DNA of 64,000 nt from assembly GCF_947623445.1 (NCBI RefSeq), contig NC_135247.1, forward strand, positions 18,664,501 through 18,728,500, in the 5' to 3' direction. This document shows, piece by piece, positions 1 to 64,000 of the stretch. The stretch comes from Clavelina lepadiformis. Its lineage: Eukaryota; Chordata; Ascidiacea; Aplousobranchia; Clavelinidae. Numbering within the stretch: position 1 is the stretch's first letter; each line of letters begins with the position of its first letter. Under the pieces are notes generated by a model. It had not been told where the DNA came from. It searched no databases and was given only the letters and a program-made list of their open reading frames with translations. A program made the translations under genes and the position numbers.

Positions 1-45
1 AAGATTCCCTTAATGTTATAGAAAGAAAATTTAGTTTCGGAAAAC

Positions 46-2007
46 ATGGAGATCGAGTTTTGTCAAGTTTGTGCAGTAATCGTTTTGCTTTCAACAACTT
101 ACCAAAGTAAACGAGTATTTCATATGTTATTGTATTAGTCAAAGATAATAAAGTTAGTAAAAAATTATATGTTTTTTGAAGCCATTTTTGATTATGCTAC
201 AAATAATTCTTGTTTCAAAGTCTCAGCTCAGTGTCCAAGACGAAACCAAACAAAGGCAGATGCTGTAGGACGACCTTGTCGTAAGCCCTGTCCATCACAA
301 GCTCAGTGCAAAGATGGAAAAATATGTCGCTGTGATCATGAATGTGGAACGTCTTGCATCAATATGAGTAAGTTATAATGTGTTCCTGATAAAGCTGGAA
401 TGTAAAAATTTATGATTTGTGCTTACAGCAAAGTTATGAAAGGCAAAATTATTTTAACATGTACAGTATTTACGGTCAAGGAATTCTTTTATTTTTTCTT
501 TGAAACAATTAAACAAGTATTCGTGCAATGTTATGGAGTTATGTAGTTGAAAAATAAAAACAGAAGTTTACATAATATTTAACATTATTCATAGACAACT
601 TTTGCGGTCTACCATTGGTCATACCAAATATGGCAAGAGTTTGCGTTTATCGAAGACTCTCGAATGGATCACTCGTATTGAAACCGTCGCCACCTTACCA
701 GTATGATGATATGGCTGAGTATGAGTGTGCGCATGGTTACCGTTTAGAAGGATCTCAAAATTTTAACTTATGCCATGGAAGAAAAAGTTGGACTAGATTG
801 GCGGTTTGTGCTCGTAAGTGAATGTCAATAAACATCAAAGATAAAGTCGTTCAAAGCGAGTCATTATGAAGCGATTTATGCTATGTTGCTATAACTAAAC
901 CATTTGCTATTATCTCAAAAATAACAAGATTGTTGCACATAAACTTGTTACTTTATTGTCAGGAAGTTGCCGCAGGTTTGACGAAGAAAAAGTTTTGCAA
1001 AATCTCATGATATGCGGAACAAATTGTGTGACAAGTTCAGAGTGCACGGAAGACATGAGTTGTATGTGTGATGGGTATTGTGGTAGGACTTGCGTGAACC
1101 CAGGTGATATATTTACACATAATAATATCAATTATCTTTATTTTTATGTAACTTTCATTGACTAAGTTTTGTATTTCAAATCTTATTTTTCAAAGATATC
1201 GATTGCGGGGAAGCCCCACCATCCACACACGCTTCAATTAAATATGACGGAGAAGGATTTCAACGAAGAGCTTACTACCGGTGTGACGTCGGATTTTATC
1301 CTCAGTCCGGAGATTTAACGAGGAAATGCACAGGAGGTGGAACCTGGAGTGGAAGATTAATCAACTGCGCTCGTGAGTAATTTGCCAAAGTCATGTTGAA
1401 ATGTTTTCTAGGAACAAATATTATCGATTTTAACGTCACAAACATGGTTTTGGAATTATTCCAATTTGCTAAAACGTTATAGCTACAACTTGTGGTGATC
1501 CATTGCCTTCTATTCGATCGATGGGTGGCGAAATTGTGCAGGATCAGCATGACCCATATTTGGTTGGACACCAAGTGACGTTTCAGTGTTCTCCAGGGCA
1601 ACGGTTTCTAGGAGACAGCGTTCAAACGTGCATGGAAGACGGACAGTGGAGTGGATTAAACGCAATTTGTGATTTGATTGGTGAATGAACCTTTTGCTGA
1701 CTTGGAAAATACTTATAATATGCCTTGTTGGAGTTTTCATCCAATGCCTTAAAAGGAAAGGCGTACATACTGAGACAGAATTATAGCAGAGTAGTTGTAA
1801 TTTGTCGTGGTTTTTATTTAGATGATGAATCAAGATGTCCGCATCCTGGAGTTCCAATAAACGGTAATCTCTTGACAAGGAGCAACTTCACGGTGGGAAC
1901 GATGGTTGAGTTTGAATGTGATGAAGGATACTCGATGATTGGAGATCGACAACAAGAATGTTTTTACTTCCTACAGTGGAGCGATGGTGGTGCTCCGAAA
2001 TGCATAG
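46..2007 (+). CDS. Gene 1 N-terminal exons: signal peptide, WAP, CCP, WAP, CCP, CCP, CCP
   Basis: Exons are 46-106 (signal peptide with a hydrophobic CAVIVLL core), 221-367 (WAP-like), 595-813 (CCP), 963-1103 (WAP-like), 1196-1372 (CCP), 1483-1680 (CCP) and 1822-2007 (CCP). All internal junctions are phase 1. The WAP-like domains have eight cysteines and the late CGxxC motif of whey acidic proteins, but cysteines 5 and 6 are separated by one residue (CRC, CMC) instead of adjacent. CCPs show the four-Cys pattern with Trp before the last Cys. The first CCP has an extra cysteine (codon near 643) where genes 2-4 have Arg. These modules would bind substrate or cofactor, as the three CCPs of factor B do. 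Confidence 0.85.
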
Positions 2008-5000
2008 GTGTCGCAAGGAGCTCATCGTAATAGCAAAAGTGTAAACTGTATCTTTATACATCAGATAAAATTTATAATATTATTAAGTCTCCCAATCTGG
2101 CAAAGAAAGGCGCGCAATATAGTACGTACTAATGGGTGCGTGTTCGAAGTTCAAAAGCTACAGAAAAGTTTCATTTTCTTAACGCATGAAACTGCGCTTT
2201 TTTTCAGACCCTCGATACCCTGCCAGCAATTCAGTTTCTTTACGTCGACTTCAAGGAAATCTGGAAACAACTGAAGATCTTGTCCACAGCCACAGCCTGG
2301 GTCATTCATTATCATCAACATCAACAATATTGCATGAAACAATCTTTGTTATTGATATTTCTAAAGATGTCAGTGATGAAACTCTTAGAGTTTCCCTGAA
2401 GTTTGCTGAGAATCTTGTAATTGAGGTTGGTAAACACTTGCATGTTTTTAAAGAAGGCCTAAATAATTTCTATCTTGTATATAGACCAGCATCAAATTAG
2501 TTGTGCAAACAAATTCATTTTTAAATTTACAGGCAAGCAGAGACAACTACTTGAAATGCGCCATCATTGTTTTTGCTTCAGGATCCAAAGTTGTCCTGAG
2601 GTTTGCTTCAGTTCCTTCACAAGAAGTAATTCAATCGCTGAGAAGTATTTTAGCAGACAGAGGTAAGAGAGAAAGAGAAGTTGAAACAAAAATTGCATTG
2701 CTTATAAAATGAGCTTAAAATAATAAAAAATGTTATCAACTCGTGATTTGGCGCAGAAAAGTTCGTGCAAAATGTTGGTGAATTGAGAAACACTGCGGAG
2801 GGTTTGCGAAAATTACGGGAAGTCTATTTAAGCATCGCACAAAACATTTCGGAAAACATGAGGAATATTTTCTTGTTTATCAATGGTAAAAGGAGTATAT
2901 GTGCGTCATCAACTCAGTTATACCCAAGAATTTAATTACGGATTGTTTTTCATTTTTTAAGGTCAACATTTTCAAGGACTGATTTCCCCAAAAATCGTAA
3001 TGCAAGATTTTATAGATGGATTGTCAAAAAATTTGCCAAACGTACATTTGTGTGGATTTCATCTACAAACTTTTAATTTCATAAATAATATGATGTAATT
3101 TTCAGGAGCGCTATAAAAGTCAACACTTAAACATAAATGTTTCGATATTTCATGTTTTGGATTTCAGGATTTATCTAACTTCTGTTTGGTTTGAGTTTTG
3201 TTCACATTTGACACCAGAATGACGCAATATGTTTTAGATCTACGTAATAGCATTTGGATCAAATGTTCATGAGAGTGCCACCTATGACGAACTCCAATCC
3301 CTAACTTATCCCAGACATTTGCTTTTGGTCAATCCAACTTCCACTGAAGTACCCGATACTTTTAATAGCCAAGGTTAGTTCTAAGTTAGCAGTTCAATTG
3401 TAAAGGTTATTACTCAGTTCTACTGAAATATTTTTAAATTACAAAAGTTCAACATGTTGTTTAAATTTCGAAACAAATTAAAAATCATCATATTAAATTA
3501 AAACATGGACTAATATAATTTTTTTCAAACCAATGTCTACTTTTGTTATAGTCACAATCAATTCAACCATCGCAGTTAAAGTTTAAACTTAGTTGAAAAC
3601 CAATGAAATATGAAATATGATTGGAGCAAGACTAACAAAATGTTTCTACAGACTTTTGTCAATGCGGAACATCTGGAGATATTGGAAATGTGAAGAAAAG
3701 AGCAAGTATTGGCAGAGTTGTAAAAGGAACAAAAGCAAATTTGGCTGCTTGGCCTTGGCAAGTTCTAATAGCCGAAAATCGGGCAAGAATTTCAAACGTA
3801 AGCTTGAATATTTACATATATAGCTTTAACATTAAGCTAAAATTACGAGTTTACCTAAAAGATGTACCGTTTGTAGACATATCGCCGTGTTAGAGGCGGT
3901 GGGTCTTTAATCAACCATCGATGGGTTCTCACAGCTGCTCATATCTTTCATGGCATGGCAAGACCAAGAGATTGGGCGCACAATATCTTGCTTACGTTTG
4001 GTTGGTTGAATCTCATTGAAAGATTGTTTTGTAAAAAACAAAAGCGTTGATTAAGTTTGTTGTGTAACAATTGTTTCAAAGGAATTCGACAGTTACCGGA
4101 AAGCGATCAATCTCAGCTTTCTTCACATGTACAAGTTTTTCGAGCAAAGAAGATTTATGAGCACGAAAACTTTTCCATCAACACATTTGATTACGACATA
4201 GCTTTGGTAATTTTTGTTTAATCAAATAGCATTAGAAGTTTGATGAAACCAGAATATGTTGCAACTGAAAAGTGTTTCAAAACAGGAGATATATCTTGTA
4301 TGTTTGAAATCAACTTTTTTCTGAAAACACTGACGAACAAAATCGATATGTTGCTACAGATTCTTGTAGGCAGAGAATTGAAGCAACTTGGCTTGTACTG
4401 GCAGCAAACTGGAAATGCAGGTTGGGTGAATTATACGTCATTTGTGAGACCAGTGTGCTTGCCATGCATGGATAGAAATTGCGTCAGTGAATATTTGGAG
4501 AGAAATGAAAGGACGTTGTTTGGGAGAAAGATTTCAGAAAGTGATAAATGCAAAACTGAAGGTAGGTCATGTACAATTACAGAAAATATATTTTTTTAAA
4601 TGATTTTGTCCGTGAATTGATGCTTAAACTTGTTTTAGGCGACTGGTTGATCGAAAAAGGAGAACTTGAAAGAAAGTCTGTTCTAACAGTCGTTACAGGT
4701 TTTGGTGAAAAAAGGATTCGTCATACCTCGGATTTTAAATTTAAAGCTTCGAAATTTTTAACCCAAGCACTAATTCGACTTCATAACGATGAAAGGTGAC
4801 TCCAAAGTAGATTTCAGTTCTCAGAAGCTTGATTCGAATGATTGGAATAAATATGAAAAATGAGATGGCTTGTAGAGCTTTTTACAAAAGAAATAAAATT
4901 ATGACTTTAATTATAACTATGACTATGACTACGACTTCGACTGCGACTGTCATTGTCACTGTCACTCTCATTGTCACTGTCACTGTCAATAGGTAAATTA

Positions 5001-8000
5001 TGAAAAAATTTGAAGCTGCTGTGCTCTTAGATATTTTTAAACATAAAAAGGTTTACGAAGTGTTAGATTTATTTCATGAATTTTCAGGTGCAATCGAAGT
5101 ATTGCCCAAATGAGAAAAAAAGGTTTACCCGAAGGAATTACGTTTACTGACCAAATGATTTGTGGAATTGGGGGAAACCCTGGTATTATAACTGATGCAT
5201 GTAAAGGAGACAGCGGCGGACCACTTGTACGAGAGGTGGGCGAAGCTGAAACAGAGATTTGCTGAAGCTCAATTACAGCAAATCTTAAGTTGTTATGAGT
5301 TTTTTATTAAAATTTAAGGAGGATTATCTAAAATAAATGCAAGTTTACATGATATTTATTACGTTTCAATTTTATTTACAGTTCAAAGAGAATGTTATTG
5401 GCAAGGGATGTTGGATGCAAATTGGAATTGTGAGCTGGGGTTGGGGATGTGGATCAACATACACAGAAAACAGCATAAAACACCAATTTCCAGGCTACTA
5501 CACAAGCGTAGCTCTCCTAATGTCCTGGGTGACTGAAATACAACAACAAACAAAATCAGGTTCTGTTCCCATTAGTCGAAAAATTGTAATTTACCAAATA
5601 AAAACAAACGTTTGCAATAATTACTTTAAATATTTACTGAAATTAGTTCATCCTGATTCGTTTTGTCATGTTGATCCTTGCCAAGTGGAGAAAGGAAGAA
5701 CTTGTAAGAAATCTTGTGAGGATGATGCAGATTGTAGAGGAGCACTGAAGAGATGTGTTTGTGATGACGTTTGTGGAATGTCTTGTATTAATCCAAGTAA
5801 CAGTTTGGTTAAAGCAAAATAGTTGTACTGTAGTAGAAAACCTATAATGGGACATTCATTATGTTTTCAAATAATCGAAACTTTTTATTGGCAAATTCTA
5901 AGCAATCTTGGTCCAGTTTTTTACACGTTTTCGGCTTTACAATAACCATTTATTTGTTTCTTAATTAGAAGCTGTTTGTGATGATTTGGATACACTCAGC
6001 AATGGGACAATCGAAGGCAACAGAACTTATGGCAATACAGTTTATTACACTTGCAATGAGGGATTCATTCTCAAAGGAACAAGAACCAGGACATGTAGAT
6101 CCGACAAGAAATGGACCGGAACAGCACCAACTTGCTTGGGTAAGATTGGCTTTGTCGAGATTTACATTCAAGCGCATTTATGTAGTTACTATTCAAGGAA
6201 CTTTCCCAAATTGAACCAAACCTGACAAGGAATATATACCATGTCCATTTATATCGCGATGGATGGTATATAATGTAAAACTAAATATATGAGTTATGTT
6301 TGCATGATATTAACTTCTACTTTAAGTTGTAGAAGCTTCCAAATTCCATTCATTTCTACAACATAATCAAATGCTTTATCAATTTGTTCAATAAAACATC
6401 TATATACGCTTGCATTAGAAAGTTAGTTTATTTTGTTACGATTTTTAAATGTAAATACCGTGCATTGTTTTACAAAAGATTAATTTACGAAATTATTGTT
6501 TTGAATTTCATTGTTTAACGTTTTAAGTCTTTTATTGTATTTACTGTAAAAACACATAAAAACATATGCTTGGTTAATTTTCATGACAAGAATGTGTTCA
6601 ACTAACATTTTATTAACGGTTCTAACAAAGCAATAGCCAGTTGCTGCACATAATAACTAAGTCAGGGGCTTCTCTTGTTCTTGATGAACCGATAAGTAAG
6701 ATAGTATATACGTGATTTATACTTGTAGGTTACTTACCTTTCTGTTAAAACAATTTCTTTATTGTAAACAGAGATAGAATGCGTCGTACCTAGAGCTCCA
6801 AGCTTCGGTTCTGTTGAACCTCCAAGCTTTAGCAGAGTGGCATTGGATGAGATCATAACATACTCTTGTGGTCGAAGATATCGACTGGTTGGTACCTCTA
6901 GGGCAACTTGCAAAGAAGATCGAACATTCGCTTCCTCACCACCACGTTGCCAAGGTAGGTATTGTTAAGATAAAATGTGTAATGATGGGATGATAAAAGA
7001 AATAAGACTTTTAAAATGTCACACTTGTATCAATCGCATCCAATTAAACAATTTTCCAGAAATAACCTGTCCACATCGAACCACACCTGCACACGCCAGA
7101 CCAAGTTCATTCAAGTCGCGATGGCTGGTAGATGAAGTTCTAAGTTACACTTGCGCTCTTCGGTATGACTTTAGGGGAAATCCTTCATCAACCTGTCTAG
7201 TTAGTGGAAGTTGGTCAAATACTTTACCATATTGCCACAGTGAGCAATTTATTGTATTTTTGTCATCTTATTATTATTCTATTGTCGCATTTGTACTAAG
7301 ACGTAAAGTTACTCAGATATAGAGAAGTTTCATCTCATTGTAAACACATTCTCAAACTATACAAAGAAAAAGTGACTATCAAGAATTGTCCATTTCTACC
7401 TTCTAATATAGCACTTCATTGTAACACAATTAATTCTGCAAAAATAAATCTTTACAGAATTACCGTTTCACAATCACTGTGAGTTATTACCAACACTCTG
7501 AAATAGAACGTAACACTCATAATGTGCACGTTGATATTTCAGTACGACGATGTGTACACCGAGACGTTCCAGAACATTCTACAGCTAACCCTAACAAAAG
7601 TCAATGGGTTTATGGCGACCGAGTCACGTACACTTGTGATCGTGGCTACGAGTTGTCAGGATCGGCTGAATCACGTTGCACGTCAAGTGGTCGTTGGTCT
7701 GATCCTCCACCTACTTGCACAAGTAAGTCGGTAGCAAGATCATGTTGAAAAAGTTTTATGAATTGCTTTTAAACGATGCTGAAACGTATTTAATTTAGTG
7801 CTGTGTGAACAACATGTTGAAGCTTTAACTTATTAGAATTTTATTGTGTTTACTTTACAGTAAGATCATGCGAGCATCCCACACCACCACGTAACGTCGA
7901 CATAATAAGACCAGCAAACAAAATGTCTTGGGTGTATGAAGATACTATAACATATGGATGTAGTAGAGGTTATCGCTTAAATGGAGCCAGAACTTTGTCA

Positions 8001-10922
8001 TGCACTGAAGATGGGACGTGGTCGCACCCTGTACCGACTTGCCAACGTAATACTCAACTTTACTGCAGTCCTTACATACAGTATACCTTGCTAATCAAGT
8101 CACCTACTTTTCTAGGGCTCTACGATTTATGTTACGGCTTATCCGCAAAATAAATTGCGTTTTTGCAGAAATCACCTGTGAGCGCTCTGACCCCGACTTC
8201 GGCGAGTCAATCCCCAGAAAGGAAAGATATATTTTCGATGAGAAAATTACATATTCATGCAACGACGGATTTATTTTGGAGGGTGCAATTAGGTCAATTT
8301 GTCAAACATCTGGAAGTTGGAATAACGATCCTCCGAACTGCTATTTGCCTGGTAAATGCTCGCTATCATTTAATCCTCGTTAAAAGCATTCCAGTAAAAC
8401 TCAAACAAGATTGTCCACCCGATAATGGTAATAAACGATGGATTGATAATAATTGCTAATTTTCATAAACGTCGTTACTAACGTGCCTTGTAATGCGATT
8501 ATGACGCATTTAGTTTATAATAATCAATGGTATTACAATATCTGCAAAATTAGGAGATTTTTAAAATTAAATTTCGAAATGAAAACGCAACAATGGTAAG
8601 AAGGGGTTAAAACAATGGTGTTAGTTTTCTGTTAAAACAATTTCATTATTGTAAACAGAGTTAGAATGCGTCGTACCCAGAGCTCCAAGCTTCGGTTCTG
8701 TTGAACCTCCAAGGTATAGCAGAGTGGCATTGGATAACATCATAACATACTCTTGTGGTCGAAAGTATCGACTGGTCGGTAACTCTAGGGCAACTTGCAA
8801 AGAAGACCGAACGTTCACTTCCCCACCACCACGTTGCGACGGTGGGTATTTTGGAAATGAAATATGTATTGAAGGGATGATGAATGAACATTTAAAAGGA
8901 AAAAGATGTTTAAAATGTTGTGCTTTTATCAATCACATCCAATTAAACACTTTTCCAGAAATAACCTGTCCACGTCGAACCACACCTGCACACGCTACAC
9001 CAAGCTCATACAAGTCGCGATGGGTGGTAGATGAAGTTCTAAATTACACTTGCGATGTTGGATATGAATTGAGGGGAAATCCCTCATCAACCTGTCTAGT
9101 TAGCGGAGGCTGGTCAAATGAATTACCCAATTGCCGCAGTGAGCAATTTATTGCATTTTTGTCATCTTGTTATTATTCTATTGTCACATTTGTACTAAGA
9201 CGTAAAGTTACTACTTAGATATAGAGAAGATTCATCTCATTGTAAACACATTGTCACACTATTTGGAGAAAAAGTGATTATTAAGAATTACCATTTCTAC
9301 CTTTTAATATAGCACAGCATTTTAACAGAATTAAATATGCAGAAATACAACTTTACAGAATTACCGTTTCACAATTACTGTGATTTATTACCAACACTCT
9401 GGAATAGCACGTAAAACTCATAATATGCACGTTGTTGTTTCAGTACAACGATGTGTACACCGAGATTCTCCAGAACATTCTACTACTAACCCTAACAAAA
9501 GTCAATGGGTTTATGGCGACCGAGTCACTTACACATGTGATCGTGGCTACGAGTTGTCAGGATCGGCTGAATCACGCTGCACGTCAAGTGGTCGTTGGTC
9601 TGATCCTCCACCTACTTGCACAAGTGGTAACTAAAGTTTAACAACGGATTAAAAAGTTGAAATTGGCAAAAAAATCTTATGAAACGTTTTCCTACCCTGC
9701 TGTATTTCGACTAATACATTTCCTTATTACATTAAGTTGACGAATGCCAACCACGTCCATGCAGGAACGGAGGAACTTGTTTGAATAGAATCGATGCTTA
9801 CAAATGTTATTGTCTGCGAGGGTACGAAGGAGGTAATTGTGAAATAAGTAAGTTAAAAGTGTTGTACTTATGTATATCGTTCTTATGGTTAATACATGCA
9901 AATCGAACGTTTACACGTGTAGGCGTTTTCTGTTAAAACAATTTCATTATTGTAAACAGAGATAGAATGCGTCGTACCCAGGACTCCAAGCTTCGGTTCT
10001 GTTGAACCTCCAAGCTTTAGCAGAGTGGCATTGGATAACATCATAACATACTCTTGTGGTCGAAAGTATCGATTGGTTGGTAACTCTAGGGCAACTTGCG
10101 AAGAAGATCGAACGTTCACTTCTCCACCACCACGTTGCGACGGTGGATATTTTGGAAATGAAATATGTATTGAAGGGATGATGAATGAACATATAAAAGG
10201 AAAAAGATATTTAAAATGTCATACTTGTATCAATCATATCCAATTAAACACTTTTCCAGAAATAACCTGTCCACGTCGAACCACACCTGCACACGCCAGA
10301 CCGAGTTCATTCAAGTCACGATGGGTGGTAGATGATGTTCTAAGTTACACTTGCGCTCTTCGGTACGACTTTAGGGGAAATCCCTCATCAACCTGTCTAG
10401 TTAGTGGAAGTTGGTCAAATACTTTACCATATTGCCACAGTGAGCAATTTATTGTATTTTTGTCATCTTATTACCATTCCATTGTCACATTTGTACTAAG
10501 ACGTAAAGTTACTCAGATATAGAGAAGTTTCATCTCATTGTAAACACATCCTCAAACTATACACAGAAAAAGTGACTATTAAGAATTGTCCATTTCTACC
10601 TTCTAATATAGCACTTCATTGTAACAGAATTAATTCTGCAGAAATACAGCTTTACAGAATTACCGTTTCACAATTACTGTGAGTTATTACCAACACTCTG
10701 AAAGAGCACGTAAGACTCATAATATGCACGTTGTTGTTTCAGTACGACGATGTGTACACCGACATGTTCCAGAACATTCTACAGCTAACCCTAATAAAAG
10801 TCAATGGGTTTATGGCGACCGAGTCACTTACACTTGTGATCGTGGCTACGAGTTGTCAGGATCGGCTGAATCACGCTGCACGTCAAGTGGTCGTTGGTCT
10901 GATCCTCCACCTACTTGCACAA
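46..10922 (+). CDS. Gene 1: factor B/C2-like mosaic protease with long CCP tail (multi-exon)
   Basis: This is the first of four tandem paralogues. Domain order is signal peptide, WAP, CCP, WAP, three CCPs, vWA, S1 protease, WAP, CCP, then eleven CCPs with one EGF. CCPs followed by vWA and S1 are diagnostic of the complement factor B/C2 family, the catalytic subunit of the C3 convertase. The extra WAP domains and everything after the protease are not part of vertebrate factor B. About 33 exons can be placed by GT-AG borders and conserved phase (detailed in the block entries). The start is the ATG at 46 because it opens a hydrophobic leader shared by all copies. The last recognisable exon ends at 10922 with a good donor, but no homologous downstream exon follows, so the 3' end is lost or unknown. 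Confidence is high for the modules and lower for the 3' end. Confidence 0.85.
2208..3373 (+). CDS. Gene 1 von Willebrand factor A domain (five exons)
   Basis: Exons are 2208-2425, 2533-2662, 2757-2885, 2962-3041 and 3238-3373. They encode the vWA beta strands in order: [41 protein letters not shown] and IYVIAFG. The first exon starts with a linker containing LRRLQ, where factor B is cut by factor D at a basic site; this is only a positional analogy. The MIDAS looks altered: the first motif reads D-x-S-x-D instead of D-x-S-x-S, and the later Asp of factor B (TDG) is Asn (ING). The donor of the first exon is ambiguous: GTTGGT at 2426 keeps frame, and GTAATT at 2417 would also keep it three codons shorter. 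Confidence 0.8.
3652..5559 (+). CDS. Gene 1 S1 serine protease domain (seven exons)
   Basis: Exons are 3652-3797, 3877-4000, 4082-4206, 4360-4561, 4639-4795, 5088-5235 and 5382-5559. The triad is complete: His in LTAAH, Asp in FDYDIAL, Ser in GDSGGPL. The residue six before the Ser is Asp (DACKGDSGG), the S1-pocket residue of trypsin-like enzymes. The domain starts with GR|VVKG, a conventional zymogen cleavage site. The usual disulfide flanking the catalytic His (chymotrypsin Cys42-Cys58) is absent on both sides. The second exon must end at a weak GTTGGT donor (4001), because the GTAAAA at 4031 would create a TGA codon at the join. The domain ends with the GWGCG and PGYYTSVA blocks. Confidence 0.85.
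5647..6139 (+). CDS. Gene 1 post-protease WAP (5647-5796) and CCP (5969-6139)
   Basis: The third WAP-like domain has the [11 protein letters not shown] core, followed by a CCP ending TGTAPTC. In gene 1 the 87-bp intron before it has no in-frame stop: the stop TAA present in genes 2 and 3 is TAC at 5592-5594. The acceptor used by the paralogues (ACTAG) has become ACTGA, and the next usable AG (5645-5646) keeps the frame. Gene 1 can therefore reach this domain either by splicing or by reading straight through the intron. Confidence 0.75.
6140..6771 (+). other. Long conserved intron (gene 1)
   Basis: This 632-bp intron lies between the post-protease CCP and the CCP cassette. Equivalent introns with clear similarity occur at 20569-21200 and 46551-47132. 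No coding signal is seen in it. It is the natural place to look for an alternative promoter or 3' end, but none is obvious. Confidence 0.5.
6772..7722 (+). CDS. Gene 1 CCP cassette a-b-c, first copy
   Basis: Three CCP exons: 6772-6954 (type a, begins [13 protein letters not shown]), 7060-7239 (type b, [10 protein letters not shown]) and 7543-7722 (type c, [11 protein letters not shown]). Each is one exon in phase 1-1 with four cysteines and a late Trp, except type a, which has Phe (DRTFAS) at the usual Trp position. The a-b-c set is repeated twice more downstream in this gene. Confidence 0.85.
7861..8351 (+). CDS. Gene 1 CCP exons d (7861-8046) and e (8169-8351)
   Basis: Two further single-exon CCPs, type d ([22 protein letters not shown]) and type e ([21 protein letters not shown]). 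The same pair follows cassette c in genes 2 and 3, so it is an ancestral part of the tail. Confidence 0.85.
8395..8470 (+). pseudogene. Relic of a TSP1 exon end
   Basis: The sequence from about 8400, starting near GATTGTCCACCCGATAATGG, matches the last bases and following intron of the TSP1 exon at 23970-24134 in gene 2. The preceding lectin and TSP1 sequence is absent. The same junction exists in gene 3 at about 49305. It marks the border of a module block present in gene 2 but missing in genes 1 and 3. Confidence 0.6.
8659..9623 (+). CDS. Gene 1 CCP cassette a-b-c, second copy
   Basis: Exons are 8659-8841 (a), 8959-9138 (b) and 9444-9623 (c), with strongly similar introns to the first and third copies. 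The donor after exon c is GTGGTA rather than the usual GTAAGT because one base differs. Confidence 0.8.
9737..9847 (+). CDS. Gene 1 EGF-like domain exon
   Basis: A single phase 1-1 exon encodes a six-cysteine EGF module ([14 protein letters not shown], then [12 protein letters not shown]). The aromatic-Gly spacing before the last Cys is typical. It resembles the EGF exon of genes 2B and 3B (35823-35936, 56272-56385) more than the EGFs of gene 2. Confidence 0.8.
9960..10922 (+). CDS. Gene 1 CCP cassette a-b-c, third copy
   Basis: Exons are 9960-10142 (a), 10260-10439 (b) and 10743-10922 (c). Exon b is closest to the first copy and exon a to the second copy by eye, so the repeats have probably exchanged sequence. 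Similarity to the other copies stops about 50 bp after 10922, where the normal d and e exons are missing. Confidence 0.8.
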
Positions 10923-10984
10923 GTAAGTTGGGAGCAAGATCATGTTGAAACAGTTTTATGAATTGCTTTTAAACGGTGTTGAAC

Positions 10985-11399
10985 AATACAATCTCATTTT
11001 CGCAACCATTCTCCCAAACAAGACTTCAAACTACTAATATTCCTCGGAACAGTTTTACGAAAACTACGGAATTGGTAAAATTGCGAAATTTATAAAATTT
11101 TGATGTTTGAAACCCTGGATGACGTCACTCGGGATTTTACCCTTTTGAAAATAGAAGTGGCTTGAGTAATTCAATGCGCTGCACTTGCTCAAATAACGCG
11201 AATGCTGCAGACAAAGCGGGTTACTGTAGAATAGATAATGTGCTCATACAAAAGGAACAGTTTGCTTGACAAAATAAAATAATTGTATATCCGGGCAATA
11301 TTTGAACTAAATTCACTGATTCCGTGTTTGAAACAAGCGATAAATATATTTGAGTCTTGAAATTTTACGTTGCAATATTTTCTTGTTTACCAGCAACAG
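10985..11399. other. Unassigned sequence after gene 1
   Basis: This is non-repetitive AT-rich sequence, not similar to the downstream introns of the other copies. I see no coding module in it. Confidence 0.4.
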
Positions 11400-11503
11400 G
11401 CTGCCAAGGTGATCGTTATTCTGGTTTCAATTTCTACGAGAGCGTTAGTATAGAAATCCATAGTTCAAGGTTTTTGCTTGAAAAATGTGCAGTTTGTCGG
11501 TAA
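11400..11503 (+). CDS. Candidate terminal exon of gene 1
   Basis: A pyrimidine-rich tract and CAG end at 11399. Entered in phase 1 after the exon ending at 10922, the following 104 bases read about 33 codons (GCQGDRYSGFNFYESV and more) and then TAA at 11501-11503. No known domain is recognised and no paralogous exon exists in this window. Length and splice signal alone are weak evidence. Confidence 0.25.
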
Positions 11504-11865
11504 AAACATGAGTTTTGCGAATTGCTCTATAACAATAACAAATGTGAATACAAACAACAATTAAGTACAGCTCAAGCCAACGAAAAGGCAACCACAAAAC
11601 TTAAAACCAACTTAAGATGTAATTTACGTATCTATGCCAGATAAAGTCAAACGTTGAAACAACCATATTTTCATAAAACCAACTCTTATTTTCAATAAAA
11701 CTGGGTTGTGAAGTAAATTTTAAGGCACAACGTTTTAACTGATCTGTTTTTCTCTAATACGTTTCGCATCAAGTCCCATTTTGTTGGAAATTTACAGTAT
11801 ATCAAACTAATTAATCCGATTGTGAAATTTCAGTTAAGTCATATATATTATTTATTATTTATTAA

Positions 11866-12268
11866 CGAATGAAACTGCGCTTTTTTCAAATCTTCAATAC
11901 CTTGTCAGCAAACTTCTTTTTGGTTTGAATTTTGTTCACATTTGACACCAGAAATGACGCAATATGTGTTAGATTTACGTAATAGCATATATACATAACT
12001 ATACATAGCTCCAATTTGCTTGCGTAAGATTGGCTGCGTCGAGATTTACATTTAAGCGCATTTATGTAGTTATCTTTCAAGGAACTTTCCCAAAGTATTT
12101 TTGGTGAAAACGTCGGAATAATTCAAAATCAGTAGTAAGAGTCTTCACTAAAATGTTTTGGCGATTTCGTCAACTTTCTTCAACACTAATGCACAAACTT
12201 TAATTATGACGATGAATGGGACAGATGTGACAAGTCTTGTTCTTGTGCGTTTTACTTTGTTTCTGGTT
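11866..12268 (+). pseudogene. Collapsed relic of an additional array gene
   Basis: Four short fragments lie in the same order as in an intact gene: about 11869-11908 matches the start of the first vWA exon (GAAACTGCGC, TCAATACC), about 11908-11990 the intron and start of the last vWA exon, about 12008-12095 the end of the post-protease CCP exon and its intron, and about 12190-12268 the end of the fibronectin II exon (TATGACGATGAATGGGACAG). The intervening kilobases are gone. This is best explained by serial deletions in a former full copy between genes 1 and 2. Confidence 0.65.
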
Positions 12269-12394
12269 AAGCATTAACATTTGAAGATCTCACCGCTTTC
12301 ACTCACTTTGGCGACATTATTTTTAAATGCATGTTTTTCCATTCCATTAAGTGATTTCTCCCAAGTTAAACAAGAAGAATCGACTCAGAAAATT

Positions 12395-12803
12395 ATGGAT
12401 ATCAGGTTTTTTCAAGCACTTGTCGTGCTCGTTGTATCTTCAGCGATTAATCAAAGTGAAACAGCATTAAAATTGTTGTATTTGTAACAGAGTAAAGATA
12501 GTTACAAACGAATGGTTGTTAAACAATGTATCAAGTGTGGTAGGAAGAAATAGTTTTATTACGATTGCAAACATAAGCTGGAATAACTGACAAAGTTTAA
12601 TGTTGTGTTTCACAGGTATAAAGCTCTCGTGCAGTAATGTTGTTGTTCCTGTTCGGACTATTGTGGGCTCGATCAAGTTTCCTTATGTGGCTGGTGACAG
12701 CATCACGTATTCATGCGAAGCTGGGTATAATATGATGGGACCAGCCACGATAGTTTGTCAGAATACTGGAAGGTGGAGCAGCAACCCACCAAGCTGCGTC
12801 TAA
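12395..12803 (+). CDS. Small secreted single-CCP protein (two exons)
   Basis: Exon 1 (12395-12455) encodes a 20-residue signal peptide with an ALVVLVVSSA core and ends in phase 1 at a GTGAAA donor. Exon 2 (12616-12803) follows a CACAG acceptor and encodes one complete CCP (four cysteines, GRWSSNPPSC) and a stop. The join gives 82 residues with no gap. The CCP is the same type as the last CCP of the FN2/CCP ORFs at 36473-36907 and 56922-57356, but here the fibronectin II module is missing (a relic of it lies at about 12190-12268). A polyadenylation signal sits at 12908. It could be a soluble decoy or regulator, but that is inference. Confidence 0.6.
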
Positions 12804-14332
12804 ACGTGTTATCAGTTCTACCGCTTATCTTTGTGGTTGTCCATAAAACCTCAAACACTTAAGACTGTTAGCAATGGTGTCGTTGTAATGGTAAACGATC
12901 TTCTTGTAATAAAATATGCTTTCATTTACTTCGTGTGCTATAGCCTGGTACACTGGCATGGTGTGGCTTCGTGCCGTCTGTATATTAAAATTGTATGTAA
13001 TATGAAATATATTTGGTGAAAGGTTTGACCAAGCACCGTGTTTATTTCTTCGCTGTTGTTGCAGTTTTTCTTTTTAAAAGGTTCACACTTTAGGCCTACA
13101 CCTGAAGTGTAAAAAGCTTCACCAATGATAAGATAAATCCTTAGCTTTCGTGACCCTCACCAATGAGTATGGTCATGTGAGGTCAGTCTACTTTGACGTT
13201 GAGCGAGAATGTAGGTTGGATTATGGTGCGCAGTTTTAATCACTTGTTTCATTAGAAAGAAACCAAGCTTTTATGTACAGCATGTTTGTTGTGGGAGTGC
13301 TTTGTTGATGAGAACCTTTGATGAATTATGACTGTTAAACAATGTATCAAGTCTAGTAGGAAGGGATAATTCTACTTCGATTGCAAACATAAGCTGAAAT
13401 AACTGACAGAGTTTATACAAACCTCAGTGTTGTTGTTGGTTGCATAATGGAAAATACCATTTCTTTAAAACGCGCTGATTACTCTCGAAGAAAAGCGTGT
13501 ATACTTCACTGGAAAACACACGCGCCTGAGAGTGAGGTCACAGCTTACTATGAGTTAATTCAAAACAGATGTTCATTAATAAATATCATAAATCGTATCA
13601 CTTTATTATCAACTTGTTCCACACTTCTCGCAGTCGTCTGATCATTCCGGACTCTAATTATATTTCATTCTAATTATGATTTGGTAATTATCATTTGGTA
13701 ATTTGGTAATTTCGTAATCATTAATTATCATTCTAATTACACGGACCGCGATTTTCAAGAAATTATTGACAGCTTACTCGTAGCACAGGAAAAGAATTTT
13801 TTTTAAACATTTCAAAAATCTATGCTGCATGTAGCATTCTTGTTCGGTGTGCAATATAAAATTTGCTCAAATGAACTATTCTTCCAATCTCTCATATTAA
13901 TGATGTGTTGTTAACATATAAGTTCTAGATCTCTTTGCGTATTTTTCGTGTCTTGAATTCAGTCTTACGTTTGTTGTATGAAGATGAACAGCCGCAAAAT
14001 ACGTGCTGGCCAGTTTTGTACAGAATAATGATTGTCTTAGTATTAAGCGCAGTGAAAGAACTTCGACTTCAAAGAAAGGTGATTTGACGAACTCATTTAG
14101 TCTTTGTATTTGGTGACGAAATACCACATTTGCTTTGCGTCATTTGTTGACTTTCTTCAAATATAGCCTCAAGTAATTATGCAAAAGGGAATTTTATATG
14201 ACGGTTTATAAAACTTGTAATCTCAAAACGGAATCGTAAAGTTATTTTAGGATCGTTAATGCGCAAACCACAACAAAAAGTTTTCAAACGAAACCGCGAT
14301 AAATTTTTTCTGCGAGTTTGCCTATTTAAATC
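12804..14332. repeat. Intergenic segment shared by all gene borders
   Basis: The 3' flank and 5' flank between array units are repeated at 36908-40519 and 57357-58953. A 64-codon ORF (13447-13641) recurs at 37551-37745 with mostly the same residues, but its third copy at about 58088 is frameshifted, so it is probably not a gene. At 13679-13718 there are only a few TTTGGTAA units, the seed of the minisatellite expanded at 37798-38006. No other gene is seen. Confidence 0.6.
12908..12913 (+). terminator. Polyadenylation signal AATAAA
   Basis: AATAAA lies about 105 bases after the stop of the single-CCP gene. It is conserved in position downstream of the FN2/CCP ORFs (37012-37017 and 57517-57522). 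Confidence 0.6.
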
Positions 14333-14400
14333 GCTCCAGGCAATTAGACATACGCTTATAAGATTCCTTTAATGTTAAAGAAAGAAAATTTAGTTTCAGA
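14333..14400 (+). promoter_or_regulatory. Gene 2 proximal promoter and possible trans-splice acceptor
   Basis: TATTTAAA at 14333-14340 and CTTATAAGA at 14355-14363 are TATA-like. The sequence TTTAGTTTCAG ends at 14399, five bases before the ATG, and looks like a 3' splice site with no upstream exon, as expected for spliced-leader addition, which is known in tunicates. Genes 3 and 4 keep the TTATAAGA and the CAG. Gene 1 has CGG instead of CAG. Confidence 0.35.
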
Positions 14401-14404
14401 AAAC

Positions 14405-16374
14405 ATGGAGATCAAGTTTTGTCAAGTTTGTGCAGTAATCGTTTTGCTTTCAACAACTTACCAAAGTAAACGAGTATTTCATACGTTATTGTATTAGTCA
14501 AAGATAATAAAGTTAGAAAAAACTATGCGTTTGTGGAAACCATTTCTGATTATGCTACAATTAATTCATGTTTTCAAAGTTTCAGCTCAGTGTCCAAGAC
14601 GAAACCAAACAACAGCAGATGCTGTAGGACGACCTTGTCGTAAGCCCTGTTCGTCACAAACTCAGTGCAAAGATGGAAAAACATGTCGCTGTGATCACGA
14701 ATGTGGAATGTCTTGCATCAATATGAGTAAGTTATAATGTGTTCCTGATAAAGCTGGAATGTACGACTGAATGATTTGACAGTAAAGTTATGAAGACAAG
14801 ATTATTTTAACATGTATGTACGGTCAGCAAAGTTTTTCTTTTTCCTTTCAAATATTTCAGCAAGTATTCTTGGAATGTTATGGAGTTATGCAGTTGAAAA
14901 ATAAAAACAGAGGTTTACATAATATTTAACATTATTTATAGATAACTTTTGCGGTCTACCATCGGTGACACCAAATATAGCAAGAGTTCGCGTTTATCGA
15001 AGACACTCGAACGGATCACTCGTATTGAAACCGTCGCCACCTTACCAGTATGATGATAGGGCTGAGTATGAGTGTGCGCCTGGTTACCGTTTAGAAGGAT
15101 CTCAAAATTTCAACTTATGCCATGGAAGGAAAAGTTGGACTAGATTGGCGGTTTGTGCTCGTAAGTGAATGTCAATAAACATCAAAGATAAAGTCGTTCA
15201 AAACGCGTCACAATGAAGCGTTTTATGATATGTTGCTGTAACTAAACCATTTGCTATTATCTCCAATACAACAAAGTCGTTGCACATAAACTTGTTACTT
15301 TGATTTCAGGAAGTTGCCGCAGGTTTGACGAAAAAAAAGTTTTACGAAATCTCATGATATGCGGAACAAATTGTGTGACAAGTTCAGAGTGCACGGAAGA
15401 CATGAGTTGTGTGTGTGATGGGTATTGTGGTAGGACTTGTGTGAACCCAGGTGATATATTTACACATAATAATATCAATCATCTTTATTTTTATGTAACT
15501 TTCATTGACTAATTGTTATATTTCAAATCTTACTGTCCTAAGATATCAATTGCGGGGAAGCCCCACCATCCACACACGCTTCAATCAAATATGACGGAGA
15601 AGGATTTCAACGAAGAGCTTACTACCGGTGTGACGTCGGATTTTATCCTCAATCCGGAGATTTAACAAGGAAATGCAAAGGAGGAGGAAACTGGAGTGGA
15701 AGATTGATCAACTGCGCTCGTGAGTAATATGCCAAGGTCATGTTGACAAATCAACCTTATAGTTTAAACGTTTTTTAGGAACAAAAATTATCAATTTTAA
15801 CGTCACAAACATGGTTTTTGAATTATTCCAATTTGCTAAATCGTTATAGCTACAACTTGTGGTGATCCATTGCCGTCAATTCGATCGATGGGTGGCGAAA
15901 TTGTGCAGTATCAGCATGGCGCATATTTGGTTGGACACCAAGTGACGTTTCAGTGCTCTCCAGGGCAACGGTTTCTAGGAGACAGCGTTCAAACGTGCAT
16001 GGAAGACGGACAGTGGAGTGGATTAAACGCAATTTGCGATTTGATTGGTGAATGAACCTTTTGCTTACTTGGAAAATATTTAAACTATGCCTTGTTGGAG
16101 TTTTCATGCAATGCCTTAAAAGGAAAGGCGTATATACTGAGACAAAATTATAGCAGAGTAGTTGTAATTTGTCGTGGTTTTTATTTAGATGATGAATCAA
16201 GATGTCCGCATCCTGGAGTTCCAATAAACGGTAATCTCTTGACAAGGAGCAACTTCACGGTGGGAACGATGGTTGAGTTTGAATGTGATGAAGGATACTC
16301 GATGATTGGAGATCGACAACAAGAATGTTTTTACTTCCTACAGTGGAGCGATGGTGGTGCTCCGAAATGCATAG
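14405..16374 (+). CDS. Gene 2 N-terminal exons: signal peptide, WAP, CCP, WAP, CCP, CCP, CCP
   Basis: Exons are 14405-14465, 14580-14726, 14942-15160, 15310-15450, 15543-15719, 15850-16047 and 16189-16374. Lengths are identical to those of gene 1 (61, 147, 219, 141, 177, 198, 186 bases), which supports the splice choices. The extra Cys of gene 1's first CCP is Arg here. Confidence 0.88.
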
Positions 16375-19300
16375 GTGTCGTATTGAGCTCATCGTAATAA
16401 CAAAAGTGTAAACTGTATCTTTGTATATCCGATAAAGTTTAGAATATTATTAAGTCTCTCAATCTGGAAAAGAAGGGCGCGCAATAGAGTACGTACTAAT
16501 GGGTGCGTGTTCAAAGTTCAAAAGCTACAGAAAAGTTTCATTTTCTTAACGCATGAAACTGCGCTTTTTTTCAGACCCTCGATACCCTGCCAGCAATTCA
16601 GCTCCTTTACGTCGACTTCAAGGAAATCTGGAAACAACCGAAGATCTTGTCCACAGCCACAGCCTGGGTCATTCATTATTATCAACATCAACAATATTGC
16701 ATGAAACAATCTTTGTTATTGATATTTCTGAAGATGTCAGTGATGAAACTCTTAGAGTTTCCCTGAAGTTTGCTGAGAATCTTGTAATTGAGGTTGGTAA
16801 ACATTTTCATGTTTTTAAAGTAGGCCTACATAATTGCTATCTTGTATATAGACGAGCATCAAAGTGTTTGTGAAAACAAATTGATTTTTAAATTTACAGG
16901 CAAGCAGAGACAACTACTTGAAATGCGCCATCATTGTTTTTGCTTCAGGATCCAAAGTTGTCCTGAGGTTTGCTTCAGTTCCAACACAAGAAGTAATTCG
17001 ATCGCTGAGGACTATTTTAGCAGACAGAGGTAAAGGAAAGGGTTAAAGGAAAAAGAGAAGTTGAAACAAAACTTAATGTTTATAAAATGAGCTTTAAATA
17101 ACAAAAAATGTTATCAACTCGTGATTTGGCACAGAAAAGTTCGTGCAAAATGTTGGTGAACTGAGAAACACTGCGGAGGGTTTGCGAAAATTACGGGAAG
17201 TCTATTTAAGCATCGCACAAAACATTTCGGAAAACATGAGGAATATTTTCTTGTTTATCAATGGTAAAAGGAGTATATGTGCGTCATCAACTCAGTTATA
17301 CCCAAGATTTTAGTTACAGATTGTTTTTAATTTTTTAAGGTCAACATTTTCCAGGACTGATTTCCCCAAAAATCGTGATGCAAGATTTTATAGATGGATT
17401 GTCAAAAAATTTGCTAAACGTACATTTGTATGGATTTCATCTACAAACTTTTAATTTAATAAATAATATGTTTAAATTTTCGCGAGCGCTTTTAAAGTCA
17501 ACACTTAAACATAAATGTTTCGATATTTTATGTTTTGGATTTATCTAACTTATTTTTGGTTTGAATTTTGTTCACATTTTACACCAGGAATGACGCAATA
17601 TGTTTTAGATTTACGTAATAGCATTTGGATCAAATGTTCATGAGAGTGCTACCTATGAAGAACTCCAATCCCTAACTTATCCCAGACATTTGCTTTTGGT
17701 CAACCCAACTTCCATTGAAGTACCCGATACTTTAAAGGGCCAAGGTTAGTTCTAAGTTAGCAGTTCAATTGTAAAGCTTATTACTCAGTTCTACTGAAAT
17801 ACTTTTAAATTACAAAAGTTCAACATGTGGTTTAAATTTTGAAACAAATTAAAAATCATCATATTAAATTAAAACATGGACTAATATAAATGTTTTCAAA
17901 CCAATGTCTACTTTTGCTAAAATCAAAATCAATTCAATTTTCGCAGTAAAATTTCAAAATTAGCTAAAATCCAAAGAACTACGATTTAAACAAGACTAAC
18001 AAAATGCTTCTATAGACTTTTGTCAATGCGGAATGTCTGGAGATGTTGGAAATGTGAAGAAAAGAGCAAGTATTGGCAGAGTTGTAAAAGGAACAGAAGC
18101 AAATTTGGCAGCTTGGCCTTGGCAAGTTCTAATAGCCGAAAATCGGGCAAGAGTTTCATACGTAAGCTTGATTATTTACATATATACAGTAGCTTTAACT
18201 CTCAGCTAAAACTTCGAGTTTACCTAAAAGATGTTCCGTTTGTAGACATATCGCCGTGTGAGAGGCGGTGGGTCTTTAATCAACCATCGATGGGTTCTCA
18301 CAGCTGCTCATGTCTTTCATGGCATGGCAAGACCAAGAGATTGGGCGCACAATATCTTGCTTACGTTTGGTTGGTTGAATTTCATTGAAAGATTGTTTTG
18401 TAAAACAACAAAGCGTTGATTAAGTTTGTTGTGTAACAATTGTTTCAAAGGAATTCGACAGTTACCGGAAAGCGATCAATCTCAGCTTTCTTCACATGTA
18501 CAAGTTTTTCGAGCAAAGAAGATTTATGAGCACGAAAAATTTTCCATCAACACATTTGATTACGACATAGCTTTAGTAATTTTTGTTTAATCAAATAGCA
18601 TTAGAAGTTTGATGAAACCAGAATATGTTGCAACTGAAAAGTGTTTCAAAACAAGAGCTATATCTTGAATGTTTGAAATCAACTTTTTTCTGAAAACACT
18701 GACGAACAAAATCGATATGTTGCAACAGGTTCTTGTAGGCAGAGAATTGAAGCAACTTGGCTTGTACTGGCACGAAACTGGAAATGCAGGTTGGGTGAAT
18801 TATACGTCATTTGTGAGACCAGTGTGCTTGCCATGCATGGATGGAAATTGCGTCAGTGAATATTTGGAGAGAAATGAAAGGACGTTGTTTGGGAGAAAGA
18901 TTTCAGAAAGTGATAAATGCAAAACTGAAGGTAGGTCATGTACAATTGCAGAAAATATATTTTTTAAAATGATTTTGTCCGTAAATTGAAGCTTAAACTT
19001 GTTTTAGGCGACTGGTTGATCGAAAAAGGAGAACTTGAAAGAAAGTCTGTTCTAACAGTCATTACTGGTTTTGGTGAAACAAGGATTCGTAATCCCTCGG
19101 ATTTTGATTTTAAAGTTTCGAAATTTTTAAACCAAGCACTAATTCGACTTCATAACGATGAAAGGTGACTCCAAAGTAGATTTCATTTCACGGAAGTTTG
19201 ATCCGATTGATTGCAATAAATATGAAAAATGAGATCGCTTGTTGAGTTTTTTACAAAAAAATAAAACTATGACTTTGACTGTAACTATGACTGCGACTGC

Positions 19301-22300
19301 GACTGCGACTGCGACTGCGACTGCGACTGCGACTGCGACTGCGACTGCGACTGCGACTGCGACTGCGACTGCGACTGCGACTGCGACTGTTATTGTCACT
19401 GTCACTGTCACTGTCACTGGATAAACTATGAAAAACCTTTGAAGTTGCTGTGCTCTTAGATATTTTTAAACATAAATCGGTTTACGAAGTGTTAGATTTA
19501 TTTCATAATTTTTCAGGTGCAATCGAAGTATTGCACAGATGAGAAAACAAGGTTTACCGGAAGGAATAACGTTTACTGACCAAATGATTTGTGGAATTGG
19601 GGGAAACCCTGATATTATTACTGATGCATGTAAAGGAGACAGCGGCGGAACACTTGTACGAGAGGTGGGCGAAGCTGAAACAGAGATTTTCTGAAGCTCA
19701 ATTACAGCAAATCTTAAGTTGTTATGAGTTTTTTATTAAAATTTAAGGAGGATTATCTAAAATAAATGCAAGTTTACATGATATTTATTACGTTTCAATT
19801 TTATTTACAGTTCAAAGAGAATGTTATTGGCAAGGGATGTTGGATGCAAATTGGAATTGTGAGCTGGGGTTGGGGATGTGGATCAACATACACAGAAAAC
19901 AGCATAAAACACCAATTTCCAGGATACTACACAAGCGTAGCTCCGCTAATGTCCTGGATTACTGAAATACAACAACAAACAGAATCAGGTTCTGTTCCCA
20001 TTAGTCGAAAAATTGTAATTTAACAAATAAAAACAAACGTTTGCAATAATTACTTTGAATATTTACTAGAATTATCTCATCTTGACTCAATCTGTCGTGC
20101 TGATCTTTGCCAAGTGGAGGAAGGAAGAACTTGCAAGAAACCTTGTGAGAATGATGCAGATTGTAGAGGAGCACTGAAGAGATGTGTCTGTGATGACGTT
20201 TGTGGAATGTCTTGTATTAATCCAAGTAACAAATTGGTGAAAAACAAATAGTTGTACTGTAGTAGAAAACCGATAACGAGACATTCATTATGTTTTCAAG
20301 TAATCGAAACTTTTTATTGGCAAAGTCTAAGAAATATTGGTCCAGTTTTTTACACGTTTTCTGCTTTACAATACCCTTTTATTTGTTTCTCAATTAGAAG
20401 CTCCTTGTGATGATTTGGATACATTCAGCAATGGGACAATCGAAGGTAACAGAACTTATGGCAATACAGTTCATTACACTTGCAACGATGGATTCATTCT
20501 CAAAGGAACAAGAACCAGGACATGTAGATCCGACAAGAAATGGACCGGAACAACACCAACTTGCTTGGGTAAGATTGGCTGTGTCGAGATTTAAATTTAA
20601 GCGCATTTATGCAGTTACCATTCAAGGAACTTTTCGAGATTGAACCAGACCTGACAAGGAATATATACCAAGTCCATTTATATCGCGATGGATGGCATAT
20701 AATGTAAAACTAAATATATGAGTTATGTTTGCATGATATTAACTTCTACTTTAAGTTATACAAGCTTCCTAATTCCATTCATTTCTACAACATAATCAAA
20801 TGCTTTATCAATTTGTTCAGTAAAACATCTATATACGCTTGCATTAGAAAGTTAGTTTATTTTGTTAAGATTTTTAAATGTAAATACCGTGCATTGTTGT
20901 ACAAAAGATTAATTTACGAAATTCTTGTTTTGGATTTCATTGTTTAATGTTTTAAGTCTTTTATTGTATATATTGTAAAAACACATACAAACAAATGATT
21001 AGTTAATTTTCATGACTAGAATGTGTTCAAGTAACAACTTATTGACGGTTCTAACGAAGCAATAGCCAGTTGCTGCATATAATAACTAAGTCAGGGGCTT
21101 CTCTTGCTCTTGACGAACCGATAAGTAAGATAGTATATAAGTGATTTACACTTGTAGGCTACTTAGTTTTGTGTTAAAACAATTTCATTATTGTAAACAG
21201 AGTTAGAATGCGTCGTACCCAGAGCTCCAAGCTTCGGTTCTGTTGAACCTCCAAGGTATAGCAGAGTGGCATTGGATGAGACCATAACATACTCTTGTGG
21301 TCGAAGATATCGACTGGTTGGTATCTCTAGGGCAACTTGCCAAGAAGACCGAACATTCACTTCCCCACCACCACGTTGCGACGGTGGGTATTTTGGAAAT
21401 GAAATATGTGTTGAAGGGATGATAAATGAACATTTAAAAGGGAAAAGATGTTTAAAATGTTGTACTTTTATCAATCACATCCAATTAAACAATTTTCCAG
21501 AAATAACCTGTCCACGCCGAACCACACCTGCAGAAGCCACACCAAGTTCATTCAAGTCGCGATGGCTGGTAGATGATGTTCTAAGTTACACTTGCGATGT
21601 TGGATATGACTTAAGAGGAAATCCTTCATCAACCTGTCTAGTTATTGGACGTTGGTCAAATGCTTTACCCAATTGCCGCAGTGAGCAGTTTTATTGTATT
21701 TTTGTCATCGTGACGCTACTATTGATACAGTTATTCTTGGACGCAGAGTTACTTAGATGTATTTAGGATTCATCTAATTGTAAACACATTCTCAAACTAT
21801 ACAGAGAAAAAGTATTTACCAAGAATTTCCATTTCTGTCTTCTAATATAGCACAGCGTTGTAAAAGAATTATTTCTGCAGAAATACAACTTTACAGAATG
21901 ACTGTTTCACAATCTGTGAGTTATTACCAATACTCTGAAATAGCATTTAAGACTCATAATGTGCACGTTGTTGTTTCAGTACGACGATGTGTACACCGAG
22001 ACGTTCCACAACATTCTACAGCTAATCCTAATAAAAGTCAATGGGTTTATGGCGACCGAGTCACTTACACTTGTGATCGTGGCTACGAGTTGTCAGGATC
22101 GGCTGAATCACGCTGCACGTCAAGTGGTCGTTGGTCTGATCCTCTATCTACTTGCACAAGTAAGTCTGTAGCAAGATGATGTTGAAACAGTTTCATGAAT
22201 TGCTTTTAAACAATGTTGAAACGTATGTAATTTAGTGCTGTGTGAACAACAGGTTGAAGCTTTAACTTATTAGAATTTTATTGTGTTTACTTTACAGTAA

Positions 22301-25300
22301 GATCATGCGAGCATCCCACACCACCACGTAACGTCGACAAAATAAGACCAGCAAACAAAATGTCTTGGGTGTATGAAGATACTATAACATATGGATATAG
22401 TAGAGGTTATCGCTTAAATGGAGCCAGAACTTTGTCATGCACTGAAGATGGGACGTGGTCGCATCCTGTACCGACTTGCCAACGTAATACTCAACTTTAC
22501 TGCAGGCCTTACATACAGTATACCTTGCTAATCAAGTCACCTACTTCTCTAGGGCTCTACGATTTATGTTACGGCTTATCCGCAAAAATAAATTGCGTTT
22601 TTGCAGAAATCACCTGTGAGCGCTCTGACCCCGACTTCGGCGAGTCAATCCCCAGAAAGGAAAGATATATTTTCGAGGAAAAAATTACATATTCATGCAA
22701 CGAAGGACTTGATTTGGAGGGTGCAATTAGGTCAATTTGTCAAGCATCTGGAAGTTGGAATAACGATCCTCCAAACTGCTATTTGCCTGGTAAATTCATT
22801 TCATTCAATCCTCGTTAAAAGCATTCCAGTAAAACTTAAACGAAGCTCACTCGAAATTCCTAAAGTTGTCTAATATTTCAGATCGTAATCCCTGCCCTCC
22901 TGGCTACACCGAAAAGTTTCCCTTCTGTTTTCGGATGTTCAATGAGAGACAAAGCTTTCAAGATGCCACTGAAACCTGTCACAGAGAAGGAGCAACTTTG
23001 CCGATTATTCGAGACAACCACGTTCGGGATAAATTCGTTGAGATGTTGCACAATGACAGAGAGCTCTGGATAGGAATAAGTGATGAAGGAAAAGAAGGAG
23101 TTTTGAAATGGCAAAACGGTGACTTGTACTTGTCGGAGGAGGGAGGCCTCGTTATAAACTTAGCTGCAAACATCAAGAGTAGTGATTGCTTGACAACAGT
23201 TGGTCGCTTTGGTGATACCGAATGGGCACGTTGTTATCATACTAAAGAGTTTATCTGCATGAAGTGGCACTCGCAAGTAAAAGCTTTCAAGCTAACTTAC
23301 GACGACCGAAAAGCACCACGCTACAACGGAATATACTTGCCGGTAGAAGGCAAGCTCATCGAAAACAACGTGTTCTATCGTTTGAACACAACAAGCGAAG
23401 ACGACACTTACCTTTCTGTTCAGGAAACTGCAAATGGTAAACAATTTTACTTCTACCGCAGTTTTGGTATGTAAGGTACTTTATTTTTCACACGTCACAA
23501 ACCCTGTTTATGATGACAAAGCAACGTTTACTATTGCATATAATACGATGAGATAAAAGTCTAATTGCTTTCTGCATTTAAACACACACATAAATCATGG
23601 AAATGTTTTGTGTTTCCCACATAAAACTTTGAAATCTCATGTGATGCTTCAGGGCGCATGTGGCGACTAGGAGAGAGATTTGATGGTGGAAACACTTGGC
23701 TTAGCAAAAGAATGACGTCAAACTTTCCACAACGACTGGGAAGTGAGTGGAAAATCGGCCATTTTGCCGAAGACGCTGAGACCATTGAGGCAAATTTAGA
23801 AGAATACGGTGAGTTTGAAGTGTATCCAGTGCACAACCTATCTAGTATCTCACATCTAGTGTAGTTGTAAATCTACGCATCAGGGTCTTTATGTACGCCA
23901 GGTATACAGAAACGTTTGAAGAGTTTTATAGTTTCCTTATTTCGTGCTATTGCTTTGTGGATACGATAGACGCATGGGGTAAATTTGGTGAATGGGAATT
24001 ATGTTCCGAGGATTGTGGCGATGGAACTCGAAGTAGATCCAGGGAATGCATTGGCCGTGTTCCTGGATCTTATCTTTGCCCCGGACTTGCAAGACAAACA
24101 GAAGAGTGCAAAACAAGAGATTGTCCTCCCGATAGTGGTAATAAACGACGGATTGATAATAATTGCTATTTATCATAAACGTCCGTATTAACTTGACTTC
24201 TAATGCGATTTTGACGCAATTAGTCTATAATAATCAATGGTATTACATATCTACAAAATTAGGAGATTTTTAAAATTAAATTTTGAAATGAAAACGCACG
24301 TTTAAACAATGGTAAGAATGGGTTAGATCCTGCGTATATTAGAACATGAAGAATACTAACGACAATGGCATAATACGCAGGAGTTTGGAAATCCTGGGAT
24401 GGTTGGACTCCTTGCTCAGTTACTTGTGGTGAGGGAAACAGAAGAAGATGGAGAGTTTGTGGAAGATATGGTCGTACCGGAGGAGCATGCCAGGGCTCTT
24501 CCTCAGAAGTAGAAAGATGTTCTACTCCATGTCCAGCAACAAAAACAAGTAAAATTGCTTTTCAACCTGGGCCGTGACTACGCGTTACAATTTGAACAAT
24601 TAAGCTTATATAAAAATACACAAAAGCGAAAATATCTGCCTTATAGTTTAAGCTAAACTTTACAACCTTAAATCTAAGCGTGATCTAACCTTCTAATCAA
24701 TGATTCGTATTATTTCCATTTTTAAACGCTTACCGTTAGTAACTTTAATTGAACTAGTTAAAAAAAATTGCCATTTATCCGAAGCGTTAAAAAAGAAATA
24801 ATCTATCAATACACATAACTATAAAAACCGTTACATTAGAACAAATATTAGTTGGCAAACATCTCGAAAGACCTGGCCGTTGCTTGTCTGTAATTATATT
24901 TTATAACCATTTTGTGTTTTTGCAATGACGTTTGTCCGTAAATTCTTTCCCACGTCTTGTTATCCGGGTTTACTCGCACACACTGTAGCTTATATTGAGT
25001 GATTTTTAGAACAGGCAACAAAATGTGTGTAGTCAAACAATGTATATGGCGAATCATGCCTCAGTCCGGAAATGTTTCAAATATGAGTTGACACGCTTGT
25101 GTGGACTCCGTGATTCTTGCTGCCATTAACTCTCTACATTTACATAGCGTTTACAACCACTTTCATATAACATTAGACTTATGTCTGTGTTACCATAAGT
25201 AATCAGCTGTAAATAAGCCAAGGTACATCATATTATTGTCTGAACTACGATGAAATTATTTTAGTGGATCCACTTGTACATACAGGTTACTCTGACAAGG

Positions 25301-28300
25301 AGTACTTAATCTTTCGAATCGAAAAAAACTTCAATGATGCGAGAGACGCTTGTCAGAGTTTAGGGGGAGATCTTGCCTTGGTAAAAACAGAGATGATTCA
25401 AAATGCACGTTGTTGTTTCAGTACGACGATGTGTACACCGAGACGTTCCACAACATTCTACAGCTAACCCTAATAAAAGTCAATGGGTTTATGGCGACCG
25501 AGTCACTTACACTTGTGATCGTGGCTACGAGTTGTCAGGATCGGCTGAATCACGCTGCACGTCAAGTGGTCGTTGGTCTGATCCTCTACCTACTTGCACA
25601 AGTAAGTCTGTAGCAAGATGATGTTGAAACAGTTTCATGAATTGCTTTTAAACAATGTTGAAACGTATGTAATTTAGTGCTGTGTGAACAACAGGTTGAA
25701 GCTTTAACTTATTAGAATTTTATTGTGTTTACTTTACAGTAAGATCATGCGAGCATCCCACACCACCACGTAACGTCGACAAAATAAGACCAGCAAACAA
25801 AATGTCTTGGGTGTATGAAGATACTATAACATATGGATGTAGTAGAGGTTATCGCTTAAATGGAGCCAGAACTTTGTCATGCACTGAAGATGGGACGTGG
25901 TCGCATCCTGTACCGACTTGCCAACGTAATACTCAACTTTACTGCAGTCCTTACATACAGTATACCTTGCTAATCAAGTCACCTACTTCTCTAGGGCTCT
26001 ACGATTTATGTTACGGCTTATCCGCAAAAATAAATTGCGTTTTTGCAGAAATCACCTGTGAGCGCTCTGACCCCGACTTCGGCGAGTCAATCCCCAGAAA
26101 GGAAAGATATATTTTCGAGGAAAAAATTACATATTCATGCAACGAAGGACTTGATTTGGAGGGTGCAATTAGGTCAATTTGTCAAGCATCTGGAAGTTGG
26201 AATAACGATCCTCCAAACTGCTATTTGCCTGGTAAATTCATTTCATTCAATCCTCGTTAAAAGCATTCCAGTAAAACTTAAACGAAGCTCACTCGAAATT
26301 CCTAAAGTTGTCTAATATTTCAGATCGTAATCCCTGCCCTCCTGGCTACACCGAAAAGTTTCCCTTCTGTTTTCGGAGGTTCAATGAGAGACAAAGCTTT
26401 CAAGATGCCACTGAAACCTGTCGCAGAGAAGGAGCAACTTTGCCGATTATTCGAGACAACCACGTTCGGGATAAATTCGTTGAGATGTTGCACGATAACA
26501 GGGAGCTCTGGATAGGAATAAGTGATGAAGGAAAAGAAGGTGTTTTGAAATGGCAAAACGGTGACTTGTACTTGTCGAAGGAGGGAGGCCTCGTTATAAA
26601 CTTAGCTGCAAACATCAAGAGTAGTGATTGCTTGACAACAGTTGGTCGCTTTGGTGATACCGAATGGGCACGTTGTTATCATCCTAAAGAGTTTATCTGC
26701 ATGAAGTGGCACTCGCAAGTAAAAGCTTTCAAGCTAACTTACGACGACCGAGAAGCACCACGCTACAACGGATTTTACTTGCCGGTAGAAGGCAAGCTCA
26801 TCGAAAATAACGTGTTCTATCGTTTGAACACAACAAGCGAAGACGACACTTACCTTTCTGTTCAGGAAACTGCAAATGGTAAACAATTTTACTTCTACCG
26901 CAGTTTTGGTATGTAAGGTACTTTATTTTTCACACGTCACAAACCCTGTTTATGATGACAAAGCAACGTTTATTATTGCATATAATACGATGAGATAAAC
27001 ATCTAATTGCTTTCTGCAATTAAACACACACATAAATCACGGAAAGGTTTTGTGTTTCCCACATAAAAATTTGAAATCTCATGTGATGCTTCAGGGCGCA
27101 TGTGGCGATTAGGAGAGAGATTTGATGGTGGAAATACTTGGCTTAGCAAAAGAATGACGTCAAACTTTCCACAACGACTGGGAAGTGAGTGGAAAATCGG
27201 TCATTTTGCCGAGGACGCTGAGGCCGTTGAGGCAAATTTGGAAGAATACGGTGAGTTTGAAGTGTATCCAGTGCACACCCTATCTAGTATCTCACATCTA
27301 GTGTAGTTGTAAATCTACGCATCAGGGTCTTTATGTAGGCCAGGTATACAGAAACGCTTGAAGAGTTTTATAGTTTTCTTATTTCGTGCTATTGCTTTGT
27401 GGATACGATAGACGCATGGGGTAAATTTGGTGAATGGGAATTATGTTCCGAGGATTGTGGTGATGGAACTCGAAGTAGATCCAGGGAATGTATTGGCCGT
27501 GTTCCTGGATCTTATCTTTGCCCCGGACTTGCAAGACAAACAGAAGAGTGCAAAACAAGAGATTGTCCTCCCGATAGTGGTAATAAACGACGGATTGATA
27601 ATAATTGCTATTTATCATAAACGTCCGTATTAACTTGACTTCTAATGCGATTTTGACGCAATTAGTCTATAATAATCAATGGTATTACAATATCTACAAA
27701 ATTAGGAGATTTTTAAAATTAAATTTTGAAATGAAAACGCACGTTTAAACAATGGTAAGAATGGGTTAGATCCTGCGTATATTAGAACATGAAGAATACT
27801 AACGACAATGGCATAATACGCAGGAGTTTGGAAATCCTGGGGTGGTTGGACTCCTTGCTCAGTTACCTGTGGTGAGGGAAACAGAAGAAGATGGAGAGTT
27901 TGTGGAAGATATGGTCGTACCGGAGGAGCATGCCAGGGCTCTTCCTCAGAAGTAGAAAGATGTTCTACTCCATGTCCAGCAACAAAAACAAGTAAAAGTT
28001 GCTTTTCAACCTGGGCCGTGACTACGCGTTACAATTTGAACAATTATATAAAAATACACAAAAGCGAAAATATCTGCCTTATAGTTTAAGCTAAACTTTA
28101 CTACCTTAAATCTAAGCGTGATCTAACCTTCTAATCAATCATTCGTATTATTTCCATTTTTAAACGCTTACCGTTAGTAACTTTAATTGAACTAGTTAAA
28201 AAAAATTGCCATTTATCCGAAGCGTTAAAAAAGAAATAATCTATCAATACACATAACTATAAAAACCGTTACATTAGAACAAATATTAGTTGGCAAACAT

Positions 28301-31300
28301 CTCGAAAGACCTGGCCGTTGCTTGTCTGTAATTATATTTTATAACCATTTTGTGTTTTTGCAATGACGTTTGTCCGTAAATTCTTTCCTGCGTCTTGTTA
28401 TCCGGGTTTACTCGCACATACTGTAGCTTATATTGAGTGATTTTTAGAACAGGCAACAAAATGTGTGTAGTCAAACAATGTATATGGCGAATCATGCCTC
28501 AGTCCGGAAATGTTTCAAATATGAGTTGACACGCTTGTGTGGACTCCGTGATTCTTGCTGCCATTAACTCTCTACATTTACATAGCGTTTACAACCACTT
28601 TCATATAATATTAGACTTATGTCTGTGTTACCATAAGTAATCAGCTGTAAATAAGCCAAGGTACATCATATTATTGTCTGAACTACGATGAAATTATTTT
28701 AGTGGATCCACTTGTACATACAGGTTACTCTGACAAGGAGTACTTAATCTTTCGAATCGAGAAAAACTTCAATGATGCGAGAGACGCTTGTCAGAGTTTA
28801 GGGGGAGATCTTGCCTTGGTAAAAACAGAGATGATTCAAAATGCACTTTCACCAATTATTGGGAGTCTTGGACGTACACCTTTCAATTATGGTTATTTTA
28901 TCGGAATGACTGATCAAAAACAAGAAGGACGCTGGCGCTGGATTGACGATACACGCCTGACTCATGAAAACTGGAACTGGCGTGAACCGAGCAATTCAGG
29001 AAATGAAGACTGCGGAAGTATGTTTCGAAACGGAGGATGGAATGATCTCACTTGTTGGCGAAAAACCTATTATATTTGCGAAAGAGGTGAGTTGACAAAT
29101 TTATTATACAAAGTCATGTTAACCTGAAAGGCTTCATACAATGCTACTATACTTTATTCTGCCATTATATATGCTGCAATACTTATCTTGTAATTGCTTG
29201 ACAAGATCATAGGTTGTATCTATTTTGTACCAGATATGGACCCTTGCAGCGACACCGTGTGTATGAATGATGGTCGATGCGTTCCCGACAGTAACCTCAG
29301 AAGCTACGAGTGTCAGTGCCCTTCATATACAAGAGGGGATCATTGCGAGAGAAGTAGGATATATTTACTTATGGTGCTTTGCTTTTCGGATTACTCCTGA
29401 TACACTGCTTTTTTTGTAGTTTTCAACCCTTGCTGGAATTCGTCTTGTCAAAGCGGAAATTGTCATTCCGGGAACGGCTATTATTACTGCGTTTGTCCAG
29501 AAAATTCGTTCGGGTTACACTGCGACAACGGTTAGACACGAAATTTCAACTTACATTATTATTTTTTATCTTTCTGGCTTCGTTTCATTTTTCAATACTT
29601 TTTCATTCTTCGGCCTATTTCTAGAGAAATATTAATACTTTGGTAGGTCTAGAATGGTCCGAAAGATTTTGGCATTTCATTATATAATTAATTACTGTAA
29701 CTATTTTTATAGTGCGTCATTATTGACGCGAGCATAGTTTCTAAATAAACCATTATCGAGCAGTGCTTAAAGTTTTATTATTAAACATTCTTTTGTTTGT
29801 AGTCGTACAGTGTCCAAAGCCGCGGATAGAAGACATAATACAATTATTAGGAAATAATCAGCAGGACGAGTATGACGTGGGAACCAGGTTAAAGTTTAGT
29901 TGCCGGGACATTGAGCAAACAATAGAAGGTTATGACGAAATAACATGCAGGAGGGACGGAACCTGGAATAAATCTCCGCCAAATACTTGCGGTAAAACTG
30001 AATGCCATAAAAATACTTAGTGTAGCCTATGGAAACTATACGTTTAGGTTATGCTACACAGAATTTTACACTCGTTAGCTGTGAATATTTAAGTTTCTTC
30101 AATGGAAACAGCACAATGCCTGCTCATACCGTTCTCTTATATTTATACGTACATCATGCAAAAAAGAATAACAAATTATTTATCCCCGCAAGTTCTTAAT
30201 TTCTTAGAGACACTGACTTGCCCTTCGGTCACTGCTCCTGCAAATGGAAGAATTGCAGAATCAGCCAACAGAGTTCATGTTCGTGGTTCAACAATCAGAT
30301 TTGAATGTAACGGAGGCTATGAGGTCGAAGGAAGAGAATCAATTAGATACAGAGATGACTACACGTGGGATGGATCTGTACCTACATGCAGAGGTAGGCT
30401 ACATGGATACAGCATCCTTAAAGTAACCACCAAGCAGTTTTCACCTGAAAAGTATGTTTCTCGAAATAACAAAATTAACAGCTTGCATCACTTAACAACG
30501 TAAAATTTTATTAATACTCCAGAAAGGAAATGCCCTGGAAAGTGGACGAAGTGGATGGAAACGACATGATAACTTGCCGGGATGATTATACATGGAGCCA
30601 TTCAAGGCCTTCGTGCAGAGGTGAGCATGAATACTACATCATCATTTCATTGAAGGCAAGTTTAACATTATTTAGCGAATTATGTTTAAATGTTTTAGCT
30701 GAGGTCACAACGTGTCCTGCTCTCGATAAACCGGATCATGGAAGATGGGGTCGTCTACGTGGTAACCTCTACGCACCTTCATCCAAACTTAATATCCGGT
30801 GCGATGATGGATACCAAGTTGAAGGAAACGAAGTAATCACATGCCAGGATAATTTTACATGGACCCAGCCGCTGCCGTTTTGCAAAGGTTAGCTCAACAA
30901 TTATTCCCATTAATCTAATCTGATTTTAGATATAAAACTTTCACTAATCATATATTCAAGTTAATACATTTATATTTTCAGAGAAGAATTGCATCTTAGG
31001 AACTCAGTTTCTGTCCGAAGGAGTTGAAATAAATAACAACGGCCGGGAGGAGTTTTTATCTGGAGAAAGCTTAAATGTGACGTGTGCTGGTGACTTAGTG
31101 CTGAGCATGAATAATTTGCTGAGTTGTTCAAAGGGACGCTGGACTCCAAAATATTGGAATTATTTCTGTAATTCCGTTTGCAACCGACCTCAAACAGACG
31201 GTTCATTTACGATGACACCATTTACAGACAGTTACGAAGTTGGTTCAGAAGTAACCTTTGAATGCGTGGACGACATGCAATCTTTGAACGGTAACAATCC

Positions 31301-31367
31301 TATGCGCTGTGGAGAAGATGGTGAATGGATTGGAACCATTCCAACCACCTGCCAGGATCCTAATTAG
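14405..31367 (+). CDS. Gene 2: factor B/C2-like protease with lectin, TSP1, EGF and CCP tail
   Basis: This is the most complete copy. Order: signal peptide, WAP, CCP, WAP, CCP x3, vWA, S1, WAP, CCP, CCP a-b-c, CCP d-e, C-type lectin, an extra module, TSP1 x2, then a duplicated block (CCP c-d-e, lectin, module, TSP1 x2, second lectin), EGF x2, CCP x2, a broken CCP, CCP, and a last exon with two CCP-like units. Skipping two defective exons (25265-25408 and 30523-30620), exon lengths sum to exactly 2,801 codons including the stop TAG at 31365-31367. A short form ends at the TAA at 20021-20023 after 978 residues. Known family role: factor B/C2 form the C3 convertase with C3b. The lectin and TSP1 modules suggest that target binding is built in. 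Confidence 0.85.
16575..17744 (+). CDS. Gene 2 von Willebrand factor A domain (five exons)
   Basis: Exons are 16575-16792, 16900-17029, 17135-17263, 17340-17419 and 17609-17744. All keep the gene 1 lengths. The first MIDAS motif reads DISEDVS, so the third metal-binding position is acidic, and the strand before the next loop ends ING instead of TDG. The NTAEGLRKL segment keeps the Thr expected in the second MIDAS motif. Confidence 0.82.
18016..20023 (+). CDS. Gene 2 S1 protease domain and short-form stop
   Basis: Exons are 18016-18161, 18246-18369, 18451-18575, 18729-18930, 19008-19164, 19517-19664 and 19811-19988. His, Asp and Ser of the triad are present, and the S1-pocket Asp is kept. The residue after GDSGG is Thr instead of the nearly invariant Pro (codon ACA near 19650). 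Unspliced, the last exon runs on for 12 codons to TAA at 20021-20023. With the GTTCTG donor at 19989 it instead joins the WAP exon at 20070 in frame. Confidence 0.85.
19289..19388 (+). repeat. (GACTGC)n microsatellite in protease intron
   Basis: About 17 near-perfect six-base units lie in the intron between the fifth and sixth protease exons. Degenerate GACTAT/GACTGT and TGTCAC runs occupy the same intron in gene 1 (about 4915-4990), and short remnants occur in genes 3 and 4. It makes long Ala-Val and Thr-Ala type reading frames that are artefacts. Confidence 0.9.
20026..20031 (+). terminator. Intronic polyadenylation signal AATAAA after short-form stop
   Basis: AATAAA begins three bases after the TAA stop at 20021-20023, inside the 81-bp intron. 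Genes 1 (5597-5602) and 3 (46008-46013) have the same hexamer. It is closer to the stop than usual, so a functional role needs transcript evidence. Confidence 0.4.
20070..20568 (+). CDS. Gene 2 post-protease WAP (20070-20225) and CCP (20398-20568)
   Basis: The WAP-like exon starts after TTTACTAG and is in frame only with the protease exon ending at 19988. It keeps eight cysteines with the [11 protein letters not shown] core. The CCP follows in phase 1 ([19 protein letters not shown]). Confidence 0.8.
21201..22159 (+). CDS. Gene 2 CCP cassette a-b-c
   Basis: Exons are 21201-21383, 21501-21680 and 21980-22159, single phase 1-1 CCPs orthologous to the gene 1 cassettes. Only one complete a-b-c set exists in gene 2; exon c is present again at 25422-25601 through the internal duplication. 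Confidence 0.85.
22298..22789 (+). CDS. Gene 2 CCP exons d (22298-22483) and e (22607-22789), first copy
   Basis: Orthologous to gene 1 d and e. In exon d the second conserved cysteine is Tyr (TAT at 22396-22398) although the second copy at 25740-25925 keeps Cys, so this CCP lacks one disulfide. Confidence 0.85.
22882..23808 (+). CDS. Gene 2 C-type lectin domain plus unnamed module, first copy
   Basis: Exon 22882-23466 opens with a CPPGY...FCF start and contains a complete C-type lectin fold signature: EGATLP, LWIGISDEG, LKWQNG, SSDCL and the final CYH...FICMK. Sugar-specificity EPN/QPD and WND motifs are not present, so binding may be non-canonical. The rest of this exon and exon 23653-23808 encode about 130 residues with YNGIYLP, VFYRLN, FYFYRS and RMWRLGERFDGG, a module of Tyr/Trp-rich strands that I cannot name. 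Confidence 0.8.
23970..24548 (+). CDS. Gene 2 two TSP1 repeats, first copy
   Basis: Exons are 23970-24134 and 24381-24548. Both have the thrombospondin type 1 pattern: Trp-x-x-Trp start, CS..CG.G (CSEDCGDGTRSRSREC and CSVTCGEGNRRRWRVC), then the closing cysteines. The first ends at a GTGGTA donor. TSP1 repeats bind glycosaminoglycans and occur in properdin and terminal complement components. Confidence 0.82.
24549..25264 (+). other. Intron before second lectin exon (first copy)
   Basis: A 716-bp AT-rich intron, repeated at 27992-28702 and 49723-50435. A 69-codon minus-strand ORF at 24848-25057 recurs because of the duplication but shows no recognisable domain. Confidence 0.5.
25265..25408 (+). 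pseudogene. Truncated second-lectin exon at duplication junction
   Basis: The first 48 codons of the second C-type lectin exon are intact, up to EMIQNA. The exon then runs into the polypyrimidine tract and acceptor of CCP exon c, losing its own donor and the rest of the fold. It would need to be skipped, and phase 1-1 skipping is neutral. If retained it reads about 20 foreign codons to a stop at about 25467. Confidence 0.85.
25422..26231 (+). CDS. Gene 2 CCP exons c, d, e, second copy
   Basis: Exons are 25422-25601, 25740-25925 and 26049-26231. They are near-identical to 21980-22789, but exon d keeps the cysteine lost in the first copy. Confidence 0.85.
26324..27250 (+). CDS. Gene 2 C-type lectin domain plus unnamed module, second copy
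   Basis: Exons are 26324-26908 and 27095-27250. They differ from the first copy by a few substitutions (for example RRFNE for RMFNE, and Pro for Thr before KEFICMK). Confidence 0.8.
27412..27991 (+). CDS. Gene 2 two TSP1 repeats, second copy
   Basis: Exons are 27412-27576 and 27824-27991, with the same motifs as the first copy. The second repeat has W..WGGW where the first copy has W..WDGW. Confidence 0.82.
28703..29086 (+). CDS. Gene 2 complete second C-type lectin domain
   Basis: One 384-base phase 1-1 exon. It has the EKNFNDARDAC helix, GYFIGMTDQKQEGRWRW, the EPS variant of the EPN sugar motif (28984-28992), and GGWNDLTC carrying the WND calcium/sugar motif, then YYICERG. In gene 3 the sugar motif is the canonical EPN. 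Confidence 0.85.
29234..29530 (+). CDS. Gene 2 two EGF-like domains
   Basis: Exons are 29234-29353 (MDPCSDTVCMNDGRC, YTRGDHC) and 29420-29530 (FNPCWNSSCQSGNC, NSFGLHC). Each has six cysteines and is phase 1-1. The second ends at a GTTAGA donor. Confidence 0.8.
29803..30393 (+). CDS. Gene 2 two CCP exons after the EGFs
   Basis: Exons are 29803-29991 and 30208-30393. In the second, the third conserved Cys is Tyr (TAC at 30348-30350) whereas gene 3 has Cys, so the domain has lost a disulfide partner. Confidence 0.78.
30523..30620 (+). pseudogene. Broken CCP exon of gene 2
   Basis: Compared with the intact 183-base exon at 52999-53181 in gene 3, 85 bases are deleted between the start KCP and the GNDMITC segment. 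The two halves are in different frames and the first half meets TGA. Splice sites remain. Only skipping this exon keeps the open frame of the long form. Confidence 0.8.
30699..31367 (+). CDS. Gene 2 last CCP exon and terminal exon
   Basis: Exon 30699-30887 is a standard CCP (TTCPALDKPDHG). Exon 30982-31367 carries an atypical CCP-like unit (NCILGTQF, VTCAGD, LLSCSKGRW, FCN) and a final CCP (VCNRPQTDGSF, FECVDD, MRCGEDGEW, TTCQD) and ends with TAG. Confidence 0.78.
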
Positions 31368-31434
31368 CGAAGAAACAACAAGCGACTGGTTGAAAACTTT
31401 TTCATCTTGACTTTTATTACTGAGTGATATCGCA

Positions 31435-31440
31435 AATAAA
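31435..31440 (+). terminator. Polyadenylation signal of gene 2
   Basis: AATAAA lies 67 bases after the stop codon of gene 2. Confidence 0.6.
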
Positions 31441-31880
31441 CCAACATGATTTTATGCTGGTTTCCACCGCTTTAGATGTCATGTCTTTGATAGAAAAATA
31501 GCAATCATCAATTACTTAACGTTGTCGAGGGGGAATTCCACTTGAAGATAATTTTAGCGCAGTACATAACCGACCTTTTGTTTATAAATCAATTTCTAGT
31601 TGGTGAAAGCTGTTGAAGTTCTCTCGCAATCAAACACGCTCAGAAACATCTATGACAAAGTTTTTCTACACTTGAAATATTTAAGGCATCAAGCAAAATC
31701 CTTTCTGATATTGATCTCACGGGCAATAGAATTCAGGCGTGTTTATCTTAGAACTACTTGCTGAAAGCAACATTTACAAATATTAGCCGTAAACAATCAG
31801 TTGCCAAACCAATTTAATGTCATCTTCAAACAAAATTAATTAAAAAAAAAACCACAAAAATATAATTTTTCAATATAGAG

Positions 31881-32651
31881 CAGGGCTTCTCAAACTATGG
31901 GTCGCGACCCCAAATGGGGTCGCGTAATGAAATTTTGGGGTCTATTAAATATTTTTATTGTCATGTTAATAGGCTATCCATTTCCAAGAAATGTGTTTTT
32001 TAAGGATTGACCGCAACCGTTGGTGTGAAATGTCGAAAGATAAAATATAACCAATCGTAACAATTGATGCATTGTTACGCTATGATTGCTGTAACGTGCT
32101 GACCAAAAGTAACCTTACCGCTCGCATTACGATTTCAGAGTAGCCGAGTAACTAGTTTCTGAAGGAACCTAGGCTAAAGTTTAAAGCACTTACAACATTA
32201 ATTTAGTATGGATCAGTGGTTAGGCTTCGTAGATTCATGTGGTAACAATGTCAATGTTATAGTCTTAATTAGGTTCGGATTATTCGTTTGTTATTTCTTG
32301 TTTTCATTCGTTGCTTTATTTCATGTTTCATTGTTGTTGTTTTCATGTTCCTTTCGATATTGTTTTGCTACTTCGGCAATTGAATTATAAAGTCAAAAAT
32401 AACCGAAACAAATTGGGTCTGTTTTGTTTAGCGGTAATTAGCTGGTTAACCGGTTAACTAAATGGAAATATCCGGATATATCCGTTATCCAGATAGTAAA
32501 AATTATTGATATCCTAATTAACCCTAGTCTTAATAGACAAAAGAACTAACCCCGTTTTAATGTCATTAACGTGAATGTCCCCATAATGGGGTCGCATAGA
32601 AATACCTTTTTCAAAATGGGGTCGCAGAACAAAAAAGTTTGAGAAGCCCTG
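31881..32651. mobile_element. hAT-type MITE (non-autonomous)
   Basis: Terminal inverted repeats CAGGGCTTCTCAAACT (left) and its complement at the right end flank 771 bp. The 8-bp target duplication ATATAGAG is present at 31873-31880 and 32652-32659. Subterminal GGGTCGCGACCCC-type motifs occur near both ends. An 8-bp duplication with CAGGG...CCCTG ends is characteristic of hAT elements. No transposase is encoded. Confidence 0.93.
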
Positions 32652-32659
32652 ATATAGAG

Positions 32660-33252
32660 CACATACTGCACATTTGAACGTTTCTAATTATTTTGCCAGA
32701 AACGGACAAAGCGTAAACCCCTTGTTCAAAACCATAAGCGTTTTAGAATAGAGGATTTCATACAAACGATACTTAAAGCTGATTTCATTCTCGTAGCGGC
32801 AAACGTCATACAAGATTAACTACAGTATTAGGGTCATTATCATGAGCTTGTTTTCAACCTAAACCGAGTATACGTGCCTCGGGTAGAGACGTATTTGACA
32901 GACGTGCTACGTTACCATTTACCATATCACGTACACGATAAAGCAAAGAGAGCGAGTGAAACGAAAAACAGCAACTATTTGGGAGATGAAGTTGGTGATA
33001 GCAAAAAGTAAACAGCTACAGAGATTCAGAAAGTAATACTAAGTTTTGCCGTTTTGTACAGTAAACGTTTGGCAAAGGGATTAGCTGTTCAAACAACTGC
33101 AAATATCAACAATTTGAGATATAGTGCTTTACAGATTTTTTCGCCTTGGGCAAAAACTTTTACGAAATAGAGTTTATCATTGTTAGCTTAGTTCTAGAAA
33201 AACTTGCTCAGCGAAACTTCGGACGAGTATAATTTTCAAGTTTCTGCGGGCC
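32660..33252. other. Intergenic/upstream region of gene 2B
   Basis: AT-rich unique sequence without recognisable genes or repeats. It should contain the promoter of gene 2B. Confidence 0.4.
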
Positions 33253-34223
33253 ATGAAAGTTGGAACGAGGCAAATTGGTGTTTTGCTTCTACTGATTTTT
33301 GATCAGGGTAAGACACAAACAAAATGCAAGCTAACAGCGGATGTGTGTGCGTAGATACCGTTATCAAAATATGTTTATGTTTGTTAACGTTTCCCAGGCT
33401 GGACATCACCATCATTTCCTTTTTATTGCAACATAATTGCATGTCCTATAAAAAGGGATGACTTTGGTGCACTTGTTTTCAATACATATATTCAACAACA
33501 CATAGGCTGCTTTAAAAAATATGACTGGCACAATTATACAGAATAGGTGTGAATAGTGACAACGAAAGACCACATAGGGTTTTCAGTGAATGTAGATTAT
33601 AATTAATACGCAGTTAAACTAAACTAAACAGTTAATGCGCTTTAAAGTTTAGCGTGGGATTCGGCGTCACAGGAAACATCGTGCGAACGCAATCTATCAC
33701 TCCTCTTGAAGAGAGCAGGAATTGCAGAAAAACATGTTATTCGAACTCTAACTGCAGAGGAGTTTTGAAAAAATGTCTTTGTGATAAAATTTCTGGAAAG
33801 TCTTGCTTCAACCCAGGTAAAACGTATCTTCATGTGCTTTTTCACAAATTCAACAATCTCAATTTTTTTGATGTTATGGTACTTATGAAATGATAAAATC
33901 CTTGTTAACTTCTGATTTTAGTAAGTATTTAAGACTTGTTTAAACAAAATCATTGATAAAACAGTAAAAATACAATTATATTTGAAAAAACCTATACAAT
34001 ATAAATTATTTTCAATGTAAAATTGTACTGGCAGCAAAATATGTGCTTTTAGATGGCCCGTGCGAAGAGATTGAACCATTTGAAAACGGCGTAATTGATG
34101 GTCTAAGAACCTTCGGAAAAGATGTCACCTACATATGCAATGATGGATACGTTTTAGTCGGCAGCAGTACGAGAACTTGCCGATCAGACAAGAAATGGAC
34201 GGGCTCAGCACCGTATTGCAAAA
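33253..34223 (+). CDS. Gene 2B signal peptide, WAP and CCP exons
   Basis: Exons are 33253-33307, 33673-33816 (phase-compatible acceptor CGTCACAG) and 34053-34223. The WAP domain reads CDKISGKSC where other copies have CDDVCGKSC: Ser (33792-33794) replaces the seventh cysteine. The CCP is intact (TYICNDG, WTGSAPYC). Confidence 0.65.
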
Positions 34224-36485
34224 GTAGGAATTGATAGCTCGAGTTACAATTCGACATCTGTAACTTATTTATAGCTTGGATTATTACCAGCGTATTTTGT
34301 TTTTTGACGGCGTCTGTGCATATCCTGCCCGAACTTCAAGCGCATACCCAGAAACCGATGGTAGTAATTTTGATATTGGGGATATGGTAACCTACAGTTA
34401 TCAAGTTGGTAAGCAGACATCTAAACTTGATGTGTATCTGTTACCTCTATATGCATAACATTTTGAAAACGATTAATAAATCCGAAATCAAATTCATTAA
34501 ACAGCGATATAAAAAAGCTAATGCTAGTGCTAAAAGCACACACACACAGCACACAATACACACGCTAATGCTACCAGTTAAAACAAAAGTCTGTGTCATT
34601 GACTTAAAGTCTAATGTTTATCCTACATAAAAAGTGCAGATTTTCAGAGTGAATGCAATAAGGTTTCGGTGAAATATTTATGAATTGTGGACACACACAC
34701 ACACCTTTCTCACATGACGTTATAACAGGTTTTATTTTATCCAGAAATCCCAACATAACCTGCACATCAGATGGTTGGACGGAACCAAGGTACCTTTGCT
34801 CCAAAGTAAATTGTAAATCGCCCAGCGAAATAAACAATGGTTATTACGGAAGGGGACGACTTTTTCTTCGGAGGAAGAGTTTTTTATCACTGCGACGTTG
34901 GGAAAATAACAACTGAGGCCAAGCTCCAACTTGTGTGGGTGAGGATAAATATAAATCGATGGCTCGTGCGATTTTTAGATTTAAGAAATTATTCAAAGTA
35001 GCTGTGCATGTTTCATCATGAAATAGTTGACAAGGACTGCAACTTTGAAGACTTTCGACGACCGGTTTGTGGTTTCACAACTTCGGGAATGAATTTCAAT
35101 CGCACATTTTTAAAGACTGGAGCACATGGCAGAGGGGTTGGAGCTGCAAGAGGTGCTTTTATGTTATAAGATTCCATGCTTACAGTTTCTCAAAAAACAT
35201 GGCCGCCCTTTATCATTTATAGCTCTCTGCAGGGTATATTGCAAAAGCAAGCTTTGAGAGATCACAAAGAAATGCCGAAGCAATTTTATCCAGTCCAAGT
35301 ATTTCTCGTAATACTCAAGTTTGCTTGAGGTTTTATTACCGAGTTTCGGAGTTTGAGAGTGGTAGTCATTTCTACCTATCCATGTCAGGATCAAGGTATC
35401 TATGATAGTTTTAATCACAATTGTAATTTGGCATTGACAAATGTCTCTAGTTGTCTATGCTAGTTGACTATACTATTCAGGTAAATGTTTAAATACTTTT
35501 TACATTTACAAGTCAAAGGTTGTGGTCTTTCAATCGCTTGGAACCCAGAAACAACTGCCTTGGGACGGATTATTCATTTCCGTCGTCGAGAAACGATCTT
35601 GAGGTTCATTTTACCGCAAAAAGCTCTCGATCGTCGACGTCAGTTGAACTTGATGACATTTCGTTTTCGGAAAATACGCCCTGCCGTAAGTGAAAGCAAA
35701 ATATGACTGACAGACTTATCAAGCAACTTTAACTGAAACATGGTGTATTGGGTGTAGGTATAGAAACAACAACTCCATGAATAAGTAAGCATCAAAAAAA
35801 CGTTTTCGTTCCTGTTTTAAAGGTGACGAATGTAGTATTCCGGATTCTTGTCAAAACGGAGGAACTTGCATCAACAGGATAGATGATTACACTTGTTTTT
35901 GTCGGTATGGATACGAAGGAAAGGATTGCTCAATACGTAAGCAACATTCAAAACATGCATAAGAAGTACTGATATGTAACATCATAGTTTTCATAAGGAA
36001 TCTATGTAGCTTGAATAAATGCATTCTCAGGCCTTGATTGCTTGGTGCCTACTGCGCCAACCGATGGATCCGTTTCAACGTCATCGGGCAACAGAGTGTT
36101 ATTGGATGGGACAATTACTTACTCATGCGATCCAGGATACTTCATGAAAAATCAGCTATATGGGACGTTGAAAGCAACTTGTCTGAGGAGCGGGAATTGG
36201 AATCGACCAACCCCTGTCTGTGAAGGTAGCCTACTTATAAGAAACCTGTGTTGTCAAAAGGCTTTCATATTATGCTGTAATACTTAAACCTGTGCAGAGA
36301 GTCGATGTATTGTTCCTCAAACACCGGCTCACGGAACCTTGTCAAGAGCTGCTGAGGAAAAATTCCCCGCAGATAGAAGTGTTTCATTTACATGCGATGA
36401 AGGCTGCACAATGATGGGACAACCAACCATATATTGCCGACGCTCCGGAACTTGGTCAAATGAGTTTCCTGAGTGTGTGGATTAG
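33253..36485 (+). CDS. Gene 2B: secreted WAP-CCP-MAM-EGF-CCP protein, probably decaying
   Basis: The ATG at 33253 opens an 18-codon leader (GVLLLLIF core) ending in phase 1 at GTAAGA. Downstream exons: WAP 33673-33816, CCP 34053-34223, a CCP split over two exons, MAM (35027-35152, 35233-35395, 35519-35685), EGF 35823-35936, CCP 36031-36225, and a last CCP 36298-36485 ending in TAG. It shares the WAP-CCP pair with the post-protease part of genes 1-3, so it may be an old duplicate of that tail. Damage: a Cys lost in the WAP, no clean acceptor in frame for the split CCP, and a +1 base in the next CCP (about 34850). Probably a pseudogene or a gene that skips these exons. Confidence 0.6.
34310..34960 (+). 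pseudogene. Gene 2B split CCP and frameshifted CCP
   Basis: The first half of a CCP ends at about 34409 (VCAYPARTSS, DMVTYSYQV) with a phase 1 GTAAGC donor. It joins at about 34730 (FILSRNPNITC, GWTEPRYLC). The second conserved Cys is Tyr. The following CCP (VNCKSPSEINNGYYG) then loses frame; the bases after it encode GGRVFYHCDVG in another frame. The same extra base is found at 56070 in gene 3B, while the relic at 54234 keeps the original frame. Confidence 0.55.
35027..35685 (+). CDS. Gene 2B MAM domain (three exons)
   Basis: Exons are 35027-35152 (CNFEDFRRPVCGF), 35233-35395 (SPSISRNTQVCLRFYYRVS) and 35519-35685 (SVELDDISFSENTPC). The CNFE...CGF start, the CLRFYY strand and the LDDI.F ending with Cys are the MAM signature (meprin/A5/PTPmu), an adhesion module. 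Phases 1, 2 and 1 match across introns. Gene 3B lacks this domain. Confidence 0.8.
35823..36485 (+). CDS. Gene 2B EGF and two CCP exons, with stop
   Basis: EGF exon 35823-35936 (ECSIPDSCQNGGTC), CCP 36031-36225 (DCLVPTAPTDGS) and CCP 36298-36485 (RCIVPQTPAHGT, NEFPECVD then TAG). In the last CCP, CDEGC has an extra Cys where gene 3B has Tyr. Confidence 0.72.
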
Positions 36486-36907
36486 TAAAAGTATTACTTG
36501 GCATATCATTGCTGAATGTAAGTTGCAAATTATTCTTTACTTTTTTGACAAACACTTTGCAACGTTTAGAACGACAATGCACTGACTCCGGGGAGTGTCA
36601 TTTTCCTTTCGTCTACAAAGGAAGAACCTATAAGTCTTGTATTGAATCTAAAATTGGTCTTGCTGACTGGTGTTCCTTGACTGCAGAATATGACGATGAA
36701 TGGGACAGATGTGACAAGTCTTGTTCTTGTGCGTTTTACTTTGTTGTTGTTCCTGCTCGCACTATTGTGGGTTCGATCAGATTTACTTATGTGGCTGGTG
36801 ACAGCATCACGTATTCATGCCAAGCTGGGTATAATATGATGTGGCCAGCCACGATAGTTTGTCAGAATACTGGAAAGTGGAGCAGCAACCCACCAAGCTG
36901 CGCATGA
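36473..36907 (+). CDS. Fibronectin type II plus CCP ORF
   Basis: A continuous ORF without an ATG overlaps the end of the preceding CCP in another frame. It holds a hydrophobic stretch (VKVLLGISLL), then a fibronectin type II domain (CTDSGECHFPFVYKG, SCIESKIGLADWC, EWDRCDKSC) and a CCP (SITYSCQAGYNM, KWSSNPPSC), ending TGA at 36905. A 45-bp stretch from GTAAGT (36525) to TTTAG (36569) has intron-like ends, but splicing it from either upstream frame gives a TAA codon or a frame mismatch. It could be a terminal exon reached by frameshift, or a separate gene whose leader exon I cannot find. Confidence 0.6.
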   Translation: MCGLVKVLLGISLLNVSCKLFFTFLTNTLQRLERQCTDSGECHFPFVYKGRTYKSCIESKIGLADWCSLTAEYDDEWDRCDKSCSCAFYFVVVPARTIVGSIRFTYVAGDSITYSCQAGYNMMWPATIVCQNTGKWSSNPPSCA

Positions 36908-37011
36908 ACGTGTTATCAGCTCTACCGCATATCTTTGTGGTTGTTCATAAAACCTCAAACACTTAAGACTATTAGCAATTGTGTCGTTGTAATGGTAAAC
37001 TATCTTCTTGT

Positions 37012-37017
37012 AATAAA
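37012..37017 (+). terminator. Polyadenylation signal after FN2/CCP ORF
   Basis: AATAAA lies about 105 bases after the stop, in the same position as in the other two copies of this 3' flank. Confidence 0.6.
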
Positions 37018-37797
37018 ATATGCTTTCATTGACATCGTGTGCTATAGCCTGGTACACTGGCATGGTGTGACTTCGTGCTGTCTGTATATTAAAATTGTAT
37101 GTAATATGAAATATATTTGGTGAAAGGTTTGACCAAGCACCGTGTTTATTTCTTCGCTGTTGTTGTTGTTTTTCTTTTTAACGGTTTACACTTTAGGCCT
37201 ACACCTGAAGTGTAAAACGCTTCATCAATGATAAGATAAATCCTTAACTTTCTTGACCCTCACCAATGATTATGGTCATGTGAGGTCAGTCTACTTTTGA
37301 CGTTGAGCGAGAAAGTACGTTGGATTGTGGTGCGCAGTTTTAATCACTTGTTTCATTAGAAAGAGACCAAGCTTTTATGTACAGCATGTTTGTTGTGGGA
37401 GTGCTTTGATGATGAGAACCTTTGAGGAATTATGGCTGTTAAACATTGTATCAAGTCTAGTAGGAAGGGATAATTCTACTTCGATTGCAAACATAAGCTG
37501 GAATAACTGACAGAGTTTATACAAATCTCAATGTTGTTGTTGGTTGCATAATGGAAAATACCATTTCTTTAAAACGCGCTGATTACTCTAGAAGAGAAGT
37601 GTGTATACGTCACTGGAAAGCACACGCGCCTGAGAGTGAGGTCACAGCTTACTATGAGTTAATTCAAAACAGATGTTCATTAATAAATATCATAAATCGT
37701 ATCACTTTATTATCAACTTGTTCCACACTTCTCGCAGTCGTTTGATCATTCCGGACTCTAATTATATTTCATTCTAATTATGATTTGGTAATTATCA

Positions 37798-38006
37798 TTT
37801 GGTAATTTGGTAATTTGGTAATTTGGTAATTTGGTAATTTGGTAATTTGGTAATTTGGTAATTTGGTAATTTGGTAATTTGGTAATTTGGTAATTTGGTA
37901 ATTTGGTAATTTGGTAATTTGGTAATTTGGTAATTTGGTAATTTGGTAATTTGGTAATTTGGTAATTTGGTAATTTGGTAATTTGGTAATTTGGTAATTT
38001 GGTAAT
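37798..38006. repeat. 8-bp minisatellite (TTTGGTAA)n, about 26 units
   Basis: Near-perfect tandem units fill 209 bp. The corresponding intergenic site after gene 1 (13679-13718) has only two or three units, so the array expanded locally. Its minus strand gives a meaningless KLPNYQIT repeat ORF. Confidence 0.95.
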
Positions 38007-38015
38007 CATTAATTA

Positions 38016-39838
38016 CACTGGTCTACAAAAACAAAAAAAAATTTTGTTGCATGAACTTTGATGATTGATTTAGGCTAAGTTTTGGTTGCTGAATCCAATT
38101 CTGAGCTCAGAATTGCTCTATCACGTCAGGTTTTTTCGCTGCGCATTTTCCCCAATTTCATAAATTGATCAAATTTTGACTTTCGTTAGTGACGGTACGG
38201 TGAGCGTATAACAGCAACAAATCAAAAATTGTTATTGAAATCACCTATGATGAAACCTCGGCTGGAAGTTTTGTTGTAACACAGAATGACAGGGTTTTCA
38301 GTAAACTTTAATCTAGTGGTTTTCAATCTTTTTTCAATCACGGACCTCTTTTCGAATTTCGAAATTATATGTGGACGCATTCATTTTTTCTTTCGTATCT
38401 CATTACTTAGTTACCATCTTTATGCATCACGTTTGGTAGCTCATTACTGAGTTACCGTCTTTATCTGTATACATCTGCCCTGGAGACTTAAAAGGCCAAT
38501 GCTTTTTGTGACAGCACCCTGCTCTTTAGTAAAACGTAAACATTGTCAACAATAAACATAACATTGTTCGTATAATGTAAAAGAAAAGAGCTCAAAACGA
38601 AGCCTGAAGTGCGTGTTACTTCACAATGGAAATAAATATGCATCGATTCCAGTAGGACATTCTGTGACACTCAAAGAGACGTATGAAAACATTAAGGATG
38701 TGCTGGAAACACTGAAGTACAGTGATCATGGCTGGGCATTATGTGTAGACATAACAATAATGAACCTTCTGTTAGGACAGCAAGGTGGTTACACCAAAAA
38801 CCCTTGTTTTCTCTGCTACTGGGATAGCAGAGCCATAGATGAGCATTGGATAAAAGATAAGTAGCCAGAAAGGAGCAGTTTAACACCTGGAGAGAAAAAT
38901 ATCATTCATAACCCGTTAGTAGATACCAAGAAGATCATCCTGCTGCAACTTCCCACCAATCTTGGGGCAATGAAATGGTATGCTAAGGTTCTTGATCACA
39001 ATGCTTTGGAGTTAAGGTTCTTGATCACAATGGAGATTGCTTTAAGTACATCTGCTAAGCCTTCCCAAGTCTCAGTGAAGAAAAGAAAGAAAATGGCTGT
39101 AGTTTTTAGTGGCCCACAAATAAGGAAGCTGCTCAGAGATCCAAACTTTGCAGCATCAATAAACAGAGTTGAAGCAAGGACTTGGAATTCTTTTTCTTTA
39201 GTTGTTAGTAACTCCTTTGGCAACAGAAAGGCAGATAACTATCGAGACCTCTTAAAAGAAATGTTATTCAGCATGCAAGAGATGAAATGCAATATGAGCA
39301 TAAAGCTACATTTTCTGAAAAATCATTTAGATTACTTTCCTGAAAACCTTTGGGACGTCAGTGAAGAACAAGGTGAGCGCTTTCACCAAGACATTAGAGT
39401 TATATGGAAGAGCGCTACCAAGGCCAATGGGACTGCCACATGATGGCAGATTACTGCTGGAACTTGAAGAGAGAAAATTACACCACTACCCATAAACGAA
39501 AGCCATTAAAACGAAAATTTTCGAGCTCTTAAAGATTGTGGCAGTTCTGTATCATTACATTGATTGTTCAACGGCTAGTTTCTAGTGATGTTTTTTAAAT
39601 GATTTCGAGGCTTTGTGTTCGTGTTTAGCATGATTAAGCGTTCCAGCAGTTTTGATTAAAACGACCTCTACATTTCAAGGCGGTTTCTGATTTGCGGTAT
39701 TATTTATATTGATCATATATATTATTTCAAAAACGTGATGTGATAGAAAAAAAATAATGCCAGATTCGGATTCAGCGCCCCAAAATTAGGTAAAAAAGAC
39801 CCCAACACAGTCTGCCGCAAAAATCGTGTTGACCAGTG
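38016..39838. mobile_element. TIR DNA transposon, 1.8 kb, TTA target duplication
   Basis: Ends are CACTGGTC...GACCAGTG. TTA flanks it on both sides (38013-38015, 39839-39841). The empty site is visible in the gene 1-2 interval: removing the element restores the continuous CATTAATTATCATTC at 13715-13729. A CACTG end with a 3-bp duplication fits CACTA/EnSpm-like elements; TTA duplications also fit PIF/Harbinger. Superfamily is therefore open. Confidence 0.85.
38613..39443 (+). pseudogene. Transposon-encoded protein fragment, degraded
   Basis: Two ORFs (38613-38864, with KETYENIKDVLETL, GYTKNPCFLCYWDSR; and 38970-39443, with SGPQIRKLLRDPNF, LHFLKNHLDYFPENL, VSEEQGERFHQDI) belong to one coding sequence broken by a stop at 38862-38864 and frame changes near 38970. 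The motifs resemble an uncharacterised protein family that I recall as multicopy in many invertebrate genomes and linked to mobile elements. No catalytic triad can be assigned. Confidence 0.6.
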
Positions 39839-39841
39839 TTA

Positions 39842-40519
39842 TCATTCTAATTACACGGACCGCGATTTTCAAGAAATTATTGACAGCTTACTCGTAGCAC
39901 AGGAAAAGAATTTTTTTTAAACATTTCAAAAATCTATGCTGCATGTAGCATTCTTGTTCGGTGTGCAATATAAAATTTGCTCAAATGAACTATTCTTCCA
40001 ATCTCTCATATTAATGATGTGTTGTTAACATATAAGTTCTAAATCTCTTTGCGTATTTTTCGTGTCTTGAATTCAGTTTTACGTTTGTTGTATGAAGATG
40101 AACAGCCGCAAAATACGTACTGGTCAGTTTTGTACAGAATAATGATTGTCTTGGTATTAAGCGCAGTGAAAGAACTTCGACCTCAAAGAAAGGTGATTTG
40201 ACGAACTCATTATAGTCTTTGTATTTGGTGACGGAATACCACATTTGCTTTGCACCATTTGTGGACTTTCTTCACATATAGCCTCAAGTAATTGTGCAAA
40301 AGGGAATTTTATATGACGGTTTATGAAACTTGTAATCTCAAAACGGAATCGTAAAGTTATTTCAGGATCGTTAATGCGCAAACCACAACAACAAGTTTTC
40401 AAACGAAACCGCGATAAATTTTTTCTGCGAGTTCGCCCGTTCAAATCGCTTCAGGCAATTAAACATACGCTTATAAGATTCCCTTAATGTTAAAGAAAGA
40501 AAATTTAGTTTCAGAAAAC
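39842..40519 (+). promoter_or_regulatory. Gene 3 upstream region
   Basis: Homologous to 13725-14404 and 58270-58953. TTATAAGA at about 40470 and TTTAGTTTCAG ending at 40514 are kept. The TATTTAAA of gene 2 is GTTCAAAT here and in gene 4. Confidence 0.4.
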
Positions 40520-42514
40520 ATGGAGATCAAGTTTTGTCAAGTTTGTGCAGTAATCGTTTTGCTTTCAACAACTTACCAAAGTAAACGAGCAGAACATATG
40601 TTATTATATTAGTCAAACATATTAAAATTAGTAAAAAACTATCTGTTTGTGGAAACCATTTTTGATTGTGCTACATTTGATTCTTGTTTCAAAGTATCAG
40701 CTCAGTGTCCAAGACGAAACCAAACAACAGCAGATGCTGTAGGACGACCTTGTCGTAAGCCCTGTCCATCACAAGCTCAGTGCAAAGGTGGAAAAACATG
40801 TCGATGTGATCACGAGTGTGGAACGTCTTGCATCAATATGAGTAAGTTATAATGTGTTCCTGATAAAGCTTGAATGTAAAAGTGAATGAAATTGTGCCTA
40901 CAGTAAAGTCATAAAAACAAAATTATTTTAACATGTAGAGTATGTACGGTCAGCGAAATTTTATCTTTTTCCTTTGAAACAATTTAGCAAGTATTCGTGC
41001 AATGTTATGGAGTTATGTAGTTGAAAAATAAAAACATAAGTTTACATAATATTTAACATTATTCATAGATAACTTTTGCGGTCTACCATCGGTGATACCA
41101 AATATGGCAAGAGTTCGCGTTTATCGAAGACACTCGAACGGATCACTCGTATTGAAACCGTCGCCACCTTACCATTATGATGATATGGCTGAGTATGAGT
41201 GTGCGCCTGGTTACCGTTTAGAAGGATCTCAAAAGTTCAACTTATGCCATGGAAGGAAAAGTTGGACTAGATTGGCGGTTTGTGCTCGTAAGTGAATGTC
41301 AATAAACATCAAAGAAATAGTCGTTCAAAGCGCGTCGTTATGAAGCATTTTATGCCACGTTGCTGTAAACAAAGCATTTGCTATTATCTCATATATAACA
41401 AGGTCATTGCACATAAACTTGTTACTTTATTTTCAGGAAGTTGCCGCAGGTTTGATCAAGAAAAAGTTTTGCGAAATCTCATGATATGCGGAACAAATTG
41501 TTTGACAAGTTCAGAGTGCACGGAAGACATGAGTTGTGTGTGTGATGGGTATTGTGGTAGGACTTGCGTGAACCCAGGTCATATATTTACACATGAAAAT
41601 GTCAATCATCTTAATTTTTATGTAATTTTCAGTGACTAGGTGTTATATTTCAAAACTTATTTTCTTATTATAATCAAGACATCGACTGCGGGGAAGCCCC
41701 ACCATCCGCACACGCATCAATTAAATATGACGGGGAAGGATTTCATCGGAGAGCTTACTACCGGTGTGACGTCGGATTTTATCTTCAGTTCGGAGATTTA
41801 ACGAGGAAATGCACAGGAGGTGGAACCTGGATTGGAAGATTGATCAATTGCGCTCGTGAGTAATTTGTTAAGGTCATGTTGTAAAATAAACCTTATAGTT
41901 TAAACGTTTTCTAGGAACAAAAATTATCGATTTTAACGTCGCAAACTTGGTTTTGTAATTATTCTAATTTGCTAAAACGATACAGCTACAACTTGTGGTG
42001 ATCCATTGCCTTCTATTCGATCGATGGGTGGCGACATTGTGCAGTATCAGCATGGCCCATATTTGGTTGGACACCAAGTGACGTTTCAGTGCTCTCCAGG
42101 GCAACGGTTGCTAGGAGACAGCGTTCAAACGTGCACGGAAGACGGACAGTGGAGTGGATTAAACGCAATTTGCGATATGATTGGTGAATGAACCTTTTGC
42201 TTACTTGGAAAATATTTAAACTATGCCTTGTTGGAGTTTTCATGCAATGCCTTAAAAGGAAAGGCGTATATACTGAGACTGAATTATAGCAGCTAGATTA
42301 GTTGTAATTTGTCGTGGTTTTTATTTAGATGATGAATCAAGATGTCCGCATCCTGGAGTTCCAATAAACGGTAATCTCTTGACAAGGAGCAATTTCACGA
42401 TGGGAGCGATGGTTGAGTTTGAATGTGATGAAGGATACTCGATGATTGGAGATCGACAACAAGAATGTCTTTACTTCCTACAGTGGAGCGATGGTGGTGC
42501 TCCGAAATGCATAG
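40520..42514 (+). CDS. Gene 3 N-terminal exons: signal peptide, WAP, CCP, WAP, CCP, CCP, CCP
   Basis: Exons are 40520-40580, 40695-40841, 41069-41287, 41437-41577, 41679-41855, 41986-42183 and 42329-42514, all phase 1 joins. Cysteine patterns are complete. Confidence 0.88.
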
Positions 42515-45500
42515 GTGTCGTATTGAGCTCATCGTAATAGCAAAAGTGTAAACTGTATCTTTATACATCAGATAAAGTTTAGAATATTATTTAGTCTCTC
42601 AATCTGGCAACGAAAGGCGCGCAATATAGCACGTACTAATGGGTGCGTGTTCAAAGTTCAAAAGCTACAGAAGCGTTTCATTTTCTTACCGTATGAAACT
42701 GTGTTTGTTTCAGACCCTCGATACCCTGCCAGCAATTCAGCTTCTTTACGTCGACTTCAAGGAAATCTGGAAACAACTGAAGATCTCGTCCACAACCACA
42801 GCCTGGGTCATTCATTATCATCAACATCAACAATATTGCATGAAACAATCTTTGTCATTGATATTTCTGAAGATGTCAGTGATGAAACTCTTAGAGTTTC
42901 CCTGGAGTTTGCTGAGAATCTTGTAAATGAGGTTGGTAAACACTTTGATTTTTTAAAAGTAGGCCTATATAATTTCTATCTTGTATATAGACCAGCATCA
43001 AATTGTTTGTGCAAACAAATTGATTTTTAAATTTACAGGCAAGCAGAAACAACTACTTGAAATGCGCCATCATTGTTTTTGCTTCAGGATCCAAAGTTGT
43101 CCTGAAGTTTACTTCAGTTTCTACACAAGAAGTAATTCGATCGCTGAGAACTATTTTAGTAGACAGAGGTAAATGAAAAGGTTAAAGGAAAAAAGGAAGT
43201 TGAAACAAAAATGTAATGCTTATAAAATGAGCTTAAAATAATAAAAAATGTTATCAACTCGTGATTTGGCGCAGAAAAGTTCGTGCAAAATGTTGGTGAA
43301 CTGAGAAACACTGCGGAGGGGTTGCAAAAATTACAGGAAGTTTATTCAAGGATCGCACAAAACATTTCGGAAAACATGAGGAATATTTTCTTGTTTATCA
43401 ATGGTAAAAAGAGGATATGTGCGTCATCAACTCAGTTATACTCAAGATTTTAGTTACAGATTGTTTTTCATTTTTTTAAGGTCAACATTTTCCAGGACTG
43501 ATTTCCCCAAAAATCGTGATGCAAGATTTTATAGATGGATTGTCAAAAAATTTGCCAAACGTACATTTGTGTGGATTTCATCTACAAACTTTTAATTTCA
43601 TAAATAATATGTTTGAATTTTCGGGAGCGCTTTTAAAGTCAACACTTAAACATAAATGTTTCGATATTTCATGTTTTGGATTTATCTAACTTCTGTTTGG
43701 TTTGAATTTTGTTCACATTTGACACCAGAATGACGCAATATGTTTTAGATTTATGTAATAGCATTTGGATCAAATGTTCATGAAAGTGCAACCTATGACG
43801 AACTGCAATCCCTAACTTATCCCAGACACTTACTTTTGGTCAATCCAACTTTCACTGAAGTACTTGATACTTTTAAGAGCCAAGGTTAGTTCTAAGTTAG
43901 CAGTTCAATTGTAAAGCTTATTACTCAGTTCTACTGAAATATTTTTAAATTAGAAAAGTTCAACATGTGGTTTAAATTTTAAAACAAATTAAAAATCATC
44001 ATATTAAATTAAAACATGGACTAATATAAAATTTTTCAAACCAATGTCTACTTTTGCTATAGTCACAATCAATTCAATTTTCGCAGTAAAATTTCAAAAT
44101 TAGCTAAAATCCAAAGAACTACGATTTAAACAAGACTAACAAAATGCTTCTATAGACTTTTGTCAATGCGGAATATCTGGAGATGTTGGAAATGTGAAGA
44201 AAAGAGCAAGTATTGGCAGAGTTGTAAAAGGAACAGAAGCAAATTTGGCTGCTTGGCCTTGGCAAGTTCTAATAGCCGAACATCGGGCAAGAGTTTCAGA
44301 TGTAAGCTTGATTATTTACATATATAGCTTTAACACTCGGCTAAAATTTCGAGTTTACCTAAAAGATGTACCGTTTGTAGACATATCGCCGTGTTAGAGG
44401 CGGTGGGTCTTTAATCAACCATCGATGGGTTCTCACAGCTGCTCATGTCTTTCATGGCATGGCAAGACCAAGAAATTGGGCGCACAATATCTTGCTTACG
44501 TTTGGTTGGTTGAATCTCATTGAAAGATTGTTTTGTAAAACAACAAAGCGTTGATTAAGTTTGTTGTGTAACAATTTTTTCAAAGGAATTCGACAGTTAC
44601 CGGAAAGCGATCAATCTCAGCTTTCTTCACATGTACAAGTTTTTCGAGCAGAGAAGATTTATGAGCACGAAAACTTTTCCATCAACACATTTGATTACGA
44701 CATAGCTTTGGTAATTTTTGTTTAATCAAATAGCATTAGAAGTTTGATGAAACCAGAATATGTTGCAACTGAAAAGTGTTTCAAAACAAGAGCTATATTT
44801 TGTATGTTTGAAATCAACTTTTTCTGAAAACACTGACGAACAAAATCGATCTGTTGCTACAGGTTCTTGTAGGCAGAGAATTGAAGCAACTTGGCTTGTA
44901 CTGGCAGCAAACTGGAAATGCAGGTTGGGTGAATTATACGTCATTTGTGAGACCAGTGTGCTTGCCATGCATGGATGGAAATTGCGTCATTGAATACTTG
45001 GAGAGAAATGAAAGGACGTTGTTTGGGAGAAAGATTTCAGAAAGTGATAAATGCAAAACTGAAGGTAACTCAATTGCAGAAAATATATTTTTTAAAATGA
45101 TTTTGTCTGTAAATTGAAGCTTAAACTTGTTTTAGGCGACTGGTTGATCGAAAAAGGAGAACATGAAAGAAAGTCTGTTCTAACAGTCGTTACAGGTTTT
45201 GGTGAAACAAGGATTCGTAATCCATCCGATTTTGATTTTAAAGTTTCGAAATTTTTAAACCAAGCACTAATTCGACTTCATAACGATGAAAGGTGACTCC
45301 AAAGTAGATTTCATTTTTCAGAAGCTTGATCCGAATGATTGGAGTAAATATGAAAAATGAGATCTGCGACTGTCGTTTTCACTGTCACTGTTACTGTCAC
45401 TGGAAAAAATATAAAAAAATTTGAAGTTGCTGTGCTCTTAGAGCTTTTTAAACATGAAACGGTTTACGACGTGTTAGATTTAATTCATGAATTTTCAGGT

Positions 45501-48500
45501 GCAATCGAAGTATTGCCCAAATGAGAAAAAAAGGTTTACCCGAAGGAATTACGTTTACTGACCAAATGATTTGTGGAATTGGGGGAAACCCTGGTATTAT
45601 AACTGATGCATGTAAAGGAGACAGCGGCGGACCACTTGTACGAGAGGTGGGCGAAGCTGAAACAGAGATTTGCTGAAGCTCAATTATAGCAAATGTTAAG
45701 TTATTATTAGTTTTTTCTTAAAATTTAAGGAGGATTATCTAAAGTAAATGCAAGTTTACATGATATTTATTACGTTTCAACTTTATTTACAGTTCAAAGA
45801 AAATGTTATTGGCAAAGGATGTTGGATACAAATTGGAATTGTGAGCTGGGGTTGGGGATGTGGATCAACATACACAGAAAATGGCATAAAATACCAATTT
45901 CCAGGATACTACACAAGCGTAGCTCCGCTAATGTCCTGGATTACTGAAATACAACAACAAACAGAATCAGGTTCTGTTCCCATTAATCGAAAATGTGTAA
46001 TTTAACAAATAAAAACAAACGTTTACAAAAATTACCTTAAATATTTACTAGAATTATCTAATCTTGACTCATTCTGTCGTGCTGATCTTTGCCAAGTGGA
46101 GGCAGGAAGAACTTGCAGGAAATCTTGTGAGAATGCTGCAGATTGTAGAGGAGCACTGAAGAGATGTGTTTGTGATGACGTTTGTGGAATGTCTTGTATT
46201 AATCCAAGTAACAGTTTGGTGAAAGCAAAATAGTTGTACTGTAGTAGAAAACCGATAACGGGACATTCATTATGTTTTCAAGTAATCGAAACTTTTTATT
46301 GGCAAAGTCTAAGCAATATTGGTCCAGTTTTTTACACGTTTTCGGCTTTACAATGCCCATTCATTTGTTTCTCAATTAGAAGCTCTTTGTGATGATTTGG
46401 ATACATTCAGCAATGGGACAATCGAAGGCGACAGAACTTATGGCGATACAGTTCATTACGTTTGCAATGAGGGATTCATTCTCAAAGGAACAAGAACCAG
46501 GACATGTAGATCCGACAAAAAATGGACTGGAACAGCTCCAACTTGCTTGGGTAAGATTGGCTGTGTCAGAATTTACATTCAAGCGCATTTATGCAGTTAC
46601 CATTCAAAGAAACTTTCCCAAGTTGAACCACACCTTACATTATATACCAAGTCCATTTATATCGCGATGGATAGTATATACTGTAAAAATAAATATATGA
46701 GTTATGTTTGCATGATATTAACTTCTACTTTAAGTTGTAAAAGCTTCCTAATTCCATTCATTTTTACAACATAATCAAATGCTTTATCAATTTCTTCAAT
46801 AAAACATCTATATACGCTTGCATTAGAAAGTTAGTTTATTTTGTTACAACTTTTAAATGTAAATACCTTACATTGTTTTACAAAAAATTAATTTACGAAA
46901 TTATTGTTTTGGAGTTCATTGTTAAACGTTTTAAGTCTTTTATTGTATAAGAGTGTGTTCAACTAACAATTTATTAACAGTTCTAACAAAGCAATAGCCC
47001 TTTCCTGCACATAACAACTAAGTCAGGGGCTTCTCTTGTTCTTAACGAACTGCTAGTAAGATAGTATAAACGTGATTTACATTTGTAGGTTACTTAACGT
47101 TTCTGTCAAAACAATTTTATTATTGTAAACAGAGATAGAGTGCTTCGTACCCAGAGCTCCAAGCTTCGGTTCTGTTGAACCTCCAAGGTATAGCAGAGTG
47201 GCATTGGATGAGATCATAACATACTCTTGTGGTCGAAGACATCGACTGGTCGGTACCTCTAGCGCAATTTGCCAAGAAGACCGAGCATTTACTTCCCCAC
47301 CACCACGTTGCCAAGGTAGGTATTGTTAAGATAAAATGTGTAATGGTGGGATGATAAAAGAAACAAGATTTTTAAAATATCACACTTTTATCAATCACAT
47401 TCAATTAAACACCCTTCCAGAAATAACCTGTCCACGTCGAACCACACCTGCAGACGCCACACCAAGTTCATTGAAGTTGCGATGGGTGGTAGATGATGTT
47501 CTAAGTTACACTTGCGCTGTTGGGTATGACTTTAGGGGAAATCCTTCATCAACCTGTCTAGTTACTGGACGTTGGTCAAATGATTTACCCAATTGTCGCA
47601 GTGAGCAGTTTATTGTATTTTTGTCAGCTTATTACTATTCTATTGTCACATTTGTAATAAGAGGTAAAGGGACTCAGATATAGAGTAGTTTCATCTCATT
47701 GTAAACACATTCTCAAACTATACAGAGAAAAAGTGATTATCAAGAATTGCCATTTCTACCTTCTAATATAACACTTCATTGTAACAGAATTACTTCTACA
47801 GAAGTAAAACTTTACAGAATTACCGTGTCACAATCACCATGAGTTATAAACCAGCACTCTAAAATAGCACGTAAGACTCATAATGTGCACGTTGTTGTTT
47901 CAGTACGACGATGTGTACACCAAGACGTTCCAGAACATTCTACAGCTAACCCTAATAAAAGTCAATGGGTTTATGGAGACAGAGTCACTTACACTTGTGG
48001 TCGTGGCTACGAGTTGTCAGGATCGGCTGAATCACGCTGCACGTCAAGTGGTCGTTGGTCTGATCCTCCACCTACTTGCACAAGTAAGTCGGTAGCAAGT
48101 TGATGTTGAAACAGTTTTATGAGTTGTTTTAAACGAGCTGAAACGTATTTAATTTAGTGTTGTGTGAACAACATGCTGAAGCTATAACCTATTAGAATTT
48201 TATTGTGTTTACTTTACAGTAAGATCATGCGAGCATCCCACACCACCACGTAACGTCGACATTATAAGACCAGCAAACAAAATGTCTTGGGTGTATGAAG
48301 ATACTATAACATATGGATGTAGCAGAGGTTTTCGCTTAAGTGGAGCCAAAATTTTGTCATGCACTGAAGACGGGACGTGGTCGCACCCTGTACCGACTTG
48401 CCAACGTAATACTCAACTTTACTGCAGGCATTACATATGTTACAGATTTTCTATTGCCAGGTCCTTCTCCACCGCTTTCACGGCCCACTCAAAGCCAAAA

Positions 48501-51500
48501 AGCCTCTTTTAATGTAGTCTGATTGTATTTCGATATCAGATTAAAAACACTCCACTCCGCTTTTGGGGCTTGACTTACGGTGCACACGTTTTACAATAAA
48601 ATGGTAAAATATAATAAAGCAACCAGTTCTGAGTGACCAACAAAAACGACAGGTCCTCTTCCTAAACGCCCATACCACGACTGCCCTTGAAAGCCACCTT
48701 TTTTCGCCAGCTCACCTCTACCGCCTGAAGCCCATGCGGGAGACCAACCGAAAACAGGACACGTATGAATCTGCACTGGACCACATCGAAACACTTGAGG
48801 CGGTATAAACAACATGACAAAAACAGTGGACAAGAGAAATCAATCAAATCAGATCATCAAGAGAAATAACAAACAGAATAAAAGTTAACTGATAACTAAG
48901 GAAAACAAAAGCGTGGGAAGATGCACGAAAAACAAACAAACAGTAATGCGAAATATTATTTCCCCACACATACAGTATACCTTGCTAACCAAGTCAACTA
49001 CTTATCTAGGGCTCTACGATTTATGTTACGGCTTATCCGCAAAAATAAATTGTGTTTTTGCAGAAATCACCTGTGAGCGCTCTGACCCCGACTTCGGCGA
49101 GTCAATCCCCAGAAAGGAAAGATATATTTTCGAGGAAGAAATTACATATTCATGCAACGAAGGATTTGATTTGGAGGGTGCAATTAGGTCAATTTGTCAA
49201 GCATCTGGAAGTTGGAATAACGATCCTCCAAACTGCTATTTGCCTGGTAAATGCTCGCTTTCATTCAATCCTCGTTAAAAGCATTTCAGTAAAACTTAAA
49301 CGAGAATGTCCTCCCGATAGTGGTAATAAAAGACGGATTGATAATAATTGCTAATTGTCATAAACGTCCTTACTAACTTGACTTGTAATACGATTTTGAC
49401 GCATTTAGTTTATAATAATCAATGGTATTACAATTAGGAGATTTTTAAAATTAAATTTTGAAATGACAACACACGTTTAAACAACGGTAAGAAGGGGTAG
49501 ATCCTGCGTATATTAGAACATGAAGGATACTAACGATAATGGCATAATATGCAGGAGTTTGGAAAACCTGGGGTGGATGGACACCTTGCTCAGTTACCTG
49601 TGGTGAGGGAAACAGAAGAAGATGGAGAGTTTGTGGAAGATATGGTCGTACCGGAGGAGCATGCCTGGGCTCTTCCTTGCAAGACGAAGGATGTTCTACT
49701 CCATGCCCAGCAAGAAAAACAAGTAAAAGTTGCTTTTCAATCTGAACCGTGACTGCTCGTTACAATTTGAACAATTACATAAAAATTTACAAAAGCGAAA
49801 ACATCTGCCTTTACTACCTTAAATCTAAGCGTGAACTAACCTTCTAATCAATCATTCGTAATTATTTCAATTTTCAAGCGCTGACCGTGAGTAACCTTAA
49901 TTGAACTAGTTTAAAAAAATTGAATTTTACAAAATTAACATTTTTCCGAAGCGTTAATAAAAGAAATAATCTATCAATACACATAATTATATAAACAGTT
50001 AGATTAGAACTAATTAGAATTATTTAGATTAGGCAAACATCCTGGCCATTGCTTGTCTGTAATTCTTTTTTAATAACCGTTTTGTTTTTTTTGCAATGAC
50101 GTTTCCCCGTAAATTCTTTCCCGCGTCTTGTTATCCGGGTTAACTCGCACACACTGTAGCTTACATTGTGATTTTTAGAACAGGCAACAAAATGTGTGTA
50201 GTCCACACAATGTTTATGGCGAATCTTGCCTGAGTCCGGAAGTGTTTTAAATATGAGTTGACACGCTTGTGTGGACGCCGTGATTCTTGCTGCCATTAAC
50301 TCTATACATTTTTATAGCGCTTACATCCACTTCTTATATAACATTAGACTTATGTCTGAGTTACCATAATTTATCAGCTGTAAATAAGTCAAGGTAAATC
50401 ATATTATTGTCTGAACTATGATGAAATTACTTCAATGGATCCACTTGTACATACAGGTTACTCTGACAAGGAGTACTTAATCTTTCGAATCGAGAAAAAC
50501 TTCAATGATGCTAGAGACGCTTGTCAGAATTTAGGGGGAGATCTTGCCTTGGTAAAAACAGAGATGATTCAAAATGCACTTTCAACAATTATTGGGAGTC
50601 TTGGACGCACACCTTTCAGTTATGGTTATTTTATCGGAATGACTGATCAAAAACAAGAAGGACGCTGGCACTGGCTTGACGATACACGCCTGACTCATAG
50701 AAACTGGAACTGGCGTGAACCGAACAATGCAGGAAATGAAGACTGCGGAAGCATGTCGCGAAACGGAGGATGGAATGATCTCGCTTGTTGGCGAAAAACC
50801 TATTATATTTGCGAAAGAGGTGAGTAGACAAATTAATTATGCAAAGTCATGTTAACCTGAAAGGTTTTATACTAGCTTATACTTTATACTGCCATTGTTT
50901 ATGTTGCAAAACTTATCTTGCAATTGCTTGACAAGGCCATGGGTTGTATCTATTTTGTACCAGATATGGACCCGTGCAGCGACACGGTGTGTATGAATGA
51001 TGGTCGATGCGTTGCCGACAGTAACCTCAGAAGTTACGACTGTCAATGCCCTTCATATACAAGAGGGGATCATTGCGAGAGAAGTAGGATATATTTACTT
51101 ATGGTATTTTGCTTTTCGGATTACTCCTGATACACTGCTTTTTTTGTAGTTTTCAACCCTTGCTGGAATTCGCCTTGTCAAAGCGGAAATTGTCATTCTG
51201 AAGACGGCTATTATTACTGCGTTTGTCCGGAAAATTCGTTCGGGTTGCACTGCGACAACGGTTAAACACGAAATTTCAACTTACTGTGGCGACCGTAATA
51301 AAATATTATAACAATTAGATAAATTGGCACCTTAAAAGCGGTTTTTGTGGGATTTCTCCAGCTGGAATTAATTAAATGTTTAAACTGACGTATTTATCGG
51401 CGTTAAGCAGTTATTCAAACAAAGGAAATTAAAATGTTTCAAGTAGCATTGTATTTTACCGTGTAATGTTTGATGGTACTTGGTCAGGGTTTCGGTATAA

Positions 51501-53181
51501 TAGAAGATGTAACATGGCTTGTACGTAGCAATGCATTGTTTCTAGTAATCTTTATTCAAAGCGTAGTTCCAAATCGACATGTGACGTAGTAAGTGTGTCA
51601 AGTGGTTTTCTGTGCTGATGTAAATCGATTGAATTCTTTGTGAAAAAGTAGAATGTATAACATTGACAAGAGATACGTTTCATTGTATGGATAATTTGGC
51701 GTTCGCTCATTGGTCAATACTTTAGTATAAAAGCAAATGTTTGGTTTAAATCGCTCTCTTGGAAATTCTCTTCTTTCTGAGTTATTTCCTCTGAATTGAA
51801 GTTATTACTAAGATATTGGGAATTGGAAGCATGGTGATTAATTGGTTTCGATGTGACAACTTATTCGGACAATATAACAATTAGACTTTATGAAGTTGGT
51901 GTTGATTTGAAGAAACATTATTGAGACAGTAAACGCAACGGAGTCAAAGACAATCATTTCGGAGTCAAACAATAAGACTTGGCTTGGCCTTGGGCCAGCC
52001 TATAAGTAAAGCCTAACATCACACCATTCCCCATATTACATTACTATTTTTTATCTTTCTGGCTTCGTTTCATTTGTCAATACGTTTTCATTCTTCGGCC
52101 TATTTCTAGAGAAACATCAGTACTCTAATAGATCTAGAATGGTCCGAAAAATTTTGGCATTTCATTATATAATTAATTGCTGTAACTACTTTTATAGTGC
52201 GTCGTTATTGACGCGAGCATAGTTTCTAAATAAATCATTATCGAGCACTGTTTAACGTTTTAGTGTTAAACATTCTTTTGTTTGTAGTCGTACAGTGTCC
52301 AAAGCCGCGGATAGAAGACATAATACAATTATTAGGAAATAATGAGCAGTACGCGTATGACGTGGGAACCAGGTTAAAGTTTAGTTGCCGGGACATTGAG
52401 CAAACAATAGAAGGTTATGACGAAATAACATGCAGGAGGATGGAACCTGGAATAAATCTCCGCCAAATACTTGCGGTAAAACTGAATGCCATAAAAATAC
52501 TTAGTGTAGCCTATGGAAACTACGTATATGTTTAGGTTATGTTACACAGACTTTCACACTCATTAGCTGTAAATATTTAAGTTTCTTCAATGGAAACAGC
52601 ACAATGCCTGCTCATACCGTTCTCTTATATTTATTCGTATATCATTCAAAAAAAACCATTTATCTCCGCAAGTTCTTTCTTAGAGACACTGACTTGCCCT
52701 TCGGTCACTGCTCCTGCAAATGGAAGAATTGCAGAATCAGCCAACAGAGTTCATGTTCGTGGTTCAACAATCAGATTTGAATGTAACGGAGGTTATGAGG
52801 TCGAAGGAAGAGAATCAATTAGATGCAGAGATGACTACACGTGGGATAGATCTGTACCTACATGCAGAGGTAGGCTACACGGATACAGCATCCTTAAACT
52901 AATCATCAAGAAGTTTTTACCTGAAGAGTATGTTTTTCGAAATAACAAAATCAACAGCTTGCATCACTTAACAACGTAAAATTTTATTAACATTCCAGAA
53001 AGGAAATGCCCTGATGTTAGTAACCCGCAAAACGGAAGATTTGTTCTGGAATCTGGAAATCGTTTTGCACGCTCATCAACGCTACGATTGGAATGTGACG
53101 AAGGATACGAAGTGGACGGAAACGACATGATAACTTGCCGGGATGATTATACATGGAGCCATTCAAGGCCTTCATGCAGAG
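40520..53181 (+). CDS. Gene 3: factor B/C2-like protease with CCP, TSP1, lectin and EGF tail
   Basis: Third paralogue. The 978-codon core (40520 to the TAA at 46003-46005) is open, with all exon lengths equal to genes 1 and 2. The tail has WAP, CCP, CCP a-b-c-d-e, one TSP1, one C-type lectin, two EGFs and three CCPs. Compared with gene 2 it lacks the first lectin, the unnamed module and the first TSP1. Damage in the tail: a lost acceptor before the lectin (50434), a one-base deletion in the CCP 52288-52475, and no original 3' end. The short form looks fully functional. The long form would need skipping, and may splice onward into gene 3B. Confidence 0.82.
42714..43884 (+). CDS. Gene 3 von Willebrand factor A domain (five exons)
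   Basis: Exons are 42714-42931, 43039-43168, 43275-43403, 43481-43560 and 43749-43884. The DISEDVS motif and ING are as in gene 2. Confidence 0.82.
44156..46005 (+). CDS. Gene 3 S1 protease domain and short-form stop
   Basis: Exons are 44156-44301, 44381-44504, 44586-44710, 44863-45064, 45136-45292, 45499-45646 and 45793-45970, with read-through to TAA at 46003-46005 in the unspliced form. LTAAH, FDYDIAL and GDSGGPL are intact, and the pocket Asp is present. AATAAA follows at 46008-46013. Confidence 0.86.
46052..46550 (+). CDS. Gene 3 post-protease WAP (46052-46207) and CCP (46380-46550)
   Basis: The acceptor TTTACTAG and phase match gene 2, so the 81-bp intron 45971-46051 that contains the stop can be removed in frame. 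Confidence 0.8.
47133..48405 (+). CDS. Gene 3 CCP exons a, b, c, d
   Basis: Exons are 47133-47315, 47421-47600, 47904-48083 and 48220-48405. All are phase 1-1. Exon a has a Cys-preserving sequence but Ile in place of Thr before its third Cys (SSAIC). Confidence 0.84.
48437..48967. mobile_element. 531-bp insertion in intron between CCP d and e
   Basis: Genes 1 and 2 have continuous sequence across this point. The insert is flanked by ACAT (48433-48436 and 48968-48971), possibly a short target duplication. I see no inverted repeats, LTR or coding domain; GC content is higher than the surroundings. Family unknown. Confidence 0.6.
49064..49722 (+). CDS. Gene 3 CCP e (49064-49246) and TSP1 (49555-49722)
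   Basis: The CCP is type e. Between the two exons, the relic TCCTCCCGATAGTGG at about 49309 shows that the lectin-module-TSP1 block of gene 2 is missing. The TSP1 exon keeps W..WGGW, CSVTCGEG and the final CSTPC. Confidence 0.8.
50436..50819 (+). CDS. Gene 3 C-type lectin exon with EPN motif but lost acceptor
   Basis: The coding sequence is complete and has the canonical mannose-type EPN triplet (50717-50725) and GGWNDLAC. The 3' splice site has changed from TTTTAG in gene 2 to CTTCAA here (AG to AA at 50434-50435), so normal inclusion looks impossible. The change creates an ATG at 50435 in frame with the lectin. Confidence 0.65.
50964..51260 (+). CDS. Gene 3 two EGF-like domains
   Basis: Exons are 50964-51083 and 51150-51260, six cysteines each, orthologous to 29234-29530. 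Confidence 0.78.
51285..52035. mobile_element. Solo-LTR-like insertion in gene 3 intron
   Basis: A 751-bp insert starts TGTGGCGACCG and is flanked by TTAC (51281-51284 and 52036-52039). The empty site is present in gene 2 at about 29551. A TATAAAAG promoter-like box lies at about 51727, consistent with an LTR. No internal retroviral-type genes are present. The right end (CCCCATA) is not the canonical CA. Confidence 0.65.
52288..52475 (+). pseudogene. Gene 3 CCP exon with one-base deletion
   Basis: 188 bases against 189 in gene 2 (29803-29991). The deletion lies at about 52437-52441 (GAGGATGG against GAGGGACGG). Frame is lost before the last Cys. Confidence 0.75.
52684..53181 (+). CDS. Gene 3 CCP exons 52684-52869 and 52999-53181
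   Basis: Both are intact phase 1-1 CCPs. They preserve features broken in gene 2: the third Cys in the first (SIRCRDDY) and the full length of the second (KCPDVSNPQNG, LRLECDEGYEV). Confidence 0.78.
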
Positions 53182-53269
53182 GTAAGCATAAATACTACTT
53201 CATCATTTCTTTGAAGGCAAGCAATTTTTTATTAAGTTAACATTATTTAGCGATTTATGTTTAAATGAT

Positions 53270-53307
53270 TTGGCTGAGGTCACAAAGTGTCCTGCTTTCG
53301 ATAAACA
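53270..53307 (+). pseudogene. Stub of the next CCP exon
   Basis: The first 38 bases of the CCP corresponding to 30699 in gene 2 remain (CTGAGGTCACAA, then CCTGCTTTCGATAAAC), with its acceptor changed from TTTTAG to TTTGG. Homology then stops abruptly. The rest of the gene 3 end is deleted. Confidence 0.75.
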
Positions 53308-54904
53308 AAACCATAAAATAAAGATCGATTTGTCTCGGTCCATTTTATTTATCCATGACCTACTCCAGACAAATCTGTTTGCATTCATAGATTTTTCAAG
53401 CGAATAGGGATGCTGAAACCAAAGTGGCAAACTTCTTTCCAACACCAGTTGTAGCCAAACACTTCTGGTTGTTGGTTCAAGGATGACACAATCACATCAG
53501 CATGCGTCTGAAATATCTTACTTGTTTGAATTAATAATAAACTTGGTAGATTACGCGATAGGACGTATATATGATCTTGTTGAAAAGTTTAATAATTTTT
53601 CTATAAATACAAAGTTTAACAAAGGAATTATTATTAGTATAGAGTTATTTGAAATCATTGAATATATCTTATAGTTACAATTTGTATAAGTTATTTCTTT
53701 CAATCGCATCTTTTGTGGCCAGGTCACTTATGAGACGTCATAAAATAAAATTAATCCACCGGGTATTTTAATGAATTTAAACCTGCAGGAAACCTTACAA
53801 AATTGTTGTTTGTGGTTTCTTTGGCGTCACCGGGTCATGAGTTTCGCATTTTCATGCTGATACGACAGTATTACTTATGGGGGAAAGGTTGATATATAGA
53901 ACAACATAGCTATATGTGTTACCAAACTCGGTAGGGAGAAACTTCTTAAAGCAAAATACCCACTCACAAGCATCGTTATAAAATCTCTTTTTTTGACCAA
54001 AAGTCTCTCATTATGACGGAACCAAGAGAAGAATTTCGATAAGATCGCATCTTTCTCAAAGCAGGTGAGAAATGTCGAAATAAATGGCATTGTACGCATG
54101 AGTGAACACGTGCCGACGTCATAGGGTTAGTAAAAAATCAAACGTTGAGTTGTACGGAAAAGAAAAGTCGCGCAGTTAAGTACTTTAACGAGAAAGGACA
54201 ATCCTTAAAATCGCAACTTTTTTGTCACCTATTTTCCTGACTGCAAGTCGCCTAAAGGCATAAAAAATGGTTATTGGGAAGGGGACAATTTCTTTTTCGG
54301 CAGCAGGGTTTATTATCACTGCAATCTCGGTATCTTCACTTGTGATGCACTTTAAAGCCAACGCACGGCCATTCACAAAGAGTCATTTACGCCTGAAGCA
54401 TATTATACAGCAACAGTCGGTTACTCTGTAGAATAAAGTTTACAGGCTACAAAGATGAAATATTATTGACGTAGACACGTTCGACAAGTGATAAATGTAA
54501 TCAATTTAATGTTATTGCTACCAACTAATTCATTAAAATTTACAGAAAACACCAGCCAGGAACAGACAGTGTCACAAGTTAGAGATAATTCAAGCTAATT
54601 GTTGGCTAATTGTTGAAGATGGGAAGATTGCAGAAAAGTGTTTTTCTGTTCACGTTCCGTTACCAAGATAAACAACTCTTACAATAGTTTTTGACGTTTA
54701 TGTATACAAACCGGTTTGGAATATTGATAATATTGGGATTGCTGTTGACAGTATAGTTAGTTGATATCTTAACGTTCTGATCAAAACCGTATCAGTAGTC
54801 TCGCTTTCCAACTGATTTTGAAAAATAAAGTGCTTAAGAAGCGTATTACTTATCAAGTTTCCGGCAACAAGAACCTTAAACTAATTGCATGTCTCGTTTT
54901 GCAG
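53308..54904. other. Replacement sequence between gene 3 and gene 3B
   Basis: Mostly unique AT-rich sequence with no match to the gene 2-2B interval that I can see. It contains one relic: at about 54234-54353 a CCP fragment (DCKSPKGIKNGYWEGDNFFFG, VYYHCNLG) of the type found in genes 2B and 3B, ending in a stop. The leader exon expected for gene 3B is absent. Confidence 0.55.
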
Positions 54905-56934
54905 TATTGCTTTCGACCGGACAAGAAACATGCGTGCGCAATTTATCACTTCTTGAAGAGGGTAGAAATTGCAGAAAGTTTTGCGACACAAACTCTGACT
55001 GCAGAAGTTCTTCGAAACAATGCCTGTGCGATGATGTTTGTGGAAAGTCTTGCTATAACCCAAGTAAGACATAATACGCAATTAAGACGATACCATTCCT
55101 TTTACTGGCACTCTTCGTTAAGCTGCCTTGGCACAAAACGAAGTGTTTTTGCTTCGAAATGAAGCAACCTAGAAACACGACTTCGTGGTGACAACTGGCA
55201 AACAATATACTTTGCAAAACAATATACTCCAACAAACGAATACTTGGAAACGTCATCGTCTTTTATGTGCATGAACGCAATACTCGTCTGCCATTAGATT
55301 TGTTGCAAATATCATCATACCTTAGATGTTACGATCAAATATGGTTTGTTTAAGACGCCCCATGCGAAGCTCTCGAACCTGTCGAAAACGCCGTAATAGA
55401 AGGAGAAAGAGCCTATGGAAATGAGGTCATCTACACATGCAATGATGGATATGTTTTAGTCGGCAGCAGTAAGAGAACTTGCCGATCCGACAAGAAATGG
55501 ACGGGTTCAGCACCGTACTGCAAAGGTAAATGAAACCACTGAGCAAGTAAGAATTTATTTTATCTGCAGTTCCACAGTAGTTGCAGAGTAAATCAATAAC
55601 TTTAATTTCAATTCTCTGCATCGGTTATGTGTCATCAGCTGTTTGTTCGACTCCCATGCGCACGTCAAGCTCATATCCAGAAACAAGCAAAGACGTTTAT
55701 GAAACTGGAGATGTTGTCACTTACAGCTTCCGCTTTGGTAAGTGTGTTTGCTGTAAAGTTTCAAAACGCAGCCTTCAAGTGATAAATTGTAGTGGCGTAA
55801 GCCCTGCGTCTTTGACTTGAAGTCTAATGCATAGCCCATAGTAAATGTAGATTGTCAGAGTTAATGCAAAAAGGCTTCGGTGAAATATTTACGAATTGTG
55901 GACACACACACATGCACACACACCTTTCTCACATGACGTTAAAACAGGTTTTATTTTATCCGGAAATCCCAACATAACCTGCACATCAGATGGTTGGACG
56001 GAACCAAGGTACCTTTGCTCCAAAGTAAATTGTAAATCGCCCAGCGAAATAAACAATGGTTATTACGGAAGGGGACGACTTTTTCTTCGGCAGCAGAGTT
56101 TTTATCATTTCATTTTTATCATTTTTATCAGTTTTTATCGTTTTTATCATTTTTATCATTTGGTATGTTGTCATTGTACAGTATTTATGCCCCTTCGACA
56201 AAAACAAAATTGAAAAAAAAACTGCATGAACAATCAAGCATTATAAAAATATTTTCATTCCTTTTTTATAGGTGACGAATGTAGTATTCCGGATTCTTAT
56301 CAAAACGGAGGAACTTGTATCAACAGGATAGATGATTACACTTGTTTTTGCGGGCACGGATACGAAGGAAAGGATTGCTCAATACGTAAGCAACATTCAA
56401 ATCATGCATAAGAAGTACTGATATGTAACATCATAGTTTTCATAAGGAATCTATGTAGCTTGAATAAATGCATTCTCAGGCCTTGATTGCTTGGTGCCTC
56501 CTGCGCCAACCGATGGATCCGTTTCACCGTCATCGGGCAACAGAGTGTTATTGGATGGGACAATTACTTACTCATGCGATCCAGGTTACTTCATGAAAAA
56601 TCAGCTACATGGGACGTTGAAAGCAACATGTCTGAGGAGCGGGAATTGGAATCGACCCACCCCAGTCTGTGAAGGTAGCCTACTTATAAGAAACCTGTGT
56701 TGTCAAAAGGCTTTCATATTCTGCTGTAATACTTAAACCTGTGCAGAGAGTCGATGTATTGTTCCTCAAACACCGGCTCACGGAACCTTGTCAAGATCTG
56801 CTGGGGAAAAAGTCCCCGCAGACAGAAGTGTTTCATTTACATGTGATGAAGGCTATACAATGATCGGACAACCAACCATATATTGCCGACGCTCCGGAAC
56901 TTGGTCAAATGAGTTTCCTGAGTGTGTGGATTAG
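54905..56934 (+). CDS. Gene 3B: WAP-CCP-EGF-CCP segment without its own signal exon
   Basis: Exons are WAP 54905-55063 (NCRKFC, CLCDDVCGKSC, eight-Cys pattern intact), CCP 55355-55525, split CCP 55639-55737 plus 55948 to about 56040, EGF 56272-56385, CCP 56480-56674 and CCP 56747-56934 ending TAG. It is paralogous to gene 2B but lacks the leader exon and the whole MAM domain. Its first exon has a TTTTGCAG acceptor in phase 1, compatible with the last intact CCP of gene 3 (53181), so it may now be the 3' part of gene 3. EGF Cys is Tyr at 56298-56300. Confidence 0.55.
56098..56165. repeat. (TTTTTATCA)n AT-rich repeat at MAM deletion site
   Basis: Imperfect TTTTTATCA units occupy the place where gene 2B continues into the CCP end and MAM exons. 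The repeat sits at the deletion breakpoint. Confidence 0.75.
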
Positions 56935-57356
56935 TAAAAGTATTACTTGGCATATCATTGCTGCATGTAAGTTGCAAATTGTTCTTTGCTTTTTTGACAA
57001 ACACTTTGAAACGTTTAGAACGACAATGCACTGACTCCGGGGATTGTCATTTTCCTTTCGACTACAAAGGAAGAACCTATAAGTCTTGTATTGAATCTAA
57101 AATTGGTCTCACTGACTGGTGTTCCTTCACTGCAGAGTATGATGATGAATGGGACAGATGTGACAAGTCTTGTCCTTGTGCGTTTTACTTTGTTGTTGTT
57201 CCTGCTCGCACTATTGTGGGGTCGATCAGATTTACTTATGTGGCTGGTGACAGCATCACGTATTCATGCGAAGCTGGATATAATATGATGGGACCAGCCA
57301 CGATAGTTTGTCAGAATACTGGAAAGTGGAGCAGCAACCCACCAAGCTGCGTATGA
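56922..57356 (+). CDS. Fibronectin type II plus CCP ORF, second copy
   Basis: Same arrangement as 36473-36907, including the lack of an ATG and the overlap with the preceding CCP stop. FN2: CHFPFDYKG, LTDWC, EWDRCDKSC. CCP: SITYSCEAGYNM, KWSSNPPSC. The frame has stayed open in both copies, which argues for coding function. Poly(A) signal at 57517-57522. Confidence 0.62.
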   Translation: MCGLVKVLLGISLLHVSCKLFFAFLTNTLKRLERQCTDSGDCHFPFDYKGRTYKSCIESKIGLTDWCSFTAEYDDEWDRCDKSCPCAFYFVVVPARTIVGSIRFTYVAGDSITYSCEAGYNMMGPATIVCQNTGKWSSNPPSCV

Positions 57357-58953
57357 ACGTGTTATCAGCTCTACCGCATATCTTTGTGGTTGTCTATAAA
57401 ACCTCAAACACTTAAGACTGTTGGGAGTGGTTTAGTCGTAATGATAGTTTAGTTTAGTCGTAATGACTTAAGACTGTTAGCAATGGTGTCGTTGTAATGG
57501 TAAACGATCTTCTTCTAATAAATGATTTTTTTCAATGACTTCGTGTGCTATAGCCTGGTACACTGGCATGGTATGGCTTCGTGCCGTCTGTACAGTATAT
57601 TAAAATTGTAAGAAATATGAAATATATTTGGTGAAAGGTTTGACCAAGCACAGTGTTTATTACTTAGCAGTTGTTGTTGTTTTTACACTTTAGGCGTTTA
57701 CGGTTTACGTTTACTTTACGGTTTACACTTTAGGCCTACACCTGAAGTGTAAAAAGCTTCACAAATGATCAGATATATCCTTAGCTTTCGTGACCCTCAG
57801 CAATGAGTATGGTCATGTGCGGTCAGTCTACTTTGACGTTGAGCGAGAAAGTAGGTTGGATTGTGGTGCGCAGTTTTAATCACTTGTTTCATTAGAAAGA
57901 AACCAAGCTTTTATGTACAGCATGTTTGTTGTGGGAGTGCTTTGAAGATGAGAACCTTTGAGGAATTATGGCTGTTAAACAATGTATCAAGTCTGGTAGG
58001 AAGGGTTAGTTGTACTTCAATTGCAAACATAAGCTGGAATAACTGACAGAGTTTACACAAACCTCAGTGTTGTTGTTGGTTGCATAATGGAAAATACCAT
58101 TGCTTTAAAACGCGCTGATTACTCTAGAAGAGAAGCGTGTACACGTCACTGGAAATACACGCGCCTGAGGGTGAGGTCACAACTTACTACGAGTTAATTC
58201 AAAACACATGATCATCAATAAACATCCTAAATCGTATCACTTTATTATCAACTTGTTCCACACTTCTCGCAGTCGTCTAATCATACAGGCCGCGATTTTC
58301 AACGAAATTATTGGCAGCTTACCTGTAGCACAGGAAAAGAATTTTTTTTAAACATTTCAAAAATCTTTGCTGCAGGTAACATTCTTGTTCGGCGTGTAAT
58401 ATGTAAATTAGCTCAGATAAACTATTTTTCCAATCTCTCATATTAACGATGTGTTGATAACTTACACGCTTTAGATCATCTTCACGTATTGTTCGAGCTT
58501 CAAATTCCGTCTTACCTTTGTTGTATCAAAATGAAAGGCCGCAAAATACGTACTGGTCAGTTTTGTACAGAATAAAAACAATCTTAGTATTAAGCGCAGT
58601 GAAAGAACTTCGACCTCAAAGAGAATTGATTTGACGAACTCATATTTAGTCTTTGTATTTGGTGACGAAATCCCACATTTGCTTTGCACCGTTTGTTGAC
58701 TTTCTTCAAATATAGCCTCAAGTGATTGTGCAAAAGGGAATTTTTTACGACGGTTCCTGAAACTTATAATCTCAAAACGGAATCGTAAAGTTATTTCAGG
58801 ATCGTTAATGCGCAAACCACAACAAAAAGTTTTCAAACGAAACCGCGATAAATTTTTTCAGCGAGTTCGCCCGTTCAAATCGCTCCAGGCAATTAAACAT
58901 ACGCTTATAAGATTCCTTTAATGTTAAAGAAAGAAAATTTAGTTTCAGAAAAC
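57357..58953. repeat. Intergenic segment before gene 4
   Basis: Third copy of the array border. It has neither the minisatellite nor the transposon of 37798-39838. It contains a small local duplication around 57420-57480 (ACTTAAGACTGTT twice) and another at 57690-57740 (GGTTTAC repeats). The 64-codon ORF of the other copies is frameshifted. Confidence 0.6.
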
Positions 58954-60907
58954 ATGGAGATCAAGTTTTGTCAAGTTTGTGCAGTAATCGTTTTGCTTTC
59001 AACAACTTACCAAAGTAAACGAGTATTTCATATGGTATTATATTAGTCAAACATATTAAAATTAGTAAAAAACTATCTGTTTGTGGAAGCCATTTTTGAT
59101 TGTGCTACTTTTGATTCTTGTTTCAAAGTCTCAGCTCAGTGTCCAAGAAGAAACCAAACAAAGGCAGATGCTGTAGGACGACCTTGTCGTAAGCCCTGTC
59201 CATCACAAGCTCAGTGTAAAGATGGAAAAATATGTCGCTGTGATCATGAATGTGGAATGTCTTGCATCAATATGAGTGAGTTATAATGTGTTCCTGATAA
59301 AGCTGGAATGTAAAAGTGAATGAAATTGTGCCTACAGTAAAGTCATAAAAACAAAATTATTTTAACATGTAGAGCATGTACGGTCAGCGAAATTTTAACT
59401 TTTTCCCTTGAAACAATTTAACAAGTTTTCGTGCAATGTTATGGAGTTATGTAGTTGAAAAATAAAAACAAAAGTTGACATAATATTTAACACTATTTAT
59501 AGATAACTTATGCGGTCTACCATCGGTGACACCAAATATGGCAAGAGTTCGCGTTTATCGAAGACACTCCAACGGATCACTCGTATTGAAACCGTCGCCA
59601 CCTTACCAGTATGATGACATGGCTGAGTATGAGTGTGCGCCTGGTTACCGTTTAGAAGGATCTCAAAATTTTAACTTATGCCATGGAAGAAAAAGTTGGA
59701 CTAGATTGGCGGTTTGTGCTCGTAAGTGAATGTCAATGAACATCAAAGATAAAGTCGTTCAAAACGCGTCACAATGAAGCGTTTTATGATATGTTGCTGT
59801 AACTAAACCATTTGCTATTATCTCCAATACAACAAAGTCGTTGCACATAAACTTGTTACTTTGATTTCAGGAAGTTGCCGCAAGTTTGACGAAGAAAAAG
59901 TTTTGCGAAATCTCATGATATGCGGAACAAATTGTGTGACAAGTTCAGAGTGCACGGAAGACATGAGTTGTGTGTGTGATGGGTATTGTGGTAGGACTTG
60001 TGTGAACCCAGGTGATATATTTACACGGAATAATATCAATCATCTTTATTTTTATGTAACTCTCATTGACTAAGTGTTATATTTCAAATCTTATTTTTCA
60101 AAGATATCGATTGCGGGGAAGCCCCACCATCCACACACGCTTCAATCAAATATGACGGGGAAGGATTTCAACGGAGAGCTTACTACCGGTGTGACGTCGG
60201 ATTTTATCCTCAGTCCGGAGATTTAACGAGGAAATGCACAGGAGGAGGAACCTGGAGTGGAAGATTGATCAACTGCGCTCGTGAGTAATTTTCCAAGGTC
60301 ATGTTGAAAAATCAACCTTAGATTTTAAACGTTTTCTAGGAACAAAAATGATCGATTTGATTTGAATGCTAAAATGTTATAGCTACAACTTGTGGTGATC
60401 CATTGCCTTCTATTCGATCGATGGGTGGCGACATTGTGCAGTATCAGCATGGCCCATATTTGGTTGGACACCAAGTGACGTTTCAGTGTTCTCCAGGACA
60501 AAGGTTTCTAGGAGACAGCGTTCAAACGTGCATGGAAGACGGACAGTGGAGTGGATTAAACGCAATTTGTGATTTGATTGGTGAATGAACCTTTTGTGGA
60601 CTTGGAAAATATTTAAACTATGCTTTGTTGGAGTTTTAATCGAATGCCTTAAAATGAAAGTAGTATTTAGTGAGACTGAATTTTAGCAGCGTAGTTGTAA
60701 TTTGTCGTGGTTTTTATTTAGATGATGAATCAAGATGTCCGCATCCTGGAGTTCCAATAAACGGTAATCTCTTGACAAGGAGCAACTTCACGGTGGGAAC
60801 GATGATTGAGTTTGAATGTGATGAAGGATACTCGATGATTGGAGATCGACAACAAGAATGTTTTTACTTCCTACAGTGGAGCGATGGTGGTGCTCCGAAA
60901 TGCATAG
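58954..60907 (+). CDS. Gene 4 N-terminal exons: signal peptide, WAP, CCP, WAP, CCP, CCP, CCP
   Basis: Exons are 58954-59014, 59129-59275, 59503-59721, 59871-60011, 60104-60280, 60383-60580 and 60722-60907. The donor of the first WAP exon is GTGAGT. Cysteine patterns are complete. Confidence 0.87.
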
Positions 60908-63900
60908 GTGTCGTATTGAGCTCATCGTAATAGCAAAAGTGTAAACTGTATCTTTATACATCAGATAAAGTTTAGAATATAATTAAGTCTCTCAATCTGG
61001 CAAAGAAAGGTGCGCAATATAGTACGTACTAATGGGTGCGTGTTCAAAGTTCAAAAGCTACAGAAACGTTTCATTTTCTTAACGTATGAAACTGCGTTTT
61101 TTTCAGACCCTCGATACCCTGCCAGCAATTCAGCTCCTTTACGTCGACTTCAAGGAAATCTGGAAACAACTGAAGATCTTGTCCACAGCCACAGCCTGGG
61201 TCATTCATTATTATCAACATCAACAATATTGCATGAAACAATCTTTGTTATTGATATTTCTGAAGATGTCAGTGATGAAACTCTTAGAGTTTCCCTGAAT
61301 TTTGCTGAGAATCTTGTAATTGAGGTTGGTAAACATTTACATGTTTTTAAAGTAGGCCTACATAATTGCTATCTTGTATATAGACCAGCATCAAAGTGTT
61401 TGTGAAAACAAATTGATTTTTAAATTTACAGGCAAGCAGAGACAACTACTTGAAATGCGCCATCATTGTTTTTGCTTCAGGATCTAAAGTTGTCCTGAGG
61501 TTTGCTTCAGTTCCTACGCAAGAAGTAATTCAATCGCTGAGAACTATTTTAGCAGACAGAGGTAAAGAAAAAGGTTAAAGGAAAAAGAGAAGTTGAAACA
61601 AAAATTAATGTTTATAAAATGAGCTTTAAATAATAAAAAATGTTATCAACTCGTGTTTTGGCGCAGAAAAGTTCGTGTAAAATGTTGGTGAGCTGAGAAA
61701 CACTGCGGAGGGGTTTGCGAAAATTACGGGAAGTCTATTCAAGGATCGCCCAAAACATTTCGGAAAACATGAAGAATATTTTCTTGTTTATCAATGGTAA
61801 AAGGAGTATATGTGCGTCATCAACTCAGTTATACCCAAGATTTTAGTTACAGATTATTTTTAATTTTTTAAGGTCAACATTTTCCAGGACTGATTTCCCC
61901 AAAAATCGTGATGCAAGATTTTATAGATGGATTGTCAAAAAATTTGCTAAACGTACATTTGTATGGATTTCATCTACAAACTTTTAATTTAATAAATAAT
62001 ATGTTTAAATTTTCGCGAGCGCTTTTATAGTCAACACTTAAACATAAATGTTTCGATATTTTATGTTTTGGATTTATCTAACTTATTTTTGGTTTGAATT
62101 TTGTTCACATTTTACACCAGGAATGACGCAATATGTTTTAGATTTACGTAATAGCATTTGGATCAAATGTTCATGAGAGTGCCACCTATGACGAACTCCA
62201 ATCCCTAACTTATCCCAGACACTTACTTTTGGTCAATCCAACTTCCATTGAAGTACCCGATACTTTAAAGGGCCAAGGTTAGTTCTAATTTAGCAGTTCA
62301 ATTGTAAAGGTTATTACTCAGTTCTACTGAAATATTTTTAAACGAGAAAAGTTCAACATGTGGTTAAAATTTGAAACAAATTTGAAAATCATCATATTAA
62401 ATTAAAACATGAACTAATATAAATGTTTTCAAACCAATGTCTACTTTTGCTAAAATCAAAATCAATTCAATTTTCGCAGTAAAATTTCAAAATTAGCTAA
62501 AATCCAAAGAACTACGATTTAAACAAGACTAACAAAATGCTTCTATAGACTTTTGTCAATGCGGAATATCTGGAGATGTTGGAAATGTGAAGAAAAGAGC
62601 AAGTATTGGCAGAGTTGTAAAAGGAACAGAAGCAAATTTGGCAGCTTGGCCTTGGCAAGTTCTAATAGCCGAAAATCGGGCAAGAGTTTCATACGTGAGC
62701 TTGATTATTTACATATATACAAACTCTCAGCTAAAACTTCGAGTTTGCCTAAAAGATGTTCCGTTTGTAGACATATCGCCGTGTGAGAGGCGGTGGGTCT
62801 TTAATCAACCATCGATGGGTTCTCGCAGCTGCTCATGTCTTTCATGGCATGGCAAGACCAAGAGATTGGGCGCACAATATCTTGCTTACGTTTGGTTGGT
62901 TGAATTTCATTGAAAGATTGTTTTGTAAAACAACAAAGCGTTGATTAAACTTGTTGTGTAACAATTGTTTGAAAGGAATTCGACAGTTACCGGAAAACGA
63001 TCAATCTCAGCTTTCTTCACATGTACAAGTTTTTCGAGCAGAGAAGATTTATGAGCACGAAAACTTTTCCATCAACACATTTGATTACGACATAGCTTTA
63101 GTAATTTTTGTTTAATCAAATAGCATTAGAAGTTTGATGAAACCAGAATATGTTGCAACTGAAAAGTGTTTCAAAACAAGAGCTATATCTTGAATGTTTG
63201 AAATCAACTTTTTTCTGAAAACACTGACGAACAAAATCGATATGTTGCTACAGATTCTTGTAGGCAGAGAATTGAAGCAACTTGGCTTGTACTGGCACGA
63301 AACTGGAATTGCAGGTTGGGTGAATTATACGTCATATGTGAGACCAGTGTGCTTGCCATGCATGGATGGAAATTGCGTCAGTGAATATTTGGAGAGAAAT
63401 GAAAGGACGTTGTTTGGGAGAAAGATTTCAGGAAGTGATAAATGCAAAACTGAAGGTAGGTCATGTACAATTGCAGAAAATATATTTTTTTAAATAATTT
63501 TGTCCATAAATTGAAGCTTAAACTTGTTTTAGGCGACTGGTTGATCGAAAAAGGAGAACTTGAAAGAAAATCTGTTTTAACAGTCGTTACTGGTTTTGGT
63601 GAAACAAGGATTCGTAATCCTTCCGATTTTGATTTTAAAGTTTCGAAATTTTTAAACCAAGCACTAATTCGACTTCATAACGATGAAAGGTAACTCCACA
63701 GTAGATTTCATTTTTCAGAAGCTTGATCCGAATGATTGGAACAAATATGAAAAATGAGATCTGCGACTGTCATTTTCACTGTCACTGTTACTGTCACTGG
63801 AAAAAATATAAAAAAATTTGAAGTTGCTGTGCTCTTAGAGCTTTTTAAACATGAAACGGTTTACGAAGTGTTAAATTTATTTCATAATTTTTCAGGTGCA

Positions 63901-64000
63901 ATCGAAGTATTGCCCAAATGAGAAAACAAGGTTTACCGGAAGGAATTACGTTTACTGACCAAATGATTTGTGGAGTTGGGGGAAACCCTGATATTATAAC
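58954..64000 (+). CDS. Gene 4: factor B/C2-like protease, 3' truncated by window
   Basis: Fourth paralogue, with 18 exons visible from the signal peptide to the middle of the catalytic-Ser exon. Exon lengths equal the other genes except for one extra base in the third vWA exon, which breaks the frame. Thus either gene 4 is a pseudogene, this exon is skipped with frame loss, or the base is a sequencing error. The rest is well preserved, so inactivation would be recent. Confidence 0.8.
61107..62277 (+). CDS. Gene 4 von Willebrand factor A exons, with frameshift
   Basis: Exons are 61107-61324, 61432-61561, 61667-61796 (130 bases, against 129 elsewhere), 61873-61952 and 62142-62277. The insertion is an extra G in GGAGGGGTTTGCG at about 61708-61715. 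It shifts the frame and leads to a stop at the end of the exon. Confidence 0.8.
62549..64000 (+). CDS. Gene 4 S1 protease exons (incomplete)
   Basis: Exons are 62549-62694, 62771-62894, 62976-63100, 63254-63455, 63533-63689 and 63896 to the window end. The His motif reads LAAAH instead of LTAAH. The Asp motif FDYDIAL is present. The window ends before the catalytic Ser. Confidence 0.83.

Follow-up and report, generated by a model that had tools for sequence, protein, structure and literature searches.

A tandem array in the ascidian Clavelina lepadiformis holds three factor B-like genes with open cores (A, B and C) and one broken copy (D), and gene models and exon phases confirm that core and recognition tail are predicted to form one polypeptide. 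The array was analyzed in a window of 64,000 nt of NC_135247.1, to which all positions refer; all listed features lie on the + strand (Table 1). We consider it rather probable that these genes belong to a fast-duplicating, factor B-derived family of secreted ascidian proteases that target themselves, in which a near-constant protease and a variable recognition tail share a single chain. As the tails consist of recognition and adhesion modules and the metal site that grips C3b is degenerate, the proteins may find their own targets.

In copies A to C the module order is signal peptide, WAP-like/CCP, vWA and S1, followed in the same predicted chain by a WAP-like module and CCPs, to which C-type lectin, TSP1 and EGF modules are added according to the copy. 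Pfam finds Sushi, VWA and Trypsin in this order in the cores, no stop interrupts the core exons of A, B and C, whose phases agree, and the catalytic His-Asp-Ser residues are intact in all three models (AAH, FDYDIAL, GDSGG). Factor B and C2 have a factor D cleavage site after the last CCP, and the array chains have an Arg-containing linker as a candidate for it. Across A to D an ATG-initiated signal-peptide exon is conserved and the protein begins MEI[KE]. Aligned segments of the copies share 87.5–98.5% DNA identity, hence the array is not a product of chance; for A, B and C a chance or pseudogene array was also rejected, since their cores have open frames and dN/dS below 1. Module content of the tails varies by copy and the core is nearly constant, and dN/dS of 0.36–0.47 in the core and 0.64–0.71 in the tail place the tails under weaker constraint. 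From GDSGG to the chain end the models P0001, P0015 and P0014 comprise 453, 937 and 1169 residues, compared with 64–75 in tail-less models. Gene ends were not taken from our own gene finder, which over-predicted with cheap introns and which, under stricter settings, chained everything into one gene. Public model names are scattered ("SVEP1-like," "C3/C5 convertase," "CR1-like," "lev-9-like," "uncharacterized"), and an NCBIfam search returned nothing useful.

Table 1. Positions of array features in the 64,000-nt window.
Feature	Position	Strand	Remarks
Signal-peptide exons of A, B, C, D	46..106; 14405..14465; 40520..40580; 58954..59014	+	conserved
Exon 2 starts of A, B, C, D	221; 14580; 40695; 59129	+	database models
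Gene A	46..12803	+	signal peptide, WAP-like/CCP, vWA, S1, WAP-like + CCPs + EGF + CCPs; last CCP followed by the stop
vWA exons of A	2208..3373	+	MIDAS degenerate (DISKD ... ING)
S1 protease exons of A	3652..5559	+	triad present
Junction intron of A	5560..5646	+	87 nt; retained form without in-frame stop; spliced in P0015
Gene B	14405..31367	+	own spliced model, 2272 aa, one copy of internal duplication used
vWA exons of B	16575..17744	+	MIDAS degenerate (DISED ... ING)
S1 protease exons of B	18016..19988	+	triad present
Junction intron of B	19989..20069	+	81 nt, phase 1; contains TAA (ends 20023) and AATAAA
First tail exon of B, WAP-like module	20070..20225	+	
Tail CCP exons of B, six	20398..22789	+	
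C-type lectin 1 and module X of B	22882..23808	+	repeat at 26324–27250
TSP1 exons of B, two	23970..24548	+	repeat at 27412–27991
C-type lectin 2 of B	28661..29086	+	EPS/WND
EGF exons of B, two	29234..29530	+	
Distal CCP exons of B	29803..31367	+	stop after TTCQDPN
Second module run of B	33673..36907	+	WAP-like, CCP, MAM, EGF, CCP, FN2, CCP
Gene C, core and tail exons	40520..53181	+	
vWA exons of C	42714..43884	+	MIDAS degenerate (DISED ... ING)
S1 protease exons of C	44156..45970	+	triad present
Junction intron of C	45971..46051	+	81 nt; contains TAA (ends 46005) and AATAAA; spliced in P0001
First tail exon of C, WAP-like module	46052..46207	+	
TSP1 exon of C, one	49555..49722	+	similarity to B
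C-type lectin 2 of C	50394..50819	+	EPN/WND (REPNNAGNEDC..WND); similarity to B
Distal CCP exon of C	52288..52478	+	one base fewer than in B; frame kept only if the exon is skipped
Second module run of C	54905..57356	+	
Copy D	58954..64000	+	core only within window

Gene A is matched by the database model P0015 (1844 aa), with 964 of 965 core residues identical, and its tail is built from a WAP-like module, CCPs and a single EGF, with neither lectin nor TSP1 (Pfam gives no TSP1 in P0015 at E 0.001). The B-like model P0014 (2067 aa) matches our model of gene B in 2041 of 2100 aligned columns. The tail of B carries two C-type lectin and two TSP1 modules besides EGF and CCP modules, and more if its internal duplication of 3.4 kb is counted; two TSP1 modules are also found by Pfam in P0014. 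Its end is the same as that of the paralogue P0013, while P0014 itself ends earlier. Module X has no Pfam match and a weak PDB match (E=0.14). Model P0001 matches gene C at 1016 of 1017 positions up to and including the first tail module, and this isoform stops in an alternative exon (48713–48805) upstream of TSP1 and lectin. Since none of the database models of C that were examined extends to these modules, the TSP1, lectin, EGF and CCP exons of its tail were assigned by similarity to B, and the predicted link from protease to lectin comes from our own exon map. The second module runs, in B behind the stop of the gene, are possibly separate genes. In D the vWA exon (61667–61796) bears a one-base insertion and a stop, and the reading of its protease as a pseudogene is accepted. 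Lectin motifs vary by copy, being EPN/WND or QPD/WND, with EPS in lectin 2 of B. EPN and WND are the sugar and calcium motifs of mannose-type C-type lectins; both occur in lectin 2 of C, where sugar binding is predicted from the motif.

A sequence-only reading of this DNA had proposed that a CCP-vWA-S1 core and a recognition tail form one chain, and this is borne out by the models P0014 (B), P0020 and P0022 (two other array copies), each of which unites protease, lectin and TSP1. The lectin, TSP1, EGF and CCP tails that it described hold for B and, by similarity to B, for C, but not in full for A, which has only the EGF and CCP modules of that list. The TAA codons ending at 20023 and 46005 are real but intronic, and the models P0015, P0014 and P0001, which like all database gene models are predictions, read through the joint with the stop spliced away. 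The splices of B and C were derived before comparison with these models, that of A afterwards. The junction donor is CAG|GTTCTG in seven of seven distinct array copies, and the acceptor lies 81 or 87 nt downstream, always a multiple of three and phase-compatible. Outside the array, 12 matches to the protease end were found, eight of them without an adjoining WAP-like match; three of the four diverged protease/WAP pairs were read, with the phase-1 donors GAAG|GTAATA, GAAG|GTAAGA and ATG|GTAAGT, of which the first two are spliced in P0062 and P0061. These three donors are consensus-like, unlike the weak array donor, which ranks at the 74th percentile among all GT of the window and second lowest among the 20 donors of gene C. 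The junction acceptor of A ranks at the 47th percentile by our own matrix.

It is highly improbable that annotation merged two adjacent genes whose core and tail never share a transcript. Such a merger could draw on the joint occurrence of TAA and AATAAA after the protease in the array copies B, C and V2 and on P0013, a protease-less tail model with its own leader elsewhere. However, the gap at the joint is 81 or 87 nt, B and C contain no ATG from the acceptor to the first cysteine of the WAP-like module (the sole in-frame ATG of their first tail exon follows most of that module), and the models of A to C as well as P0061 and P0062 all join core and tail. Moreover, a deletion derivative at 18.80 Mb of the contig (model P0008) has lost about 4.0 kb of CCP/vWA/S1 and kept leader and tail, joining the tail to the core's own leader, and in Styela clava the single model P0071 has, after its protease, a tail that is collinear with that of Clavelina at 26–31% identity, including the order lectin-X-TSP1-lectin. 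Separate genes for core and tail were rejected in view of the junction, the paralogues and this derivative. Trans-spliced operons are known in ascidians; this origin was rejected, as B and C have no ATG or signal peptide between acceptor and WAP-like module. Because the junction donor is weak, a short form may also exist, and one gene may yield two products, intron retention or intronic polyadenylation giving a short form that ends at 20023 or 46005 and splicing giving the long form. This is compatible with proteases that target themselves, and we see it as a genuine possibility, though not as the expected outcome. Besides the contrast between the donors of the array and those of the three paralogues, it is favored by a TAA whose position is shared by B, C, D and V2, by another in frame farther downstream in V1, and by AATAAA in the junction intron of six of the seven distinct copies. 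On the other hand, the introns of A (with TAC at the position of the TAA in B and C) and U1 have no stop and would, if retained, read on into the tail, D has no AATAAA, and no short array form is among the 12 proteins listed, in which members inside clusters are not visible. The sequence-only reading had stated that transcripts always terminating at 20023 and 46005, with a separate leader for the tail, would refute it; the models of three copies, the paralogues and the deletion derivative argue against this, although a short form may accompany the long one.

The claim that the chain merges target recognition with convertase formation was not supported. Known factor Bs dock on C3b through the Mg2+ site (MIDAS) of the vWA domain, and no tail-bearing model that was inspected has this site other than in degenerate form. 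Of 12 vWA domains counted in 10 tail-bearing models, none conforms to DxSxS or has TDG, and the window copies show DIS[EK]D, LRNT and ING at the positions of DxSxS, Thr and the Asp of TDG. Five of six complete tail-less models keep both DxSxS and TDG; the MIDAS is lost too in the tail-less P0009. An aspartate at the MIDAS serine position might still hold a metal. The core is 39% identical to Ciona Bf (Q5H874). A PDB search with a single sequence placed plasma kallikrein first, with factor B absent from the best 60 of 434 matches, so that by this measure the protease half is not closest to factor B; a family profile retrieved CR1, CR2 and factor H at the top, owing to the CCPs of the tail, and next factor B and C2, contiguous over CCP-vWA-S1. 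That last match and the intact triads would suit a core that has retained C3b binding and C3 convertase formation, with the tail only aiming it, but none of the 10 tail-bearing models with a vWA has an intact MIDAS, and Mg2+-dependent binding is described as a hallmark of known factor Bs; we regard such a fused convertase as unlikely. To a similar degree we doubt that the proteases act outside defense, in extracellular matrix, tunic, gametes or allorecognition, and reuse complement modules. Matrix and adhesion proteins commonly contain TSP1, EGF, MAM, FN2 and CCP modules, and C3 was not demonstrated here (an anaphylatoxin search of the genome gave no match, nor did its controls). Yet the core is homologous to factor B/C2, and immune families typically expand in tandem while their lectin motifs change.

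If the array proteins are indeed self-targeting proteases, C3b docking through Mg2+ would have been given up, and the tail would carry the chain to its target by lectins, TSP1 and CCP modules, the lectins bearing EPN/WND or QPD/WND by copy. Cleavage at R|VVKG, for which Ciona has R|VLGG, probably activates the zymogen. The catalytic domain would stay tied to the tail after this cleavage, so that its own cleavage would be focused on the bound surface, and the chain would work like a one-chain MBL-MASP. Variable tails would arise by phase-1 exon exchange around a near-constant effector.

With factor B/C2 (tunicate Bf, Ciona Q5H874; profile matches to PDB factor B and C2) the array chains have the CCP-vWA-S1 core in common, and WAP-like N-terminal modules occur also in Ciona Bf and tail-less Clavelina Bf; they differ by the long modular tail after the protease and by the degenerate MIDAS. 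That C2/Bf otherwise end with the protease, as the sequence-only reading had it for vertebrates, agrees with PMC11312191 and PMC4714745, in which variation lies at the N-terminus. MBL-associated serine proteases and collectins are functionally alike in coupling lectin recognition to a complement-type protease, whereas the array chains place lectin and protease in one chain with the recognition modules after the protease; no CUB domain is among the Pfam matches, and the MASP order CUB-EGF-CUB-CCP-CCP-S1 was not encountered. Properdin is a separate protein, with which TSP1 modules are shared, and in Clavelina P0068 many TSP1 repeats come after a factor B-like core; the properdin chain consists of such repeats, unlike the chains of the window (two TSP1 in P0014, none in P0015, one exon in C). 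The Styela clava locus LOC120345027 (P0071/P0072) has no vWA and its protease falls on a long branch of its own; in P0071 the order is protease, CCP, MAM, EGF-like, CCP, CTLD, X, TSP1, CTLD and EGF-like (by Pfam, with WAP-like, EGF-like and X assigned by eye). Clavelina P0061/P0062 (LOC143468237, LOC143468357) have the protease-intron-WAP-CCP junction of the array and a second vWA-S1 pair in the tail. Tail-bearing proteases do not form a single supported clade. Horseshoe crab factor C works alike, with recognition and protease in one chain; its protease is C-terminal and it has no vWA. Titles and abstract openings among the matches listed, from a search that covered non-subscription journals, contain no description of factor B-like chains with lectin/TSP1 tails after the protease. 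The sequence-only reading had suggested sampling "hepatopancreas-like tissue," which is a misfit for an ascidian.

Work on complement treats lectins (recognition), MASP (initiating protease), properdin (stabilizer) and factor B (convertase protease) as separate. More tentatively, the array may be a germline immune repertoire, in which a factor B-derived protease without MIDAS and free of C3b is combined with phase-1-shuffled lectin/TSP1/CCP/MAM/FN2/EGF tails into a lectin pathway within one molecule, with targets that differ from copy to copy, and in which the intron with the stop perhaps acts as a switch between a short and a long form. The array raises the testable questions whether factor B-type proteases may function without C3b docking and whether complement effectors of invertebrate chordates may have diversified by swapping recognition modules.

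In a genome of 209 Mb on 95 contigs (window C8:18664501-18728500), the factor B-like copies A to D share one order of exons after the leader, namely WAP-like, CCP, WAP-like, CCP, CCP, CCP, vWA (5 exons) and S1 protease (7 exons). The available text of the C. lepadiformis genome paper reports 210.1 Mb, 117-fold HiFi coverage and a poly(A) RNA-seq run, ERR10908613 (PMC10884593). In A, B and C exon phases are consistent throughout the core, and none of the core exons has a stop; in the broken copy D a single vWA exon carries a one-base insertion and a stop, the remaining 17 visible core exons being open and the last one truncated by the window end. Sushi, VWA and Trypsin score above the Pfam cut-off in the core, while the WAP-like module of gene C lies under it (14.8 vs 20.8) and that of the paralogue P0062 above. 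A family profile of 12 related proteins matched factor B and C2 structures across CCP-vWA-S1, and it ranks CR1, CR2 and factor H ahead of these via the tail CCPs; a single-sequence query against solved structures placed kallikrein on top.

Features of the array and of the window (window coordinates unless marked C8; repeat-pair differences counted in 3-kb samples)
Feature	Position	Remark
Leader exon start, A	46	
Leader exon start, B	14405	
Leader exon start, C	40520	
Leader exon start, D	58954	
Perfect tandem repeat	19289-19389	intron of B; 6-bp unit x16.8
Internal duplication of B, 3.4 kb	21962-25408 and 25404-28846	98.5% identical; first lectin 2 exon copy cut
Module X	end of 22882-23466 plus 23653-23808	repeat in 26324-27250
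Perfect tandem repeat	37797-38006	B-C interval; 8-bp unit x26
Open frame, 192 aa	38865-39443	between B and C; without the array's cysteine-rich modules
79.4-kb repeat pair	C8 18649208 vs 18728681	0 differences
79.4-kb repeat pair	C8 18669879 vs 18749352	0 differences
79.4-kb repeat pair	C8 18684308 vs 18763781	0 differences
79.4-kb repeat pair	C8 18710284 vs 18789701	1 difference in 3204 bases

If read on, the final protease exon meets TAA at 20023 in B and 46005 in C, with AATAAA adjoining; A has TAC at this position. A phase-1 donor, CAG|GTTCTG, sits 32 bases upstream of the stop codon, and 81 nt past the donor (87 in A) a phase-1 acceptor opens a WAP-like exon. The genome was queried with the protease end and this WAP-like exon: the protease end matched at 11 sites between 18.63 and 18.91 Mb, all with the WAP-like exon adjoining. 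Since four of these sites are near-identical repeats of others about 79.4 kb off (3-kb pairs, n=4, three of them identical), seven distinct junctions were counted. The 79.4-kb unit (approximate length), which carries four gene copies, is present twice in tandem in almost identical form; either it was duplicated very recently or the assembly has repeated it, and the window end falls within the second unit. Donor and phase-compatible acceptor are present in 7/7 distinct copies; the junction TAA occurs in four (B, C, D, V2), V1 has a different stop, A and U1 have none, and AATAAA is found in six, being absent from D. The array donor is weak (74th percentile among GT sites of the window), and weak donor, stop and AATAAA together leave room for a possible short factor B-like form.

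The splice in B and C was proposed before the database search gave P0001, the predicted gene model of C, which agrees with our model at 1016/1017 residues and uses the identical donor and acceptor; the sole difference is at the leader, where annotated exon 2 begins 6 bases earlier. P0015, the model for A, agrees with the core at 964/965 residues and extends to the last CCP with a stop at 12803. P0014, the model for B, agrees at 2041/2100 aligned columns and contains the two lectins along with a pair each of TSP1 and EGF modules; it is listed on an 8,466,430-base contig and is probably from another assembly record. The single chain uniting core and tail that the sequence-only reading had claimed is represented by three predicted models crossing the joint, but P0001, a single isoform, stops short of TSP1 and lectin, and P0015 has no lectin. 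The opposing case, in which transcripts terminate at the junction stops and the tail has a leader of its own, is contradicted by these models, which splice the stop out, and by a deletion derivative. At 18.80 Mb a locus aligns with gene C to 41864 and resumes at 45905; it lacks roughly 4.0 kb covering CCP, vWA and protease, and the matching model P0008 ("lev-9-like") joins leader and tail. This arrangement is a natural sign that the tail exons belong to a transcription unit begun at the core's leader.

Outside the array, 12 further protease-end matches have a WAP-like match adjoining in four cases (17.02, 17.04, 17.30 and 17.80 Mb) and in none of the other eight. Three of the four pairs were read, and all have better phase-1 donors (GAAG|GTAAGA, GAAG|GTAATA, ATG|GTAAGT); two of these junctions are spliced in P0061 and P0062, followed by CCPs and a second vWA-S1 pair. 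Both (C8 17.02 and 17.30 Mb) are single chains with two such pairs, and in the second protease of P0062 the catalytic His is replaced by Q and Ser by G.

The tails vary between copies. A has a single EGF beside a WAP-like module and CCPs; in B the first CCPs are followed by lectin-X-TSP1-TSP1-lectin-EGF-EGF-CCP, and the tail exons of C comprise TSP1-lectin-EGF-EGF-CCP with one distal CCP broken. By eye, P0020 has an additional MAM together with a QPD lectin; P0025 likewise has an additional FN2 and a further lectin-like module absent from its Pfam listing. Lectin 2 carries EPN/WND in C and EPS/WND in B; EPN is the mannose-type and QPD the galactose-type motif of C-type lectins. Module X, which spans ~110 aa and separates lectin 1 from TSP1, has no Pfam match and is 29% identical to its Styela counterpart in the same position. 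Residues 610-1075 of P0014 (protease and first tail modules) are 91-95% identical to other array copies, and dN/dS estimates among A, B and C are 0.36-0.47 for the core and 0.64-0.71 for the WAP-like and six CCP exons.

A search with the tail gave 49 proteins, of which seven list a trypsin domain (P0001, P0014, P0015, P0020, P0022, P0025, P0060), all from Clavelina and six from the array family. Searching long proteins with the protease (52 found) added P0061, P0062, P0068 as well as proteins of Styela clava. In Styela P0071 the modules run CCP, WAP-like, CCP, protease, CCP, MAM, EGF-like, CCP, CTLD, X, TSP1, CTLD, EGF-like; Pfam identifies the Sushi, Trypsin, MAM, lectin and TSP1 modules, and the others were assigned by eye. 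Its tail is collinear with Clavelina P0013/P0014 by blastp at 26-31% identity. Chains of protease followed by lectin tail therefore exist as predicted models in two ascidian species. As tail-bearing proteases are not grouped together in a tree of 23 protease domains, a single origin of such chains is not demonstrated. P0068 (LOC143455431, 28.79 Mb contig) combines a factor B-like core with a long TSP1 run (7 TSP_1 stretches scored by Pfam), the core lacking a canonical MIDAS, and is possibly a one-chain factor B-properdin. Clavelina P0073 has WAP-like, CCP and protease, then CCP and vWD/mucin-type modules; P0075, from the same species, is noted beside it from its domain list.

According to the available text of a survey, all C2s and BFs have CCP1-7-VWA-SP (PMC11312191), and that of a 2016 paper states that the invertebrate C2/FB characterized to then keep the classic architecture, with peculiarities at the N-terminus (PMC4714745). 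Titles and abstract openings in our literature search held no account of a factor B-like chain with a lectin/TSP1 tail after the protease. With the gene models in public databases, the sequences count as known; the architecture, as far as we found, is undiscussed.

An alignment of 18 vWA domains bears on the function of these chains. DxSxS and TDG are present in Clavelina P0002 and in factor Bs of Ciona and Styela (two from each); the window copies have DIS[EK]D and ING in their place, and departures are also seen in P0061 and P0062, each with two vWA domains, and in P0068 and Styela P0063. Among models with vWA and modules past a protease (P0001, P0014, P0015, P0020, P0022, P0025, P0061, P0062, P0063, P0068), 12/12 domains in 10 proteins depart from the MIDAS, the vWA of P0063 being part of a second, terminal protease; P0071, having no vWA, stands outside the counts. 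Of the tail-less models whose protease end is complete (P0002, P0003, P0004, P0005, P0006, P0009), 5/6 keep it, the loss being in P0009; P0007 and P0078, motif-canonical but ending within the protease motif or immediately beyond it, were left out. Known C2/FB retain the MIDAS residues and their activation is Mg2+-dependent, as given in the available text of two papers (PMC4714745, PMC3351276). Convertase formation by the tail-bearing Clavelina family is therefore doubtful, and the degenerate sites speak against the earlier proposal that one chain merges target recognition with convertase formation. The core-tail chain is most likely a self-targeting protease: the tail would bind the target, the zymogen would then be cut at the observed motif R|VVKG, and the catalytic domain would remain on the tail and act locally.
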